Assembly (NCBI GenBank): GCA_000482765.1
Contig: AXWR01000005.1
Coordinates: forward strand, 62,001-126,000
Source of the DNA: Meiothermus taiwanensis DSM 14542
Lineage (GTDB): Bacteria; Deinococcota; Deinococci; Deinococcales; Thermaceae
Length of the DNA: 64,000 nucleotides
Reading direction: 5' to 3'
Part shown: positions 1 through 64,000 of the stretch, piece by piece
Numbering within the stretch: position 1 is the stretch's first letter
Layout: each line of letters opens with the position of its first letter
Notes under the pieces: generated by a model
Told to the model about the DNA's origin: nothing
What the model saw: the letters and a program-made list of their open reading frames with translations, nothing else
The model's database searches: none
Translations under genes and position numbers: made by a program

Positions 1-1
1 C

Positions 2-223
2 TGGGTGGGCTTGCGGGGGGCCATCCCCATCGTGCTGGCGACCTTTCCTTTGCTGGCTGGGGTCGAATCGGCGCAAAAGATATTCAATGTGACCTTCTTC
101 GTGGTGCTGTTTTCGGTGCTGGTGCAAGGAACCACCCTACCCCTGGCCGCCCGCTGGTTGCGGGTGCGCGCCGAGGATGAAGCGGTGGCCTCACCGCTTC
201 CCGAAGCAGTAGGTAGCCGCTAG
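2..223 (+). CDS. K+/H+ or Na+/H+ antiporter, CPA1 family, C-terminal end (partial)
   Basis: Only the last 73 residues are in the window; the reading frame is open to the left edge. The segment has the [18 protein letters not shown] signature of the late transmembrane helices of NhaP2/CvrA-type CPA1 antiporters, then a second hydrophobic helix ([17 protein letters not shown]) and a short polar tail ending in PEAVGSR. NhaP2 proteins often carry a cytosolic TrkA-C domain after the membrane part; here the protein stops soon after the last helix, so this looks like the short form. The substrate ion cannot be decided from this fragment. Confidence 0.8.
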
Positions 224-240
224 CCTGTGGGGGTGCTTCT

Positions 241-1758
241 TCAACTCGGGGGAAGCTCAGCATCCACAAAGAGGGTCTTGGCCTGGGTGTACAGCACCTG
301 GCCGGGGGCCGCTTTGCGGGGCCGCCAGACGTGTTTTTTGGCGGTATAGTCCACCGGTACGTTTTTCTCGCCCCGGGCCTTGGAGTGGTGGGCCGCGAGC
401 TGTGCGGCATAGAGCAGGTCGGGCAGGGGTGCGGGGCGGCCCTGGGTGCGCAGAATCACGTGCGAACCGGGGAGGCCCTGGGCGTGGAACCAGAGGTCTT
501 CGGAGTGGGCCATGCGGGTCAGGAGGTCGTTTTCTTTGCTGTTGCGCCCCACCCAGACCTCGAGGCCGCTGGGACTCACCAGGCGCAGGCCCACCTGGGG
601 GCCTTTCTCACGGCTTTTGCGGCCCAGGGCCTGCAACTCCTGGCGGGAGCGCTGCTCGAGCCAGGCGAGTTCCTGCTTTAGCCCGGCGATCTGGGCCTCC
701 AGGGCCGGTATCTGCTCCAGGGCCCGCTCGGCATTGGCCTCGAGGCGCTTGGCCCGGGCGTAGAAGCGGCTGGCGTTCTGGATGGGGGAGAGCCCGGCTT
801 CCAGCGGAATTTCCACCATCTGGCCGGAAAAATCCTCCAGCGTGGCCTTCCGCCCTGGCGGAAGCTGGTGGCCGTAGGCCATTAGCAGATCGCCCCAGCC
901 CCGCAGGCGCTGGGCCTCCTCCAGGCGCTCCAGGGCGTTGTGGGCATCCTCCAGGCGGGCTTGCAGGGTTCGCATCTGCCGCTGGAGGGCCTCGCGCAGG
1001 GGTTTGCGCAGGGCCTCGGCCTCTTCCTGCGCCCAGGCGGCCTGGAGGTCAGGAGGGGTGGTTTGCAGGCTGGGCTGCTCGACCAGGCTGTGGATAACCC
1101 TGTGGATAAGTGGTAGATGTTCGTGGCTGAGCCGAGTTTCCGGGCTCAGGTGTGCGCGTCGGCAGAGTTCGGCCCCCAGGGCTTTACCCACCCCGTCCAG
1201 GTTTTTGATGAGCTGCGCGAGGGGCTGGCCCACAAAGGGCTTCAGTTCGTCCTCCTGCAGGGTGCGGGGGTCGAGCTTGTGGTAGGGTGGGGGCGGGGTG
1301 TAAAAAAGCCCGCTCCGCAGTTCGCGGTAGCGGTTGATGGCGGGCGTAACCGGGCGGTCTATGCCGATAATCCGGCCCTCGAGGTCACAAACCATCAGGT
1401 TGGCGTTGCGGCCCGTGAGCTCGAAGACCAGCCGGGTGGGGGCGGTGTCCACAAAGCCCTTCTCCCCTTCGAACTGCAAAAACACCACCCGGTCGAGCTT
1501 GAGCTGTTCAATTTTTAGCAAACGCCCCTTGCAGCGGGCCTCCAAAAGGCGCTGGAAGGGAGTCTTGGCCTCGCCCACCACACGATCCGCTTCCAGTGCC
1601 AGAAGGGGATGGGGCGGGCGGTAGCGCAACAGTAGATTGCCCAGTCCTTCCAGGAGCAGGGCGGCGGTGCCCTCGTCGGGGAAAGCCCAGCCCAGGCTGC
1701 GCAAGGGCAACCTCCCCGCCAGCCCGCGCACCACCGCATGAATCAGCAAGCCTTCCAC
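241..1758 (-). CDS. rqcH: RqcH/NFACT-family ribosome quality control factor
   Basis: 505 residues with the NFACT layout: N-terminal NFACT-N domain (about 1-190), helix-hairpin-helix region, a long charged coiled coil (about 255-375) and a C-terminal NFACT-R domain (about 390-500). The LDRVV motif puts Asp89-Arg90 at the position of the conserved DR pair that Rqc2/RqcH needs for tRNA-dependent Ala tailing, and ELTGRNANL follows as in the family. RqcH binds stalled 50S subunits and adds C-terminal alanine tails that mark nascent chains for degradation. The start is GTG at 1758; no strong Shine-Dalgarno is seen. It converges with the antiporter gene, 17 bp apart. Confidence 0.9.
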   Translation of the reverse strand: MEGLLIHAVVRGLAGRLPLRSLGWAFPDEGTAALLLEGLGNLLLRYRPPHPLLALEADRVVGEAKTPFQRLLEARCKGRLLKIEQLKLDRVVFLQFEGEKGFVDTAPTRLVFELTGRNANLMVCDLEGRIIGIDRPVTPAINRYRELRSGLFYTPPPPYHKLDPRTLQEDELKPFVGQPLAQLIKNLDGVGKALGAELCRRAHLSPETRLSHEHLPLIHRVIHSLVEQPSLQTTPPDLQAAWAQEEAEALRKPLREALQRQMRTLQARLEDAHNALERLEEAQRLRGWGDLLMAYGHQLPPGRKATLEDFSGQMVEIPLEAGLSPIQNASRFYARAKRLEANAERALEQIPALEAQIAGLKQELAWLEQRSRQELQALGRKSREKGPQVGLRLVSPSGLEVWVGRNSKENDLLTRMAHSEDLWFHAQGLPGSHVILRTQGRPAPLPDLLYAAQLAAHHSKARGEKNVPVDYTAKKHVWRPRKAAPGQVLYTQAKTLFVDAELPPS

Positions 1759-1872
1759 GCTCAGGAGTCTAGCGGACTCTCGACCCCATGCCCACCCTAA
1801 TTGAGCCCGTGGGTTTGCACATGTAGAGAGTTTCCGTAAAGGCTGGTCGTTGCGATAAAAGATCAGGCAGCC

Positions 1873-1900
1873 TTGACAGGCTCGGATTAATCTCTAGAAT
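1873..1900 (+). promoter_or_regulatory. Sigma-70-type promoter of the toxin-antitoxin pair
   Basis: TTGACA (1873-1878) and TAGAAT (1895-1900) with a 16-bp spacer. The -10 box lies in an imperfect palindrome (TCTA...TAGA, about 1893-1910), a plausible autoregulatory operator for the antitoxin. GGAGGTGA at 1917-1924 is a very strong Shine-Dalgarno just before ATG 1928. The surrounding 60 bp are AT-rich compared with the window. Confidence 0.7.
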
Positions 1901-1927
1901 AATATATAGATTTCGTGGAGGTGACAC

Positions 1928-2194
1928 ATGGGTTCCATATACCTGCCCGATCAACTGAAGGCCAGGTTGGTTCGAGCAGCCCGGCGTCGCGGTTACCTGG
2001 TTGGGCGTGGGCGTCAGTCTCAGCTGGCAGAGTATCTGGCCTATCTCATTCGGCTGGATGAGCAGGCTGGAGGGGCTGAGCGGCCACGGCGCACGCTGGA
2101 TCAGGCCCGTGGGTTACTGTCGGTTGCTGGAAAGCCGGCGCCTTCGGATGAAGCGATCCGGGATATTCTGGCAGAGCGGCGAATGCGCAAGTAG
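1928..2194 (+). CDS. Antitoxin of a VapBC-like module (RHH-like)
   Basis: 88 residues. The N-terminus (SIYLPDQL, then two basic helices) fits a ribbon-helix-helix DNA-binding fold, and the C-terminus (SDEAIRDILAERRMRK) looks like the flexible toxin-wrapping tail of VapB-type antitoxins. It is followed after 24 bp by a PIN-domain gene on the same strand, the standard antitoxin-toxin order. Promoter and Shine-Dalgarno are both strong, as expected for the unstable partner. The RHH assignment rests on pattern only; a MazE/AbrB fold is less likely because no beta-hairpin pattern is visible. Confidence 0.75.
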   Translation: MGSIYLPDQLKARLVRAARRRGYLVGRGRQSQLAEYLAYLIRLDEQAGGAERPRRTLDQARGLLSVAGKPAPSDEAIRDILAERRMRK

Positions 2195-2218
2195 GTTCGT
2201 TATTCGAGACCAACCGCG

Positions 2219-2653
2219 ATGCGAATTCTCCTGGATACAAATGTTGTACTCGATGTGCTTCTTGGGCGAGAGCCGTGGCAGGCTGAGGCATCGGCCATCT
2301 GGCAGGCGGTCGATGAGGGGCAGGTTGTCGCGTATGTGCCGGCTTCGGCTATCACCGATATCTACTACGTTGCCCGGAAACTGACGGACCTTGTTCGGGC
2401 GCGACGGTCGGTGCAGGTGTGCTTGGATGCCTTCCATGTGTGCGCTGTCGATCGATTTGTGCTCGAGCGAGCTCTAGTCTTGAGCGGGTCGGATTACGAG
2501 GATAATGTCCAGATAGCCTGTGCTGAGTTGAACGGGTTGGATGCGATTGTGACCCGAGACCCGGACGACTACGAGGGTTCGCCGATCGCCGTCTGGTCTC
2601 CCGCGCAATGCCTCAAGAACTTGCGGGGCAAAAGCCACCGCAGGTCTCCTTGA
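2219..2653 (+). CDS. PIN-domain toxin (VapC-like ribonuclease)
   Basis: 144 residues with a PIN nuclease pattern: LLDTNVVLDVLL with Asp6, an acidic residue in AITDIYY (Asp47), Asp92/Asp95 in SDYEDNVQ, and VTRDPDDY (Asp114). These would form the Mg2+-binding acidic cluster. The AITDIYYVAR and SDYEDNVQ strings resemble the PIN_3 subgroup. VapC toxins cleave tRNA or rRNA when free of antitoxin. There is no good Shine-Dalgarno in the 24 bp after the antitoxin stop, so translation is probably coupled. Codon use is less GC-biased than neighbours, which suggests horizontal gain. Confidence 0.82.
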   Translation: MRILLDTNVVLDVLLGREPWQAEASAIWQAVDEGQVVAYVPASAITDIYYVARKLTDLVRARRSVQVCLDAFHVCAVDRFVLERALVLSGSDYEDNVQIACAELNGLDAIVTRDPDDYEGSPIAVWSPAQCLKNLRGKSHRRSP

Positions 2654-2736
2654 TTCGCTCCTTTTTGTGTACCGGCCACAGCGTACCCTTGAGCGGAGCA
2701 GCCTCGGTTCACCCGCCACGCAGCAGATGCGAGCCG

Positions 2737-3510
2737 TTAGCCCCCCCCAACCCGGCGGAGCTGCACCAAAAACGCCGTATGCCCCACCTGCTGAAACTTG
2801 GGGTGGGCGATGGGGGGTCGCACATCCCACTCCCGGTGCTGCACCTCCAGGGTACGCTCGTGCAAAAACGGCAGTTGTAGGGTTTTGATTTGCTCGAGCA
2901 GTGTAATTACCTGGGTCAGGTTGGGCAGGTAGCAGACCAGAAAGCGGTCTGTTTTCAGTGCCGGTGCAATGTTGTTCAGCGCTTTCCAGGGTTCCATCAG
3001 ATCTAGCGCAATGCCGTCAAAGGAGTTGGGTGGTAACTCGGCCTGGGCCAAGTCGCCCTGGACAAAGGTAACGTTGCCCCAATCCTCAAATTCGCTCAGG
3101 TTGCGTCTGGCCCGCTCGAGGTGTCGGGGGCGGGACTCATAGCTCCAGACCTGGCCCGTAGGCCCCACCGCCCGCGCCAGGTACAGGGTCAGGCCGCCCG
3201 AGCCCGAGCCTGCCTCCAGCACCCGCATCCCTGGGGCCAGGTCGAGCAGAAAGCAGATAGTAGCGGCGTCTTTGGGGTAGGTGGGGGTGGCTTCGCGGGG
3301 CATCTGGAGCACGTAGTCTTCCAGGGTGGGGCGGTGGATGCTGAAGCGTTCGCCTTGGGGGGTGGCCACAAACCGGCCGACCCCGGCCTGGATAATGGCC
3401 TCGTGACGGATGGAGCCCCGGTGGTAGTTGAATGTACCGCCTTGTTGTAAGCGAAACAAATAGACACGGCCCCGCCGGTCTTGTAGCAAAGCCCAGTCGC
3501 CATAGTTCAT
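2737..3510 (-). CDS. trmI: tRNA (adenine-58-N1)-methyltransferase TrmI
   Basis: 257 residues. The N-terminal beta domain is followed by the SAM-binding motif AGSGSGG (100-106) and the catalytic Asp170 in GIALDLMEPW, the same residue number as in Thermus TrmI. The enzyme forms m1A58 in the T-loop of tRNAs, which in Thermus is needed for growth at high temperature. It probably works as a homotetramer. The gene converges on the toxin gene; a weak promoter (TTGACA at 3548-3543, 19-bp spacer, TACGCT at 3523-3518) would start transcription a few bases before ATG. Confidence 0.93.
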   Translation of the reverse strand: MNYGDWALLQDRRGRVYLFRLQQGGTFNYHRGSIRHEAIIQAGVGRFVATPQGERFSIHRPTLEDYVLQMPREATPTYPKDAATICFLLDLAPGMRVLEAGSGSGGLTLYLARAVGPTGQVWSYESRPRHLERARRNLSEFEDWGNVTFVQGDLAQAELPPNSFDGIALDLMEPWKALNNIAPALKTDRFLVCYLPNLTQVITLLEQIKTLQLPFLHERTLEVQHREWDVRPPIAHPKFQQVGHTAFLVQLRRVGGG

Positions 3511-3710
3511 GAGGTTTAGCGTAGCGGGTTTGCGGGTTGGTTTGTCAAACGCTTTGCAAGGCCCAAGGCTCTGAATTTGGGCACTCCCAATGGGGGGTGG
3601 CTGTGTAGCACCAAAACACCCAAGGCAGTTTTGTTTTTGCGATCTTCTGGTAAGCCGCAGGTCTCAAGCGGGATTTCCATCTACCATGAATGGGCCAGTA
3701 GACTGAAATT

Positions 3711-4700
3711 ATGCCGCTCAAGCGCCAACTGGCCTGGGTGATCGGACTGCTGGCCTTTATTCCCAACCTGGTTATAGTTCTGGTTTTCTGGGCTTCTTTT
3801 CAAGGAAGATCGCTGGAAACCTCGCTATTTTTGCTGGTCTGGTTGTCGGTGCTGGCCCTGGCTGCGGCTGGGGTGGGGTATTTCCTGGCCAATACCCTTC
3901 TGCACCCAATCGACGAGCTAACCCGTAGCCTCTACTACCTGCGGGGAACCGGTCGCACCCTGGCCGAGCTTTCGCTTCCCTCGCCCAAGCAGCCACCCCC
4001 CGCCGAGATAGCCCAGTTGCGCGAGGGCTTTGAAGAAGTGCTCGATCACCTGCGTGAGCTGTTGGAAGCGCGTGAAGCCACCTATGCAGCCCTAACCCAC
4101 GATCTTAAAACGCCCTTGCTGGCAAGCCTGCGAACGCTGGAGTATCTGGAAGAAGCCGACAAAATTGGGCCGGAAAAGCGAAAAGAGCTGCTGCGTAGCT
4201 TGCGGGAAGAACTGAACCGGAGCTACCTGTTGGTGGAAAACCTGCTCACCGCCAGCCGCCTCGAGGCCCGGCGCATCCAGCCAGAAAACCTCAACCTGCG
4301 CTCCGTTCTGGAAGACTTCCGCCTGCGCTATGCCCAGCAGGCTCAAAAGCGCGGTCTGCGCTTGGAGATTGAGGGGGCTGGGCAGGCCAGGGCCGAGCGG
4401 CTCTTGCTCGAGCGGGCGCTGGCCAATCTGGTCGAGAACGCCCTGCGCCATGCCAAAAGCCGGGTGGTGCTGCGGGCGGGGGATGGCTGGCTCGAGGTCG
4501 AGGACGACGGCCCGGGATTGCCCGACAGTCTGGAAAACCTTACCCAGCCTTTCCGCAGCCAGCGCCTGCGCGGGGTGCGGGCGGGCAGCGCGGGGTTGGG
4601 GCTGTACGTGGCCCGACGGGTGGCTGAGGTGCACGGCGGGCAGCTGGAAAACCTGGCTTTGCCGGGAGGGGGAACCCGGTTGCGCGTCCAGTTGTCTTAG
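3711..4700 (+). CDS. Membrane sensor histidine kinase (HisKA type)
   Basis: 329 residues. Two transmembrane helices (about 8-28 and 38-62) enclose almost no periplasmic domain, so the stimulus is likely sensed in or near the membrane. A HAMP-like linker follows, then the H-box ALTHDLKTPL with phosphoacceptor His130, N-box LVENALRHA (Asn243), G1 EDDGPGLPD and G2 GSAGLGLYV (295-298). TAGACT at 3699-3704 lies 6 nt before ATG, so the transcript may be leaderless. No response regulator is adjacent; the nearest (8813-9397) is NarL-type, which usually pairs with HisKA_3 kinases, so partnership is uncertain. Confidence 0.88.
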   Translation: MPLKRQLAWVIGLLAFIPNLVIVLVFWASFQGRSLETSLFLLVWLSVLALAAAGVGYFLANTLLHPIDELTRSLYYLRGTGRTLAELSLPSPKQPPPAEIAQLREGFEEVLDHLRELLEAREATYAALTHDLKTPLLASLRTLEYLEEADKIGPEKRKELLRSLREELNRSYLLVENLLTASRLEARRIQPENLNLRSVLEDFRLRYAQQAQKRGLRLEIEGAGQARAERLLLERALANLVENALRHAKSRVVLRAGDGWLEVEDDGPGLPDSLENLTQPFRSQRLRGVRAGSAGLGLYVARRVAEVHGGQLENLALPGGGTRLRVQLS

Positions 4701-5013
4701 AGCGTTTTCCACGAATACCCAGCGCAGCAAAATACGCTGCACTGGGTAAATTGCCTGCCACCGTGGGCCAGGAACGCGATAAAGGCTCCTCGCAGCAACC
4801 GGTTTTTGCAGCCGGCATGCTGCACAAACCAACGTGTGATATTTGACCATGGGCGGCGAGTATCCTGAAAAGAAGCGAGTAACCTTCTCCAGCACGAATA
4901 AAGGATCGCTTAAAGCAGTTCCGCGCGGCGCATCAGCGACCTGATTAACGTAACGCATCAACCCCCATCTGGGGGTACTTGAATTCAAACGGCCCGTCCA
5001 AACTCGAGGCGGT
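4701..5013. other. Intergenic region before first pilin operon, with two hairpins
   Basis: 313 bp without a convincing gene. A 12-bp inverted repeat (ACCCAGCGCAGC at 4717-4728, partner at 4736-4747, one mismatch) follows the kinase stop and may end its transcript although no T-run follows. A small GC hairpin (ACCCCC/GGGGGT, 4961-4976) and the palindrome TTGAATTCAA (4979-4988) lie just upstream of the first prepilin gene and could be regulatory. I see no clear -35/-10 pair; TTGACC at 4843-4848 lacks a well-spaced -10. Confidence 0.45.
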
Positions 5014-5484
5014 ATGGCGAGGTGCGCGCAGGCCTATAAGCAGATAAAAACGCCGGGGGGCTTTACCCTACTGGAGCTCATTGTGGTGATGGCCATCCTG
5101 GGGGTGGCCGCCGGCCTCGGTATCGCCCAGATACGCAACATCGGGCAGCGGCAACAGGCTCTGGCAACGGTGGATCAAATCCGCCAGCTTTTCTGGCAGG
5201 GTGCGACTGCGGCAGCCAGCCGGGGCGGCACCAACTTCTTGCTGGTGCGCAGCGGCAACACCCTGCAGGTGCAGTCCCAGGTGGATGGAAGCGTGCTGCG
5301 CAGCGTGACCCTGCCGAACGGGGTGAGCTGTAGCCTAAGCAATGGTACACTGGCCACCTTTACTTCTCCTGGGAAAGTAATTTTTTCTAGCAGCTTTCCG
5401 GCCAATCGTCAGTTCACCGTAACAGCGGCCGGACAGACCTTTACCCTGACGGCCACCCTGATTGGGGAGGTGCGACGGCAATGA
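5014..5484 (+). CDS. Minor type IV prepilin, PilA1-like position
   Basis: 156 residues. A 16-residue leader ends in PGG, then FTLLELIVVMAILGV: the classic type III signal with Gly16/Phe17 cleavage by PilD and the conserved Glu+5. The rest is a short globular domain with a Cys in VSCSLSN. It is the first of four overlapping genes whose order (three small prepilins then a giant ComZ-like protein) matches the Thermus pilA1-pilA2-pilA3-comZ locus. GAGGCGG just upstream of ATG is a usable ribosome site. Likely role: tip or initiation pilin for DNA uptake. Paralogue identity is inferred from order, not alignment. Confidence 0.85.
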   Translation: MARCAQAYKQIKTPGGFTLLELIVVMAILGVAAGLGIAQIRNIGQRQQALATVDQIRQLFWQGATAAASRGGTNFLLVRSGNTLQVQSQVDGSVLRSVTLPNGVSCSLSNGTLATFTSPGKVIFSSSFPANRQFTVTAAGQTFTLTATLIGEVRRQ

Positions 5485-5957
5485 GAAACCGAGGGTTGAC
5501 CCTTATCGAGGTGATAGTGGCCGCGGGCGCGCTGGCGATTGTACTGGGAATCTTTACCACCCTGCTGGTGGGCAGCATGCGCCAGACCAGCGTTGTAGGG
5601 GGGCGGGCCCAGGCCAATCAGCTGGGGCTTTTTTTAGGCCGGCAGATCATCGAGGCCGATGAACGGGCCGTCCCTGACGAGGGCGAGAGTCTCACCTGGG
5701 GTTATGGCCAGTTGGCCAACGCCACCAGCGGCTTCCCCAGCCTTACCAGCGAGCAGCAGTTCGCTAACCTGGCCCTCTATCGTGCCAGCGTAACCAACCA
5801 GGGAGCCCCCTCCTGGGCCAGTAGCAGCTGGCAGATCAGCCAGTACCGCATCGAGATTTGCTGGCGCAGTCCGGAGGGGGAGCAGTGCGTCAACCAGAGT
5901 ATCATCGGCCCTTCCCCAGCGCGGGTGGGAGCCGGGATTAACAGCGGTATCAACTAA
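5481..5957 (+). CDS. Minor type IV prepilin, PilA2-like position
   Basis: 158 residues with a very short leader, MRNRG, then LTLIEVIVAAGALAI (Glu+5 present). It resembles PilV/GspI-type minor pilins. The start codon overlaps the preceding stop (ATGA), so the two are translationally coupled. The globular part ends with a Cys pair region (EICWRSPEGEQCVNQ). In Thermus PilA2 is the partner that anchors ComZ to the pilus; the same role is plausible here because the ComZ-like gene is in the same operon. Confidence 0.84.
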   Translation: MRNRGLTLIEVIVAAGALAIVLGIFTTLLVGSMRQTSVVGGRAQANQLGLFLGRQIIEADERAVPDEGESLTWGYGQLANATSGFPSLTSEQQFANLALYRASVTNQGAPSWASSSWQISQYRIEICWRSPEGEQCVNQSIIGPSPARVGAGINSGIN

Positions 5958-5968
5958 AGGAGGTTGCT

Positions 5969-6835
5969 TTGCGTCCTCGAGGTTTTACAGTCCTGGAATT
6001 GCTGCTGGCCCTCTTGGTGCTGGTGATCGTGATGGCACTGGCTTTCAACACCAGCATCCAGGGATTGCAGCTTAACCAGTCCAACGAGGCGGTGAGCTCG
6101 GCCCAGAACAAAGCCCGACGGGTGCTGGAGGTGCTGAGCCAGGATTTGCGCACGGCGGCGTTTGCCATCGTGACCCATACCCCCTTCAACAGCAACACCA
6201 CCAGCATCTCTTTTGCCCAGGTGGCAGGGGGAGCAGGTTATGCCGTTAGCGCTGTGGCTGGTAACAGCCTGACGATTGTGAGCAACTCCCCCACCATCGC
6301 TACCGAGATTCCGGTGGGCAGCCGGCTGGTTGTGATCGACGGCAACGGTAACGCAGTGCTAACCCGCACCACTGGGCTGCCCGTGCTGAGCGGTGTCAAT
6401 ACCTACACCATCCCCACTACCTGCAACAACCTGCCGGTTGCTGCTACCTCCCAGACCCTGGCCTCGGTGATTAGCTTGCTGGGCTATAGCTACGATGCGA
6501 CCAACCGCAAGCTGATCTACCAGGCCCTGGGTGACGCAGCTTCTACCGATGTGGCCTACGATGTGAGTAATTTCCGCATTGACTATGTCTATCAGCGGCG
6601 CAATGGTTCTTCGGTGAGCGAAGAGCGCAACCCCAGCGGCTATCTGGTGAGCGGTCGGGTGCAGCCCTACTTTACCAGCAGTGGATCGGAATTTACCCTG
6701 CGGCGGCTGCAATTCACCCTGGGGGTTCAACTACCCTTACGTGGGCGCAACGTGGAACGAACCTACACCGGACAGGTGGACATGATTAACAACCTCTACT
6801 ATCAGGCCAAGGTGGTGAGCATATGCAACCCATGA
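5969..6835 (+). CDS. Minor type IV prepilin, PilW/PilA3-like position
   Basis: 288 residues: leader MRPRG, then FTVLELLLALLVLVIV with Glu+5, a long N-terminal helix and a Ser/Asn/Thr-rich globular part, like PilW or GspJ minor pilins. The start is TTG at 5969; it is supported by a strong AAAGGAGGT ribosome site at 5956-5964 and by the correct position of the cleavage site. The gene lies 11 bp after the preceding stop and overlaps the following gene by 13 bp, so it belongs to one transcript. Confidence 0.85.
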   Translation: MRPRGFTVLELLLALLVLVIVMALAFNTSIQGLQLNQSNEAVSSAQNKARRVLEVLSQDLRTAAFAIVTHTPFNSNTTSISFAQVAGGAGYAVSAVAGNSLTIVSNSPTIATEIPVGSRLVVIDGNGNAVLTRTTGLPVLSGVNTYTIPTTCNNLPVAATSQTLASVISLLGYSYDATNRKLIYQALGDAASTDVAYDVSNFRIDYVYQRRNGSSVSEERNPSGYLVSGRVQPYFTSSGSEFTLRRLQFTLGVQLPLRGRNVERTYTGQVDMINNLYYQAKVVSICNP

Positions 6836-8736
6836 GAGATCGCCAGGGCATCGCGATTGTGGTAGCCCTGACCGTAATTCTGCTGCTGAGCGTGGTAAGC
6901 ACCTTAATGTTCACACGTTCCATCAACGATCTGCGTACCAGCCGGGATAACACGGCCATGGCGCAGGCCATCAACCTGGCCCGGGGCGGGGCGGTGGCGG
7001 CCACGGCCCTGATGTCCAGCGAGGTGCGGGCCAGCCTTGAGGGCATCGTACGATCGGCAGACCCCAGCCTGGGGGGTATCAGCACCAGCGATATCTGGTA
7101 TTACGGTGGCAACGCCACCCAGCCCATCGCCTCCACGGTAGCGGCCCGGCTGGCTTTGCTGGCCAACACCCTCCAGACCAGCCTTAATGCGGCCATCTGC
7201 AACCGGAACTTTGCGCCGGATGGTTCGGGCGCCACGGTGCAGGTGCGCGTGCACTTTACCACTGCCCCGGCCTGCGGCCAGGCCTTTCCTGCTTCGGCCC
7301 AGCTTCCTTCCGGGTATGTGGTAGACGACGACAACAACCCGGCCACGCCCTTGACCCGCCAGGTGCAGGGGTACGCGCTGCCCTACGTGATGGTGGTCAC
7401 GGCCTCTCCTGGAACCCCCTACCAGCGCAACGTGATGGTGCAGGGTGAGTACCGCTTCCTGCTAACAAACGGCAGCTTTGCTCGTTACGCGCTGTTTACC
7501 AACCGGCATCGTACCCGCTCCAATAGCTCGGTCTGGTTTACCAGCAACACCCTGTTTGATGGGCCGGTGCACACCAACGAGCGCTTTAACTTCTCCTTTA
7601 ATCCCTGGTTCGGCGGTTATGTGACCAGTGCGGGCTGCACCAATGCTGGGGCCAGCAGTTGTGCCGGCTCCATCAGCCCTGGTGCATTTTTTGGTTCGGG
7701 CAACAACACCACCTTCTTATCCCCCAGTCAGATGACCAACCCCAACGCCCCTTCCTGGACCAGCAATGGGATTACTCACGCCCCGATTTTTGAGGGCAAC
7801 CCCCGGGTGAACTGGCAGGAACCGTTTATCCCCATGCCGGATAACAACCAGAACCAGCGCAATGCGGCGCAGACGGGGGGTCTGTACTTCAACTCCGATA
7901 TCGCCCGGATCACCCTGTACGCAGGGGATGCCAGCGGGACACCCCCCACCTGCAACGCCTCGGGGGTTTGTACACCGGCCACCTCACCCTATCAGTACAT
8001 TGAAGTCTGCTTAACAGCAGCCTGCACCGGAACCAACCGGCAGCTGTACCGTTACGATGCCAGCGGGACGCTCTACCGCTTCAATGGCAGCTGGCCCGGC
8101 GTGTTGGTGCGGGTAGGTTTCAACGGCATGATCTTTGCCGATGGAAGCATCGATAACCTCACCGGCCCGGCCCGTTCCGATGCCAGTAACCCCAACACCG
8201 CACCCCCAGCGCTGGCCAGCTTTGCGCAGATTACCGTAGCCAACGCGGGCAGCGGTGAGAACATTCGCATCCAGGGCGACCTCAAGTATCAGAGCCCGGC
8301 CTGCAGCGGTACGCCGACCCGCAACGGTGGCACGGTGACGCGGGCTACCTGCAACAACCTTTCGGCCGACAATATCCTGGGGGTGTATAGCCAGGATGGG
8401 GATATCCTGCTGGGCAACGGCACCAACACCTCCTTGCAAGACCTGACCATTCATGGGGTGTTGATGACCTCGAGGGGCGAGGTGGCGGTGCAGAACTACA
8501 ACAGCATCGCTCCGCGCGGTGCGATCCGCTTGCAGGGGGGTATTATCCAGTACACCTATGGGGCCTTCGGGCAGTTTAACAGCTCCACAGGCCAGATGAT
8601 TCAGGGCTATGCCCGCCAGTTCACCTACGACCCCCGGATGCAGGATCGGGCCCCGCCCTTCTTCCCCACCACCGGGGTGGTGCAGGTAAGCGTGGCCACC
8701 CCCCTCAGCTTTGGCCAGCGCGAACAGGTGTATTAG
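6823..8736 (+). CDS. comZ: ComZ-like giant pilin (PilX N-terminus, DUF4900-like)
   Basis: 637 residues. The N-terminus (MRDRQG, then IAIVVALTVILLLSVVSTL) is a prepilin-type signal that lacks Glu+5, as in GspK/PilX tip subunits that cap a pilus. The remaining 600 residues are Asn/Thr/Gly-rich with several Cys pairs (AGCTNAGASSC, CNASGVC, CLTAAC) that may form disulfides, and a beta-rich C-terminal part. In Thermus, ComZ sits at the pilus tip and binds DNA during natural transformation. Order after three small prepilins supports this. An alternative ATG at 6832 overlaps the previous stop. A strong terminator follows. Confidence 0.78.
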   Translation: MQPMRDRQGIAIVVALTVILLLSVVSTLMFTRSINDLRTSRDNTAMAQAINLARGGAVAATALMSSEVRASLEGIVRSADPSLGGISTSDIWYYGGNATQPIASTVAARLALLANTLQTSLNAAICNRNFAPDGSGATVQVRVHFTTAPACGQAFPASAQLPSGYVVDDDNNPATPLTRQVQGYALPYVMVVTASPGTPYQRNVMVQGEYRFLLTNGSFARYALFTNRHRTRSNSSVWFTSNTLFDGPVHTNERFNFSFNPWFGGYVTSAGCTNAGASSCAGSISPGAFFGSGNNTTFLSPSQMTNPNAPSWTSNGITHAPIFEGNPRVNWQEPFIPMPDNNQNQRNAAQTGGLYFNSDIARITLYAGDASGTPPTCNASGVCTPATSPYQYIEVCLTAACTGTNRQLYRYDASGTLYRFNGSWPGVLVRVGFNGMIFADGSIDNLTGPARSDASNPNTAPPALASFAQITVANAGSGENIRIQGDLKYQSPACSGTPTRNGGTVTRATCNNLSADNILGVYSQDGDILLGNGTNTSLQDLTIHGVLMTSRGEVAVQNYNSIAPRGAIRLQGGIIQYTYGAFGQFNSSTGQMIQGYARQFTYDPRMQDRAPPFFPTTGVVQVSVATPLSFGQREQVY

Positions 8737-8749
8737 CCCTGCTTTCCTT

Positions 8750-8785
8750 CCACAGCCCCAGCTAAGGGGCTGTGGAAGACTTTTT
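8750..8785 (+). terminator. Rho-independent terminator of first pilin operon
   Basis: Perfect 10-bp stem CCACAGCCCC (8750-8759) / GGGGCTGTGG (8766-8775), 6-nt loop, then AAGAC and a run of five T (8781-8785). Confidence 0.92.
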
Positions 8786-8812
8786 ATTGCGACCTGCTAA
8801 TCTAGAGGCTAG

Positions 8813-9397
8813 ATGCGCCTGCTGATCGCCGACGACCACCCTTTGTTTCGCATGGGCCTGCGTGCGGCCCTCGAGCGCGAGGGTTTTGCGGTGGTGGCCG
8901 AGGCGGGCGATGGTCAGGAAGCCGTTAAGCTGGGCCTGGCATTGTTGCCCGATGGGGTGCTGTTGGATGTGCGCATGCCCCAGATGGATGGCATCACGGC
9001 TACCCGGCTACTGCGAGAACAGCGCTACAACGGGCTCATTGCCCTGCTAACTACCTTCAACGAACCTGTGCTGGTTCAGCAAGCCGCCTACGCCGGTGCC
9101 GACGCCTACTGGTCGAAAGAGTTGCCCCCGGAGGCCTTGGCAGAGCGCCTGCGAAGGCTGGGCCTGGGGCTGGAGCCCCGCCTGCGGGCCCCCGAGCTGC
9201 CCAGGTTAACCGCCCGCGAGCAGGAGGTGTTGCAGTGGATGGCCCAGGGGCTTTCCACCAAAGAAATTGCCCGCCGGCTTAATATCTCGCCCGATACGGT
9301 GAAGGATCATCTGGCGCGGCTTTATGAAAAGCTCGAGGCCCGCAACCGTGTGGAGGCGCTCGAGCGGGCTCGTAGCCTGGGGTTGTTGAGCATATAG
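8813..9397 (+). CDS. NarL/LuxR-family response regulator
   Basis: 194 residues. Receiver domain with acidic pair Asp7-Asp8, phosphoacceptor Asp52 (VLLDVRMPQMDG), Thr81 and Lys102; LuxR-type helix-turn-helix from about 132 to 190 (LTAREQEVLQWMAQGLSTKEIARRL). It would bind DNA as a dimer after phosphorylation. TAATCT at 8798-8803 stands 9 nt before ATG, so it may be leaderless. It lies alone between two minor-pilin operons, which makes pilus or competence control a reasonable guess. The kinase at 3711 is a candidate partner by location but is of a class that normally pairs with OmpR-type regulators. Confidence 0.88.
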   Translation: MRLLIADDHPLFRMGLRAALEREGFAVVAEAGDGQEAVKLGLALLPDGVLLDVRMPQMDGITATRLLREQRYNGLIALLTTFNEPVLVQQAAYAGADAYWSKELPPEALAERLRRLGLGLEPRLRAPELPRLTAREQEVLQWMAQGLSTKEIARRLNISPDTVKDHLARLYEKLEARNRVEALERARSLGLLSI

Positions 9398-9436
9398 GTA
9401 AAGCTTCGTGGATGGGTGCTCGCCTCGTGCAGGGTT

Positions 9437-9442
9437 TATAAT
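9437..9442 (+). promoter_or_regulatory. Putative -10 box of second pilin operon
   Basis: TATAAT at 9437-9442, 57 nt before the ATG at 9499, with no recognisable -35 at the usual distance. A weak -35 suggests dependence on an activator, possibly the adjacent NarL-type regulator; this is inference. Confidence 0.4.
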
Positions 9443-9498
9443 CTGAACCGAAATTGTAGGCATTCGGATTTTTCACCTTGTAGTTGGGGAGGGGGTTT

Positions 9499-11604
9499 AT
9501 GTCAGACACGAGGGGCCTTGCATTGGTTTCAACACTGGTGTTTATGTTCATCGTTATTGTGCTGGTTAGCATTGCCACGCTGTCCTCCCTTAGCAACCGC
9601 CGCAACGCCCAGGATGCCCTGCGCACCTCGCAGGCCCAGTTTGCCGCCGAGGCGGGGCTCGAGCGGGCCGTGGCCCGGCTGTGGCACCAGGTGCTGGCCG
9701 GCGCGACCTCCCGCAGCGTAACAGCCTATGGCATCGAGTTAGACCGGATGGGGCTGACCAACGGCACCACCATAGCCAGCCTGTTTGGCCCTCCGCAGAG
9801 CCTGGGGGATGGCTCGAGCTTCGTGGTGCAGGTCTCGCGCCAGGATGACACCCGCCCCGACCCCGACGCCATCGTGCTGACTGTGACCTCCACCGGCACC
9901 CTGCCCGATGGAACCACCCGCCGCCTGCGGCAGGTTTTCCGGGTAGACCGGGCCTATTTTCCATTCGACTATGCCCTGCTGACCAACAACGCCGAGTGCA
10001 TTTTCTGCCATCTGGATGTGAAAAGCCTGGATGCCCTGCGGGGTAACCCCAACCCCAGCGACCCCAGCACCTGGTGGCGGCGGGCCAAGGTGGGGGTGCT
10101 GGAAAGCCTGATTATGCGCGACGAGGAAGAAGCGGGTGTGGTGCACGGCTCGCTGGTGACTCGAGGCACCATCTTCCGGCAGTACAGCGGTGCCATAGGC
10201 CCTTCCAACCGCTACTACACCACCATGAACCCGGGTGACACCCGCATTCGCTCAACCACCCCCATCAGCGCCACCCCGGCCGACTGCTCCACCCCCAGCA
10301 ACTGCACCACCCCGCAAAACCTCTACTACAACTACCCCGACAGCAATAACCTGGCGGCGTTTGGCAACCGCTTTCCCGATGGTGAGCTGCCCGATCGTTT
10401 CCCCTTGCCCATTCCGGATACCAACCACAACCGCCTCATCGACGATGCCGAGTGGGAGGCTGAGGTGCGCTCGAGCCTGGCCGGAACCAACGAGAGCTAC
10501 AGCGCAGGCACCATCACGGCCGCCATGATCCTCAACCCCGCCGGCCGCGTTGCCTGGCCGGGCGGGAGCGCGGTGCAGACCCGAACCTCGGCGGATCTGG
10601 GCCAGAACCCGACCCATCTGCTTCTGGATGGTTCGGTCACCCCGATTGAGCTGAGCGGTACGGTTTTTGTGAACGGGGACGTGGTGCTCAGGGGGCTTGT
10701 TCGGGGCCATGGCACCCTGCTAGCCCGTGGCAACCTCTACGTGATGGGTGATCTGACCTACGATTGCGGCACGGGGAATACCCCGATCCCCTGCGACTAC
10801 AGCAACCCCAGCCGCCTACCCCAGCTCAACCTAATAGCCGGTGGCAATTTGCTGGTGGGCGACTTTATGAGCGTTCAAAGCGACATTGAAAGCCTAACCG
10901 AAGAGCAGATGCTCAGCACCCGTTCCAACCAACCCACCATCGGCTTCTGCAGGGAAAACCCCAGCGATGCCGCCTGCTACCCAGAAGAGCGCCCGCGGCC
11001 CAACCTGGCCCTTACCGAGATAGCCAACTTCAACCGGCGGGAGCTGCAACACTACCTACGCGACAATACTTACCGGCCGCGCCTTTATACATTTGCTGAG
11101 GATCGCATCTACTTCGCCACCGGCTGTAGTCATCAACCACAACGATATGGAGAATACAGCACCATTGCAGCGGGGGCTCGAGTTTCTTTCTGCCGCGGCG
11201 ACACGGAGTTGAGCAGCACCACCCTCACGGCCGAACAAGCCCGGAGCATTCTGGCCCGTGCGGCCCGCTACGAGGTGACCTCGAGCATCTTCAACAACGC
11301 CGTTCTTAAGAACCTCTGGGCCAGTTCCATGAACGCTCGAGGTGTGGGCCCACTCCGCACCGATGGACTGCTGTATTCGGCCAACGCCATTTTTGGCCTT
11401 GCTCAGCGCAAATATACCAAACTGGGCGGGCGTTGGGATTTGCGCGGGGCCCTGGTGGCCGCCGATACCGGCATTCTGGTGCCGGGGCCCGGGGATGGCT
11501 CTTCGGGCCTGACCATTTACCACGACAGCCGCCTGCGTCCCCGGGTGCCGGGGGGTCAGCAAGCCCAGCTTAGAAGGGGCATATGGGAAGTGGTGGGTCA
11601 GTGA
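9499..11604 (+). CDS. Giant PilX/ComZ-like pilin with a CxxCH motif
   Basis: 701 residues from ATG 9499, chosen over TTG 9484 because GGGGAGGGGG lies just upstream. Prepilin-type N-terminus (MSDTRG, then LALVSTLVFMFIVIVLVSI) lacks Glu+5, as in GspK/PilX tip subunits. Residues 167-171 read CIFCH, a c-type haem-attachment pattern, in the first exported segment (LLTNNAECIFCHLDV). A later stretch (about 395-430) has short beta repeats (VFVNGDVVLRG, TLLARGNLYVMGDL) suggestive of a beta-solenoid. It heads a second operon with three minor pilins, paralogous to the comZ-like locus upstream. Whether haem is bound is unknown; a zinc or disulfide role is equally possible. Confidence 0.78.
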   Translation: MSDTRGLALVSTLVFMFIVIVLVSIATLSSLSNRRNAQDALRTSQAQFAAEAGLERAVARLWHQVLAGATSRSVTAYGIELDRMGLTNGTTIASLFGPPQSLGDGSSFVVQVSRQDDTRPDPDAIVLTVTSTGTLPDGTTRRLRQVFRVDRAYFPFDYALLTNNAECIFCHLDVKSLDALRGNPNPSDPSTWWRRAKVGVLESLIMRDEEEAGVVHGSLVTRGTIFRQYSGAIGPSNRYYTTMNPGDTRIRSTTPISATPADCSTPSNCTTPQNLYYNYPDSNNLAAFGNRFPDGELPDRFPLPIPDTNHNRLIDDAEWEAEVRSSLAGTNESYSAGTITAAMILNPAGRVAWPGGSAVQTRTSADLGQNPTHLLLDGSVTPIELSGTVFVNGDVVLRGLVRGHGTLLARGNLYVMGDLTYDCGTGNTPIPCDYSNPSRLPQLNLIAGGNLLVGDFMSVQSDIESLTEEQMLSTRSNQPTIGFCRENPSDAACYPEERPRPNLALTEIANFNRRELQHYLRDNTYRPRLYTFAEDRIYFATGCSHQPQRYGEYSTIAAGARVSFCRGDTELSSTTLTAEQARSILARAARYEVTSSIFNNAVLKNLWASSMNARGVGPLRTDGLLYSANAIFGLAQRKYTKLGGRWDLRGALVAADTGILVPGPGDGSSGLTIYHDSRLRPRVPGGQQAQLRRGIWEVVGQ

Positions 11605-12056
11605 AGGCGCATTCACAAAAGGGTATCAGCCTGCTGGAGTTGCTGATTGGGCTGGCGGTGCTGGGCATCCTGCTGGGGGTGGGTTTTGTCTCGCTGAGCG
11701 CTTACCGACAAAGCCTGGTTATCCGCGAGGCGGCCACCCAGGTCGCGACCGAGCTGCAGCGGATCCGCCAACAAGCCCGCCGCCAGTCGCTCAACTTTTC
11801 CTTTCAGGCCGCGGAAGGCGGTAATACCTACAAAGTGGGCCCCACCCGGGAGCTGGCCTTGCAGGCCGGCAAACCGCTGCCACCGGGGGTGATCTTCCAG
11901 CATGTCCCTGCTGGTGGGGGCAGGGTTACCTTCCTGGCCCCATACGGCGTTGTTGACGCGGCCAACCGCACTTTTACCCTCCGCGGGCCGGGCAATCGGG
12001 TGCTGAACGTGCACGTTGTAGGCAGTACCGGAAAGGTGGTGGTGCGTGCGCCGTAA
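11583..12056 (+). CDS. Minor type IV prepilin, GspH/FimT-like
   Basis: 157 residues: leader ending SQKG, then ISLLELLIGLAVLGI with Glu+5, followed by a helix and a small beta domain like GspH/FimT pseudopilins. ATG 11583 has AGAAGGGG directly upstream; a GTG at 11601 overlapping the previous stop is the alternative. The gene overlaps the giant pilin by 22 bp, showing tight coupling. Probably part of a minor-pilin initiation complex together with the two following genes. Confidence 0.85.
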   Translation: MGSGGSVKAHSQKGISLLELLIGLAVLGILLGVGFVSLSAYRQSLVIREAATQVATELQRIRQQARRQSLNFSFQAAEGGNTYKVGPTRELALQAGKPLPPGVIFQHVPAGGGRVTFLAPYGVVDAANRTFTLRGPGNRVLNVHVVGSTGKVVVRAP

Positions 12057-12420
12057 GGCTTTTTCCCTGGTAGAGGTGATGGTGGCCCTGGCCATCCTTT
12101 CCATCACCATCTTGATTTTGAGCTACTTTGGCTCGAGCTTTGCCCTCACCCGCAACGCCCAGATCGATACCCAGGCCCAGGCTTTTGCTCGCAGCTACTT
12201 CGACACCCTGCGGGCCAGCTGGTCGACAAGGGTGGCTTTTACCGCGGGAACACCCCCCTCCGTAGCGCTTCCCAGCGGCTTTAGAAACCTCACCGTTACC
12301 ACCGAGGATCTTCAAACCATCGGAACCCAGGTGGTGCTGCGTCGGGTGACCATTCAATTCACCGGCCCGCAAAACCGGGCTTACCGTTTCGTCACCGAGG
12401 TGGCGGGGCCACCCCAGTAG
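12046..12420 (+). CDS. Minor type IV prepilin, PilV/GspI-like
   Basis: 124 residues: leader MRRKA, then FSLVEVMVALAILSITIL with Glu+5. The residue before the cut is Ala rather than Gly, an unusual but tolerated variant. The start is GTG at 12046, overlapping the previous gene by 11 bp. Size and position between GspH-like and PilW-like genes fit PilV/GspI. Part of the second minor-pilin operon. Confidence 0.83.
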   Translation: MRRKAFSLVEVMVALAILSITILILSYFGSSFALTRNAQIDTQAQAFARSYFDTLRASWSTRVAFTAGTPPSVALPSGFRNLTVTTEDLQTIGTQVVLRRVTIQFTGPQNRAYRFVTEVAGPPQ

Positions 12421-12427
12421 AGGCGTT

Positions 12428-13245
12428 ATGCGCAAAAACGGTCTTAGCCTCGTCGAAATGCTGATTGCCGCCGTTGTTGGGGTGGCCGTTCTGACCTTAA
12501 TTGCCGCCGGGCTGCGCAGCAGCAGCGATAGCCTGCGTTTTGTACAAAACGCCCAGCTTCTCACCGAAGACCTGCGCAACGCCGGCAACCTGGTGAGCGA
12601 TTATCTCTCGTCGGCGGCTTTTGTGTACCCCCCCGGCGTGACCCTTAGCATAGGCAGCCCAAGCGGCTATAGCGTGCGCAATCCGCGCACCGGCGACAAC
12701 ACCTGGCGGACAGGTCAAGATCCGGTGATTGCCCTGCTCCAGCCTCCTCGAGTGGAGAATGGGATGGAAGTGGTGAAATTCGTGATGATCTACCCCCTCA
12801 ACCGAGGCTGGGTGGTCGCGCGGGCCACCGGGGCCGAGAACCCCGGCCCAGATCCCGCCAACAACGATAAGTGGCTGCTGTACATTTACGAGCGCAACCT
12901 GGTGGTGGACAGCAACCGTCTGCCCAATGGGCTACCCGCCATCATCCCCACCACCATACCGGGCAGCAGCGGCAACCTGCTGGCCGATTATGTGCAGCCG
13001 GGCGGTTTTGTGGTGAGTTTTGCCAACTGCCTGGGTTTCGACGAGGAGGGCTTGGCGAGGCCGGTGCCTTGCCCTGCCACGCCCCCTGCGCCGCTCCGGG
13101 CCGAGCACAGCGCAGCGCAGATGCGTTTTTCGCTGCAGGGCGAGATAAGGCAGGGTGGGCGCGATGCCCGCGTGCCGGCCAGCCCTCTGCGTTTCGAAGC
13201 GGCCCCCCGCAACCTGCCCCTGCGGCTCAGCGAGATCAGCCTGAA

Positions 13246-13249
<4 letters not shown>
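12428..13249 (+). CDS. Minor type IV prepilin, PilW/GspJ-like
   Basis: 273 residues: leader MRKNG, then [19 protein letters not shown] with Glu+5, long helix, then a 220-residue globular part with a Cys pair near the end ([17 protein letters not shown]). AGAGGCG precedes ATG. It ends the second pilin operon and its stop overlaps by 4 bp the stop of lepA, which comes from the opposite direction, so no separate terminator is visible between them. Confidence 0.83.
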
Positions 13250-15045
<1,796 letters not shown>

Positions 15046-15116
15046 AGCCTATTCATTGTAGCCGATGCCGCGGGAAAGTCTGTAGTTGCGGAAGGGCGCT
15101 GGGTGGGCGGGGCTGC

Positions 15117-15584
15117 CTAGCGGACTGGGCAGGAAAAGGGGGGCGGGTCGGGGCTGGTGGCGCCCACCTCCAGCCTGTAGGTGCCGGGTTCCCCTGCTGG
15201 TTTGAGGAAGAGGCCTGCTCCCTCCGTCCCGCGAACCACCCGCAGGGTGTAATGAGGCCCGCCGAAGATGGGTAGGGAATTCGAGGTCTCGCATTGCAAG
15301 CGCCACTGTCGAATCTCGAGCTGGGCCCGGAGGTAGCGGCCCAGATCCCCTATGTTTGCCAGCGGGAGTGGGTGGTTGGGCTGTAAACGAAAAACCACCC
15401 GTTCCCACCCGGCTTCCTGATCTCTTTCCAAAATGGTAGCGTTCAGTGCGATCAGGCCATAGCGCGAGGACAGAACGGTCTCGGTGATGGTGATGGGTTG
15501 TGGTGTAACGGTGGATCCTGTGTAAACGAAGCTACAGGCTCCAAGCAAGAGCGAACAGAGGAAAAGCACAAGCTTCGGTCTCAT
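15117..15584 (-). CDS. Small lipoprotein of unknown function
   Basis: 155 residues. N-terminus MRPKLVLFLCSLLLGAC is a lipoprotein signal with lipobox LGAC and acceptor Cys17. The mature part is beta-rich with a Cys pair (LQCETS and FSCPVR). I do not recognise a family; sequence such as EAGWERVVFRLQPNHPLPLANIG suggests an outer-surface or periplasmic beta-sandwich. ATG 15584 was chosen because it places the signal peptide at the N-terminus; an upstream extension to 15704 lacks such a feature. Confidence 0.7.
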   Translation of the reverse strand: MRPKLVLFLCSLLLGACSFVYTGSTVTPQPITITETVLSSRYGLIALNATILERDQEAGWERVVFRLQPNHPLPLANIGDLGRYLRAQLEIRQWRLQCETSNSLPIFGGPHYTLRVVRGTEGAGLFLKPAGEPGTYRLEVGATSPDPPPFSCPVR

Positions 15585-15770
15585 GGTTTTTTCTCTGCTC
15601 AAGTCAATCAGCCTGACAATTGGGGCCTTGCCCGAACCTCTGTTATCTGTTAATAGTACGACAGTGTGGGCTTTGGGCACCAGGTAAAGACATAAGACCT
15701 TCACCTCGAGGGCTACGTGGGCCTGGCGCCGTCCTTGGTGTACGAAGGTCTGCGGTACATACTTTCTGCA

Positions 15771-15799
15771 TTGACGCCCTCTTCAGGGTTCTGTAAAGT
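15771..15799 (+). promoter_or_regulatory. Promoter of the solute-binding protein gene
   Basis: TTGACG (15771-15776), 17-bp spacer, TAAAGT (15794-15799). The leader is about 30 nt and carries AAGGAGG (15826-15832) before ATG 15838. Confidence 0.65.
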
Positions 15800-15837
15800 T
15801 GAGCAGAACGCATAGATGGGTGGCTAAGGAGGTTTCC

Positions 15838-16677
15838 ATGAAAAGAATCGGGATTCTAGGATTGGCGGTTTTGGCCTCGCTGGGGATGGCCCAGACCAAG
15901 ATCGGCAACTGCGAAGTAACCGGCCCCAAAGGCCAGTTTCCCATCCGCCCGGCGGTGGCCGGCCAGCTCACGGTGCAGACCAACCTGCCGGGGCCGGGCT
16001 TCTGGAATGGCGACAGCCCCGCCACCATCAAAGACGGCTTCGAGTACTGCCTGGCCGCCAACATTGCCCACCGCGCGGGGCTGGACAAGGTGGTGGTGCA
16101 GAACGTGGCCTGGGACGCCCTGATTGCCGGCCAGACCCGCAACTTCGACTTTGCCCTCTCGCAGATCACCATCACCGAGGCCCGCAAGCGGGTGGTGGAC
16201 TTCTCGAGGCCCTACTTCTCCTCGGATATAGGTGTGCTGGTGCGGGCCGCCGACAGGGCCAAATTTAACTCTCCAGCCAGCCTCAAGACCGCCCGCCTGG
16301 GGGTGCAGCAGGCCACCACGGCGGCCAAGTTCCTGAGCGAGACCCTCAAGCACCCCCAGAACCTGACCCGGGTCTTCCCGGATGTGGCCGCAGGCTTTAC
16401 CGCACTGCGGGCCGGTCAGATTGACGCCTTCATCGTGGATACCTCCATCGTGCTCTCGGAGGCGGCCAAGTCGGGCGGGGCGCTGGTGGTGGTGGGGCAG
16501 TTCAGAACCGGTGAGAATTACGGGGCGTTATTTACCAAGGGCAACCCCAACCGGGCCCAGGTTGACAAGATTTTGGAGGCCCTGGAAAAAGAAGGCGTCC
16601 TCAAAAAACTCTCTCAGACCTATTTGGCCAAGGAATGGGGCATCGATCCCACCACGGTACCGGTCTGGCAGCCCTAG
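15838..16677 (+). CDS. Amino-acid-type ABC transporter substrate-binding protein
   Basis: 279 residues. Signal peptide MKRIGILGLAVLASLGMAQ with likely cleavage near 18. The mature protein is a family 3 solute-binding protein (SBP_bac_3): DGFEYCLAANIAHRAGL, WDALIAGQTRNFDFALSQITIT, RKRVVDFSRPYF and the second-lobe signature AAGFTALRAGQIDAFIVDT. It would bind a polar amino acid in the periplasm. No permease or ATPase gene is adjacent, so partners lie elsewhere. ATG 15838 follows AAGGAGG. A terminator follows the stop. Confidence 0.88.
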   Translation: MKRIGILGLAVLASLGMAQTKIGNCEVTGPKGQFPIRPAVAGQLTVQTNLPGPGFWNGDSPATIKDGFEYCLAANIAHRAGLDKVVVQNVAWDALIAGQTRNFDFALSQITITEARKRVVDFSRPYFSSDIGVLVRAADRAKFNSPASLKTARLGVQQATTAAKFLSETLKHPQNLTRVFPDVAAGFTALRAGQIDAFIVDTSIVLSEAAKSGGALVVVGQFRTGENYGALFTKGNPNRAQVDKILEALEKEGVLKKLSQTYLAKEWGIDPTTVPVWQP

Positions 16678-16695
16678 CAGCCAAGGTGGGCCGAT

Positions 16696-16724
16696 AAACG
16701 CTCGCCGGCAACGGCGGGCGTTTT
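16696..16724 (+). terminator. Terminator after the solute-binding protein gene
   Basis: Stem AAACGCTCGCCG (16696-16707) / CGGCGGGCGTTT (16712-16723) with one mismatch, GCAA tetraloop and a short T-run. Confidence 0.82.
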
Positions 16725-16875
16725 ATACCGGATTCAAAAAGATAGTCATCCAAAGCAAAGATCTCCAGAGGCTGGCTTTTTTAAGCCTAAAGCGCTCCCT
16801 TCCAAGGGGCGGTATCGCCCTCCGCTACGCGGATAACTTCGGTCGGGTTAGCTCGCCGCCTTCCGGATCTGGTAT
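16725..16875 (+). mobile_element. MITE-like repeat, copy A
   Basis: 151 bp bounded by ATACCGGATTC and GGATCTGGTAT, with TA next to each end. The internal parts (CCTTCCAAGGGGCGGTA, CCGCTACGCGGATAACTTCGG) recur in the other copies. It begins directly at the terminator T-run of the preceding gene and ends about 200 bp before the cold shock gene, so it lies in or near that gene's leader. Confidence 0.82.
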
Positions 16876-17073
16876 TACTTGAGTAGACATAGTTCGCTGA
16901 GTAGTGCTATCTTGAGGCGTCTGGGAGTTTTCTGAGGTGGCCCATGTTGTTTTGTCCACGGCCTGGCGATGGGGGGATTTTCTGTGGCCAGGGGTGGTCG
17001 GATGATGTTTGGGTAGTTCAGCGCCTTGGTCCCGGGCCGGGTTACTTTGCAGTTGCCCGCGGTAAGGAGCAGT
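16876..17073 (+). promoter_or_regulatory. Long leader region of the cold shock gene
   Basis: 198 bp between the MITE copy and the csp start. Possible promoter TTGAGT (16879-16884) with a poor -10 (TAGTGC, 16902-16907). If transcription starts here, the mRNA has a roughly 160-nt 5' leader, like the thermosensing leaders of cspA mRNAs in other bacteria. GGTAAGGAG (17061-17069) is the ribosome site. The leader function is inference only. Confidence 0.35.
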
Positions 17074-17301
17074 ATGCAAAAAGGTAAGGTCAAGTGGTTC
17101 AATGCAGAGAAGGGCTATGGCTTTATCCAGCGCGAGGAGGGTGAGCCGGACGTATTTGTGCACTACAGCGCCATTCAGTCTCGCGGTTTTCGCACCCTGA
17201 ACGAAGGCGATGTGGTAACCTTCGAGATTGAGCCTGGAAAGAACGGCAAGGGGCCTCAGGCTGCAAATGTGAGCGTGGTTGAGCCGGCCAAGCGTTTCTA
17301 A
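17074..17301 (+). CDS. csp: Cold shock domain protein
   Basis: 75 residues, one cold shock domain. RNP1 KGYGFIQ and RNP2 VFVHYSAI are intact, as is KVKWFN at the N-terminus. It binds single-stranded RNA/DNA and acts as an RNA chaperone. ATG 17074 follows GGTAAGGAG and gives the canonical N-terminus [10 protein letters not shown]; upstream in-frame codons are not homologous to the family. A GC-rich hairpin follows the stop. Confidence 0.95.
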
Positions 17302-17315
17302 AGGTAACCAACCTG

Positions 17316-17348
17316 GAGGGAGGGGCCCCGGCCCCTCCCTCGCTCTTT
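17316..17348 (+). terminator. Likely terminator of the csp gene
   Basis: Near-perfect stem GAGGGAGGGGCC / GGCCCCTCCCTC centred at 17328-17329, followed by GCTCTTTG, a weak T-run. Confidence 0.7.
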
Positions 17349-17430
17349 GTGGGCCGGCTCGTTGCTTTAAGCAAGCAATACCGTCTTGGTTCGCCTGGAG
17401 CAGAACCGGGCCGCGCCGCACTAAATTTTT

Positions 17431-17664
17431 CTAAGCTTGCTTGCTCTGGATGAAATCGATGGCGTCCTGTACGGTGCGGATTTTTTCCGCTTCTTCGTCG
17501 GAGATCTCCAAACCGAACTTATCCTCCAGGCCCATGATCAGCTCCACGGTATCGAGGCTATCGGCGCCCAGGTCTTCGATAAAGCGGGCTTCGGGCACTA
17601 CCTTGTCGGCATCCACGCCGAGTTTGTCCACAATTACCTCTCTTACATCGTCCAGGATTGCCAT
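17431..17664 (-). CDS. acpP: Acyl carrier protein
   Basis: 77 residues, acidic, with the [10 protein letters not shown] motif; Ser36 is the 4'-phosphopantetheine site. Length and sequence are standard. It is the last gene of the fab operon on the minus strand and carries growing acyl chains for FabH/FabF/FabG/FabZ and acyl donors for lipid synthesis. Its start is preceded by GGAGGTT, a strong ribosome site, consistent with high ACP demand. Confidence 0.97.
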
Positions 17665-17754
17665 GTTTTAACCTCCATAGGTTAGGGTTTATTCTACCGT
17701 GCGGGATTCTACCACATCAAAACCGGCCTCGGGGCCAGGCGGGGCTCGAGCATT

Positions 17755-18492
17755 CTAGTGCGGGGTCATGCCGCCGTCCACACACAGGGTCTGTCCGGTG
17801 ATGTAGGCGGCGTCGTCCGAGGCCAGAAAAGCCACGGCCTTGGCCACTTCCTCGGGCTTACCGAAGCGCCCGGCGGGGATCTGCTTGAGGTACTCGGCCA
17901 CAACCTGCTCGGGCAGTTTGGCGGTCATGTCCGACTCAATAAACCCTGGCGCCACGGCGTTGACGGTGATGCCCCGGGCGGCGTACTCCTTGGCCACCGA
18001 CCTGGTGAAGCCAATCAGGCCCGCCTTGGCCGCCACGTAGTTGGCCTGGCCGGGGTTGCCCAGAAGGCCCACCACGCTGCTGATGTTGATGACCCGGCCC
18101 CATCTGGCCCGCATCATCAGCTTGATGGCCTCGCGGGTGGTGTGGAAGATGGCGCTCAGGTTGGTGGCGATCACCGTATCCCAGTCCTCGTCCTTCATGC
18201 GGATCAGAAGGGTGTCGCGGGTGATGCCGGCGTTGTTGACCAGCACCTCCAGTCCACCCAGGGCGGCGTTGGCGTCGGCCACCAGCTTCTGAGCCGCTTG
18301 TGCGCTGCTCAGGTCGGCCCCCAGCACCACCACCTGGCTGGCCCCCAGGGCCCGGGCCTCGGCGGCGGTGGCCTCGGCGGCGGCCTGGTTGCCGGCATAG
18401 TGCACCGCCAGGGCATAGCCCCGCCGGGCCAGCTCCAGGGCAATGGCTTTCCCGATTCCACGCGACGAACCTGTTACCAGCGCTTTTCGCAT
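17755..18492 (-). CDS. fabG: 3-oxoacyl-ACP reductase FabG
   Basis: 245 residues, SDR fold: NADPH motif TGSSRGIG (7-14), NNAG (86-89), catalytic Ser139, Tyr152 and Lys156 (YVAAK). Reduces 3-oxoacyl-ACP to 3-hydroxyacyl-ACP in type II fatty acid synthesis. It follows fabD by 14 bp and precedes acpP by 90 bp on the same strand. GGAGGAAG lies just before ATG. Compare the second SDR at 32096, in which Tyr and Lys are missing. Confidence 0.96.
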   Translation of the reverse strand: MRKALVTGSSRGIGKAIALELARRGYALAVHYAGNQAAAEATAAEARALGASQVVVLGADLSSAQAAQKLVADANAALGGLEVLVNNAGITRDTLLIRMKDEDWDTVIATNLSAIFHTTREAIKLMMRARWGRVINISSVVGLLGNPGQANYVAAKAGLIGFTRSVAKEYAARGITVNAVAPGFIESDMTAKLPEQVVAEYLKQIPAGRFGKPEEVAKAVAFLASDDAAYITGQTLCVDGGMTPH

Positions 18493-18506
18493 ACTTCCTC
18501 CAGATG

Positions 18507-19427
18507 TTAGCCTTGCCCCAACACGGCCAGGCTCTCGGCGATTTCTTGTGGGTTGGTTAGCGCACGTGCCTCCACCCCTTCCAGGGTGCGCCCCACCAGG
18601 CCGGTGAGTACTTTACCCGAGCCGAACTCGAGGTACACCCTCACCCCTTGCTCTTTCAGGTGCTGCAGAATCTCCACCCAGCGCACCGCATGGGTGATCT
18701 GTTCCAGCAGCAGCTCCCGAATTACCGGGGGGCGGGTCTCGGGCTGGGCCAGCACGTTGGAGTACACCGGGAAGCGGGGGGTGGAGAGCTCCACCTGGGC
18801 CAGGTCGGCGGCCAGACGCTCCCGAGCAGGCCGCATCAGCGAGGAGTGAAATGGGGCCGAGACCGGCAGGGGTATGACTCGAGCCCGTTGGCTTTTCAAC
18901 ACTTCAGCGGCCTCTGCAACCCCCGCGGCCGTGCCGGAGATGACGGTTTGCTCGGGCGAGTTGTAGTTGGCGATCTCCACCCCAGCAATGCCGGCGGTCA
19001 GCTCCTGGATGGTCTGGGCGGGAACCTTCAAAACGGCGGCCATGGCCCCCGCCCCCACCGGCACGGCTTCCTGCATGTACTCGCCGCGCCTGCGCACCAG
19101 GCGCAGGCCGTCCTCCAGGCTCAGGGTGCCGGCGGCCACATGGGCCGTCCACTCGCCCAGGCTGTGCCCCGCTGCGAAGCTGGGTAGCGCACCGCCCATT
19201 TCCAGATAGGCCTGGAAGGCCGCGTAGCCCACCGCCAGGAGGGCCGGCTGCTGGTTGGCGGTTAGTTTGAGTTCCTCCTCCGGGCCTTCCCACATCAACT
19301 TAAGCAAACCGGGCAAAGCGGCCTCGGCCCGCTCCAGGGCCTCGCGGGCCGCCCTCGAGCCTTCATAAAGCGCCCGGCCCATGCCAATTTCCTGCGACCC
19401 CTGTCCGGGGAACAAAGCTGCCATCAT
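18507..19427 (-). CDS. fabD: Malonyl-CoA:ACP transacylase FabD
   Basis: 306 residues with N-terminal FPGQGSQ, nucleophile Ser89 in GHSLGEW and His194 in APFHSSLM. Transfers malonyl from CoA to ACP. Start ATG-ATG at 19427; GGAGGTGCAGC lies just upstream. Second catalytic gene of the operon after fabH, 34 bp downstream of it. Confidence 0.96.
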   Translation of the reverse strand: MMAALFPGQGSQEIGMGRALYEGSRAAREALERAEAALPGLLKLMWEGPEEELKLTANQQPALLAVGYAAFQAYLEMGGALPSFAAGHSLGEWTAHVAAGTLSLEDGLRLVRRRGEYMQEAVPVGAGAMAAVLKVPAQTIQELTAGIAGVEIANYNSPEQTVISGTAAGVAEAAEVLKSQRARVIPLPVSAPFHSSLMRPARERLAADLAQVELSTPRFPVYSNVLAQPETRPPVIRELLLEQITHAVRWVEILQHLKEQGVRVYLEFGSGKVLTGLVGRTLEGVEARALTNPQEIAESLAVLGQG

Positions 19428-19461
19428 GCTGCACCTCCAGCGTGTTGCAAATGCGCCTGCC

Positions 19462-20439
19462 CTAGTCCGGCTGCCACCAGGTCATCACGCTGGCGGCCCA
19501 GGTGAGGCCCGCGCCAAAGGTCACAAAGAGGATGTGGTCGCCGTTGTGGATCTTACCTGCGTCCAGGGCCTCCTGCAGCGCGATGGGCATGGAGGCCGTG
19601 GAGGTGTTGCCGTAGCGGTCTACGTTGACCCAGACCTGCTCCGGGGGCAACCCCAGGCGCTCGCGGGCCGCCTCGATGATGCGGGCATTGGCCTGGTGGG
19701 GGATCAGGTACTTGATGTCCTCGGGTTTCAGCCCGGCTTTTTCGATGGCCTCGAGCGTAGCGGTGTTCATCACCCGCACCGCAAACTTGAAGACCTCGCG
19801 CCCGTTCATGTAGGCGTACTGGCGCATGGGGCTGCCGTCGGGCAGCTTGTCGGCGATGCAGCGCAGCATCAGCTCTTTACCCCCCGAACCGTCGGCCCCC
19901 AGCACAAACGACTTGAAGCCGTACCCTTCTGGCACCGGGCCGATGACCGCTGCCCCGGCCCCATCGCCAAACAGCACCGCCGTGGAGCGGTCGGTGTAGT
20001 CGAGGATTTTGGAGAGGGTCTCAGAGCCAATGGTCAGCACCTTGCGGGCCAGCCCGCTTTTTACCATGGCATGGGCCTGGGCAATGGCATAACCCCAGCC
20101 CGGGCAGCCCGCCAGCAGGTCGTAGGCGCCGGCGCTCAAACCAAAGCGATCCTGCACCAGGGCAGCCGTGGCCGGGAAAAGGGCGTCGGGGGTGTTGGTG
20201 GCCACGATGACCAGATCCACCCCTTCCAGCGCGCTACGCCCATGACGGCGTATGAGGTCTTCTACAGCTCGGAAAGCCAGGTGTGAGGTGAACTCCCCCT
20301 CGGCGGCCAGCCGCCGCTCACGGATTCCCGTGCGGCTGACGATCCACTCGTCGGATGTATCCAGGATCTTCTCAAAATCGTGATTGGTCATCACCCGCTC
20401 GGGGGCGTAGGTGCCTAGGGCAAGGATACCAATGTTCAA
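19462..20439 (-). CDS. fabH: 3-oxoacyl-ACP synthase III FabH
   Basis: 325 residues. Catalytic Cys112 (LAGCPGWGYA), His248 (IPHQANARI) and Asn278 (YGNTSTASM) are present. Starts fatty acid synthesis by condensing acyl-CoA with malonyl-ACP; in this group it likely uses branched primers (iso/anteiso acids are typical of Thermus relatives; established knowledge). The start codon is TTG at 20439, supported by TTTAGGAGGCAACG upstream. plsX, often found between rpmF and fabH, is absent. Confidence 0.95.
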   Translation of the reverse strand: MNIGILALGTYAPERVMTNHDFEKILDTSDEWIVSRTGIRERRLAAEGEFTSHLAFRAVEDLIRRHGRSALEGVDLVIVATNTPDALFPATAALVQDRFGLSAGAYDLLAGCPGWGYAIAQAHAMVKSGLARKVLTIGSETLSKILDYTDRSTAVLFGDGAGAAVIGPVPEGYGFKSFVLGADGSGGKELMLRCIADKLPDGSPMRQYAYMNGREVFKFAVRVMNTATLEAIEKAGLKPEDIKYLIPHQANARIIEAARERLGLPPEQVWVNVDRYGNTSTASMPIALQEALDAGKIHNGDHILFVTFGAGLTWAASVMTWWQPD

Positions 20440-20627
20440 CGTTGCCTCCTAAAGCTGCCCCAAAAGCATAGGGCACTTCAACAAAGATAACACCCCGACC
20501 CCCCCTTGTGCCGGAATGCAGTTTGAACCAAGTCTAGACGGCAGGCCCGGCGGATATGGCCACGGCAAGGGAAAAAAGCAAACCCAGCCGACGGATCGTG
20601 CCGGTCTGGGGATTTTTGCAGCCAGAT

Positions 20628-20819
20628 TTAGGCTTGGACTTCCAGTACTTTCTTGCCGGCGTAGTAGCCGCAGCTATCACAGACGCTGTGGGGTGGGATC
20701 AAAGCCCCGCAGTTGGCGCACTTGATGAGGGTGGGAGCCGTGAGGGTGGAAACCGCAGCCCGGCGGATATCCCGGCGGGACTTGGAGACTTTTTTCTTGG
20801 GTACTGGGTGCTTGGCCAT
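20628..20819 (-). CDS. rpmF: 50S ribosomal protein L32, zinc-binding form
   Basis: 63 residues, MAKHPVPKKKVSKSRRD start typical of L32. Cys34, Cys37, Cys47 and Cys50 form a zinc ribbon (CANCGAL...CDSCGYY), i.e. the C+ paralogue. Heads the fab operon as in many bacteria, linking ribosome and membrane synthesis. AAAGGAAGTG precedes ATG. Confidence 0.96.
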   Translation of the reverse strand: MAKHPVPKKKVSKSRRDIRRAAVSTLTAPTLIKCANCGALIPPHSVCDSCGYYAGKKVLEVQA

Positions 20820-20883
20820 CTTGGGTCACTTCCTTTGGGAATACCAACCCCTGGGTGGGGTTGCGCTCGGCAAACCGTTCTCC

Positions 20884-20912
20884 AATCTACAGGCTGAAGC
20901 TCAAAAGGTCAA
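20884..20912 (-). promoter_or_regulatory. Promoter of the rpmF-fab operon
   Basis: On the minus strand: TTGACC (20912-20907), 17-bp spacer, TAGATT (20889-20884). The -35 box overlaps the last codons of the SAM hydrolase gene. Leader of about 60 nt before rpmF. Confidence 0.72.
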
Positions 20913-21670
20913 CCCAAAAGCTCCACCCGATCCCCCTGCTTTAGGCCCAGCTGCTCCTGGGCATTACCCAGATGGATGGCCACCTCTAAAAGCCCGGCGC
21001 TGCCCACATAGGCCAGGGCGCTTCCTACCGGAACCTCGGCATAATGGGAGGCTACCGGAATGTGGTGGTAGCGGATGCGCACCTTTTTGCCACGGATCTG
21101 GGCGGGGGTGGCCAGCAGGGTGGTGATGGCATTGCCAAAGCGGTCAAATGTGAGTATCTCGCCGTGGTTGCCAAAGTTCAGATGAATGGGCAGGCGCACC
21201 AGCTCGGCGACCGGCAGCTCTGGGCCGAAGCGGGCCGGTTCAACCCCCGAGGCCAGGTGGGCCGCGACCGGCCCAAACACGTCGCGCCCGTGAAAGGTGG
21301 CCGATTTGCGGGGCAGGTGGTAGGTGGGGTTCTCCAGCAGGTAGGCTCGGCGCGGGGGGTCTTGCAGGTAGGCCAGGGTGAGCAGGCCATTGTCGGGGGC
21401 CACATAACAAAGGCGCTCGCCGATTACCAGGACGGCCCGGCGAGCGGAGCCCACCCCCGGATCAACCACCGCCAGCACCACCGAGTGTTTGGGCAGGTAC
21501 GGCACCGATTCGTACAAAATGTAACTGGCCCGGTTCAGGTCGCCGGGTGGTAGGTTGTGGGCCAGGTCGTGAACAACCACCCCCGGCGCTGTTTGCCGCA
21601 TGACTGCCTTGACCACCGCAGCGTAGGGGTCGGCCAGGCCAAAATCGGAGAGAAAGAATATTTCCTGCAT
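20909..21670 (-). CDS. SAM hydroxide adenosyltransferase (SAM hydrolase, DUF62 family)
   Basis: 253 residues from ATG 21670. N-terminus IFFLSDFGLADPYAAVVK, then VVDPGVGSARRAVLV, YVAPDNGLL and the C-terminal FGNAITT are hallmarks of the chlorinase-like family that hydrolyses S-adenosylmethionine to adenosine and methionine. ATG 21670 starts at the family's first strand; the open frame extends upstream to 21763 but that part has no family features and runs into a repeat element. Physiological role is unclear, probably SAM homeostasis. Confidence 0.88.
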   Translation of the reverse strand: MQEIFFLSDFGLADPYAAVVKAVMRQTAPGVVVHDLAHNLPPGDLNRASYILYESVPYLPKHSVVLAVVDPGVGSARRAVLVIGERLCYVAPDNGLLTLAYLQDPPRRAYLLENPTYHLPRKSATFHGRDVFGPVAAHLASGVEPARFGPELPVAELVRLPIHLNFGNHGEILTFDRFGNAITTLLATPAQIRGKKVRIRYHHIPVASHYAEVPVGSALAYVGSAGLLEVAIHLGNAQEQLGLKQGDRVELLG

Positions 21671-21745
21671 CCCCACGAAGTCTATACAATAAAGAATGCC
21701 CTGCACAGCCACTTCCCAAAGCTCGAGCCGGGGGCAGGCAGGCGC

Positions 21746-21915
21746 ATTCGGATCGTTCGTCACCGAATGGCGGTGAACTATCCCGACCGAAGTTATCCGC
21801 GTAGCGGAGGGCGATACCGCCCCTTGGAAGGGATAGGCTGCGTAGCGAGGGGTGTGCTCTGGGATTCAAAAAGATAGCCTCTGGAGGTGGATGACGACCT
21901 TTTTGAATCCGCTAT
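21746..21915 (-). mobile_element. MITE-like repeat, copy B
   Basis: About 170 bp in minus orientation. The right end GAATCCGCTAT is at 21905-21915; the left end is eroded (no full ATACC end) but GTTCGTCACCGAATGGCGGTGAAC and CCGACCGAAGTTATCCGCGTAGCGG match copy G closely. It fills the gap between the SAM hydrolase start and the stop of the TPR membrane protein, and its edge touches the last codons of the latter. Confidence 0.78.
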
Positions 21916-23411
21916 CAGTAGACGAGCAGTGTGCGCACCCAAGGTAGGTTGGCAACCAGGGTCAGAATTAATCCGGCCAGAACCCAGGCTGTGGCCCCAG
22001 CCAGCGCCCCCTTGGTACGCAGGTAAAGCCAGCCCAGAAAGAGGCTGGATATCAGGAAGAAAATCGTGGGCCCGGGGATCGCCAGGGCATACAGCGCCGG
22101 GATCATCAAGCCGCTTAGCTCCTTATAGCGCTCCTTAAAGATCGGATACCCCACCCCGCGAATCACCACCTCTAGAAAGGCCAGCCCGAAGAAAATGGGA
22201 TACATGGTGCCAAGCCCGCTCAGGCCTAGGGGCTTGGCGATGTAAGCGTACAAGCCCAGCAAGGCCAGCAAGACCAACCCCGCCCAGGTGCCTTCTATCC
22301 AGCTCGAGCGCGGCCCAAGGGCCTGGATCAGGCCCGGCTGCCCTACCATTCGATAGGCGATGAGCAGCGCGAAAGCACCCATTAAGAAGTAAAACACCGG
22401 GCGCACAACCTGTCCCTGGAAAGGGGTAAACAGGGCCAGTAAGTTCTGATAAAGCACCTGTCCGATGCCTATACTGGACAAGCCCGCTAAAGCAATGGCC
22501 AGCAGGAGCCACAGGTGAACCGAGCCGGGCCCAAAGCGCCGCTCGTTGCCCATTTCCACGGTGCGCATCGGTTCAATACGGCTTTCACCGTAGAGCACCA
22601 GCGCCAGGTAAACCAAAAATACAGCCAGCCACGGCCAGACCTTGCTGAGCAGGCTGCTGGGCAGGCTGACCCTCGAGGACAGCTGTCGCAAAACCAGGGC
22701 GCCTTTTTCGAACTCCCCCAGGCCGTAATAGACCATTGCCAGCAGACCCAAGGTCTGGATGTAGTCCTTTTCCAGGGGGCCCAGGCGGGGTAGGACTTCT
22801 TCAAGGGCCTCTGCTGCTGCGCGGGAATTGCCAGAAAGCCACATTAAGCGGGCTTGCGCTAGCTGTTCTTTAGGACTGCTCCCCAGCAAGCCCAGGGCTT
22901 CTTGGGGCCGTCCCAGACGCTCTGCAAGCCGGGCGGCTCCTAAGCGAGCCTCTGCCGAGGCGGTTATTCGGAGGTAAGTGGCGTAGGCCTCCTCGTAGCG
23001 GCCCAGGGCCTCGAGTACCTGGGCTCTCAGCAGCACTGCTTCGGTGTTGAGCCCCCGGGGCAGGCGCTCGAGCGCCTCGGATGGCCGCCCCTCCAACAGC
23101 AAAAAGCGAGCCTCCAGCAGGGCCACCTCGGGGTCTTGGGGGCCCAGTTGCTTCATTTGCTGAAGGAAGGGCTGGGCCGCACCCAGGTTGTTTTCCTCCA
23201 GGTAGATGCGTCCCAGCAGTTTGATGCTGGGCAGGTGATTGGGGTTGTCCACCAGCGCGAGCTGACAGGTTGCCTTGGCGCTATCCCGCACCCCCTGGTC
23301 GTATAGGGCCTTGCACTGGGTGTAGTAGCCTTCGGCGCCAAGCTGGGCCAAGGCCGTAAACGCAAATAGGGCGATTCCCACGGCAAAAGGAACCGCTCGT
23401 AACGCTACCAT
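21915..23411 (-). CDS. TPR protein fused to a multi-pass membrane domain (degenerate CPBP-like)
   Basis: 498 residues from ATG 23411. A signal or anchor helix (about 1-22) is followed by TPR-like repeats (about 25-260) and then seven or eight transmembrane helices (about 270-495). The end of the membrane part resembles the CPBP/Abi protease fold: FLEVVIRGVGYPIF stands where EExxxR is expected (first Glu replaced by Leu), and IFFLISSLFLGWLYLRTKGAL fits the later motif but lacks its His. So it is probably a non-catalytic relative. Divergent from the next TPR gene with a 107-bp gap. Function unknown; a protein-assembly scaffold is a guess. Confidence 0.72.
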   Translation of the reverse strand: MVALRAVPFAVGIALFAFTALAQLGAEGYYTQCKALYDQGVRDSAKATCQLALVDNPNHLPSIKLLGRIYLEENNLGAAQPFLQQMKQLGPQDPEVALLEARFLLLEGRPSEALERLPRGLNTEAVLLRAQVLEALGRYEEAYATYLRITASAEARLGAARLAERLGRPQEALGLLGSSPKEQLAQARLMWLSGNSRAAAEALEEVLPRLGPLEKDYIQTLGLLAMVYYGLGEFEKGALVLRQLSSRVSLPSSLLSKVWPWLAVFLVYLALVLYGESRIEPMRTVEMGNERRFGPGSVHLWLLLAIALAGLSSIGIGQVLYQNLLALFTPFQGQVVRPVFYFLMGAFALLIAYRMVGQPGLIQALGPRSSWIEGTWAGLVLLALLGLYAYIAKPLGLSGLGTMYPIFFGLAFLEVVIRGVGYPIFKERYKELSGLMIPALYALAIPGPTIFFLISSLFLGWLYLRTKGALAGATAWVLAGLILTLVANLPWVRTLLVY

Positions 23412-23518
23412 GGGGGTAGTGTAACATGCACATCCAGGGTTGCCGCCCACAGATGCACATCCGGTACAATCCGTGCGACTTTGTGGTAGGTTGTGTGCCG
23501 TTATACAGGGAGGAAACT

Positions 23519-24208
23519 GTGAGGAGTCTGGTGCTGGTTTTGATGGTGCTTTGGTCGCTGGCTTTGGCCCAAAATGTCGCAGCGGTTGAGAAGCTGGTGG
23601 ACGACGGCAAGTTTCAGGAAGCGTACGAGGCTGGTTTACGCCTGGGTAATGCGGAGGGCCTTGTGCTGGCGGCCAAGGCGGCCAGCTATTTTGCAGGCTA
23701 CCTGGCTAAAGACAACGAGAAAGCCGACTGGTTTGGTCGGGCCGAAGCCGCCGCCCGTCGGGCCATCCAGGCCGATGCGGATAACGCCGAGGCCTATTTT
23801 GAGCTGGCTCGAGCCCAGGGCCGCCTTTCGCAGTACCGGGGCATTCTGGAAAGCCTGGGCCTGGCTAGCAGCATCAAAGAGAACCTGGATAGGGCCCTGC
23901 GCCTGAACCCCCGCCATGCCGGGGCCAGGGTCGCGCTGGCCCTATGGCACCATTCGCTCATCTCCAAGAACGTGGGCTGGCTGTACGGGGCCAACGGCAA
24001 CCAGATTATGCCGCTGTTCAACGAGGCCATCCAGCTCGAGCCCCAGACCATCATCCACAAGGTGGAGCTGGCCGGGGTGCTGGCGGCCCAGGGTAAGAAA
24101 GAAGAGGCCCGCAAGCAGTACGAGGCTGCTTTGGCCATTGCCCCCAAGACCGCCGCCGACCGCTTCGACCTCGAGCGCGCCCGGCGCGAGTTGGCGGCCT
24201 TGCGCTAG
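23519..24208 (+). CDS. Exported TPR-repeat protein
   Basis: 229 residues from GTG 23519, chosen because AGGGAGGAAAC lies upstream and the frame then begins with a clean signal peptide (VRSLVLVLMVLWSLALAQ). The mature part is helical with TPR-like units (DNAEAYFELARAQG, NPRHAGARVALALWHHS, EEARKQYEAALAIAP). Likely periplasmic and involved in protein-protein contact. The other TPR gene is divergent, suggesting a shared control region (23412-23518). Terminator downstream. Confidence 0.78.
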   Translation: MRSLVLVLMVLWSLALAQNVAAVEKLVDDGKFQEAYEAGLRLGNAEGLVLAAKAASYFAGYLAKDNEKADWFGRAEAAARRAIQADADNAEAYFELARAQGRLSQYRGILESLGLASSIKENLDRALRLNPRHAGARVALALWHHSLISKNVGWLYGANGNQIMPLFNEAIQLEPQTIIHKVELAGVLAAQGKKEEARKQYEAALAIAPKTAADRFDLERARRELAALR

Positions 24209-24257
24209 GGCTTGCTCGAGGGCTGCTTCTGTGCAGCCCCGCGCCTGGATCCCTTTC

Positions 24258-24292
24258 ATACCAGGTAAGGGAGTGCTCTAGGACTCAAAAAG
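24258..24292 (-). repeat. MITE-like repeat, remnant copy C
   Basis: ATACC end followed by GGTAAGGGAGTGCTCTAGGACTCAAAAAG, which matches the segment before the AT-rich terminus of copies B and G. The rest is missing, so this is a decayed or deleted copy. Confidence 0.6.
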
Positions 24293-24296
24293 CGAG

Positions 24297-24342
24297 GCGG
24301 GGCCTGTACAACCTTGCAAAACCGGGCCCCGCGCATTTTTTT
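24297..24342 (+). terminator. Terminator after the exported TPR gene
   Basis: Stem GCGGGGCC (24297-24304) / GGCCCCGC (24325-24332), 20-nt loop, then GCA and seven T (24336-24342). Confidence 0.85.
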
Positions 24343-24413
24343 GAAGACGATTTGGTACAATTTCACACGGGCTAACCCCCTTTTGCAGTTCTCGATTTTT
24401 AAAAGGAGCTTTG

Positions 24414-24992
24414 ATGAACGACCCTTTTAGCCGTATCCCCGGTTGGAGCCCCCATCAGCGTGTGGGCCTGTTCGTAGATACCCAGAACCTCTACCACTCG
24501 GCCCGCGACTACTACGGGCAGAACGTCAACTTCGAAAGCCTGATGCGCTATGCGGTGGCCAACCGCCAACTGGTGCGGGCCACCGCCTACGTGGTCGAGC
24601 GCGAACACGACACCTCGGCCTGGCCCTTTATCTATAAGCTCTCCACCATTGGCTTCCGGGTGCGCCGCATGAACCTGACCCTCAAGGAGACCACCGACGA
24701 GGGCAAGCCCATCTACGAAGGCAACTGGGATATGGGCATCGCCGCCGATATGGTGCGGCTTATGCACACCCTGGACGTGGTGGTGCTGGGCAGTGGCGAC
24801 GGCGACTTTGTGGACATCGTGGAGGTGCTGATGGAACGCGGCATCCGGGTTGAGGTGATCGCCTTCAAGGAGACCACCTCGCAAAAGCTGATCGATGCGG
24901 TAGACCGCTTCATCCACCTGCCCGAGATCGAGAATGCCTTTGTGCCCAGCAAAGATCGGGAGCGAACCCTCATACCGCGCAGCGAGTCCTAA
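24414..24992 (+). CDS. NYN-domain (LabA/DUF88-type) putative RNase
   Basis: 192 residues. GLFVDTQNLYHSARDYYG, NWDMGIAADM and VVVLGSGDGDFVDIVEVL are the three acidic motifs of the NYN fold, a PIN-like nuclease. Asp residues in these motifs would bind the metal. AAGGAG (24403-24408) sets ATG 24414. Family members act in RNA turnover; the substrate here is unknown. Queuosine gene queA follows after 10 bp and is likely cotranscribed. Confidence 0.85.
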   Translation: MNDPFSRIPGWSPHQRVGLFVDTQNLYHSARDYYGQNVNFESLMRYAVANRQLVRATAYVVEREHDTSAWPFIYKLSTIGFRVRRMNLTLKETTDEGKPIYEGNWDMGIAADMVRLMHTLDVVVLGSGDGDFVDIVEVLMERGIRVEVIAFKETTSQKLIDAVDRFIHLPEIENAFVPSKDRERTLIPRSES

Positions 24993-25002
24993 CCCTCATT
25001 CC

Positions 25003-26019
25003 ATGAACCTCGAGGACTTCGATTACCCTCTACCCCCCGAACTCATAGCCCAGAGCGGTGCCGAGCCCCGCGACACCTCGCGGCTGATGGTGATTGAGCG
25101 CAGCAGCGGCCAGATGGCCCACCGCATCTTCCGCGACCTGCCCCAGTACCTGCGGGCGGGGGATGTGCTGGTACTCAACCAGAGCAAGGTGATTCCGGCC
25201 CGCACCTTTGCCACCAATCCGCACGGAACGGCGCTCGAGGTACTGCTGGTGCGGGAAATTCCCTCCAGCCCTGGGCTGTGGGAGGCCCTGCTCAAACCCG
25301 CCAAGCGGGCCAAGGTAGGCTCCAGGCTGACCTTTCCCGATGGGCTCTTCGCTACCGTGGAGGCCATCGAAGCAGACGGAACCCGGCTGCTCAGGTTTTC
25401 CGGCAATGTCTGGGAACACCTGGAAAACATTGGGAAGATGCCGCTACCGCCCTACATCCACGCCTCGGTAGACCCGGCCCGCTACCAGACCGTGTACGCC
25501 AAGACCCCCGGCTCGGTGGCGGCCCCCACGGCGGGGCTGCACTTCACCCCCGAACTGCTGGACAGGGTGCGGGGGCTGGGGGTGGATATTCACTACGTCA
25601 CCCTGCACGTGGGCCCCGGCACCTTCAAGCCCGTCCACGACGACCCCGACCGGCACGTGATGCATTTGGAGCCCTACGAGGTTTCGCCCCAAACCGCCGA
25701 GGCCATCAACCGCGCCAAGGCCGAAGGGCGGCGGGTGATCGCGGTGGGCACCACAGTGGTGCGCACCCTCGAGACCGCCTACAGTGCCGAGCTAAGCGGG
25801 GTGCGAGCGGGCAGCGGCGAGACCCAGCTATTCATTCGCCCAGGGTTCCGGTTTAACGTGATAGACGCTCTGATTACCAACTTTCATCTGCCCAAATCCA
25901 CCCTGCTGATGCTGGTCTCGGCCTTTATGGGGCACGGGCTGATGAAACAGGCCTATCAGACCGCGGTGGCCGAACGCTACCGGTTTTATAGCCTGGGCGA
26001 TGCCATGCTGATCCTTTAG
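25003..26019 (+). CDS. queA: tRNA preQ1(34) SAM ribosyltransferase-isomerase QueA
   Basis: 338 residues, normal family length. [52 protein letters not shown] and [17 protein letters not shown] are family signatures. QueA transfers the ribosyl group of SAM to preQ1 in tRNA to make epoxyqueuosine. ATG 25003 is the first codon giving the conserved N-terminus. The gene ends in a 4-bp convergent overlap with cysE. A queuosine-precursor transporter of the YhhQ type lies at 61.6 kb. Confidence 0.96.
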
Positions 26020-26564
26020 ACTTCGAGCGCCTCGAGCGCCTCTTCCCGAACGATAATCTGCGCCGGGTTCCCGATGGCGGTTGCGCCGGGGGGCACGGGT
26101 TTGGTGACCACCGCCCCGGCCCCAATCTTGGCCCCATCGCCCACCACAATTGGCCCCAGCACCACCGCATGGGCCCCCAGCAGCACCCCCTTGCCGATGG
26201 TGGGGTGGCGCTTCTCGCGGGTGAAGCCGGTGCCGCCCAGGGTCACCCCGTGGTACATCAGCACATCGTCGCCCACCTCGGCGGTCTCGCCAATCACGAT
26301 GCCCATGCCGTGGTCAATCACCACCCGGCGGCCAATGCGGGCGCCGGGGTGAATCTCGACCCCGGTGAGCAGGCGGGTAAAGTGGGCCAGAATGCGGGCC
26401 AGCAACTTGAAATTGGCCCGCCAGAGCCAGTGGTTGAGCCGGTGCATCCACAAGGCGTGCATGCCTGGACTGAACAAAAAGGCCTCCAGAGGCCCGCGAG
26501 CCGCTGGATCCCGCTCGAGCACGGCCTGGATATCTTCTCTAAAACGTTCGATGATTTGCAGCAT
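26016..26564 (-). CDS. cysE: Serine O-acetyltransferase CysE
   Basis: 182 residues: short helical N-terminal domain then a left-handed beta helix with hexapeptide repeats ([38 protein letters not shown]). His in IDHGMG and YHGVTLG match catalytic positions. Makes O-acetylserine for cysteine synthesis. It is a short form typical of Gram-positive-like CysE/EpsC. The C-terminal tail ([10 protein letters not shown]) would carry the CysK-binding end, which usually terminates in Ile; here it is Val. Confidence 0.94.
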
Positions 26565-26671
26565 GGCCTGAACCCACAGCCGACACTATGCAGCAAGAGG
26601 TCAGCTTCTAAGTACCCAAGATTAATGCACCTGGGGCAGGGCGGCTGTGAGCCGATAGCCTATTGGTTTAG

Positions 26672-27409
26672 CTAAGCCCCAATCGAGACGTTCTCGAGGT
26701 TCAGGTTGGTGTACACGTTCTGCACGTCGTCGAGCTCCTCCAGGGCCTCCACCATGCGCAGCACCTTCTCGGCCTCTTCCTGGCTCAGGCTCATGGTGTT
26801 TTGCGGCACCATGGTGATCTCGGTGTCCTCGGGCTTGAAGCCTTTGGCCTTGAGGGCGTTGGCTACAGCGTAGACTTCCTGGGGGTCGGTGTAGATCTCC
26901 AGACCTTCTTCACTCTCCTGAAGATCAATCGCCCCGGCCTCGATGGCGGCTTCCTGCGCGGCCTCGGTGTTGGGCTCGAGCCAGATGTAGCCCCGGCGCT
27001 CAAACTGCCACGAGACCGACCCGGTAGCCCCCAGGCTGCCCCCGTGCTTGTTGAAGATGTGGCGCACCTCCGAGGCGGTGCGGTTGCGGTTGTCGGAGAG
27101 GGCCTGCACGATGATGGCCACCCCACCCGGCGCGTACCCCTCGTAAACGATCTCTTCGTAGTTGCTCCCCTCGTCGTCGCCACCGGCCAGTCGCTTCAAA
27201 AGGCGCTCGATGTTGTCGTTGGGTACATCGGCGTCCCGGGCGGCTTCGATCAGGTTGCGCAGGTTAACATTGGCCGCGGGGTCGGTGCTGCCCCCGGCCC
27301 TGGCCGCGGCGGCAATCAGACGCAGGTATTTGCTGACGATTTTACCCTTCTTTAGGTCGTTGGCGGCTTTTTTGCGCTTAATTTGTGCCCATTTGCTATG
27401 ACCAGCCAT
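26672..27409 (-). CDS. YebC/PmpR-family protein
   Basis: 245 residues with the family start MAGHSKWAQIKRKKAANDLKKGKI and the motif YEGYAPGGVAIIVQALSDNRNRT. Members are described either as DNA-binding regulators or, more recently, as translation factors helping with polyproline stalls. TATACT lies about 18 nt and AAGGAACGG a few nt before ATG. It is divergent from fabF with a 132-bp gap. Which role applies here cannot be told from sequence. Confidence 0.93.
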   Translation of the reverse strand: MAGHSKWAQIKRKKAANDLKKGKIVSKYLRLIAAAARAGGSTDPAANVNLRNLIEAARDADVPNDNIERLLKRLAGGDDEGSNYEEIVYEGYAPGGVAIIVQALSDNRNRTASEVRHIFNKHGGSLGATGSVSWQFERRGYIWLEPNTEAAQEAAIEAGAIDLQESEEGLEIYTDPQEVYAVANALKAKGFKPEDTEITMVPQNTMSLSQEEAEKVLRMVEALEELDDVQNVYTNLNLENVSIGA

Positions 27410-27505
27410 ACATCACCGTTCCTTAGTATACGTCAGCCCCCACCAGGGAAAGCAGTTTGCCCTTGGGTAGCTGTTTTGTCTGCAACAGGCCTTTAGCGCT
27501 TGGAC

Positions 27506-27534
27506 TTAGAACAATTGCAGCAGTGGTCTATAAT
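27506..27534 (+). promoter_or_regulatory. Leaderless promoter of fabF
   Basis: TTAGAA (27506-27511), 17-bp spacer, TATAAT (27529-27534), then 7 nt to ATG 27542. Transcription should begin at or just before the A of ATG. Confidence 0.7.
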
Positions 27535-27541
27535 GACCTTT

Positions 27542-28771
27542 ATGCGTCGCGTCGTCGTTACCGGAATTGGCCCGGTGGCCCCCAACGGCATCGGAGCCGA
27601 AGCCTTCCATAAAGCCCAGCTCGAGGGCCGGTCGGGCATCCGCCGCATCACCCAGTTCGATGCCTCGAGCTACCCTGTGCAGATTGCGGGCGAGGTGGAC
27701 GTCAACCCCGAGGAATACATAGACAAGCGCGAGCTGCGCCGCCTGGATCGTTTCACCCAACTGGCCCTGATTGCCGGGCATCTGGCCTTGCAGGATGCAG
27801 GGCTGGAGGTTGAGAAAGAAGACCCCACCCGCGTCGGTACCCTGATTGGAACCGGCATCGGGGGCATGATTACCTGGCAGGAGCAGAGCAAGGTGCTCTT
27901 CGAGAAGGGCGGCACCCGTCTATCGCCCTTCTTCATCCCCATGATGATCGCCAACATGGCCTCGGCCCAACTAGCCATGAAATATGGCTTCATGGGGCCC
28001 TCCTCCACAGTGGTGACCGCTTGTGCGACCGGCTCGGATGCCATCGGCAACGCCTTCCGGGTGATCCAGATGGGGGAGGCCGATGTGATGCTCACCGGCG
28101 GCACCGAGGCGGTGGTCACCGAGATGGCCATTGGCAGCTTTGGGGTGATGCGGGCCCTCTCCACCCGCAACCACGAACCCGAGAAGGCCAGCCGTCCTTT
28201 CAGCAAAAGCCGCGATGGCTTTGTGCTCTCGGAAGGGGCGGCGGTGCTGGTGCTGGAGGAGTACGAGCGGGCCAAAGCCCGTGGCGCCAAAATCTACGCC
28301 GAGCTGGTGGGTTTTGGCCGTAGCGCCGATGCACACCACATCACCGAGCCCCACCCCGAGGGCGCGGGTGCAGCCCTGGCCATGCGGGCGGCCCTCAAGG
28401 ACGCTAAAACCGACCCCGAGCAGGTCGGCTACATCAACGCCCACGGCACCTCCACGCCGGTTGGGGACAAGGCCGAGACCCTGGCCATCAAAAAGGTTTT
28501 CGGCGACCATGCCTATAAGCTCGCGGTCTCCTCCACCAAGAGCATGATTGGCCACCTGCTGGGCGCGGCGGGGGCCATCGAGGCTGTGGCTACCGTGCAG
28601 GCGCTGGCCAGCGGCATTCTACCGCCCACCATCAACCTCGAGGATCCCGACCCCGAGCTCGACCTCGATTATGTGCCTAACACCCCTCGAGCCAGGCAGG
28701 TAGACTACGCCCTCTCCAACTCATTCGCCTTTGGGGGCATGAACGCCACCCTGCTCTTTAAGCGGGTCTAG
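27542..28771 (+). CDS. fabF: 3-oxoacyl-ACP synthase II FabF
   Basis: 409 residues. Cys161 (VTACATGSD), His301 (NAHGTSTPVGD) and His338 (SMIGHLLGAAG) form the Cys-His-His triad of condensing enzymes. Elongates acyl-ACP. ATG 27542 gives the standard MRRVVVTGIG start and lies 7 nt after TATAAT; earlier in-frame codons would be upstream of the start site. It is separated from the main fab operon by 7 kb. Confidence 0.96.
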   Translation: MRRVVVTGIGPVAPNGIGAEAFHKAQLEGRSGIRRITQFDASSYPVQIAGEVDVNPEEYIDKRELRRLDRFTQLALIAGHLALQDAGLEVEKEDPTRVGTLIGTGIGGMITWQEQSKVLFEKGGTRLSPFFIPMMIANMASAQLAMKYGFMGPSSTVVTACATGSDAIGNAFRVIQMGEADVMLTGGTEAVVTEMAIGSFGVMRALSTRNHEPEKASRPFSKSRDGFVLSEGAAVLVLEEYERAKARGAKIYAELVGFGRSADAHHITEPHPEGAGAALAMRAALKDAKTDPEQVGYINAHGTSTPVGDKAETLAIKKVFGDHAYKLAVSSTKSMIGHLLGAAGAIEAVATVQALASGILPPTINLEDPDPELDLDYVPNTPRARQVDYALSNSFAFGGMNATLLFKRV

Positions 28772-28843
28772 CCGGGCAGGCCCGATTGGCAGGGCCTCCT
28801 ACAGAAGGCTTTGGCGGATCGCCGAGGCCGGGGGTTCGTTGTT

Positions 28844-28938
28844 ATACCGGACTCATAATTATCCAGGCCCTTCGCGAGCATGCCCTTTGGTCGGGCTGGT
28901 TCGCTGCCTTCCGGCGCCGAACTAACCGAATCTGGTAT
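28844..28938 (+). mobile_element. MITE-like repeat, short copy D
   Basis: 95 bp from ATACCGGACTC to GAATCTGGTAT, TA at both ends. The central hairpins are deleted compared with copies A and E, but both termini and GGTCGGGCTGGTTCGCTGCCTTCC are kept. Confidence 0.78.
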
Positions 28939-28996
28939 TACAGGCCAGGCCCGGCTGCCATTCGCTTATCATTTTTTAGCGTATCATTGAGGAAAT

Positions 28997-30244
28997 ATGG
29001 CCCTACGACATGCGCTATTAAGCGGTATGGCAGCCTTCGCCCTGGTGGGTTCAGCGGTGGCTTCGCCTGCCCAGGATCTTTTCGACCAGGCCACCTTCTT
29101 AATCGGTTTTTACTACAACGGCCCGGCCAAGGTTCCCCCCTTCAGGGAGCTGCGGCGGCAGTACCAGCCGGAACTCGATCGGCTCTGCGCTTCTGAAGGC
29201 AGCCGCTGCGGTTTTGATAAAGCCAAACAGGTTATCGAGCGCATTGTGCGGGATATTGCCGATCCGTTTACGGTCTTGGTCACGCGAGATCAGCTCATCG
29301 ATGACGAGCGCTATGGGGCCGGCCTGGGGCCCGCGGCCCCCAGGATAGGGGTCTGGGTACGCGAGACTCCCAGGGGGCTGGTGGTGAGCGAGGCCTTTCC
29401 CGGTGAGCCCGCCTACGAGGCCGGGCTGCGCCGGGGCGACCTGATTACCCAGATTGCAGACCAGCCCGCGACCCTGGCCCGGCTGAGTGCGGCTGAAGCA
29501 GCCCGCAGCCCCTTTAGCCTGCGTTATAGCCGGCAGGGTACGGCCCGCAGCGCGACCCTCACCCCACGGGTGGCCGAGGCCACCATGCAGCCCAGGCTGG
29601 AGATCAACAACAACATCGCCTATCTGCGCATCTATCACCTTTACAGCTCGGACAGCTACTCCACCGCCCAGCGCATCCACGAGGCCGCGCGCCGGGCGGA
29701 GCAGGCCGGGGCTCGTGGGATGGTGATCGACCTGCGCGATGCCCTGACCGGTTACGACTCGGAAGCCTTGCTGGCGGCGGCGGCCTTTACTGGCAAGGGG
29801 GGGTTCATTTACGACCGCCGCTTCCAGGGGCTGGACGAGACCCACACCGTGGAAAACGGCAGGCTCTACGTACAACCCGAGGGAGGCGAAAAGGAGGAGC
29901 AGAGCGCTCTCGAGCGGCCTTACCTGGCCCGCATCCCGGTGGTGGTGCTGGTTAATCGCCATACCTATAACTCTGCCGAGATGCTGGCCTACTTCCTGCA
30001 GGCGGCAGGTCGGGCCAAGGTGGTGGGTGAGCCCACCGCTGGTGCCCTGGGGATGTCGGGTAGCGCCGAGGGCCCCCTTATCAACGGCGATTTTATCGCG
30101 GTTTCTTCACTTAGAATGCGCAACCTGGATGGCTCGCCCTTCCCCCTCAAAGTCAGCCCCGATGTGCTGGTGGAGGACGACCTCGAGGCCCTTGTTGCTG
30201 GGCGTGATCCGGTGCTGGAACGCGCCCTGGAAATGCTGCGATAG
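28997..30244 (+). CDS. Exported S41/CtpA-like protein, catalytic residues apparently lost
   Basis: 415 residues: signal peptide (1-23, ending AVAS), helical N-terminal part with a Cys pair (LCASEGSRC), PDZ-like segment (about 115-185, GEPAYEAGLRRGDLITQI) and a C-terminal S41 core. In S41A peptidases the nucleophile sits three residues before a Glu and the Lys 25 residues later; here those positions hold Asn325 (HTYNSAEML) and Ala350 (EPTAGAL). A neighbouring Ser326 might serve in a tricorn-like arrangement, but this is doubtful. It is 9 bp before a paralogue. Probably a periplasmic substrate-binding or scaffold protein. Confidence 0.75.
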   Translation: MALRHALLSGMAAFALVGSAVASPAQDLFDQATFLIGFYYNGPAKVPPFRELRRQYQPELDRLCASEGSRCGFDKAKQVIERIVRDIADPFTVLVTRDQLIDDERYGAGLGPAAPRIGVWVRETPRGLVVSEAFPGEPAYEAGLRRGDLITQIADQPATLARLSAAEAARSPFSLRYSRQGTARSATLTPRVAEATMQPRLEINNNIAYLRIYHLYSSDSYSTAQRIHEAARRAEQAGARGMVIDLRDALTGYDSEALLAAAAFTGKGGFIYDRRFQGLDETHTVENGRLYVQPEGGEKEEQSALERPYLARIPVVVLVNRHTYNSAEMLAYFLQAAGRAKVVGEPTAGALGMSGSAEGPLINGDFIAVSSLRMRNLDGSPFPLKVSPDVLVEDDLEALVAGRDPVLERALEMLR

Positions 30245-30253
30245 GTGAATGCT

Positions 30254-31534
30254 ATGCGCCAACTGTTTGCCACCCTGGCCCTGCTGCTGGGCTCGCTTTC
30301 CCTGGCCTCACCGGCCCAGGATCTCTTCGATCAGGCCAGTTTTTATCTGGAGTTTTATTACAACGGCCCGGCTACGCTCAACCTCAAAGAGCTGACAGCG
30401 CGCTACCAGAGCGCACTGGATCGTGCCTGTGCACCCCAGAAAGACACCTGCCCCTACGAGCAAGCCGTCCCCGTCATCGAGCAGATGCTAGGGGAACTCA
30501 ACGACAACCACACCTACTACCTGAGTCCCGAGGAATTGCGGGGCTCCCGCGAAAGCCGTCAGGGTAACGCTCCTTCCCGCACGCTGCGCATTGGTGTAAG
30601 CCACCTGCCCATACCCGGTTCCCGCGACCGCCTCATTGTGGATGTGGTGGAGGGGGGGCCAGCTGACGAGGCCGGGCTGGCCTATGGCGACCGTATCATC
30701 GCCATTAACGGTCGGCTTCTGAGCGAGTTCCCCGACGATAACCAGGTCGTTCAGTTCTTGACGCAGTCGGTGCAGTCGGGGCGTCCGGTGGTTTTAACCA
30801 TTCTGCGCGGCCCTGAGCGCCAGCGCCTCGAGATCACCCTGACCGGACGCGAGATTAACCTGGCCCGCTTCCCCTCCCTCAAAATACGACCCGATGGCGT
30901 GGGTGTGCTCAAAATCCCCAACTTTGATGCACAGGGCCAGGTGGGCCGCCGGGTGCATGAGTTGGTGCGTGAAGCCCAGCAGAAAAATGTGCGGGCCCTG
31001 GTGCTGGAGTTGCGCGGTAACAGCGGTGGCCTGCTCAACGAGATGATACTGACGGCGGCCGCTTTCCTGGACGATGCCTATGTGGCCCTGGTAGACCGCT
31101 ACAATACCGAGCGCACCGAGTTTCGCATCCGCGATGGGCGGCTCACCATCACCCGCAACGGCCAGACCGAGACCGCCAACCTCCCTTTCCTGGCTCGCTG
31201 GCGCGGGCCGCTGGTGGTGCTGATTGATGGGAACACCGCCTCAGGGGGGGAGTACCTGGCCTCGGCCATCCAGCGGGCCAGAGTAGGGCCGCTGGTTGGG
31301 GTGGCCACCCTGGGCATCGGCAACACCACCACCCGCCCCTTCAATCTGATCAATGGTGGGGCTTTGAGCATCTCCTACAACCGGGCCTTTTTCGCCGACG
31401 GTACACCCTATCCGCCCCGGGCCATCCCAGACTTTGTGGTAGAGAGCTCCCTCGAGCAGCTCGCCAACACCGGACGCGACCTGCCCTTTGAAAAAGCCCT
31501 GGAAGCCCTGGGCATAAAGTCGGCTGATCGTTGA
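30254..31534 (+). CDS. Exported S41/CtpA-like protein, catalytic lysine replaced
   Basis: 426 residues from ATG 30254 (GTG 30245 is an alternative). Signal peptide 1-18, Cys pair (RACAPQKDTC), a PDZ domain (about 110-200, GGPADEAGLAYGDRIIAING) and the S41 core (LELRGNSGGLLNEM). Ser330 in GNTASGGEY is at the nucleophile position, but the Lys expected 25 residues later is Ile355 (TLGIGN). Canonical Ser-Lys catalysis is therefore unlikely. N-terminal halves of this and the previous protein are clearly alike (SPAQDLFDQA, FYYNGPA), showing a tandem duplication. Confidence 0.75.
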   Translation: MRQLFATLALLLGSLSLASPAQDLFDQASFYLEFYYNGPATLNLKELTARYQSALDRACAPQKDTCPYEQAVPVIEQMLGELNDNHTYYLSPEELRGSRESRQGNAPSRTLRIGVSHLPIPGSRDRLIVDVVEGGPADEAGLAYGDRIIAINGRLLSEFPDDNQVVQFLTQSVQSGRPVVLTILRGPERQRLEITLTGREINLARFPSLKIRPDGVGVLKIPNFDAQGQVGRRVHELVREAQQKNVRALVLELRGNSGGLLNEMILTAAAFLDDAYVALVDRYNTERTEFRIRDGRLTITRNGQTETANLPFLARWRGPLVVLIDGNTASGGEYLASAIQRARVGPLVGVATLGIGNTTTRPFNLINGGALSISYNRAFFADGTPYPPRAIPDFVVESSLEQLANTGRDLPFEKALEALGIKSADR

Positions 31535-31604
31535 AAGCACGGCCCTGGCAGGTTGAAAATTACAACGCAACCCAGCCTTATTGCTTACAATCTGGTTGAA
31601 CAGT

Positions 31605-32078
31605 ATGAAAGTTTCTACACGCCTCGCTTTCCTGCCTGTGACCACCGATTCGGCTGTAATTGTGCACAACCTGTACTTGAATTGCCCCACCTACATTGCC
31701 CTGATTGGGGGGGATATGCCCACCCTCAACGATATCCAGCGTGAGCTCGAGACCCTCCGTCACGACACCCGGCGTCAGGCGGTGCTGCTTATGCAGGAGG
31801 GTCGTGCCGTGGGTTTCCTGGACTATAAGGTGGCCCACCCCGATCTGCACTCAGCTACCATCAGCCTGCTATTAATCGAGGAAAAGCTGCAGGGCCAGGG
31901 CTTGGGCAAGGCCGCTGTGGAGCAGCTCGAGGCCCAGTTGAGTGGCCGGATGGATCGGTTATATGCCGTGGTGTATGGCAACAACGAGCAGGCCAAGCGC
32001 TTCTGGGAACGGGTGGGTTTTGAACATCTGCGCGACAGCGGCCCGACCCTAAGCTGGTATGTAAAGTATCTAAAGTAG
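31605..32078 (+). CDS. GNAT-family N-acetyltransferase
   Basis: 157 residues. The acetyl-CoA loop EEKLQGQGLGKAAVEQLE and the C-terminal NNEQAKRFWERVGFEH are typical of GNAT enzymes. The substrate cannot be predicted. ATG 31605 is preceded by TACAAT at 31586-31591, 13 nt away, with no Shine-Dalgarno, so a very short leader is likely. It is 17 bp from the SDR gene downstream and may be cotranscribed. Confidence 0.85.
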   Translation: MKVSTRLAFLPVTTDSAVIVHNLYLNCPTYIALIGGDMPTLNDIQRELETLRHDTRRQAVLLMQEGRAVGFLDYKVAHPDLHSATISLLLIEEKLQGQGLGKAAVEQLEAQLSGRMDRLYAVVYGNNEQAKRFWERVGFEHLRDSGPTLSWYVKYLK

Positions 32079-32095
32079 ATGTTGGGGGCACGTCC

Positions 32096-32881
32096 ATGCA
32101 GCTTGGTATTGCCGGCAAGCTGGCCCTGGTGACGGGTGCTTCGCAGGGGATCGGACGGGCCATCGCGACCACCCTGGCCCAGGAGGGGGCTCGAGTGGTG
32201 GTAACAGCCCGCAACCGTGAGAAGCTCGAGGAGCTGGTGCGCGAAATTAGGGCTGCTGGGGGGGAGGCCCACGCCATAGCAGCCGACCTCACGCAAGACC
32301 GTGCGCTCGAGCACCTGGTGGTGGAGACGCAAAAGCTAGGTACCGTGGAGCTTTTTCTGGGCAACACAGCGGGGCCCCGGCCCGGGGCGGCTCGGGATTT
32401 GAAGGTGCAGGACATTCGGGCGGCCGCAGAGCAGCTTTGGTATCCGATGGTGGCTTTGGTCAGTGCGCTGCTTCCCGGCATGCAGTCTAGGCAGTTTGGC
32501 CGAATTCTGTTCATCACCTCGCTGGCAGTGAAGGAGCCCATCGAGAACCTGGCCCTGTCCAACGCCCTGCGGGCAGGCCTGACCGGTTATGCCAAAACTC
32601 TGGCCAGGGAGGTGGCGCCCTTTGGTATCACGGTCAACACCCTGGGGCCGGGCTATACCCGCACGGAGCGGGTGGAGGAGGTATTTGCTTTCCGGGCTCA
32701 ACAGCAGGGTATCAGCCTGGAAGCCGCGTACGCCCAGCAAACTGCCCAGATACCGGCTGGCCGGATGGCCCACCCCCAGGAAATTGCCGATGTGGCGGTT
32801 TTTCTGCTCTCGGCCCGGGCCAGCTACCTGACCGGCCAGGCCATCATGGTGGAAGGCGGGGCCGTCCGGGGATTGCTTTAG
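32096..32881 (+). CDS. Atypical SDR-family protein (Tyr and Lys of the active site replaced)
   Basis: 261 residues, Rossmann fold with TGASQGIG (13-20) and GNTAG (89-93). Ser142 of the triad is in ITSLAVKEP, but the YxxxK motif reads S-N-A-L-R (Ser155, Arg159). A subgroup annotated as FabG-like SDRs shares the pattern LALSN-x-x-R, so this is a family trait rather than an error. NAD(P)H binding is likely; dehydrogenase activity by the standard mechanism is not. Function unknown. Confidence 0.85.
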   Translation: MQLGIAGKLALVTGASQGIGRAIATTLAQEGARVVVTARNREKLEELVREIRAAGGEAHAIAADLTQDRALEHLVVETQKLGTVELFLGNTAGPRPGAARDLKVQDIRAAAEQLWYPMVALVSALLPGMQSRQFGRILFITSLAVKEPIENLALSNALRAGLTGYAKTLAREVAPFGITVNTLGPGYTRTERVEEVFAFRAQQQGISLEAAYAQQTAQIPAGRMAHPQEIADVAVFLLSARASYLTGQAIMVEGGAVRGLL

Positions 32882-32914
32882 GGGGCTGGGAAGGATGCGC
32901 GTTTTTGTAGAGCG

Positions 32915-33060
32915 ATACGGATCCCAAAAGACCCCCAGGGGCTATCTTTTTGCATCCTAGGGCCTTCCCTTCCAAGGGGCGGTAGGGCCCTCCGCTACGC
33001 GGATAACTTCGGTCGGGTGGGCTCGCTGCTTTCCGGCGGTGAACCGACCGAATCTGCTAT
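32915..33060 (+). mobile_element. MITE-like repeat, copy E
   Basis: 146 bp from ATACGGATCC to GAATCTGCTAT. Contains CTTCCCTTCCAAGGGGCGGTAGGGCCCTCCGC and the CCGCTACGCGG hairpin in pieces shared with copies A and F. It lies between two convergent genes. Confidence 0.82.
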
Positions 33061-33078
33061 GAGGCCGCAGAGCTGGCC

Positions 33079-33666
33079 TCATGGGCTTTGTAGCTCGACC
33101 ACCCGGTCTACCAGGGAGAGCCAGCTTTTGTCGTGCGTGGCGATCACCACACCACCTCTGGAGCGCGCTTGCTGTACCAGGTGTTCCAGCAAACCCCGCC
33201 CTTGTGCATCCAGGGCCGCTTCGGGCTCGTCCAGCAGCCAGATATCGGGGTTTTGCAGGTGCAACCTGGCCATGGCCAGGCGTTTTTTCATACCGCTGCT
33301 GTAGCTGAGTACGGGTTTGTCGTAGGGGAGGCCAAATTGGGCCAGTGCAGCGCGAATTTCCTTGCGACTGCCGGATTTTCCATCGAGCCGGAGCGCGTAG
33401 TGCAGGTTTTCGGCTCCGGTGAAGTGGCGGTGGAAAGCCGGTGGATTGGCTAAAAAACCCACCCTTCCATTTAGCTTGACCGAACCCTGGGTGGGCCGTA
33501 CCAACCCAGCCAGCACCCTTAGCAAGGTGGTTTTGCCCACGCCGTTGGGGCCTACCAAGGCGACAACTTCGTGTTTAGCCAGTTGAAAATCCAGGTTGCG
33601 CAGCACCCAGTCCCGCCCGTAACGTTTGCAGACCGATGCGGCCTCGATCAACATAGCACTTAACAT
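33079..33666 (-). CDS. ABC transporter ATP-binding protein, CcmA-like
   Basis: 195 residues, single ATPase domain: Walker A GPNGVGKTT, signature YSSGMKKRL, Walker B IWLLDEP and H-loop ATHDK. Size and motif choice (short protein, SSGMKKRLAMARL) resemble CcmA, the ATPase of the cytochrome c maturation complex. The neighbour upstream is CcdA, which supports a role in haem delivery. ccmB/ccmC are not in the window. ATG 33666 or 33654 are both possible; neither has a strong ribosome site. Confidence 0.75.
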   Translation of the reverse strand: MLSAMLIEAASVCKRYGRDWVLRNLDFQLAKHEVVALVGPNGVGKTTLLRVLAGLVRPTQGSVKLNGRVGFLANPPAFHRHFTGAENLHYALRLDGKSGSRKEIRAALAQFGLPYDKPVLSYSSGMKKRLAMARLHLQNPDIWLLDEPEAALDAQGRGLLEHLVQQARSRGGVVIATHDKSWLSLVDRVVELQSP

Positions 33667-33675
33667 ACACGCCGC

Positions 33676-34356
33676 TTAAGGGCTGATGAGGTTTTTCTCG
33701 AGGTTCCACAGCCACTCGGGTGTGATTTTTAGGAAGAAGCTATTGAGCTGCGTGAAAGTACCGGTGAACATCAGCAGGCCCACCGCCACCAGAACCACAC
33801 CCGCTGCGGCTTCGACCCAGCGGGAGATGCGGCCTGCCTGACGCAGCACAGGGCGGATGCGGTCGGTGAACAGGGCTACCAGCAAAAACGGAACACCCAG
33901 CCCCAGGATGTAAGCCAATAGGAAGCCGATCCCACCCCCGGCCGCGGTGAGGGTGAGAATCCCCCCCAGAATCGGGCCAATGCAGGGAGTCCAGCCCAGT
34001 CCCAGAACGGCACCAAGCACAAAAGCCCCCCAGGGGCGGCTGGCGTCCCCTTGGTATCGCCAGTTAACGCCCCATTTGGGTTTTAGACCCAGCATATACA
34101 GCCCCAACAGCACCAGGATTGCGCCGCCTGCCCGACCCAGCAATTGCCGGTTTTCCGATAAAAAACCACCCAGCAGGGTGAAGGGGAGCCCCAGTAGCAA
34201 AAACAGCAGCGAGAACCCACCCACAAAGAAAAGGGCGTTGAACAGGGGTCGTCCCCGTTCTCCACCCAAATACAGCAGGTACGTGGGCACCAAGGGTAGG
34301 ACGCAAGGGGAGAGGAAGGAAAGCAGGCCAGCTAGAAAAGCCGCCACCAGGCTCAT
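33676..34356 (-). CDS. ccdA: Cytochrome c biogenesis protein CcdA (thiol-disulfide transporter)
   Basis: 226 residues from ATG 34356; in-frame ATGs at 34365 and 34368 are possible. Six transmembrane helices with the two conserved Cys motifs LSPCVLPLVP and WTPCIGPILG. CcdA passes electrons from cytosolic thioredoxin to periplasmic thiol proteins that keep apocytochrome CxxCH reduced. Nine bp separate it from the CcmA-like gene. A pilin with CxxCH is encoded at 9.5 kb, though a link is speculative. Confidence 0.9.
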   Translation of the reverse strand: MSLVAAFLAGLLSFLSPCVLPLVPTYLLYLGGERGRPLFNALFFVGGFSLLFLLLGLPFTLLGGFLSENRQLLGRAGGAILVLLGLYMLGLKPKWGVNWRYQGDASRPWGAFVLGAVLGLGWTPCIGPILGGILTLTAAGGGIGFLLAYILGLGVPFLLVALFTDRIRPVLRQAGRISRWVEAAAGVVLVAVGLLMFTGTFTQLNSFFLKITPEWLWNLEKNLISP

Positions 34357-34433
34357 AGCTGCCATCATAGAACTGAAGTGCCAGGACATTCATACAATGC
34401 AGGGTATGATTCGCTTGGCTGTAGGCTAGGATT

Positions 34434-35435
34434 ATGTTGCGGCTGGTGGGGCTCGGCAAAAGCTATCCGGGGTTCCGGCTGCGGGTCTCCCTCGAGGTCG
34501 AGGCGGGGCAGACCCTGGCCTTGCTGGGGCCTTCGGGCAGCGGTAAAAGCACGCTTTTGCGGCTGATAGCGGGTCTGGAGGCCCCGGAGGTTGGGGAAAT
34601 CTGGCTGGATGGAAGCGAGATCACCTTCCTGGCCCCGGAGGCGCGCCGGGTGGGGTTGGTGTTTCAGGATTATGCCTTGTTTCCGCATCTGTCGGTCTGG
34701 GAAAACATAGCCTTTGGTTTGCGGGAGGCCCGCTGGGATGGGGCCAGCATCCGGCAGCGCCTGACCGAACTGCTGGATCTGACCCATCTGGGGCCTCACG
34801 CGCAAAAACGCCCCCACCAGCTTTCGGGCGGTGAGCGCCAGCGGGTTGCGCTGGCTCGAGCCCTGGCCAGCCGGCCCCGCCTGTTGTTGCTGGACGAGCC
34901 GCTGGGGGCCCTGGATTTGAAGCTGCGGAATGAGCTGCTGTGGGAACTGCGGGCCATTTTACGGCAGACCGAGGTGCCGACCATTGTGGTGACCCACGAT
35001 CAGTCCGAGGCTTTTGTAATCGCCGATCAGGTGGCCCTGCTGAGGAACGGTGCTGTTGTGCAGACCGGCTCGCCCGAACAGCTTTTTCGCAACCCTAAAA
35101 ACGCCTGGGTGGCCGGCTTTCTGGGCCACCGCAACCTGCTGTCGGCCCAGCAGAGCCAACAGGTGGGGCTGCCGGCCCGCCCGCACCTGTTGCCGCCGGA
35201 GGCCATCACCCTGGGCCATGGGGAAGAGGCGCGGGTGGAAGAGCGGGTTTTTAAGGGTTTTGTGGTGGGCCTCGAGCTGGTCTGGCGAGGCTGTAGGCTG
35301 TACCTGGAGGGCCCCGAGCTGGGGCTTCGCCCTGGCGATACCGTCCAGCTACAGGTCGATTGGTCTAAGGTGGTTGTGCTGGAGGACGGCCCGGGGGCTG
35401 AGCATACGTCACTCGAAGCCCCTCGAGCCCACTAA
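34434..35435 (+). CDS. ABC transporter ATP-binding protein, thiamine/spermidine-type
   Basis: 333 residues. ATPase domain (1-235) with Walker A GPSGSGKST, Q-loop FQDYALFPHLSVWEN, signature LSGGERQRVALARAL and LLLDEPLGALD, as in ThiQ/PotA/FbpC. A C-terminal TOBE-like regulatory part (about 245-320) is present. It is 14 bp upstream of thiN, so thiamine import is the most likely function, but no binding protein or permease is adjacent. TACAAT at 34394-34399 may be the -10. No room for a TPP riboswitch exists in front. Confidence 0.8.
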   Translation: MLRLVGLGKSYPGFRLRVSLEVEAGQTLALLGPSGSGKSTLLRLIAGLEAPEVGEIWLDGSEITFLAPEARRVGLVFQDYALFPHLSVWENIAFGLREARWDGASIRQRLTELLDLTHLGPHAQKRPHQLSGGERQRVALARALASRPRLLLLDEPLGALDLKLRNELLWELRAILRQTEVPTIVVTHDQSEAFVIADQVALLRNGAVVQTGSPEQLFRNPKNAWVAGFLGHRNLLSAQQSQQVGLPARPHLLPPEAITLGHGEEARVEERVFKGFVVGLELVWRGCRLYLEGPELGLRPGDTVQLQVDWSKVVVLEDGPGAEHTSLEAPRAH

Positions 35436-35449
35436 GCGCCCTGTACCCC

Positions 35450-36088
35450 ATGCAACGCTTCACCATTCTGCTAGGAGGCCTGGTTACCCCGACCGAGCGG
35501 CTCAAAGCCCAGGTGGCTGGGAGCCGGGTTATTGCTGCCGATAGCGGTATGCGCCACGCCCAGGCCCTGGGGCTCGCGGCCGAGCTATGGGTGGGTGATT
35601 TCGACTCGGCCTCCCCGGAGCTTCAGCAGGCCTATGCCCAGGTGCCCCGCGAGGTTCATCCAGCGGCCAAGGACTTCACCGATGGTGAACTGGCCGTCCA
35701 GGCCGCCCTGGCCCGGGGGGCCGAGCAACTTGTTTTGGTGGGGGCCATGGGGGGCCAGACCGACCAGACCCTGGCCCATCTGCTGCTGGGTATCCGGCTG
35801 GCTCAGCAGGGGGTGCCGACCCTGCTGACCTCGGGCAACGAGGAAGCCCATCCTTTATTGCCGGGAATCCTGCGGCTGAACCTGCCGCCCCATAGCAGGC
35901 TAAGCCTGTTGCCGCTGGGAGGTTTTTCCGGTCTGAGCCTCCGTGGGACGCGCTGGTCTTTACACAGAGCCAGCGTGCCCTTGGGGAGTACCCAGACCCT
36001 TTCCAATCTGGCTTTGGGCCCTGTGGAGATCGAGCTCGAGGCCGGCTATGGGGTGGTGGTGGCCTACCCTGAACCGGCAACCTTGTGA
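35450..36088 (+). CDS. thiN: Thiamine pyrophosphokinase
   Basis: 212 residues. Motifs ADSGMRHAQALGL, VGDFDSAS, KDFTDGELA and GAMGGQTDQTLAHL are those of thiamine diphosphokinase, which makes TPP from thiamine and ATP. The C-terminal beta domain (SLLPLGGFSGLSLRG) binds substrate at the dimer interface. Cotranscribed with the ABC ATPase. Its 3' end overlaps the convergent hypothetical gene by 25 bp. Confidence 0.92.
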   Translation: MQRFTILLGGLVTPTERLKAQVAGSRVIAADSGMRHAQALGLAAELWVGDFDSASPELQQAYAQVPREVHPAAKDFTDGELAVQAALARGAEQLVLVGAMGGQTDQTLAHLLLGIRLAQQGVPTLLTSGNEEAHPLLPGILRLNLPPHSRLSLLPLGGFSGLSLRGTRWSLHRASVPLGSTQTLSNLALGPVEIELEAGYGVVVAYPEPATL

Positions 36089-36579
36089 AAATCGTCCAGG
36101 AAGAGCCCCAGGGCTTCAGCCAGACGTTCCTGCTCGAGCATGGCGTGTTCGAATACCTGGGGCTCGTCCAGCAGGGCCGGCAGGCGCAGCCATCCCAGGT
36201 AATAGCGCCCGGCCAGGCCAGGTTCCTTGAGCCGAAGCCGCTCGGTGTGCGAGAGGAGGGTTTCGAAGGCTTCGGGGCTGCACAACAAGGGGTGCCGTTG
36301 GGGAGGTAAACGCTTCAGGAAGGCCTTAAGCAGGCCGGGGTTGGACCAAAAGCCAAAATTAAGGTCGTCGGAGATCTGTTCAATGCGTGATAAAAGCGCA
36401 GGATCGCCCTGGCGGCCTACCAGCTTGCGCACCAACTCACTGCGACGAAGGCGCAGGGTGGCGTATTCGCTCAGCGAGTAGAGCCTGCCCGGAAAGAAGT
36501 CCAGGGCCTCGCGCAGACGGTGCGCGATGACGTAGTCCTGGTACTCCCTGAAGGGATCCACGCCTCTATTGTGCGACAA
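36064..36579 (-). CDS. Hypothetical helical protein
   Basis: 171 residues, rich in Leu, Arg and Glu, predicted all-helical, no signal peptide or membrane segment. Starts MSHNRGVDPFREYQDYVIAHRLREALDFFPGRLYSLSEY. I do not recognise a family; likely lineage-specific. It converges on thiN with a 25-bp overlap of coding ends. GC usage fits its neighbours, which together with length supports a real gene. Confidence 0.65.
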   Translation of the reverse strand: MSHNRGVDPFREYQDYVIAHRLREALDFFPGRLYSLSEYATLRLRRSELVRKLVGRQGDPALLSRIEQISDDLNFGFWSNPGLLKAFLKRLPPQRHPLLCSPEAFETLLSHTERLRLKEPGLAGRYYLGWLRLPALLDEPQVFEHAMLEQERLAEALGLFLDDFHKVAGSG

Positions 36580-36701
36580 GATGGGGGCTTAATGAAAGAC
36601 GTTGTGGGATATAGAACGCGCCCCGGGAGCCACTTTTTGCGCCCGAACGCGCTTGGGCGGGGCTTCACCCAATTTGGTTTACCGACACGGTATATTCAGG
36701 T

Positions 36702-36932
36702 ATGGATACCCGGGGTTGGGTGCTAAAAGCTATCGAGACGCTGCGCTTTGCCAGCGAGAAGGACATAATGCACTGGCTGGACGAAGAGGGTGAGACCCTG
36801 TCCAGGGATGAGCTGCGGCGCACCCTCGAGCTGCTGTTGCAAGAAGACCGGATCGAGCTAAAAAACGATCTCTTTCGCCTCAAGCGCAAGAGCAGTAGCC
36901 AGTCGGCTTTCGATAACCTGTTCAAGGATTGA
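36702..36932 (+). CDS. Small winged-helix-like protein
   Basis: 76 residues: VLKAIETLRFASEKDIMHWLDEEGETLSRDELRRTLELLLQEDRIELKNDLFRLKRK has the helix-helix-helix-wing rhythm of winged-helix DNA-binding domains. TATATT (36691-36696) lies 5 nt before ATG, suggesting a leaderless message. The stop codon overlaps the first base of a MITE-like copy. The function is unknown. Confidence 0.65.
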   Translation: MDTRGWVLKAIETLRFASEKDIMHWLDEEGETLSRDELRRTLELLLQEDRIELKNDLFRLKRKSSSQSAFDNLFKD

Positions 36933-37056
36933 CACCGGATTCCTAGAGCAAAGACCTCCAGGGGCTATCTTTTTGCATCCCAGGGCATTCCCTTCCAAGG
37001 GGCGGTAGGGCCCTAACTTCGGTCGGGTTGGTTCGCCCTGCCTGGGGGGCAGGTAT
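36932..37056 (+). mobile_element. MITE-like repeat, copy F
   Basis: About 125 bp from ACACCGGATTC. AGAGCAAAGACCTCCAGGGG, CCCTTCCAAGGGGCGGTAGGG and ACTTCGGTCGGGTTGGTTCGCC match other copies. The middle hairpin is missing and the right end is divergent (GGGGGCAGGTAT). The element starts on the last base of the preceding stop codon. Confidence 0.75.
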
Positions 37057-37104
37057 GATAACCCCACCCCATCCAACTCATGGGCCGGATGGCAGAATTG
37101 GGGC

Positions 37105-38280
37105 ATGAGCCGGCAATTGTTTTCGCGGGGGGTTCTGGGGCTGGTGACCATCGGGCTGCTGGCCCTGGCCCAGGCTTTTTCTACCGAGCGCATGCAGGCC
37201 GACCTAGAGGCCCTGTTATCCCAGGGGCCGCGGGTCGCGGGGCTGCCCGCTACCACTGCGGCTGGGGAATACCTGGCTGCTGAGCTGCGCAAGGTGGGCT
37301 ACATGGTGGAATTCCAGCCCTTCACCTACAGCCGTACCCGCGACCAGGGCTCGAGCCTCCAGGTGGGCGCGGCCACCTTTCCGGTCAGCAGCATCGCGGG
37401 TAGCCCGGGCCGACGGGTGGAGGGGCCGCTGGCGGTGGTGCCGGGGGCGGGGCTGGCCGCCGATTTCGCCAACCTGAACCTGCAGGGGGCCATTGCAGTG
37501 GTGCGCCGGGGTGGGATTCCCGGCCTCGAGAAGGCCCGGCTGGCCGCCGAGCGGGGGGCTGTGGGCATTGTCCTGCTGACCGAGGAGCCCAGCGGCACCC
37601 GCTTCACCTTTGGCGGCAACAGCCCCATTCCGGGGGTGACCCTCTCGCAGAGCGATGGCGCTGGGCTGTTCAGCCAAGCAGGAACCCGCGCCGTGCTGGA
37701 CGTGCGCATCCTGACCGAGGAGGTACAGGGGCGCAACGTGATCGCCAGGCGCGGTAGCCAGAATCCGCTGGTCGTTGTGGGGGCCCACTACGACTCGGTG
37801 CCGGGCAGCCCCGGGGCCAACGACAACGCCTCCGGCACCGTGACGGTGCTCGAGCTGGCCCGCCAGCTGGCCGATAGCCCCCTTTCAGCGCAGATCTGGT
37901 TCATGTTTTTTGATGGAGAAGAGGATGGGCTGTGGGGCTCGAGGCGTTTTGTAGAACAGAACCCCGAAATTGTGCGGGGCCTGAAGGGCATGCTCAACCT
38001 GGATATGGTGGGCGTCAACGTGAATGGCACCCTGGGCATCGGCGGGAGCGGTGAGCTGCGGGCGCTGGCCGATTGCAACGCCCTGCAGGTGGCCTGTGGC
38101 AGTGCGCCGGGCGGGGGCAGCGACCACGTACCCTTTGCCCAAGCCGGGGTGCCGGTGCTCTTCTTCTTCCGCGGACTCGACCCCAACTACCACCGCCCCA
38201 CCGATACTTTCGCCGACCCCGTGCTGATGGCCCAGACCGGTCGGGTGGTGCGGGGGGTTCTGGAAAGGCTGCTGCGCTAG
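37105..38280 (+). CDS. Exported M28-family zinc aminopeptidase with PA domain
   Basis: 391 residues: signal peptide (about 1-24), a PA-type insert (about 85-205, AIAVVRRGG...KARLAAERGAVGIVLL) and the M28 core. Zinc ligands His228 (GAHYDS), bridging Asp240 (GANDNASG), Glu273, Asp300 (LNLDMVG) and His363 (NYHRPTDT) are present, with Glu272 as general base. Two extra Cys (DCNALQVAC) may form a disulfide. It would trim peptides outside the cytoplasm for nutrition. Confidence 0.92.
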   Translation: MSRQLFSRGVLGLVTIGLLALAQAFSTERMQADLEALLSQGPRVAGLPATTAAGEYLAAELRKVGYMVEFQPFTYSRTRDQGSSLQVGAATFPVSSIAGSPGRRVEGPLAVVPGAGLAADFANLNLQGAIAVVRRGGIPGLEKARLAAERGAVGIVLLTEEPSGTRFTFGGNSPIPGVTLSQSDGAGLFSQAGTRAVLDVRILTEEVQGRNVIARRGSQNPLVVVGAHYDSVPGSPGANDNASGTVTVLELARQLADSPLSAQIWFMFFDGEEDGLWGSRRFVEQNPEIVRGLKGMLNLDMVGVNVNGTLGIGGSGELRALADCNALQVACGSAPGGGSDHVPFAQAGVPVLFFFRGLDPNYHRPTDTFADPVLMAQTGRVVRGVLERLLR

Positions 38281-38286
38281 CCCCCT

Positions 38287-39201
38287 TCAGGGCATCCAGT
38301 TTCCGCCGCACACAATCACCGCAATGCGCTCGGGTAGGTCGTAGCTCATCAGGGCCGGCCCCAAGGCCAGCCCGGCGGTGGGTTCCACCACCTGTTTGAG
38401 CCTTTGCATCATCAGGCGCTGGGCTTCCAAGGTAACCTCGTCCGGCACCGTCAGGATGCGGTCTACGTGGCGCTGCATGACCGGAAAGGTCTTCTCGCCA
38501 ACCACCAGGGTGCGCACCCCGTCGGCCACGGTTCTGGGGGCCTGCGACAGCTTCACGCGCCGCCCCGCCTGAAGGCTCTGCTGGGCATCGTTGGCGGTTT
38601 CGGGTTCCACCCCGATCACTTCACACGCGGGCCGCAGGCTCTTGATTACCGTGGCAATGCCCGAGATCAGCCCGCCCCCACCCACCGCCACCAAAACCGC
38701 GTCCAGATCGGGCACCTGTTGCAAAAGTTCCAGGGCCTGGGTGCCCTGGCCGGCCATCACCCGCAAGTCGTCGAACGGGTGGATGAGCGCAAAACCCGTC
38801 TCCTCGGCCAGCGCGCGCACCACCTGCTCGCGGTTCTCTACCGTCACCCCCTGGTCGTAGACCTCGGCGCCGTAGGCCCTTGTGGCCGCTTTTTTGGTGG
38901 GGGAGGCGTCCTCCGGCATCACCACCAGGGCCGGCACCCCCATCACCTGGGCCGCATAGGCCACCCCCTGGGCGTGGTTGCCCGAGGAGACCGCGATCAG
39001 GCCCCTGGGGTTTTGTAGCTGGAGGGCCGCGTTCAGGGCCCCCCGGGCTTTGAAGCTGCCGGTTTTTTGCAGGTGCTCGGCCTTGAAAAAAAAGCGGCGG
39101 CCCAGAAGCTTGTCCAGCCCCTGGCTGGTAAATACCGGGGTACGGTGGATGTGGGGGGCAATGCGCTGGGCCGCGTGTTGGATATCTTGCAGGGTTAGCA
39201 C
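38287..39201 (-). CDS. Threonine/serine dehydratase, PLP-dependent
   Basis: 304 residues, one catalytic domain without the ACT-like C-terminal regulatory part of IlvA. PLP lysine in KTGSFKARGA, substrate loop SSGNHAQG, glycine loop VGGGGLISG. Could be catabolic threonine dehydratase (TdcB-like) or serine racemase; threonine deamination to 2-oxobutyrate is the likelier role. It has a MITE copy right upstream of its start, so its promoter may have been displaced or provided by the element. Confidence 0.88.
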   Translation of the reverse strand: MLTLQDIQHAAQRIAPHIHRTPVFTSQGLDKLLGRRFFFKAEHLQKTGSFKARGALNAALQLQNPRGLIAVSSGNHAQGVAYAAQVMGVPALVVMPEDASPTKKAATRAYGAEVYDQGVTVENREQVVRALAEETGFALIHPFDDLRVMAGQGTQALELLQQVPDLDAVLVAVGGGGLISGIATVIKSLRPACEVIGVEPETANDAQQSLQAGRRVKLSQAPRTVADGVRTLVVGEKTFPVMQRHVDRILTVPDEVTLEAQRLMMQRLKQVVEPTAGLALGPALMSYDLPERIAVIVCGGNWMP

Positions 39202-39213
39202 AGCCCCATGCTA

Positions 39214-39379
39214 ATACCAGATTCGGTTAGTTCGTCACCGAATGGTGGCGAACTAACCCGACCGAAGTTATCCGCGTAGCGGAGGGCGATACTGCCCCTT
39301 GGAAGGGAGTGCTCTAGGATTCAAAAAGATAGCCTCTGGAGGTCTTTGCTTTGGAAGATTATCTTTTTGAATCCGGTAT
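39214..39379 (-). mobile_element. MITE-like repeat, best-preserved copy G
   Basis: 166 bp from ATACCAGATTC to GAATCCGGTAT, TA on each side. Contains three strong hairpins: GGTTAGTTCG/CGAACTAACC (39225-39234/39249-39258), CCGC-GTA-GCGG near the centre, and a perfect 15-bp stem starting GGATTCAAAAAGATA (39317-39331/39360-39374). No coding capacity. It lies in the shared upstream region of two divergent genes. Confidence 0.85.
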
Positions 39380-39390
39380 AACAGGAGCCT

Positions 39391-39421
39391 GCGTAACGCT
39401 CAGCGCCCGCGTAACGCTCAG
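39391..39421. repeat. Short direct repeat GCGTAACGCTCAG x2
   Basis: Two perfect 13-bp copies at 39391-39403 and 39409-39421, 18 bp apart, just after MITE copy G and about 40 bp before the start of the next gene. Could be a regulator site or slippage product. Confidence 0.5.
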
Positions 39422-39462
39422 GGTGTGCCTTGTCCCAAGGGTGTCTGTTCTACAGTGGTTGT

Positions 39463-39942
39463 ATGCGAATACTTGCCGAGGCGATCTACGAACTCGAGCC
39501 CGGCTCTATGCTGGTCGGCCAGACCCCCGCCTTGCGTGAACTGCTCAAGATCTGGATTCACCGGCACCACACGGGTTTCGATCTATACGTAACCAGCATT
39601 GTGGAGACCGAAGAGGAAACCTTGCCAGAACGGATGCGCAACACCGTTGGGCGGGGTCTGGCCTCCAGCTCGGAGGTGCTGGAGGCTTTGCACTGCCTCG
39701 AGGACATATACCCGGTGGCCTTCCATGTGCTAAAAAACCTGCCCGTTGGCGTACGCAAGGCCACCCCGGAGCTGCTGGCGCTGCTCGAGGAGCAGGTGGC
39801 TCGCGTGGCCCGCAGCACCACCACCGGCGAGTTTGGCCCCGACGATCTCCCCGCCCAGGTGGTAAAGCTCAAGGCGGTCTGTGCCCTGGACGATTATGCC
39901 TCCGACGACGATGTGTCGGGTCTGGTGCTCACCGACCCTTGA
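39463..39942 (+). CDS. Hypothetical protein, acidic helical
   Basis: 159 residues from ATG 39463. Mostly helical and acidic (IVETEEETLPERMRN, ALDDYASDDDVSGL), with no membrane segment. Family not recognised. TACAGT (39451-39456) is 6 nt before ATG and TTGTCC (39430-39435) 15 bp further upstream, so transcription is probably leaderless. It precedes mtaB by 23 bp and may be cotranscribed with it. Confidence 0.65.
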   Translation: MRILAEAIYELEPGSMLVGQTPALRELLKIWIHRHHTGFDLYVTSIVETEEETLPERMRNTVGRGLASSSEVLEALHCLEDIYPVAFHVLKNLPVGVRKATPELLALLEEQVARVARSTTTGEFGPDDLPAQVVKLKAVCALDDYASDDDVSGLVLTDP

Positions 39943-39965
39943 CCGGAGGCGGGCCGTGGCCCACA

Positions 39966-41288
39966 ATGCCCCTGATGGAAGGGGTGCGGCTGGCGGTCAA
40001 AACCTTAGGATGCAAGGTTAACCAGGTCGAATCGGATGCCCTGGTGGGCCTGCTTAAACCTTTGCAGCCGGTGGTGGTGCCCCCCGAAGCAGGGGCCGAT
40101 CTGGTGGTCATCAACACCTGCGCGGTCACGACCTCTGCCGAGGCCGACGCCCGCAAAGAGGTGCGCCGGGCCCGCCGGGCCAACCCTGCGGCCTTCATCG
40201 TGGTGACGGGCTGCTATGCCGAGCTGGCTCCCGATCAACTGGCCGAGCTGGGGGCCGACGCGGTGGTGCCCAACAACCGCAAGGCCGAGCTGCCGGGCCT
40301 GATCTTGCAACACTTTGGCCTGCCCGCCGACCCCATCACCACCCCGCCCAACGAGTTCTGGGGGGCCGGCGAGCGGGGCCTGTTGAACAACTACGTGCGG
40401 GCCTTTCTCAAGGTGCAGGACGGCTGCAACGCGGGGTGTGCCTACTGCATCATCCCCCGCCTGCGCGGGCGCGAACGCCACCGCGGGCACCGCGATGCGC
40501 TTTCGGAAGCCGAGGCTCTGCTGGAAGCGGGGGTGCAGGAAATCGTGCTGACCGGGGTGCGGCTGGGCTCCTACAAAGGCCACCCCCGCGGGATTGCCGG
40601 CCTGGTAGAGGAACTTGCTCTGATGGGGGCCAAGGTGCGCCTGTCTTCCATCGAACCCGAGGACACCGGGGACGAGCTTCTGCAGGTAATGCAGCGCTTT
40701 GCCCCCCAGGTGCGCCCCCACCTGCACCTGAGCCTGCAGACGGGTTCGGGGCGGCTTTTAGCCCTGATGGGCCGCCGCTACGATAAAAACTACTACCGCG
40801 CGCTGGTGCAGAAAGCCTACGACTGGATACCTGGGTTTGCCCTCACCACCGATGTGATTGCGGGTCTCCCCACCGAGACCGAGGCCGAGCACCAGGAGAC
40901 CCTGGCCTTCCTGGAGGAGGTGCGGCCCAGCCGCGTGCATGTCTTCACCTACACCCCACGCCCCAAGACCCGCGCGGCCTCGCTACCGCAGGTGCCCATC
41001 GAAGTCCGTAAGCGCCGCAACAAAGAGCTTCAGGCCCTGGCGGCCCGCCTGGCCGAGGCGCGGGTGCGGCCCAAGCTGGGTGGTACGGTGGAGGTGCTGG
41101 TCGAAAGTTTCCGCGGGGGCAAGGCCTACGGTCATACCCCCGACTACTACGAGGTCGAGTGCACCGGACAGGCCCGCATCGGCCAGACCGCCTGGGTGCG
41201 CGTGGAGGCCATCGAGGGTTACACCCTGCAGGGCCGGCTCGAGGCCATCAAGGAAGAACCAGCCCGCTACCTGCTGCCCGTGGTCTGA
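39966..41288 (+). CDS. mtaB: tRNA t6A37 methylthiotransferase MtaB
   Basis: 440 residues. N-terminal MTTase domain with three Cys (KTLGCKVNQVE, NTCAVTT, TGCYAEL), radical SAM motif CNAGCAYCIIPRLRG and a C-terminal TRAM domain (GGTVEVLVES...). The VESDAL string after KVNQ is typical of MtaB rather than MiaB or RimO. It converts t6A to ms2t6A at position 37 of ANN-decoding tRNAs and uses two 4Fe-4S clusters. ATG 39966 or 39975 are both possible. Confidence 0.92.
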   Translation: MPLMEGVRLAVKTLGCKVNQVESDALVGLLKPLQPVVVPPEAGADLVVINTCAVTTSAEADARKEVRRARRANPAAFIVVTGCYAELAPDQLAELGADAVVPNNRKAELPGLILQHFGLPADPITTPPNEFWGAGERGLLNNYVRAFLKVQDGCNAGCAYCIIPRLRGRERHRGHRDALSEAEALLEAGVQEIVLTGVRLGSYKGHPRGIAGLVEELALMGAKVRLSSIEPEDTGDELLQVMQRFAPQVRPHLHLSLQTGSGRLLALMGRRYDKNYYRALVQKAYDWIPGFALTTDVIAGLPTETEAEHQETLAFLEEVRPSRVHVFTYTPRPKTRAASLPQVPIEVRKRRNKELQALAARLAEARVRPKLGGTVEVLVESFRGGKAYGHTPDYYEVECTGQARIGQTAWVRVEAIEGYTLQGRLEAIKEEPARYLLPVV

Positions 41289-41293
41289 AAAGA

Positions 41294-41659
41294 CTAGGCC
41301 TTGCGGCGCCGCTCCACCAGCCAGCGCAGGACGAAGCCCAGGCAGATAAACACCGTGGCAAACTGGGCCATGGCGGCCACCGGTCGCTCCACCGTGCCGC
41401 CCCCCAGTAGGGTGATGAAGTCCGGGATGCCGCGCAGCGAACCCAGCAGGCCCAGCAGCGAGAGCCCCAGCGCGATGTTCATGGCCAGTGGCTGTTGGCT
41501 GGGGGTTCTGTTGGCCCAGATGCCCATCAAGGCAATCAAGAGGCCCAGAATTCCGGGGATTAGCGCGGTGGGGGTGAGCTTGGAGCCCATAACCGCCAGG
41601 GTGGAGACCAGTATTAGAAAAACGCCCGTCCAGAGGGCCCTTGCCGGTAGTGATCCCAT
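41294..41659 (-). CDS. Small four-helix membrane protein
   Basis: 121 residues with four hydrophobic segments (about 8-26, 32-49, 58-76 and 92-112) and a basic C-terminus (RWLVERRRKA). No family recognised. It converges on mtaB with a 5-bp gap and is divergent from the HIT gene. The positive tail suggests the C-terminus is cytoplasmic. Confidence 0.65.
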   Translation of the reverse strand: MGSLPARALWTGVFLILVSTLAVMGSKLTPTALIPGILGLLIALMGIWANRTPSQQPLAMNIALGLSLLGLLGSLRGIPDFITLLGGGTVERPVAAMAQFATVFICLGFVLRWLVERRRKA

Positions 41660-41719
41660 AGACTTACCTCCCCACTATTTTGCCAGGCCCCGCTTCAGAA
41701 GCGTTATAGTCTAGGCGAT

Positions 41720-42046
41720 ATGGAGAACCCCACGGTTTTCGGTAAGATCATCCGCCGCGAACTGCCGGCCGACATCGTGTACGAAGACGAGGAATTTATC
41801 GCCTTCAAAGACATCCGCCCGCGCTCGAAGGTGCATATTTTAGTCTGCCCCAAAGAATATATCCCCACCCTGGCCGACTACCCCGACACCCCGGAGGGTG
41901 CGCTCAAGCTGGGCAAGCTGATGCTCACGGCCAACCGCATCGCCAGGCAGCTGGGCCTCGAGGGCTACTTCATCCGCATCCATGTGGGCGAGAAAGGCGG
42001 GCAGGAGGTGTTCCACGTCCACGTGCACCTGCGCTCGGATGCCTGA
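41720..42046 (+). CDS. HIT-family nucleotide hydrolase (Hint-like)
   Basis: 108 residues with the histidine triad FHVHVHLRSD near the C-terminus and the N-terminal FGKIIRRELPADIVYEDEEFIAFKDI of Hint/HinT proteins. Likely hydrolyses purine nucleoside phosphoramidates. TATAGT (41705-41710) 9 nt before ATG and no Shine-Dalgarno point to a leaderless message. Confidence 0.92.
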   Translation: MENPTVFGKIIRRELPADIVYEDEEFIAFKDIRPRSKVHILVCPKEYIPTLADYPDTPEGALKLGKLMLTANRIARQLGLEGYFIRIHVGEKGGQEVFHVHVHLRSDA

Positions 42047-42047
42047 A

Positions 42048-42815
42048 CTATCTTTTTAGCTCCAGGCGGTCAATCATCTCGTTCTTCTCATTGTAGGCGG
42101 TAACTAAAAGCCGCTCGGCGCTGGCCTCGAGGGTCAGGTAATTGGGGCTTTGGCGCCGCACTTTGCTTTGAGGGTGCACGCTCAGGAAACCCCGCAGCCA
42201 GGCCCCACCGCCGCCAGAAACGATGTGAACGATGCCCCTGGCCTCGAGCCGCTCGTAGCTGTGCTCGTGCCCGGCCAGCACCAGCGGCACGCGGTACTGG
42301 ATGAGGAGGGGCTCGATGGACTGCCGCAGGCTGCGGGCGCCTCCATGCGGGCCCGAGGAGTAGAGGGGGCGGTGCAAGGCCAGAATTTTCCAGGGGGCCT
42401 TAGAGGCTTTGAGGGCAGCCTCCAGCCAGCGGCGCTGGGCCTGGCTAAAATGCTCCGAGTAGACCACGAAGACCTCGAGGTTTTCCAGCCGGAAAGTGTA
42501 GTAGGGCCCTTCGACCCCAAACAGCTCGAGCTGCTGGGCCAGGGCGGGTACATCGTGGTTGCCAAATGCGGGATAAATGCGTACCGGGGGCAGCTCGTCC
42601 AGATAGCGGCGCACGGGCTCGCCTCGAGGGTAGAAGTTGTCTCCCAAGGTCAGCAGGGCCGCGAAAGGCTTTTGCCGATGCTGCTCGTATATGGCCCCGG
42701 CGACAAGGGGGCGGTGCGGGGTCTCGGCCCCCCAGTCGCCCAGCACGGCCAGCCGCTGGGCCAGCCCCGGCAGGCCCAGGGCCAGCCCAAGGAAGAGAGC
42801 CAGCAGGCGCCTCAT
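42048..42815 (-). CDS. Exported metallophosphoesterase (purple acid phosphatase-like)
   Basis: 255 residues: signal peptide MRRLLALFLGLALGLPGLAQ, then GDWG (in place of GDxG), LGDNFYP, FGNHD, LHRPLYSSG and LAGHEHSYER, the metal-binding motifs of calcineurin-like phosphatases of the tartrate-resistant acid phosphatase type. Works in the periplasm on phosphate monoesters. Its start overlaps the stop of the upstream nuclease-family gene by 4 bp. Confidence 0.88.
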   Translation of the reverse strand: MRRLLALFLGLALGLPGLAQRLAVLGDWGAETPHRPLVAGAIYEQHRQKPFAALLTLGDNFYPRGEPVRRYLDELPPVRIYPAFGNHDVPALAQQLELFGVEGPYYTFRLENLEVFVVYSEHFSQAQRRWLEAALKASKAPWKILALHRPLYSSGPHGGARSLRQSIEPLLIQYRVPLVLAGHEHSYERLEARGIVHIVSGGGGAWLRGFLSVHPQSKVRRQSPNYLTLEASAERLLVTAYNEKNEMIDRLELKR

Positions 42816-43243
42816 GCCTTGGGCGGCTCGCCCTGGCGGTTTAGCTGCGATTCTTTAATCCCGGCCTGCTCGAGCACCTGCTCGGCAATCAGGATGGGGG
42901 CCCCGGCGCGGATGGCCAGGGCCATGCCGTCGGAGGGGCGGCAGTCGATCTCGTACTCCAGGCCGCGCTGTTCCAGCACCAACCTTCCGTAGAAGGTGCC
43001 GTTCTTGAGTTCGACGATCTCGAGGCGCAGTACCTTCACCCCGAGCAGCTCGAGGGTGTTGTAGAACAAATCGGGGCCCAGCGGGCGGGGGGGTTTCTCG
43101 CCCGAGAGGTGCACCATGATGTTCTGGGTTTCCAAGGCCCCGATCACCACCGGCAGGAGCAGCTCGTTCTCGGCCCTGAGCATCACGATCAGGTTGCCAT
43201 TTCCCGGATCTACCCCCATTCCTTCGATGCGTGCGGGTACCAT
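42812..43243 (-). CDS. Bifunctional nuclease (BFN/DUF151) family protein
   Basis: 143 residues: NGNLIVMLRAENELLLPVVIGALETQNIMV, DLFYNTLELLGVKV and the EIDCRPSDGMALAIR motif of the BFN domain, found in plants and many bacteria. Some members show RNase/DNase activity; the bacterial role is not settled. Coupled to the downstream phosphatase gene by ATGA overlap. Confidence 0.88.
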   Translation of the reverse strand: MVPARIEGMGVDPGNGNLIVMLRAENELLLPVVIGALETQNIMVHLSGEKPPRPLGPDLFYNTLELLGVKVLRLEIVELKNGTFYGRLVLEQRGLEYEIDCRPSDGMALAIRAGAPILIAEQVLEQAGIKESQLNRQGEPPKA

Positions 43244-43328
43244 GCTTTGAGTATACGCAACTGGCTCGAGGCCATGTGTGCTGCAGGTTATGCACAGTGC
43301 TTGTCAATCTTCCAGAACCCTATAAACT

Positions 43329-43871
43329 ATGACCGTGAAAACCTATGCGGTGGAAGTAGCCGGGGTTCGTCGTGAGCTGCCGGTGGTGCAGGTGGGCCCC
43401 GATGTGGCGGTGGCCCTGTTCAACATGCTAGGCGATACCGAGGTGGTGGAGGAGGCAGCCGCAGCCCTGGCCAAGCGGATGCCCGCCGAGATCGAAACCC
43501 TGGTGACGCCGGAGGTTAAGGCGGTGCCCCTGGCCCATGCCCTCTCACGCCTGACCGGGAAGCCTTATGTGGTGGCCCGCAAAACCGAGAAACCCTACAT
43601 GATTAACCCCGTATCGCGCACGGTGATTTCCATCACCACCGGCAAGCCCCAGCTTCTGGTGCTGGATGGAACCGACGTACCCCTTATCAAGGGCAAAAAG
43701 GTGGCCATCGTGGACGATGTGGTCTCGACGGGGAGCACGCTCAAGGGCCTTTCCGACCTCATCACCGACGTGGGCGGGCAGGTGGCCGCTGTGCTGGCCG
43801 TGTTTACCGAGGGTTCCCCCCGCGAAGATGTGATCGCCCTGGGGCATCTGCCGCTCTTCAAACCGGATTGA
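43329..43871 (+). CDS. Phosphoribosyltransferase, adenine/xanthine type
   Basis: 180 residues, type I PRTase. PRPP-binding loop [13 protein letters not shown] with both acidic residues Asp129-Asp130, [13 protein letters not shown] as the flexible loop. An N-terminal extension ([20 protein letters not shown]) differs from classic Apt. It would salvage a purine base. A paralogue follows 109 bp downstream. TATAAA at 43321-43326 is very close to ATG, so the true -10 is unclear. Confidence 0.83.
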
Positions 43872-43980
43872 ACGAATGCCCCAAGCGCGGGGTCAGGATG
43901 ACCTTCGTATACGGCTATTCACACGTATACTCATGGTGTTCGAATAGGCTAAGTCCTTGGTGCAACAAGGGAGTGTAACT

Positions 43981-44517
43981 ATGGAAACTTACCCCATCAC
44001 AATAGGCAAAATCACCCGCCATGTACCGGTGGTGGAAACCCTGCCGGGCGTTCACATCCCCTTGGTTGAAATTATGGGCGATGTCGAACTGGTGCAGGCA
44101 GCCGCTGAAGGGCTGGTCAAGCACCTGCCGCCCGAGACCGATGCCCTGCTGACCCTCGAGACCTCCCCCATCGTGCTGGCCCATACCATGAGCGCCATCT
44201 GCGGCAAGCCCTATGTGGTGGTGCGCCGCAAGCGCCGCCCCTATATGCAAGACCCCATCATTCAGGAGGTGGAGTCGCTGACCCTGGGCGTAACCGAGAC
44301 CCTCTGGCTGGACAGCCGCATGGCCGAAAAGCTGATGGGCCAGAATGTGGCCCTGGTCTTCGACGTGGTCTCCTCGGGAGGCACCATGAACGCGCTCGAG
44401 AAGGTGGCCCAAAAGGCCGGGGCCAACGTGGTAGCCCGCCTGGCTGCTTTCCACCAGGGCAACAGCAAGCTGCCCATCACCTTCCTCTCGGAGATTCCCA
44501 TCCTGCAAACGGCTTAG
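43981..44517 (+). CDS. Phosphoribosyltransferase-like protein with altered PRPP loop
   Basis: 178 residues from ATG 43981, which follows AAGGGAG. Same fold and N-terminal extension as the preceding gene, but the PRPP loop reads VALVFDVVSSGGT: the first acidic residue is Phe127 and STGST is SSGGT. This would weaken PRPP-ribose contact and may mean loss of catalysis or a regulatory, PRPP-sensing role like that of PurR or PyrR relatives. Tandem duplicates of this kind could also form a heteromer. Confidence 0.8.
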   Translation: METYPITIGKITRHVPVVETLPGVHIPLVEIMGDVELVQAAAEGLVKHLPPETDALLTLETSPIVLAHTMSAICGKPYVVVRRKRRPYMQDPIIQEVESLTLGVTETLWLDSRMAEKLMGQNVALVFDVVSSGGTMNALEKVAQKAGANVVARLAAFHQGNSKLPITFLSEIPILQTA

Positions 44518-44530
44518 CGCCAGGCCCTCC

Positions 44531-44560
44531 GCCCCAGGCCGGCGGCGGCTGGTCTGGGGC
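44531..44560. terminator. Imperfect hairpin between convergent genes
   Basis: GCCCCAGGCC (44531-44540) pairs with GGTCTGGGGC (44551-44560) with one mismatch. No T-run in either direction, so termination is only suggested by its position between two convergent genes. Confidence 0.45.
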
Positions 44561-44585
44561 TTGCTGTTGGTGGGGTAGCTGTTCC

Positions 44586-46241
<1,656 letters not shown>

Positions 46242-46247
46242 GCCCCG

Positions 46248-46253
46248 ATTATA
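46248..46253 (-). promoter_or_regulatory. -10 box of the mutase gene (leaderless)
   Basis: TATAAT on the minus strand, 6 nt (CGGGGC) before ATG 46241. No good -35 at 17-18 bp. Confidence 0.6.
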
Positions 46254-46400
46254 TAACGGATTTGAGGCAGCAGGAGGATAATCCGTCAGACAATTGGGGC
46301 TTCTATGCGATACGGCATTGAAGCGGACAAGCCTATGCCCAGCCCCTACGACAGGCGGATGTGGTTTGATGGGTGTATACGATAAAGGCCAGGTGGTGCT

Positions 46401-46428
46401 TTGTGCTTCACGGGCAAACCTGTAGAAT
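46401..46428 (+). promoter_or_regulatory. Leaderless promoter of mreB
   Basis: TTGTGC (46401-46406), 16-bp spacer, TAGAAT (46423-46428), then 8 nt to ATG 46437. Confidence 0.6.
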
Positions 46429-46436
46429 AAATCGCT

Positions 46437-47483
46437 ATGGCTGGCTTGCTTTCGTTTCGCGGCGAGGATGTGGGTATTGACCTGGGCACCGCCTCGGTGC
46501 TGATTTATATGCGCGGCAAAGGCATTGTGCTGCGAGAGCCCTCGGTTATTGCCATGGTCAGCGATACCAAAGAAGTTAAGGCGGTGGGGGCTGAAGCCTA
46601 CCGGATGCTGGGGCGTACGCCGGGCAACATTGTGGCGGCCCGTCCCCTCAAAGATGGTGTGATTGCCGATTATACCCTAACCGAGCGGATGCTCACCCTG
46701 TTTATCAGGAAGGTTTTGCCCCCGCTGCGCTTTTTCCGCCCACAGGTGATGGTGGGGGTGCCTTCTGGGGTGACCGAGGTGGAGCGCCGCGCGGTGGTGC
46801 AGGCTATTGTAGAAGCCGGTGCCAAACGGGCCTACCTGATTGACGAACCCCTGGCGGCGGCCATCGGGGCTGGTATTAAGATTGCTGAACCCACCGGCAG
46901 CATGGTGGTGGACATTGGGGGTGGCTCCAGCGATATTGCGGTGATCTCGTTGGGCGGTATCGTGCGCTCGACGAGCCTGCGCATTGCCGGTAACGAGTTC
47001 GATGATTCCATCATTCGCTTCATCCGCAACAAGTACAGCCTCCTGATCGGGGAGCGCACCGCCGAGGAGCTCAAGATCAAAATCGGGGCGGCCAAGCGCG
47101 TCCCTGGAGAGCAAGATGCCGTGGCTGAGGTGCGCGGGCGCGATCTGATCTCGGGCCTGCCCAAGAGCATCGAGGTGACTACCGAGGATGTGGTGGAAGC
47201 CCTCAAAGAGCCCCTGGAAAAGATTGTCCAGGGTGTGAAGAGCGTTCTGGAAACCACCCCGCCCGAACTGGTGGCCGACATCATCGACCGGGGCATTCTG
47301 CTGACCGGTGGGGGGGCTTTGCTACGCAACCTGGACATGCTGCTGCAAGAAGCCACTGGTGTGCCCGTGGTGGTGGCTGAGAACGCCGTAGAGGCGGTGG
47401 CGCTGGGCACCGGCAAGGCCCTGGACATGCTGCATGTGCTACGGGATGCCCTGGTGACCTCCGATAATGTGCTAAGGCGGTAA
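46437..47483 (+). CDS. mreB: Rod-shape determining actin homologue MreB
   Basis: 348 residues. Phosphate 1 motif [27 protein letters not shown], phosphate 2 [14 protein letters not shown] and adenosine motif [12 protein letters not shown]. Polymerises under the membrane and guides lateral wall synthesis. mreC and mreD do not follow; instead the lpx cluster starts 78 bp downstream. This places cell-shape and outer-membrane lipid genes together. Confidence 0.95.
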
Positions 47484-47561
47484 TTTGGCAATGCCCAGAC
47501 GGGCTGTGTGGACTCATCCGCAGCGTCGCTTTGACAATAGAAGCGCGGAGTTGGGAAGTTT

Positions 47562-48554
47562 ATGCTGCTCTCCGAAATTGCCCAGCGTCTAGGGGGTCGC
47601 CTCGAGGGCCCCGATACCGAGATTACCGCTTTAGCCCCGCCCGACCGGGCCAGGCCGGGCGAGCTGGTGGTGGTGCGGGAGGCCCGGTTTCTAGCGGTTG
47701 CTTTGCAGGCGGGCGCGGCTTTGCTGCTGGATGAAACAACCCAGTGCCCCCCATCCGTTGCCCGGGTTCGCGTGCCGTCGGTACAAAAGGCCTGGCCCCT
47801 GGTGCTGGCCCTTTTCAACCGACCTGAAATCTGGGCGGAGGTGGGCGTGCACCCCACCGCCACCCTCGAGGCGGGTGTGGAAGTAGACCCCACCGCTGCA
47901 ATAGGGGCATATGCCCTGGTGTGCCGGGGGGCCAGGGTGGGGGCCGGCGCGGTGATAGCGCCCTACTGCTATATCGGTGAGCAGGCCGAGATAGGCCCCC
48001 GAACGGTGCTCGAGCCCCGGGTGACGCTCTACCCGCGCACCCGTGTGGGGGCGGACTGCCACATCGGTGCGGGCACTGTGCTGGGCGCTATTGGATTTGG
48101 CTTTCAAGATCAGCAGCGCCTGCCCCACACGGGCCGGGTGGTGCTGGAGGATGGGGTGGAGCTGGGGGCCCACTGTGTGGTACAGCGCAGCGTGGTGGGG
48201 GAGACCCGCATTGGTGCGCACAGCAAAATTGGCGACCTCACCGATATCGGCCACAACGTTCAGATCGGAAAAAACGTGGTTATGGTGGGCAGCAGCGCCA
48301 TTGGCGGGAGCGCTGTGGTGGAGGATGGGGTGTTGATGGGGGGCTGGGTGGTGATCGCCGACCACGTGCGGGTGGGCCAAGGGGCCCGGTTGGCCGGTGG
48401 CAGCGCCATCTCCAAGAACGTTCCGGCAGGGGAGACCTGGGCCGGGGCGATTCCGGCGCAGCCGGCCCGCCGGCACTGGCGGCGGTTGGCGCTGTTAGAT
48501 TGGCTGGCCGGTATGGAACGTACTTTGCGGCAGTTTTTGCAGCCGTCGCGCTGA
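47562..48554 (+). CDS. lpxD: UDP-3-O-acylglucosamine N-acyltransferase LpxD
   Basis: 330 residues: N-terminal uridine-binding domain (about 1-95), left-handed beta helix of hexapeptide repeats (about 100-290) and a C-terminal helix (ALLDWLAGMERTLRQFLQ). The family catalytic His is in DIGHNVQIG. Adds a 3-hydroxyacyl chain to the 2-amino group of the UDP-sugar in lipid A synthesis. First gene of a seven-gene cluster. Its real acceptor in this phylum, which is generally regarded as lacking classical LPS, is open. Confidence 0.9.
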   Translation: MLLSEIAQRLGGRLEGPDTEITALAPPDRARPGELVVVREARFLAVALQAGAALLLDETTQCPPSVARVRVPSVQKAWPLVLALFNRPEIWAEVGVHPTATLEAGVEVDPTAAIGAYALVCRGARVGAGAVIAPYCYIGEQAEIGPRTVLEPRVTLYPRTRVGADCHIGAGTVLGAIGFGFQDQQRLPHTGRVVLEDGVELGAHCVVQRSVVGETRIGAHSKIGDLTDIGHNVQIGKNVVMVGSSAIGGSAVVEDGVLMGGWVVIADHVRVGQGARLAGGSAISKNVPAGETWAGAIPAQPARRHWRRLALLDWLAGMERTLRQFLQPSR

Positions 48555-48566
48555 ACTGGAAGCCTT

Positions 48567-49331
48567 ATGACCCTGCGCGGAATCGGCCTTCACAGCGGCG
48601 AACCCAGCACGGTGCGCTTTCATCCGTCCGAGGGGCCGGTGCGCTTTTGGGTGGGGGGGCTCGAGCTGCGCCCGCTGGCCTCGAGCGTGGTGGACACCGC
48701 CCGCTGCACGGTGCTGGGTGGGGATAACCTGCGCTTGATGACCGTGGAACACCTGCTGGCCGCCCTCTTTATGCGGGGCATCTGGGAGGGCCTGGTCATC
48801 GAAGTAACCGGCCCAGAGGTTCCCATTCTGGACGGTAGCGCCCAGGAATGGTTGGCAGCCCTGGAGGGTTTTCCGGCGCTAGGCCCCCAGCCGTTGCCGG
48901 TGAACGGTGCTATCCGGGTTGAGGAGGGGCGTAGCAGTGTGCTGGCCCAGCCAGCGGAGCAGTTTACCCTCGCCGTCACCATCCTTTTCCCGCACCCCAG
49001 GATCGGCTACCAGCAGGTGCAGTGCCCCCCCACGCCGCTCACGGCGCTGGCTCCAGCCCGCACCTTTGGCTTTCTGCACGAGGTAGAAGCGCTGCGGGCC
49101 CGTGGTCTTATCCAGGGTGCTTCTTTGGAGAACGCCCTGGTCTTCAGCGAGCAGGGCCTGGTCAACACGCCCCGGATGCTGTACGAGCCTGTGTATCACA
49201 AAGCCCTGGATTTTCTGGGCGACCTGTACCTGGCGGGCAGGCCCTACCAGGGGCGGTTTGTGGCCCACCGGGCCTCGCACCGCTTGCACGTGGAACTGGC
49301 CAGGCTGCTACAGGACGCAGGATCGCGCTGA
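48567..49331 (+). CDS. lpxC: UDP-3-O-acyl-N-acetylglucosamine deacetylase LpxC
   Basis: 254 residues, shorter than the usual 300 or so. Zinc site complete: Glu61-His62 in MTVEHLLAAL, His211 and Asp215 in VYHKALDFLGD; SHRLHVEL gives the oxyanion His. Starts TLRGIGLHSGEP as in the family. Removes the N-acetyl group, the committed step of lipid A synthesis. The short length comes from reduced inserts, not from truncation of the core. It follows lpxD by 12 bp. Confidence 0.92.
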   Translation: MTLRGIGLHSGEPSTVRFHPSEGPVRFWVGGLELRPLASSVVDTARCTVLGGDNLRLMTVEHLLAALFMRGIWEGLVIEVTGPEVPILDGSAQEWLAALEGFPALGPQPLPVNGAIRVEEGRSSVLAQPAEQFTLAVTILFPHPRIGYQQVQCPPTPLTALAPARTFGFLHEVEALRARGLIQGASLENALVFSEQGLVNTPRMLYEPVYHKALDFLGDLYLAGRPYQGRFVAHRASHRLHVELARLLQDAGSR

Positions 49332-49463
49332 GCCAACCCCCGCACCTGTGATTTTTCTGAGCGTTCTCTAAAGCCTGGCTGGGTGAAAAAGTGGTTGTAA
49401 ACGGGGCTTAAGTGTATCATCCTGCTGGGGACGCAGGGTTTGTGCACGTATTCCGAGGATTCT

Positions 49464-50426
49464 ATGGAGCTAAAAGTAGGTGTTGTGGGTGTCGGTGTGA
49501 TGGGGACGTACCACGCTCAGGTATACGCCGGGTTGCCGGGGGTTCGTCTGGTGGGGGTGGTTGATCCCGATCCTTTTCGTCAGGCGGCCATCGAGCAAGA
49601 CCTAGAAGTGCCAGCTTTTTCCAGCCCGGAAGAGCTGCTGGGCAAGGTACAGGCGGTCTCGATCGCCTCACCCACCTCTTTTCACTACGAGCAGGCCCGC
49701 ATGTTTTTGGAGGCCGGCGTGCATGTGCTGTTGGAGAAGCCCATGACCCGCACCATGCACGAGGCACGGGAGCTGGTGAGGCTGGCTGAACAGCGGGGGG
49801 TGGTTTTGCAGGTGGGGCATATCCTGCGCTTTTACCGGGCGGTGGGCGACCTCATGCGCATGGTTAGGAACCCCTGGGTGCTCGAGGCCCGTCGCATAGG
49901 CAACAACCGCCGGATACGCGACATCGGGGTGGTGCTCGACCTGATGATTCACGACCTGGATCTGGTGCTCTTGCTCCTGCGGGAGAAGCCCCTGCGCTAC
50001 AGCGTGGTGGGCCGACAGGTAGAGGGGCTGGACGAGTACGCCCAGGCCGTGGTGGACTTCCCCTCGGGGGCCCGGGCGCTGTTTACCGCCAGCCGGATCT
50101 CGCCCCAGGCCGAGCGCTCGCTGACCATTACCCAGCCCGGCGAGGTGCTGCGGCTTGATTTCAACAGCGAATACACCGAACTCTCGCTGCACCGCTCGCC
50201 GCCTGTGCAACCCGACCCCGACCGGGTGGAGCCCAACGGGCGCACCCAGGTGCAGACCGAGCGCATCGCCATTCACAACGACAACCCCCTCCGGCGTCAG
50301 CTCAAGCATTTTGTAGACCGGATTCAGAAGGGGGAGCCCTCGCTGGTGACCCTCGAGGACGACCTGCAGGCCCTCGAGTTGGCCCTCGAGCTCTCCAACG
50401 CCCTCCAGCCGGTGATGAGCCGCTGA
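49464..50426 (+). CDS. Gfo/Idh/MocA oxidoreductase, GnnA-like
   Basis: 320 residues. NAD-binding VGVVGVGVMGTYHA, EKPMTRTMHEA and VLQVGHILRF, DIGVVLDLMIHDLDLVL. These strings resemble UDP-GlcNAc 3-dehydrogenase (GnnA), which with aminotransferase GnnB makes UDP-2,3-diamino sugars for amide-linked lipid A. No GnnB is in the window. ATG 49464 follows GAGGATT. Its place inside the lpx cluster argues for sugar-nucleotide modification, but other Gfo/Idh functions cannot be excluded. Confidence 0.8.
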   Translation: MELKVGVVGVGVMGTYHAQVYAGLPGVRLVGVVDPDPFRQAAIEQDLEVPAFSSPEELLGKVQAVSIASPTSFHYEQARMFLEAGVHVLLEKPMTRTMHEARELVRLAEQRGVVLQVGHILRFYRAVGDLMRMVRNPWVLEARRIGNNRRIRDIGVVLDLMIHDLDLVLLLLREKPLRYSVVGRQVEGLDEYAQAVVDFPSGARALFTASRISPQAERSLTITQPGEVLRLDFNSEYTELSLHRSPPVQPDPDRVEPNGRTQVQTERIAIHNDNPLRRQLKHFVDRIQKGEPSLVTLEDDLQALELALELSNALQPVMSR

Positions 50427-50462
50427 AACCCATTTTCTGCCCCGGCCCCTTAGTATTAAGCC

Positions 50463-50906
50463 GTGGACATTTACGAGATCCTCAAACTCCTGCCGCACCG
50501 CTACCCGTTCTTGCTGATTGACCGGGTGCTGGAAGCCGACGAAAAGCGTTTTCGGGCCTTGAAGAACGTTTCCTTTAACGAGCCGCATTTTCAAGGCCAT
50601 TTTCCTGGCTATCCCATCATGCCCGGGGTTTTGTTGATCGAGGCCATGGCCCAGGGCGCGGTGGCGGTGGTGACCAAACAGCCGGAATTCAAGCCGGGGG
50701 GGCTGGTGTTTTTGGTGGGGGTGGAAGAGGCCCGCTTTAAGAAGCCGGTGGTTCCGGGCGATACCCTGATTCTGGAAGGGGAGCTGCTGGCCTATCGGCG
50801 GGGTTTGGGGAAGGTAAAGGTTGAGGCCAGGGTAGAGGGCGAGCTGCGGGCCGAGGCCACCCTGAGCTTTGTGCTGCGCTCGGATACGGGAGGCGCTACC
50901 TCGTGA
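50463..50906 (+). CDS. fabZ: 3-hydroxyacyl-ACP dehydratase FabZ
   Basis: 147 residues, hot-dog fold: LPHRYPFLLIDRV, catalytic His46 (GHFPGYPIMPG) and Glu60 (LLIEAMAQ). Dehydrates 3-hydroxyacyl-ACP; its placement with lpxA and lpxD is the common arrangement, since these enzymes compete for 3-hydroxyacyl-ACP. GTG start at 50463. Its stop overlaps the lpxA start (GTGA). Confidence 0.95.
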   Translation: MDIYEILKLLPHRYPFLLIDRVLEADEKRFRALKNVSFNEPHFQGHFPGYPIMPGVLLIEAMAQGAVAVVTKQPEFKPGGLVFLVGVEEARFKKPVVPGDTLILEGELLAYRRGLGKVKVEARVEGELRAEATLSFVLRSDTGGATS

Positions 50907-51688
50907 GCCGGGTTGCCATACACCCCACCGCGGTGGTTTCCCCCAAAGCCCACCTGGCCCCGGACGTGAAGATTGGCCCGTATGCGGTGGTGGAGGGCCC
51001 TTGTGAGATCGGCCCGGGGGTGGAGGTAGGGCCCCACGCGGTCATCCACCCGTATGTGCGCCTGGCCGCCGGGGTGCGGGTGGGGCCCCACGCGGTGCTG
51101 GGGGGAATCCCGCAGGATTTGAGCTTTAAGGGGCAGGAGACCTGGCTCGAGGTCGGGGAAAACACGGTCTTGCGCGAGGGGGTGATCCTGCACCGCTCCA
51201 CCAAAGAAGAAGTGCCCACCCGGATCGGCGCGGGCTGCTACCTGATGGGCCATTCGCACGTGGGCCACGATGCCCAGGTGGGCAACGGCGTGATTCTGAC
51301 CCAGGGCGTGGGAGTGGCCGGGCACGTGGAGATTGGCGATTATGCGGTGATCGGCGGAATGGCCGGGATCCACCAGTTTGTGCGGGTGGGCAGCCGGGCT
51401 ATGATTGGTGGGCTTGCCAAGGTGACCCGGGATGTCCTGCCCTTTAGCCTGGCCGACGGCAGCCCGGCCCTGCACTACCGCCTCAACACGGTGGGGCTGC
51501 GCCGGGCGGGTATTACCGGCGAGCGCTACCGGGCCCTCGAGCAGGCCTTCCGGGCGGTGCGCGAAGGCCGTCCCCTCGAGGGCTTGCCCGATACCGAAGA
51601 GGTGCGCGCGCTCAAAGCCTTTTTGGCCTCGCCTTCCAGGCGTCACCTCGCGGGCTTTGTGCGGGGCGAGCCGGACTTTGAGGGCTGA
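50903..51688 (+). CDS. lpxA: UDP-N-acetylglucosamine O-acyltransferase LpxA
   Basis: 261 residues. Left-handed beta helix (about 1-185) with catalytic His122 in VGHDAQVGNG, and the C-terminal helical part LNTVGLRRAGI. Adds the first 3-hydroxyacyl chain to a UDP-hexosamine. With a GnnA-like enzyme next to it, it could make an amide rather than an ester. GTG start overlapping the fabZ stop; coupled translation. Confidence 0.93.
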   Translation: MSRVAIHPTAVVSPKAHLAPDVKIGPYAVVEGPCEIGPGVEVGPHAVIHPYVRLAAGVRVGPHAVLGGIPQDLSFKGQETWLEVGENTVLREGVILHRSTKEEVPTRIGAGCYLMGHSHVGHDAQVGNGVILTQGVGVAGHVEIGDYAVIGGMAGIHQFVRVGSRAMIGGLAKVTRDVLPFSLADGSPALHYRLNTVGLRRAGITGERYRALEQAFRAVREGRPLEGLPDTEEVRALKAFLASPSRRHLAGFVRGEPDFEG

Positions 51689-51701
51689 AATCGAACCCAA
51701 G

Positions 51702-52865
51702 ATGCTGGACGAAATCCTGCTGCTGACCAATGGCCCTGGCGAGCTTTCGACCTGGGTGCCGCCGGTGCTGACGCGCCTGCGCCAGCGGGTGCCCGGGGCC
51801 CGCATCGAGCTGTTCCTGATCCGCGACCAGTTCGCCGCCGGAACCGAGCAGACCAAGGCCGAAGCGCTGCAACTGGACGCCCTCTCGGGCCGCTCGGCGC
51901 TGTTGCGCAGGGTGCTGGGGCGCAGGGCCCCTGGCCGCGGGCTGGTGCTGTTGCTGGGGGGGGCGCCCCGCGACGCGGTCTTGCTGGGCCGGGCCACGGG
52001 CTACCCGGCTTTTTCCTATACCTTCGATGCCAGGGCCCATCACCCCGGCTTGCGGGCCGTGCTGGTGGACTCCGAGCGCACCAAGGCGGCCATGCAGGCT
52101 CGAGGTGTGAGCCCGGCCCGCATAGAGGTGGTGGGCAATCTGGTGGTGGACGCCCTCCACGAGGCACCGGCGGTGCCTGCCCCAGCCACCGATGTGCTGC
52201 TGCTGGCTGGTAGCCGCCCCTTTGCCGCCCGCTACCTGCTGGGGTTTTTGCTGGCGGCGGCCGAACAGATGGCTAAAGCGCGGCCCGGCCTGCGGTTTGC
52301 CTGGGTGAAGAGCCGCCTGCTGCCGGAGGCGGTGGTGGCCGAGGCACTTTCGGGTGAGCTGGTGAGGGAGCTGGGCGGGGTGGGGGCCCGCTGGGTGGGG
52401 GATCGCCTGCAAACCTCCGGGGGCCTCGAGGTTCTGGTGCTGGATGAACCCCAGCGCTATGCGGCCATGCGCCGTGCCCAGCTGGCGATTACCATCCCCG
52501 GAACCAACACCCTCGAGCTGGCCCTGGCCGGCCTGCCCTCGCTGGTGCTCTTGCCCTTGCACAAGCCGGAGATGCTGCCGCTGGAGGGCCTCTGGCACTG
52601 GTTGCTCATGCTGCCGGGGGCCAAAGCCCTCAAGCAAAACTTTATACGGCGTCTGGAGCCGCGCATCCCCCACCTGGCCCTGCCCAACCAGTGGCTGGGC
52701 GAGCGGGTCTTCCCGGAGCTGCGGGGGGTTTTCAGCCCGGCCGAGGTGGCCTCTGCGGGCCTCGAGCTGCTCGAGCGGGCGCAGGAAGTCCGGGCCCGGC
52801 TAAAGCGCCTGGAGGCCCGGCCCGGAGCCGATAAGCTGGTGGAGTATGTGCTGGCTCGTTGCTGA
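51702..52865 (+). CDS. LpxB-like (lipid A disaccharide synthase-related) glycosyltransferase
   Basis: 387 residues from ATG 51702. The N-terminus LLTNGPGELSTWVPPVL stands where LpxB has its AGExSGD loop, and the C-terminal ITIPGTNTLELALAGLPSLVLLPLHKPEM resembles the nucleotide-sugar site of GT19. The low similarity and the NGPGE loop fit the LpxB-related group known from cyanobacteria and Deinococcota rather than canonical LpxB. It would join two acylated hexosamines or another sugar. Start is 14 bp after lpxA. Confidence 0.75.
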   Translation: MLDEILLLTNGPGELSTWVPPVLTRLRQRVPGARIELFLIRDQFAAGTEQTKAEALQLDALSGRSALLRRVLGRRAPGRGLVLLLGGAPRDAVLLGRATGYPAFSYTFDARAHHPGLRAVLVDSERTKAAMQARGVSPARIEVVGNLVVDALHEAPAVPAPATDVLLLAGSRPFAARYLLGFLLAAAEQMAKARPGLRFAWVKSRLLPEAVVAEALSGELVRELGGVGARWVGDRLQTSGGLEVLVLDEPQRYAAMRRAQLAITIPGTNTLELALAGLPSLVLLPLHKPEMLPLEGLWHWLLMLPGAKALKQNFIRRLEPRIPHLALPNQWLGERVFPELRGVFSPAEVASAGLELLERAQEVRARLKRLEARPGADKLVEYVLARC

Positions 52866-52931
52866 AGCCCAGAGGTGGCCTGCAAGTTCCCCTAGCAGTG
52901 ATGTTGTTTACCTGTCCACCTGTGTTGCTCT

Positions 52932-54605
52932 ATGAACCTTCTTAGGCTATTACGTCCCTTCTCCTTGCTTATTCTGCTGGCAGCCGGGCTGGCTTTGCTG
53001 CCGGCCGCGGCCCAGGCCTGGCTGCCGACCCTGGTGGTCAAGCCGTTGTTTGATCAGGTGCTGCCGGGGCAGTGGGAGCGGCTCGGAGCGGTTTTATGGG
53101 CGGGGGCGGGTTTGCTGGCGGTGTTGGTGGTGAGCGGGTACGTGCTCGAGGCCTTTATAGGCTACCTTTCGCTGAAAATTCCGGCGGTCTGGCGGGAGCG
53201 GGTCTTTGGGCGGCTCTTGGAGGCCGATCTGATGGCCCTGCCGGCCGCCTCGGGCGGGCTCACCGGGCGGCTGGTGGCCGATCTGAAGGAGCTGGAGGGC
53301 TTTTTGTTCTACAGCCTGGGGGGGCTGCTGGTGCAGGGGATCTTGCTCCTGGCGCTGCTATTCCAGCTTTTGCAGCACTACGCCCAGCTTACCCTGTACC
53401 TGCTCTTGGTGCTGCCGCTCATGGCCCTGCTCCTGGGCTGGCTTGGGGCCTGGGTGACCCGCTACAGCCGGCGCACCCAGGCTGCTATGGAGCGCCTGGC
53501 CGCCCGCATGGCTGAGGGGTTCGGGCGTCTGGAGCTGATCCGGGCCCTGAACCTGCAGGCCTTTGCCCAGGCACGCTTCCGCCACAGCAACCAGCAGCAG
53601 TACCGGTTGGGGCGCACCCGCGCCCTGATCGCGGCCCTCCACCTGCCCCTGGGGCAGCTCGCCACCACGCTGCTGCTGGGCCTGTTGCTGGCCCTGGGGG
53701 TGGGGGCGGTGCAGCGCGGGCAGATGACCCCCGGCGATCTGACCGCCTTCCTCACCTTGCTGGGGCTGGCCATCACCCCTTTGCAGGTGCTGAGCCGCAT
53801 CGGCACCGGGTTTGCCCAGGCCGAGGGGGCCGCGGCCCGCGTGGTGGAGCTGCTCGAGCTGCCCCCAGCCCCGGCCATGGGGCAGCTCCGGCCCCAGAGC
53901 CTGGCGGGGGGCCTCGAGCTGCGCGATCTTAGCTTTGCCTACCCCGGCGGCCCGGCCATCCTGCACAACCTCAACCTGCGCATCGCGCCGGGCTCCTTCA
54001 CGGCCATCGTGGGCCCTTCGGGGGCGGGCAAGAGCACCCTGCTGCGCCTGTTGCTGGGCCTGTACCGTCCGAGCGCGGGGCAGGTCTTGCTGGATGGCCT
54101 CGAGCTACACAGCTACGAGGCCGGTTGGCTGCGGGCCCGCATGGCCTGGGTTCCGCAGGAGCCCCTGCTGTTCGCCGGAACCGTACAGGAAAACCTGGCC
54201 GCGCTGGCCCCCGGCGCCCGCCCGGAAGCCATGCAGCAGGCCCTGGATACCGTGGGCCTGGGCCGGGAAATTAGCCTGCAAACCCCGCTCGAGGACGACG
54301 GGGGCGGGCTTTCGGTGGGGCAGCGGCAGCGCCTGGCTATTGCCGCGGCCCTGCTGCGGGAGGCCAAAATTCTTTTGCTCGACGAGATTACCAGCGCCCT
54401 CGACCGCAACAGCGAGGGGCAGGTCATGGCCGCCCTCGAGGCCGCCCGTCCGGGCCGCACGGTGATCGTGGTGGCGCACCGCCTGGCCACCGTGCAGCAC
54501 GCCGATCAGATCGTGGTGATGGAAAAGGGCCGGATCGTGCAGGTGGGCCGCCACGCCGAGCTGATGGGTGTGCCCGGCCTCTACGCGGATTTCTGGAAAA
54601 GTTGA
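52932..54605 (+). CDS. MsbA-like ABC exporter (fused TMD-NBD)
   Basis: 557 residues: six transmembrane helices (1-300), then the ATPase with Walker A GPSGAGKST, signature LSVGQRQRLAIAAAL (LSVGQ in place of LSGGQ), Walker B ILLLDEITSALD and the H-loop VVAHRL. Note the D-E-I rather than D-E-P after Walker B. A homodimeric lipid flippase is expected and its position after lpxB-like suggests it moves the cluster's glycolipid across the inner membrane. Multidrug export is an alternative. Confidence 0.85.
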   Translation: MNLLRLLRPFSLLILLAAGLALLPAAAQAWLPTLVVKPLFDQVLPGQWERLGAVLWAGAGLLAVLVVSGYVLEAFIGYLSLKIPAVWRERVFGRLLEADLMALPAASGGLTGRLVADLKELEGFLFYSLGGLLVQGILLLALLFQLLQHYAQLTLYLLLVLPLMALLLGWLGAWVTRYSRRTQAAMERLAARMAEGFGRLELIRALNLQAFAQARFRHSNQQQYRLGRTRALIAALHLPLGQLATTLLLGLLLALGVGAVQRGQMTPGDLTAFLTLLGLAITPLQVLSRIGTGFAQAEGAAARVVELLELPPAPAMGQLRPQSLAGGLELRDLSFAYPGGPAILHNLNLRIAPGSFTAIVGPSGAGKSTLLRLLLGLYRPSAGQVLLDGLELHSYEAGWLRARMAWVPQEPLLFAGTVQENLAALAPGARPEAMQQALDTVGLGREISLQTPLEDDGGGLSVGQRQRLAIAAALLREAKILLLDEITSALDRNSEGQVMAALEAARPGRTVIVVAHRLATVQHADQIVVMEKGRIVQVGRHAELMGVPGLYADFWKS

Positions 54606-54637
54606 CGGTAGCTGGCACGACCGGAAGGATGGACTCT

Positions 54638-55300
54638 ATGCAGGAATACCTGAAAAAAGCTCGAGGGGGCCGGGTGGTACAGACCCCCTTTTTAGAGGCC
54701 GAGGCCCTGGACGAGCTGCGCCGCCTGGCCAGACAAGAAGGGCTTCGCCTCGAGACCTTTGGGGGCCTGCCCATGGCCTCGCGGCAGGTGGCGGTGCTCT
54801 TCCCCGAGCACATCCCCGCGGTATCCGACCCCACCACGGTGGTCTTCCTGGCCTTTGAGGGCGACCTCGAGGCCCTGGAAGACAGGCTGCGGGCGCTTTT
54901 GGAGCCGGGGCAGCTGGGGGATCTCGAGGAGACCCAGGAAGGCTTCTTGCTGGCCACCCTGCCCAGAGGCCTCAAAACCCTGCAAGAGGCCGGTTTCCAG
55001 GCCAAAGAGGCCACGCCCGAGCAGCTGCCCAAAACCCGTGAACGCACCCGCAGCGTGGTGGTGCCCAGCCTGCGGGTGGACGTGGTGGGGGCCAAGGGCT
55101 TTGGGGTCTCGCGCACCTACTTTGCCCAGGGGGTCAAGGCCGGCAAGGTCAGGCTCCGGGGTAAGACCGCCTCGGCCAAGGACGAGATAGCCGAGGGCGA
55201 CCACCTGCTGGCCGAAGGGCTGGGCAGCCTGGTGGTCAAAAAGGTGCTGGGCCAGACCAAGCGGGGCAATGTGAAGCTGGAGCTCGAGGTGCGCCGCTAA
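54638..55300 (+). CDS. S4-domain RNA-binding protein, YlmH-like
   Basis: 220 residues. N-terminal domain (about 1-140) as in YlmH, C-terminal S4 domain (RVDVVGAKGFGVSRT, VRLRGKTASAKDEIAEGDHL). GGAAGG at 54623-54628 sets ATG 54638. YlmH of Bacillus has a role in ribosome rescue beside RqcH-dependent tailing, which is of interest because rqcH lies in this window. It is not close to division genes as in Firmicutes. Confidence 0.82.
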   Translation: MQEYLKKARGGRVVQTPFLEAEALDELRRLARQEGLRLETFGGLPMASRQVAVLFPEHIPAVSDPTTVVFLAFEGDLEALEDRLRALLEPGQLGDLEETQEGFLLATLPRGLKTLQEAGFQAKEATPEQLPKTRERTRSVVVPSLRVDVVGAKGFGVSRTYFAQGVKAGKVRLRGKTASAKDEIAEGDHLLAEGLGSLVVKKVLGQTKRGNVKLELEVRR

Positions 55301-55992
55301 CCCGCCCCCAGCTTTTCCCGTAGCCAGGCCACAATATCGTCGGAGATCTGCGGGGCCAGCGGATCCAGGAGCATATCGTGCTGGCTCTGATAAACGCGAT
55401 ACTCCTTATCGGGGCCACCGATCAGGGCAAAATAGCGGCGCACGGCGGCTTCCGGTACGGTGTCGTCGTGGGCGGCCTCGAGCACCAAAGCAGGGGCCCG
55501 AACCCTGGGCAAAAGCTCGGGCACCCGCCGCTGGAGGGCTATCAGCTGCACCAGGGCCACGGTGGGAAAGTTGGGGTAGTTGGGGCTCTGCGCCTGCCGC
55601 CGGGCGACCTCGACGGGGTGGGTGCTATGGGCCCAGGGTTTGACGTAGTGCAGCAGCGGGGCCAGGTAGGCCAGGCGGTTCTTGAAGCCCAGGGCCGGGG
55701 CCAGGGCCACCAGGGCGGCGGTTTTGTGCTCGGCGGCCAGCCAGCCGGCCAGCAGCCCCCCCATCGAGAGGCCCACCACCGCCCTGGGCTCGGGGAGTGC
55801 CAGATAGGCTTCGCGAGCGGTCTGGAGCCAGTCCAGCCAGCGCACGCCGCGCAGGTCTTCGGGGCGGGTGCCGTGGCCGGGCAGGGTGGGCTGGGCCACG
55901 GTAAACCCGGCCTTGCGCAAGGTTTCGGGCAGCGGCCCCATGGTCAGGGTGGGGTGGGAGGTAAAGCCGTGCAAAACCAGAACGCTTGACAT
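55297..55992 (-). CDS. Alpha/beta hydrolase (carboxylesterase Est30-like)
   Basis: 231 residues: VLVLHGFTSHP oxyanion loop, nucleophile in VGLSMGGLLA, Asp in EAAHDDTVP and His in YQSQHDMLLD. Resembles thermophilic carboxylesterases that cleave short acyl esters and monoacylglycerols. Converges with the S4 gene with a 4-bp overlap of stop ends. Confidence 0.87.
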   Translation of the reverse strand: MSSVLVLHGFTSHPTLTMGPLPETLRKAGFTVAQPTLPGHGTRPEDLRGVRWLDWLQTAREAYLALPEPRAVVGLSMGGLLAGWLAAEHKTAALVALAPALGFKNRLAYLAPLLHYVKPWAHSTHPVEVARRQAQSPNYPNFPTVALVQLIALQRRVPELLPRVRAPALVLEAAHDDTVPEAAVRRYFALIGGPDKEYRVYQSQHDMLLDPLAPQISDDIVAWLREKLGAG

Positions 55993-56021
55993 GGGCCAGC
56001 CCCAGCTTACCGCAGCGCGGT

Positions 56022-57272
56022 CTACTCCACCACCAGTGCCCGAAAATCGTTGAGGTTGTGGGCGGTCTCGCCGGTGATGAGCAGATCCCCCAGGGCCTGG
56101 AAAAACCCGTGCGCGTTGTTGTCGTGTAGCAGGGCCTTGAGATCGAGGCCCAACCCCTGGGCTTTGTGCCAGGTGTCGGGTGCCAGGATGGCGCCCGCTG
56201 CGGGGGTGTTGCCATCAATGCCGTCGGAGTCGGCGGCCAATGCCCAAACGCCCTCCTTGCCCAAGTAAAAACCCAGCCAGCCCAGAAACTCCTGGTTGCG
56301 CCCCCCCTGGCCCGACCCGCGCACCGTGACGCTGGCCTCGCCGCCGGAGAGCAGCACCACCGGGGGGCGGAAGGGCTGCCCGTGGGCGCGGATGCTCTGC
56401 ACCAGGTTGGCGTGAAAGCGGGCGAGCTCGCGGGCCTCGCCCTGGAAGCGGTCGGAGAGGATGACCGCCGGGTAGCCCTGGGCCTGCCAGAAGCGCTGGG
56501 CGGCCTCGAGCAGAACCTGGTTGCTGCCAATCAGCCGGTTCTCCACCCGCTGGAAGAGGGCCTCGCCCGGCTTGGGCGACTCGGGCAGGACACCCTTTGC
56601 GCCTTGCTCCAGGTGGGCCCGTACCTCGGGGAAGTCCAGGCCGTACTTGTCGAGCACCGCCAGGGCCAGGGCGAAGGTGGTCTCGTCGGGGACGGTGGGG
56701 CCCGAGGCAATCGCCGAGAGGTCGTCGCCCGGCACGTCGGAGAGGTACAGCGCCCGGATGCGGGCCGGGGTGGCCGCGGCCAGCCGCCCCCCCTTGAGGG
56801 CCGAGACGTGCTTTCGCACCGCATTGATCTCCTGAATCTCGGCCCCCGAGCGCAGCAGGGCCTGGGTCAGGGCCTGTTTGGTGGGCAGGTCAATCCCCCA
56901 GGGCGCACACAAAAGCGCGCTGCCGCCCCCCGAGACCAGGAGCAGCAGAAGATCGCTGGCTTGCAAACGCGAGACTGCCTGGAGGATGATCTGCGCGGCC
57001 CGCACGCTCTGCTCGTCGGGCACGGGGTGGCGGGCCGGTAGGATCTGACCATGTTCTGCTTGCGGCCAGTCCCGGCCCGCCTCGGCCTTGGGCACCGCTA
57101 TAAAGGGAACCTGGGGGAACCGCTCCCGGGCGGCCTCCAGCATGCTCATGGCCGCTTTCCCCACCGAAACGATCAGGGCTGGCACCTCCTCCGGTAGGTG
57201 CTGGGCGGTGAGGCGGGCGGGGTGGGTTTGCTCAAGGGCCTGCCGGAAGCTGGCGATGAGCAGCTCGCGCAT
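56022..57272 (-). CDS. Glycerate 2-kinase (GckA/MOFRL type)
   Basis: 416 residues from ATG 57272 (57281 is an alternative). SVGKAAMSMLEAA, LLVSGGGSALLCAPW and the C-terminal MOFRL domain (GGEASVTVRGSGQGGRNQEF, ADSDGIDG). Phosphorylates D-glycerate to 2-phosphoglycerate. It is the last gene behind glcDEF and so completes the route glycolate, glyoxylate, (tartronate semialdehyde), glycerate, 2-phosphoglycerate; glyoxylate carboligase and tartronate semialdehyde reductase are not here. Confidence 0.9.
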   Translation of the reverse strand: MRELLIASFRQALEQTHPARLTAQHLPEEVPALIVSVGKAAMSMLEAARERFPQVPFIAVPKAEAGRDWPQAEHGQILPARHPVPDEQSVRAAQIILQAVSRLQASDLLLLLVSGGGSALLCAPWGIDLPTKQALTQALLRSGAEIQEINAVRKHVSALKGGRLAAATPARIRALYLSDVPGDDLSAIASGPTVPDETTFALALAVLDKYGLDFPEVRAHLEQGAKGVLPESPKPGEALFQRVENRLIGSNQVLLEAAQRFWQAQGYPAVILSDRFQGEARELARFHANLVQSIRAHGQPFRPPVVLLSGGEASVTVRGSGQGGRNQEFLGWLGFYLGKEGVWALAADSDGIDGNTPAAGAILAPDTWHKAQGLGLDLKALLHDNNAHGFFQALGDLLITGETAHNLNDFRALVVE

Positions 57273-57304
57273 AGGGGGCATTTTATCCGGGGTGCAGGCT
57301 TGCT

Positions 57305-58582
57305 TTAACGGCCTGGAAGGATGGGGCTTTGGCGGTAGGCCCGATCCAGGAGCTCGAGGGTGTGCAGCACCGGAATCTCCCGGCCCAGCTTGCGCAGGTG
57401 GCTTTGGATCTGGGTGAAGCAGCCGATGTTGCCGGTGACCACCAGCTCCGCGCCGCTGGCGATGATGTTGCGGGCTTTGCGCTCGCCCAGGGTGGCGGCA
57501 ATCTGGGGCTGCTCGAGGTTGTAGGTACCCGCCGAGCCACAGCAAAGCTCGCCCTCGGGAATCTCGAGGAGCTCGAGGCCCGGAATGCTTCTGAGCAGCC
57601 GGCGCGGTTCGGCCCGCACCTGCTGGGCGTGGGCCAGGTGGCAGGCATCGTGGTAGGCCACCTTGAGGGGCCGCGAAAGCGGGGGCACAGCTTTCAAGCC
57701 CAGCTCGGCCAGGAAAACCGCGATGTCCTTGACCCTGGCCGCCAGTGCCTGGGCCTTTTCTTGTTCCGGTTCGCCGTGGAAGAGCAGGGGATACTCCTTG
57801 AGGCCCGAGCCGCAGCCGGCGGCGTTGGTGATGATCGCGTCGTACTCACCGGCGAAGGCCTCGAGGTTGGTCCGGGCAAAGCGCAGGGCCCTCTCTCGCT
57901 CGCCGGTGTGCATGGCTAAGGCCCCGCAGCAGCCCTGGCCTTTGGGGATGACCACCTCCACCCCGTTATGGGCCAGCACCCGCAGGGTGGCGTGGTTGAA
58001 GCCAGGCTGCAAGACCTGCTGGGCGCAGCCGGCCAGAAAGGCCACCCGGGCCCGCTTTTCCCCCTCGGCGGGAACCAGCTCGGGCAGGGGCTCGGCCTTG
58101 GGCAGTTGGTTGGGGAGCAGCTCGAGCGGGGCTTGCAACAGGGGCGGCAGGAGCGGCTTGAGGGGCTGGCCCAGCCGGCCCAGGGCGACCGCTGCGCGGA
58201 AGCGTGCGGGGTAGGGGAGGGTTTCCTGAAGGCCGATGCGGAAGAGCCTCTGGAAAGGGGAGCGGTGGCGCTTTGTCTCGCTCCAGGCCCGGTAGGTGGT
58301 GATGAGTTCGCCATAGGGCACGCCGCTGGGGCAGGCGGTGACGCAGCCCTGGCAGCCCAGGCACTTGTCGAGGTAGGGCTGGGCCTCCTCCAGGTTCAGG
58401 TTGCCCTCCAGCACCTCTTTCATCAGAAAAATGCGCCCCCTGGGGGAGTCCATCTCCTCGCCCAGCACCTGGTAGGTGGGACAGGCCGGCAGGCAGAAGC
58501 CGCAGTGCACGCAGGCCTCGATGGCGTGGGCCATGATTTCGCCCTGGGGGCCGAGCTTTTCCACATCAATTTTGTGCTGCAT
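57305..58582 (-). CDS. glcF: Glycolate oxidase iron-sulfur subunit GlcF
   Basis: 425 residues. Two 4Fe-4S motifs: Cys24/27/30/34 ([12 protein letters not shown]) and Cys74/77/80/84 ([12 protein letters not shown]), followed by two CCG domains ([22 protein letters not shown]). Passes electrons from GlcD/GlcE to the membrane chain. Starts 17 bp after glcE. Confidence 0.94.
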
Positions 58583-58599
58583 AGGGTTTCCTGGGCTTA

Positions 58600-59670
58600 C
58601 TAGGGTGGAGTGGGGCTAAACCGGCCTTGAGGGTCGAGGGCGGCGGCCACCCGCCGGCCGAAGGTATGCTCCAAGTCTATTCCAATCCGGGCCTGATGCG
58701 TAGGGCCCTTTAGAACCAGACCCGATAAGTTCTGAAGCCGTAACAGGGCATCCAACCGGGCGGGTTCGTGGTTCCAGGCCAGGTACAGGAGATGGCCCGC
58801 GCTCATGTACCGGCGGGGGGCGCTGCCCAGGGCCTGCTCCAAAGCGGGGATCTGCCGGGGGGTGAGGGCTACTTTGACCAGGTGGCCCTCGCCCAGCTCG
58901 AGCCGCTTCAGGTTGCGCCAGTACTGGGCCTCGGCCTCGCCCTCCAGGAGGTCGCCGGCCCTGCCCACAAAGGCCCTAAGCCGCTCCAGCCGGGCCGGGA
59001 GGGCTTCGGGCAGGCCCCCCAGGCGCAGGGTCAGGGTGGCGGGGGGCACCAGGTCGAGGGCATAAAGCTCGATGGGGGAGCCCGCCAGCCGGTAGAGGGC
59101 CTCGAGGGCCTCTTCCAGCCTGGGGAAGGCCACCTGCAGGGTGGCGGTGGCCTTGGGGTAGGGGAAGACCTTGAAGGCCAGCTCGGTGAGAAGGCCCAGC
59201 CGCCCCAGGCTGCCCACCATCAGCTTGGGCAGGTCAAAACCGGCGGCGTTCTTGACCACCTTGCCACCGGCCCGCACCAGCTGGCCCTCGCCATCCACAA
59301 ACTGCACCCCCAGGATGAAGTCCCGCACCCCCCCGTAGCGCTGCCGCATGGGGCCGGAAAGCCCCGCTGCCACCGTTCCTCCCAGGGTGGCCCCCTGCTC
59401 GGCCAGCGGGGGGTCGAAGGGCAGGTACTGCCCGTGCTGGGCCAGGAGCTCTTCCACCTGGGCCAGGGGGGTTCCGGCTTTAGCCACCAGCACGTACTCG
59501 CCAGGGTCGTACTCCACCACCCCCGAGAGGCCCTTCATCTCCAGGACGGTCTGGCCTTCCGCGGGCGTGGAAAGGGCCGGTTTGCTCCCGCCCCCGCGGG
59601 CCAGCACCCGGCGGTGGGCGCGCACGGCCTCCTGAACCTCGGCGGGGCTGGTGGGATGGAGCACGGTCAT
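58600..59670 (-). CDS. glcE: Glycolate oxidase FAD-binding subunit GlcE
   Basis: 356 residues, one FAD-binding domain of the PCMH type: [43 protein letters not shown] in pieces, [25 protein letters not shown]. Forms the oxidase complex with GlcD and GlcF. Starts 6 bp after glcD. Confidence 0.93.
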
Positions 59671-59676
59671 GGCAGG

Positions 59677-61116
59677 CTACTCCCTGGAAATAATACCGGC
59701 CCGCTCCAGGGGGTGGGGCCCGGCCTGGTGCAGAGCGGGGGCCTCGCCGCCGGGGAACATCTTGCCGCGGTTGGAAAGCTCAAAGGGATCCAAGGCCCGG
59801 CGGATGCGCCGCATGGCCTCCAGGTCGGCCTCGGAGAACATCTCGGGCATGTAGGCTTTTTTCTCCATGCCCACCCCGTGCTCGCCGGTGATGGAGCCGC
59901 CCAGGGCCACGCACAGGCGCAGGATCTCCCCCGCCAGCTCCTCGGCCCGCTCGAGCTCCCCCGGCACCCGCCCGTTGTACAGGATCAGGGGGTGCAGGTT
60001 GCCGTCGCCGGCGTGAAAGACGTTGGCCACCCGCAGGCCATAGCGCGCCGAGAGCCGCTCGATCTCCGAGAGGGCCTGGCCCAGCCTGGAGCGGGGCACC
60101 ACCCCGTCCTGCACGATGTAATCGGGCGAGAGCCGCCCCACCGCCGAGAAGGCGGCCTTGCGCCCTTTCCAGATCTTCAGGCGTTCCTCGGCACTCTGGG
60201 CCACCCGCACCTCGTAGGCCCCCGAGCGCCGGATGACCTCGTCCAGGTAGCGGGCCTCGGCCTCCACCTGGGGTGCCTCGCCCTCGAGCTCCACAATCAA
60301 CAGGGCCCGGGCCTCCCTTGGATAACCAGCCCTGACTGCGGCCTCGGCGGCCTCGATGGCCAGCGAGTCCATAATCTCCATGGCACCCGGCAGAAGCCCG
60401 GAGGCCACCACCGCGGCCACCGCCTCACCGGCTTTTTCCAGTGCGTCGTAGGCGGCCAGCACGGTGTGATAGGTCTCGGGTTTGGGTAAAAGGCGCAGGG
60501 TGATCTCGGTGGCAATGCCCAAAAGCCCCTCGCTGCCCACAAAGAGGCCCAGCCAGTCGGGGCCGGTGTTTTCCAGGCTTTCGCTGCCCAGCACCACGGT
60601 CTCGCCGTCGGGCAGCACCACCTTGGCCCCAAGCACGTGGTTGGAGGTCATGCCGTACTTGAGGCAGTGGGCCCCGCCCGAGTTAAAAGCCAGGTTCCCG
60701 CCAATGGTCGAGACCGGCTGGGAGGAGGGGTCGGGGGCATAGTAAAGGCCGTAGGGGGCGGCAGCGTTCGAGACCTGCAGGTTGATAAAGCCCGGCTCCA
60801 CCACCGCGATGCGTTCCTGCGGATCCAGCCGCAGCAGTTTGTTCATTCTGTTGAGGCCAATCAAAAGCCCGCCATCAATCGGTAGCGAGCCCCCCGAAAG
60901 GCTGGTGCCGGAGCCCCGGGCCACATAGGGTATCCGGTGCCTGGCGCACCAGCGCACCGCCTGCACCACCTCCTCGTGGCTCTCGGGCAGCACCACCGCC
61001 AGGGGCCGGGCCCGGAAGGCCGTAAGGGCGTCGGATTCGTAGGGCACCAGCTCACCCGGCTTGTGCAACAAGCGCCCCGGCGGAAAAAACCTGCCCAACT
61101 CCTCTAGAAGGGTCAT
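59677..61116 (-). CDS. glcD: Glycolate oxidase FAD subunit GlcD
   Basis: 479 residues from ATG 61116. FAD-binding [35 protein letters not shown] and the C-terminal [14 protein letters not shown] and [11 protein letters not shown] with the catalytic His residues. Oxidises glycolate (or D-lactate) to glyoxylate. An in-frame TTG at 61125 is an alternative start. The initiation region abuts the degenerate last repeat of a CRISPR array (61119-61155); there is no normal promoter region in front, so expression may depend on read-through from the array side or on a promoter inside it. Confidence 0.92.
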
Positions 61117-61118
61117 GC

Positions 61119-61451
61119 TTCCCAATTCTCACTCGAGCTCTCGCCCGAGTGCAACATTAGGGACGAGCGGGGGCAGATCCAGGCAGTGGTAAGTTTCAAT
61201 CCTCACTCGAGCTCTCGCCCGAGTGCAACTTTATCAGCCAACCGAGAGCGAGCTTTCAACCCCCGGGTTTCAATCCTCACTCGAGCTCTCGCCCGAGTGC
61301 AACCGGATACGTCCTTCCGGGTTTGTCCCGGCTGTGGCTCGTTTCAATCCTCACTCGAGCTCTCGCCCGAGTGCAACCTCTGGATGCCCTGGCCGCATCG
61401 CTCAAGGCCCACATGTTTCAATCCTCACTCGAGCTCTCGCCCGAGTGCAGG
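61119..61451 (-). CRISPR. CRISPR array, 5 repeats and 4 spacers, degenerate at both ends
   Basis: 37-bp repeat; plus-strand copies start GTTTCAATCCTCACTCG and end CTCGCCCGAGTGCAAC, at 61193-61229, 61267-61303 and 61341-61377, with edge copies at 61119-61155 and 61415-61451. Four spacers are each exactly 37 bp (61156-61192, 61230-61266, 61304-61340, 61378-61414). The minus-strand repeat begins GTTGCACTCGGGC and ends GGATTGAAAC, as in Thermus-type repeats, so transcription is probably on the minus strand toward glcD. The low-coordinate repeat has four changes in its minus-strand 3' end (ATTGGGAA for ATTGAAAC), and the high-coordinate repeat has lost its outer GTT. No cas gene is in the window. 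Confidence 0.95.
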
Positions 61452-61580
61452 GTGGGGGAAGGTAAAGGAAAAGCGGGTTTTCAATGTCCCCTGGCCGATT
61501 TCTCGGCTTGCGCGAACCCCCCTGGGTTTTGGCACCTGCTTGGGGTTCGCGCATTCTACCAGATATGCGGGGCTAGTTGC
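61452..61580. other. Region beside the CRISPR array with an 11-bp inverted repeat
   Basis: Holds GCGCGAACCCC (61510-61520) and its exact complement GGGGTTCGCGC (61542-61552) with a 21-nt loop, no T-run on either strand. TTTTCAATGTCCC near 61480 is faintly like the repeat start and might be an older eroded repeat. If the array is read on the minus strand this is where the leader should be, but it is not AT-rich. Confidence 0.5.
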
Positions 61581-62267
61581 TTAGCGGAACGCAAAGGGGT
61601 TGAAACGGGTGTCGCGGTCGTAATAGTCTTCGTTTTCGGCGCGCTTTAGGAATCCCACCACGGCGTAAGTAAGGGGTGTAAAAAGCACCTCTATGCCAAC
61701 TTTGAAGATGTAGTTCGAAACAAACACCGTCCAGAGCAGGCTGTTGTCCCAGATGCCATAAAAGGCCACCAGCAGGAAGATGGCGGTGTCCAGGCCCTGT
61801 CCTACCAGGGTAGAGCCGATGGTGCGCAAGGCCAAAAAGCGCCCCTGGGTGGCTACCTTAAGCCGCGCCAGAATATAGCTGTTGGCAAACTCACCCACCC
61901 AGTAGGCCACCAGGCTCGCCAGCACGATGCGCGGCACCAGACCCAGGATGGTAGAGAAAGCCTCGGCCGACTTTTGACTAAACTCATCGGTGGGTGTGGG
62001 CAGTGCGCTCACAAGGCCAAAGGTGAGGGCAGAAAGCAGTAATAGGAAGAAACCAGTCCAGATCACCCGGCGGCTTCTTTTGTAGCCGTAAACCTCGGTG
62101 AGTACATCGCCAAAGATATAGGCCAGGGGGAACAGCAGGGTGCCCCCGTCAAAGGTAAAAGGGCCAAAAAGCACCACTTTGGTCGAGGCGACGTTGGAGA
62201 CCACCAACACCACTACGAAAAGGGCTGTGATGAGATCGAGATAACGATAGCTTTTCATACGGCTCAT
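61581..62267 (-). CDS. Queuosine precursor transporter, VUT/YhhQ family
   Basis: 228 residues from ATG 62267, which is 1 nt after the hpt stop; ATG 62258 is possible. Six hydrophobic segments; LDLITALFVVVLVVSNVASTKVV, GGTLLFPLAYIFGDVLTEVYGY in pieces, and ANSYILARLK are typical of the VUT_1 family, whose member YhhQ imports preQ0/preQ1. QueA at 25 kb in the same window supports queuosine use. Cotranscribed with hpt. Confidence 0.88.
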   Translation of the reverse strand: MSRMKSYRYLDLITALFVVVLVVSNVASTKVVLFGPFTFDGGTLLFPLAYIFGDVLTEVYGYKRSRRVIWTGFFLLLLSALTFGLVSALPTPTDEFSQKSAEAFSTILGLVPRIVLASLVAYWVGEFANSYILARLKVATQGRFLALRTIGSTLVGQGLDTAIFLLVAFYGIWDNSLLWTVFVSNYIFKVGIEVLFTPLTYAVVGFLKRAENEDYYDRDTRFNPFAFR

Positions 62268-62268
62268 G

Positions 62269-62799
62269 CTATGCCTGTGAGGTGATGAAGGGTAGGTTGC
62301 GGTCGAACTGGCTACGGTCGAGGCCATAGCCATACACGAAGGCATCTTCGATTTCAAAGCCCAGGTAGTGAATGGGCACTTCAATCTGACGGCGGGAGGG
62401 TTTGGAGAGCAAAGCGGCAATTTTGAGCGAGGCGGGCTGGCGGGCCTCCAGCATCCGCAGCAGGTAGTTGATGGTAATGCCGGTGTCCACAATGTCCTCA
62501 ACCACAATCACATGCCGGCCTGCAATCGGGAGGCGCAGGTCTTTTATGAGCTCCACCTCGCCGCTGGTTTTCTGGCTGTCGCCGTACGAAGAAACCGCCA
62601 GAAAGTCCATGGTTAAGGGCATGTCAATGGCCCGCACCAGGTCGGCCATAAAGATAAACGCACCGTTTAGGACGCAAATTAGATGGGGTTCCTGGCCCTG
62701 GTAATCAAGCCTTATTTGTTCGCCCAGCTCGCGTATGCGCCTGGAGATTTGAGCCTCGCTTATCTGTACTTTGCCGTTGCCGGGTCGAAAGACGTCCAC
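62269..62799 (-). CDS. hpt: Hypoxanthine phosphoribosyltransferase
   Basis: 176 residues. PRPP motif VIVVEDIVDTGIT and VLNGAFIFMADLVRAI. Makes IMP/GMP from hypoxanthine/guanine. The start is GTG at 62799; TAGAAT (62811-62806) lies 6 nt upstream, so it has its own leaderless promoter inside the 3' end of the pseudouridine synthase gene. The N-terminus QISEAQISRRIRELGEQI is conserved, so the overlap is real. Confidence 0.94.
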   Translation of the reverse strand: MDVFRPGNGKVQISEAQISRRIRELGEQIRLDYQGQEPHLICVLNGAFIFMADLVRAIDMPLTMDFLAVSSYGDSQKTSGEVELIKDLRLPIAGRHVIVVEDIVDTGITINYLLRMLEARQPASLKIAALLSKPSRRQIEVPIHYLGFEIEDAFVYGYGLDRSQFDRNLPFITSQA

Positions 62800-63562
62800 T
62801 GTTAGATTCTACGGTACTCTTTTGAGGTCGTACACCGGCTTGGGCTGTGGGTTTTTGAATTGGGGATTGAGGCTGGGCACTGGCGTATAGCAGCTTAATT
62901 TCATCGGGGGTAAGGTAGCGCCACTCGCCGGCCTCGAGCTCCCCCAGCTCAATCGGCCCCACTGCAAGCCTGACCAGCCTTTCCACCGGATACCCTACCT
63001 TGCTCAGCATCCGGCGCACCTCGCGCTTGCGTCCTTCGGTCAGTACCAGCTTAACCCCATTCTTGGCCGGGTGGGCCTCGAGGGCCTGGGCCGGCCCATC
63101 CCCCAGCATCACCCCCTGCACCAGTTGCTGGCAGGCTTTGACGCTAACCCGACCGTTTTTGCACCAGGCCCGGTAGAGCTTGGGCACCTGGTTGCGGGGA
63201 TGGGTGAGCAGTTGGGTGAGGTGACCATCGTTGGTAAGCAACAGCAGCCCTTCGGTGTCCTTGTCCAGCCGCCCGACCGCATGCAGGCCGGGGTGCTTGG
63301 GAACCAGCTCATAGACGATTTTCTCCGCGTGTTCGTCCTCGTGCGTGGTGGTGTAGCCCCTGGGCTTGTGCAGGGCGATCACCACCTTTTTTTGCGGCAG
63401 CCGCACCCGCTCGCCGTCGAGATGCACGATATCGCCGGGCTGAACGACCGCTCCAATGCTGGCCACCTGCTGATTGATGGTGACCCTTCCCGCGCGGATT
63501 AAGTCCTCGGCTTTGCGGCGGCTGGCGATACCGGCGCGGGCTAAAAATTGCTGTAGACGCAT
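62705..63562 (-). CDS. RsuA/RluB-family pseudouridine synthase
   Basis: 285 residues from ATG 63562 (63571 possible). N-terminal S4 domain (RLQQFLARAGIASRRKAEDLI), catalytic Asp in GRLDKDTEGLLLLT, and KNGVKLVLTEGRKREVRRML. Modifies rRNA, probably 23S as RluB. The last 60 residues are a basic, Ser/Thr/Gln-rich tail (RLSTRQRQSTDKRG) translated in a frame overlapping the first 95 bp of hpt. RluB and RluE/RluF relatives often have such basic tails. Confidence 0.9.
   Translation of the reverse strand: MRLQQFLARAGIASRRKAEDLIRAGRVTINQQVASIGAVVQPGDIVHLDGERVRLPQKKVVIALHKPRGYTTTHEDEHAEKIVYELVPKHPGLHAVGRLDKDTEGLLLLTNDGHLTQLLTHPRNQVPKLYRAWCKNGRVSVKACQQLVQGVMLGDGPAQALEAHPAKNGVKLVLTEGRKREVRRMLSKVGYPVERLVRLAVGPIELGELEAGEWRYLTPDEIKLLYASAQPQSPIQKPTAQAGVRPQKSTVESNSGRLSTRQRQSTDKRGSNLQAHTRAGRTNKA
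62806..62811 (-). promoter_or_regulatory. -10 box of hpt (leaderless, internal)
   Basis: TAGAAT on the minus strand, 6 nt before GTG 62799, inside the pseudouridine synthase coding sequence. The -35 region is weak. Confidence 0.55.
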
Positions 63563-63594
63563 ACCCACCATATTACTGGCCGGGCCAGCGTGTT

Positions 63595-64000
63595 TTATAT
63601 GGGCGATTTCTTCTGGAAGTGGGGCGGGCGCTTTTCGCGCAGCGAGCGCAGCCCTTCCTGGGCATCGGGGCCCAGAAAGCCCATAAACTCGAGGGCCAAC
63701 GAGGTGTCGAAACTGGGCCCCATCATGCGCAGCCAGTTGTTGAGGGCGTACTTGGTGAAGCGGATGGCCGCAGCGGCGCCCTGGGCCAGCCGGGTGGCAA
63801 TTCTGAGGGCCTCGTTGTAAACCTCGCCGTCTTCCACACAGCGCGATACCAGCCCAATGCGCTCGGCTTCCTCTCCGGTGAGCGGCTCGTTCAACAAAAG
63901 GTGGTACTTGGCCTTGCTCATACCGCACAGCAAGGGCCAGATCAGCACCGAGTGATCGCCAGCGGCCACCCCCAGCCGCACGTGCCCGTCCACGATGCGG
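63595..64000 (-). CDS. Enoyl-CoA hydratase/isomerase family protein, C-terminal part
   Basis: Only the last 134 or so codons are present; the frame is open to the right edge. [35 protein letters not shown] is in pieces the crotonase-fold substrate loop, with [15 protein letters not shown] next. The pattern [10 protein letters not shown] resembles bacterial enoyl-CoA hydratases with Asp as catalytic residue. Probably acts in fatty-acid or aromatic-ring degradation. Gap of 32 bp to the pseudouridine synthase gene, same strand. Confidence 0.85.

Follow-up and report, generated by a model that had tools for sequence, protein, structure and literature searches.

The analysed window comprises 64,000 nucleotides of the Meiothermus taiwanensis DSM 14542 genome and contains seven copies of a hairpin-rich repeat, A to G (Table 1). 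All seven were found where the earlier note had placed them, and an independent repeat search of the window matched the full copies to one another over long direct or inverted stretches, among them A/G (144 nt, 90% identity) and E/G (137 nt, 82% identity); remnant C was 67% alike to copy B over a 42-nt stretch. Both orientations occur, with the left hairpin first in B, C and G (C judged by eye) and the order reversed in A, D, E and F. In agreement with the earlier description, every copy lies between ORFs taken as genes. Copy A separates a solute-binding-protein ORF from a cold-shock (CSD) ORF and is placed in a T-run behind a GC-rich inverted repeat (AACGCTCGCCGGCAACGGCGGGCGTTTT), and copy G is located between divergent ORFs. 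Copy F, which in the earlier coordinates started with the final base of a TGA stop codon, does adjoin one, its left TGA being the stop codon of ORF 36702-36932. The right-hand TCA of copy B (21915-21917) is the minus-strand TGA stop of ORF 21915-23450, which encodes TPR repeats. The boundaries had to be redrawn: TA had been assigned to both flanks, and the elements proved to be bounded as TNA-TACC...GGTA-TNA, so that the earlier coordinates carry one base of each duplication. Copies A, D, F and G carry identical duplications on the two sides, E shows a single-base difference between them, and in B and C one end is missing.

Table 1 Copies of the repeat in the window (positions are those of the window)
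Copy	Position	Strand	Features
A	16726..16874	-	TTA duplication at 16723-16725 and 16875-16877
B	21746..21914	+	Left tip gone
C	24258..24292	+	Remnant, left tip fused to inner piece of right part
D	28845..28937	-	Internally shortened; TTA duplication at 28842-28844 and 28938-28940
E	32916..33059	-	Between convergent ORFs; duplications CGA/TGA
F	36933..37055	-	TGA duplication at 36930-36932 and 37056-37058
G	39215..39378	+	Most complete window copy; TAA duplication at 39212-39214 and 39379-39381

The family is genuine and extends far beyond the window. A search of the own genome with copy G yielded at least 54 matches at E <= 0.001 when 40 of the 158 candidates had been scored, and exact TNATACCRGATTC ends occurred at 108 places in the 3.0 Mb genome, compared to none for the control pattern read backwards. 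Up to 351 exact ends were counted in a single genome of the relatives. Within the taxonomic family the element was present in 19 of 50 genomes; three genera were positive (15/18, 2/2 and 2/2 genomes) and two others were negative (0/27 and 0/1). Near-identical copies in both orientations occur in the related genome G001, from which the family appears to have been active recently. Searches of open-licence papers yielded no MITE description for this group of thermophiles. Small noncoding repeats with a mosaic structure are numerous in Deinococcus radiodurans of the same phylum (PMC1978522), and these SNRs are likened here by description only; common descent across the phylum is without support, because none of the 28 genomes of the two negative genera carries the element.

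The terminal inverted repeats are 10 bp long (TACCRGATTC / GAATCYGGTA), and intact copies measure 95 to about 480 bp, the majority less than 280 bp, and contain no transposase gene. Among 80 copies detected solely through their ends, 62 had an intact TNA on both sides, 18 lacked an intact TNA pair and a single copy was flanked by TA on both sides. A permutation test of the flanks for T, A and a matching middle base gave p < 1e-4 in both halves. Empty sites of copies G and F in relatives agree with this pattern. The site of copy G holds a single TAA in four relatives (G005, G014, G013 and G001), whereas in the filled site a TAA stands on either side of the element. The gene preceding copy F ends at the same TGA in G005, G014 and G013, which lack the element there. 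For copies A to E the empty sites of relatives were ragged or filled by other sequence, and copy C as such was not present in G005, G014, G013 and G001. The target duplication is thus 3 bp, TNA, and mobility with duplication of TNA is near certain. A 1-bp duplication inside a T-N-A target would leave identical letters.

The earlier note had read the copies as MITEs of an IS630/Tc1-type element with TA target duplication. Its MITE part is borne out, as the elements are MITE-like, mobile, non-autonomous, hairpin-rich and variously deleted internally. An IS630/Tc1 origin could draw on the TA contained in the end strings (TACC...GGTA) and on seven weak-to-moderate DDE_3 matches in the own genome, one of them above the cut-off, but no facing pair of element ends was found at these seven loci. 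The flanks and the empty sites, with TAA and not TA at copy G, speak against this origin, which we reject as highly improbable. RUP and other IS630-derived MITEs duplicate TA. Like the present family they are short intergenic elements with inverted repeats, and they are mobilised in trans, as is proposed here; the duplication of TA in the one case and of TNA in the other sets them apart. The repeats make up a new family of MITEs; its features are unusual, but the type of element is a known one.

A transposase partner was sought with the profiles DDE_3 (own genome only), DUF4096, DDE_Tnp_1, DDE_Tnp_4 and DDE_Tnp_1_2. Of 243 transposase matches, 104 were read as loci, in which the ends were sought allowing up to 1 or 2 mismatches. 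The end places listed comprised 100 of 108 in the own genome (G000), the first places only in G001 and G003, and none for several other genomes. Among the 104 loci no full-length transposon with these ends was identified; because these are 104 of 243 matches and the ends were partly listed, a single-copy partner may exist. One transposase was enclosed by facing ends, at a place in G015 (L055 = L100 = L244) that has TAA outside each end. The enclosed stretch contains a 904-bp IS with GAGGCTGTCGTAAAAG ends and a TGA duplication of its own, and we interpret the place as MITE pieces separated by an inserted IS rather than as an autonomous copy. The whole, MITE pieces and IS, could move as one unit. 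A facing pair 3.4 kb apart in G003 represents two separate MITE copies, not one transposon. A composite transposon around the L180 gene, where two copies of the 274-bp class flank an aminopeptidase-like ORF (named by eye), was likewise rejected.

TNA target and 3-bp duplication are those expected of a MITE derived from IS5/IS1031. The IS1031 group of IS5 uses a TNA target with a 3-bp duplication (PMC12016507), and its preference for TNA and 3-bp direct repeat are shared by the present family. The published example differs in having 17-bp ends GAACCTGTCTAGTATCT and a transposase (IS1031), whereas the elements described here have TACCRGATTC ends and carry none. IS5-type transposases occur in the same genomes, and one of them sits in an IS with its own TGA duplication. 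In the loci read, no IS5-family element shared the ends of the MITEs; the IS ends seen there were GAGGCTGTC. TACCRGATTC matches neither the printed IS1031-type ends (GAACCTGTC...) nor those of the IS found here (GAGGCTGTC...). Judged by target alone, an IS5-type, IS1031-like transposase is the most likely partner; this is the weakest step of the proposed mechanism, and we give it roughly even chances. Such a transposase, acting in trans, would recognise the TACCRGATTC / GAATCYGGTA ends, and insertion into a TNA target would duplicate those 3 bp.

The positions of 62 unique intact insertions were analysed relative to genes that a simple script had called. A 225-bp window match and L153, both spurious among the 80 rows, had been dropped before the stop-codon, context and orientation tests. 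No intact insertion lay inside a called gene (0/62), compared to 3092 of 4671 nearby TNA sites. Fourteen of the 62 coincided exactly with a stop codon, as did 65 of 1579 non-coding TNA sites (odds ratio 6.8), a number that falls from 14 to 9 under stricter gene-call thresholds. This excess of intact insertions on stop codons is new in this work. Even in comparison with TNA sites located 1-50 bp downstream, stop codons were favoured (odds ratio 4.1, p 0.003), and the base preceding TNA was C or G in 86% of insertions in the own genome and 74% in relatives, compared to about 50% in the null.

The observed insertions are thus retained nearly exclusively outside genes, with an enrichment precisely at stops. 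The reason we infer for this is that duplication of TNA at a stop rebuilds TAA or TGA, so that the gene would keep its end and gain a hairpin-rich stretch behind it. The excess may alternatively be set by the transposition machinery through target context and not by selection alone, which we consider plausible, if somewhat short of an even chance. The preference over sites 1-50 bp downstream, which should be nearly as harmless, and the C or G before TNA argue for such a choice, but the cases are few, old and young copies are mixed among insertions placed relative to script-called genes, and the absence from genes shows that selection is also at work. Overall, it is very probable that the repeats form a non-autonomous MITE family with TNA insertion, modular hairpins, stop-codon enrichment and a partner acting in trans, whose IS5 type is far less certain. 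More tentatively, and with less than even likelihood by a clear distance, this modular MITE may use stops as safe harbours: a preference for TNA and its context, a rebuilt stop and a hairpin-rich 3' end in preferred orientation would let it escape selection and reshape transcript ends across genera. If the 3-bp TNA duplication makes stop codons harmless landing sites, this would contribute to an explanation of how small transposons can accumulate in gene-dense genomes at low cost and of how they turn into 3' untranslated regions.

The earlier note had also proposed that the stem-loops could act as RNA structures. The folds are more stable than shuffled sequences on both strands (z -6.4 and -5.9), and 11 pairs were changed on both sides, with a covariation score that exceeded each of 500 shuffles; covariation was counted on the structure of copy G, towards which it leans, with 63 of 75 element references aligned. 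RNAalifold gave a poor consensus on the gapped alignment. A consensus terminator scan of 36900-39500 placed no site within copies F or G. If the elements were selected as terminators, 3' stabilisers or attenuators, the stop-codon excess would reflect their use as 3' ends, in line with the strong folds, the covariation and the orientation at stops, where 12 of the 14 intact cases had the left end toward the gene (p 0.013). This bias is weak, however, as it becomes 12 to 3 with copy F added (p 0.035) and 12 to 4 with F and B (12/16, p 0.077). A tally of 15 to 2 included three copies without intact duplication (L012, L022 and L132), for which the reconstruction favours the left end. Between co-directional genes no orientation bias was found (19 to 18). 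Moreover, palindromes that repair themselves by template switching also yield paired changes, and loop inversions suggest such events; G-U versus A-C pairs (20 versus 13, p 0.30) indicate no clear strand, and Rfam 15 at gathering score gave no match in positions 14000-42000 of the window or in L167, L169, L171 and L180. We consider a selected RNA role unlikely, and prefer the non-autonomous MITE family as the explanation.

The architecture of this family is modular, with fixed hairpin ends enclosing internal hairpin modules, as in BOX of Streptococcus pneumoniae, in which the end modules boxA and boxC surround zero to several hairpin modules boxB. Both are MITE-like and intergenic, enclose a multiplying internal hairpin, have terminal inverted repeats, target duplications and more than 100 copies, and are in excess between convergent genes (PMC3049150). 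They differ, compared by description only, in phylum, in the TACCRGATTC ends of the Meiothermus elements and in that at least two internal module kinds multiply here (38 and 39 bp). The 38-bp unit is present 0, 1, 2, 3 or 5 times per copy and the 39-bp unit up to 6 times. Between the fixed left and right hairpins, modules are lost, gained or multiplied in place, and slippage between short direct repeats is the probable cause. That modules change in place is shown by an orthologous insertion, which is 165 bp long in G015 but 197 bp in G003.

The repeats pointed out in the earlier note form a real family of mobile, modular MITEs; the note had read them as such and was right, the coordinates of its seven copies (A to G) were correct, and the family was recovered by an independent repeat search. 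In the 3.02-Mb draft genome of M. taiwanensis DSM 14542, copy G as query gave at least 54 matches (E <= 0.001; 40 of 158 candidates scored), and exact TNATACCRGATTC was found at 108 places versus none for the reversed control pattern. Across 18 genomes of the genus, exact ends reached 351 per genome (G003; control 0 to 2); G004, G007, G008 and G011 had none. Of 50 genomes from the taxonomic family, 19 carried the element by DNA comparison; they belong to three genera (15/18, 2/2 and 2/2), and two other genera lacked it (g4, 0/27; g5, 0/1). Named records with the element were plasmids of Meiothermus taiwanensis WR-220 and Allomeiothermus silvanus DSM 9946; the phage collection gave no match. 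A description of a MITE or interspersed repeat in Meiothermus was not found in the openly accessible literature, most subscription literature being outside the search; PMC6352166 names a MITE-finding program.

Target duplication was assessed in 80 rows picked by the element ends alone (33 from the own genome, 47 from relatives). The base before ATACC was identical to the base after GGTAT in 66 rows, T stood at -2 in 73 and A at +2 in 75; the three features coincided in 62 (own genome 23/33, relatives 39/47; permutation p < 1e-4 for either group). By these counts the duplication is TNA, and the element extends from TACC to GGTA. Duplication of 1 bp within a T-N-A target would leave the same letters, whereas a TA duplication would not. 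The IS630 origin with TA duplication that had been proposed was therefore wrong, since TA flanked both sides in only one of the 80 rows and the empty site of copy G is a single TAA in G005, G014, G013 and G001. The window region is syntenic in relatives, with identities per piece of 87-93% (G005) and 77-93% (G014). In G005, G014 and G013, which lack copy F, the preceding gene stops at the same TGA. Sites A to E aligned raggedly to relatives, and site E is occupied in G014 and G013 by a different insert that has related ends.

Five DDE-type transposase families yielded 243 matches in the searched genomes, of which 104 were examined as loci for MITE ends. A transposase between facing MITE ends occurred at only one of these, in G015, as a 904-bp IS with DUF4096 and DDE_Tnp_1 in two frames. 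Bounded by 16-bp ends of its own and with a TGA duplication, this IS is located between MITE pieces flanked by TAA; it is read as an insertion into MITE sequence and demonstrates the presence in these genomes of IS5-type elements that duplicate TNA. All 48 exact ends in G018 were checked, and no facing pair lay 0.5 to 60 kb apart. According to PMC12016507, the IS1031 group shares the TNA target with the MITE but differs from it in its ends.

The features most worth pursuing are a preference for stop codons and the turnover of modules in place. Gene calls came from a codon-usage script. By these calls, none of 62 unique intact insertions (TNA on both sides) lay within genes, compared to 3092 of 4671 nearby TNA sites, and 14 fell exactly on a stop codon, compared to 65 of the 1579 TNA sites in non-coding DNA (odds ratio 6.8, p 5e-7). 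The preference also held when stop codons were set against sites 1-50 bp downstream of them (odds ratio 4.1, p 0.003). Relative to TNA sites within 300 bp, the excess was seen in the own genome (7/23, p 1e-4) and in relatives (7/39, p 0.002), and with stricter gene calls it amounted to 5/23 (p 0.0025, 0.0011) and 4/39 (p 0.045, 0.018), respectively. As TNA includes TAA and TGA, the duplication rebuilds the stop. The left end pointed towards the gene in 12 of the 14 intact cases; window copies F and B are oriented oppositely, and with both included the count was 12/16 (p 0.08). Between co-directional genes the two orientations numbered 19 and 18.

In the element, hairpins on the left (GGTTAGTTCG...CGAACTAACC) and on the right (GGATTCAAAAAGATA...TATCTTTTTGAATCC) enclose optional modules. 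Copies contain 0, 1, 2, 3 or 5 units of a 38-bp module and as many as 6 of a 39-bp module; further modules contribute about 30 bp or more. One insertion common to G015 and G003 (200-bp flanks 94.5% and 96.0% identical) measures 165 bp in the former and 197 bp in the latter, the difference being one 32-bp module; modules thus turn over in place. At this site the left-hairpin loops of the two genomes are CTTT and AAAG. In a set of 81 left hairpins, both reverse-complementary forms were found for five loops (GAAT/ATTC 27/4, GGAA/TTCC 7/1, GGAT/ATCC 7/1, CTTT/AAAG 4/3, ATTT/AAAT 2/1) and a single form for seven others, which suggests loop inversion via template switching or cruciform processing.

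The two strands of copy G fold with -73.6 and -63.3 kcal/mol (z -6.4 and -5.9). An alignment of 63 copies has 94.0% paired cells and 11 pairs that changed on both sides; four of five measures exceeded all 500 shuffles, the fifth, further pair types, was reached by 18 of 500, and slid versions of the structure scored lower on every measure. Because copy G supplied the structure and palindromes are able to self-correct, these pairing data are no proof of an RNA role. G-U exceeded A-C cells by 225 to 47 towards the + strand, the strand that supplied the structure; counted by pairs, the ratio was 20 to 13 (p 0.30).

Coordinates of features at and near MITE copies
Sequence	Position	Feature
Window	16695-16725	T-run behind GC-rich inverted repeat, copy A at its end
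Window	28997-31534	Neighbouring ORF pair
L167 (G012)	about 1195-1545	Second repeat, inverted ends TGGTCTGGTAAC...GTTACCAGACCA, directly adjoining MITE
L267	about 3190	GGAGTTACGC-like sequence at or near MITE end
L047	about 1739	GGAGTTACGC-like sequence at or near MITE end
L115	1-100	GGAGTTACGC-like sequence at or near MITE end
L222 (G001)	1-210	IS-like end (...GACAGTCTC) directly against TAA of MITE
L264 (G020)		Tandem MITE pair with single TTA common to both
L124; L097	791; 1158	Lone left-end-like string CATACCAGATTCACCGTGC... (own genome) and close counterpart CATATCAGATTCACCGTGC (G017)

Several observations concern the surroundings of single copies. Judging by its position, the target of copy A was the upstream gene's likely terminator. 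The single TTA of L264 indicates that the duplication of one MITE was the insertion site of the other. Several G012 copies have the second repeat of L167 within a larger repeat; the flanks of L167 and L169 resemble each other on both sides, with the MITE in opposite orientation. The GGAGTTACGC-like starts come from three genomes, and in pMESIL01 GGAGTTACGC adjoins the IS701-like ISMesi2 gene; the MITE end is possibly a favoured landing site of this IS. At L222 it looks as if IS and MITE had used the same TNA. The lone strings may be either an old solo end or a promoter-like match that arose by chance. The ORFs at 28997-31534, the first an S41 peptidase with PDZ, have 70 nt in common at 79% and are thus probably a tandem paralogue pair.
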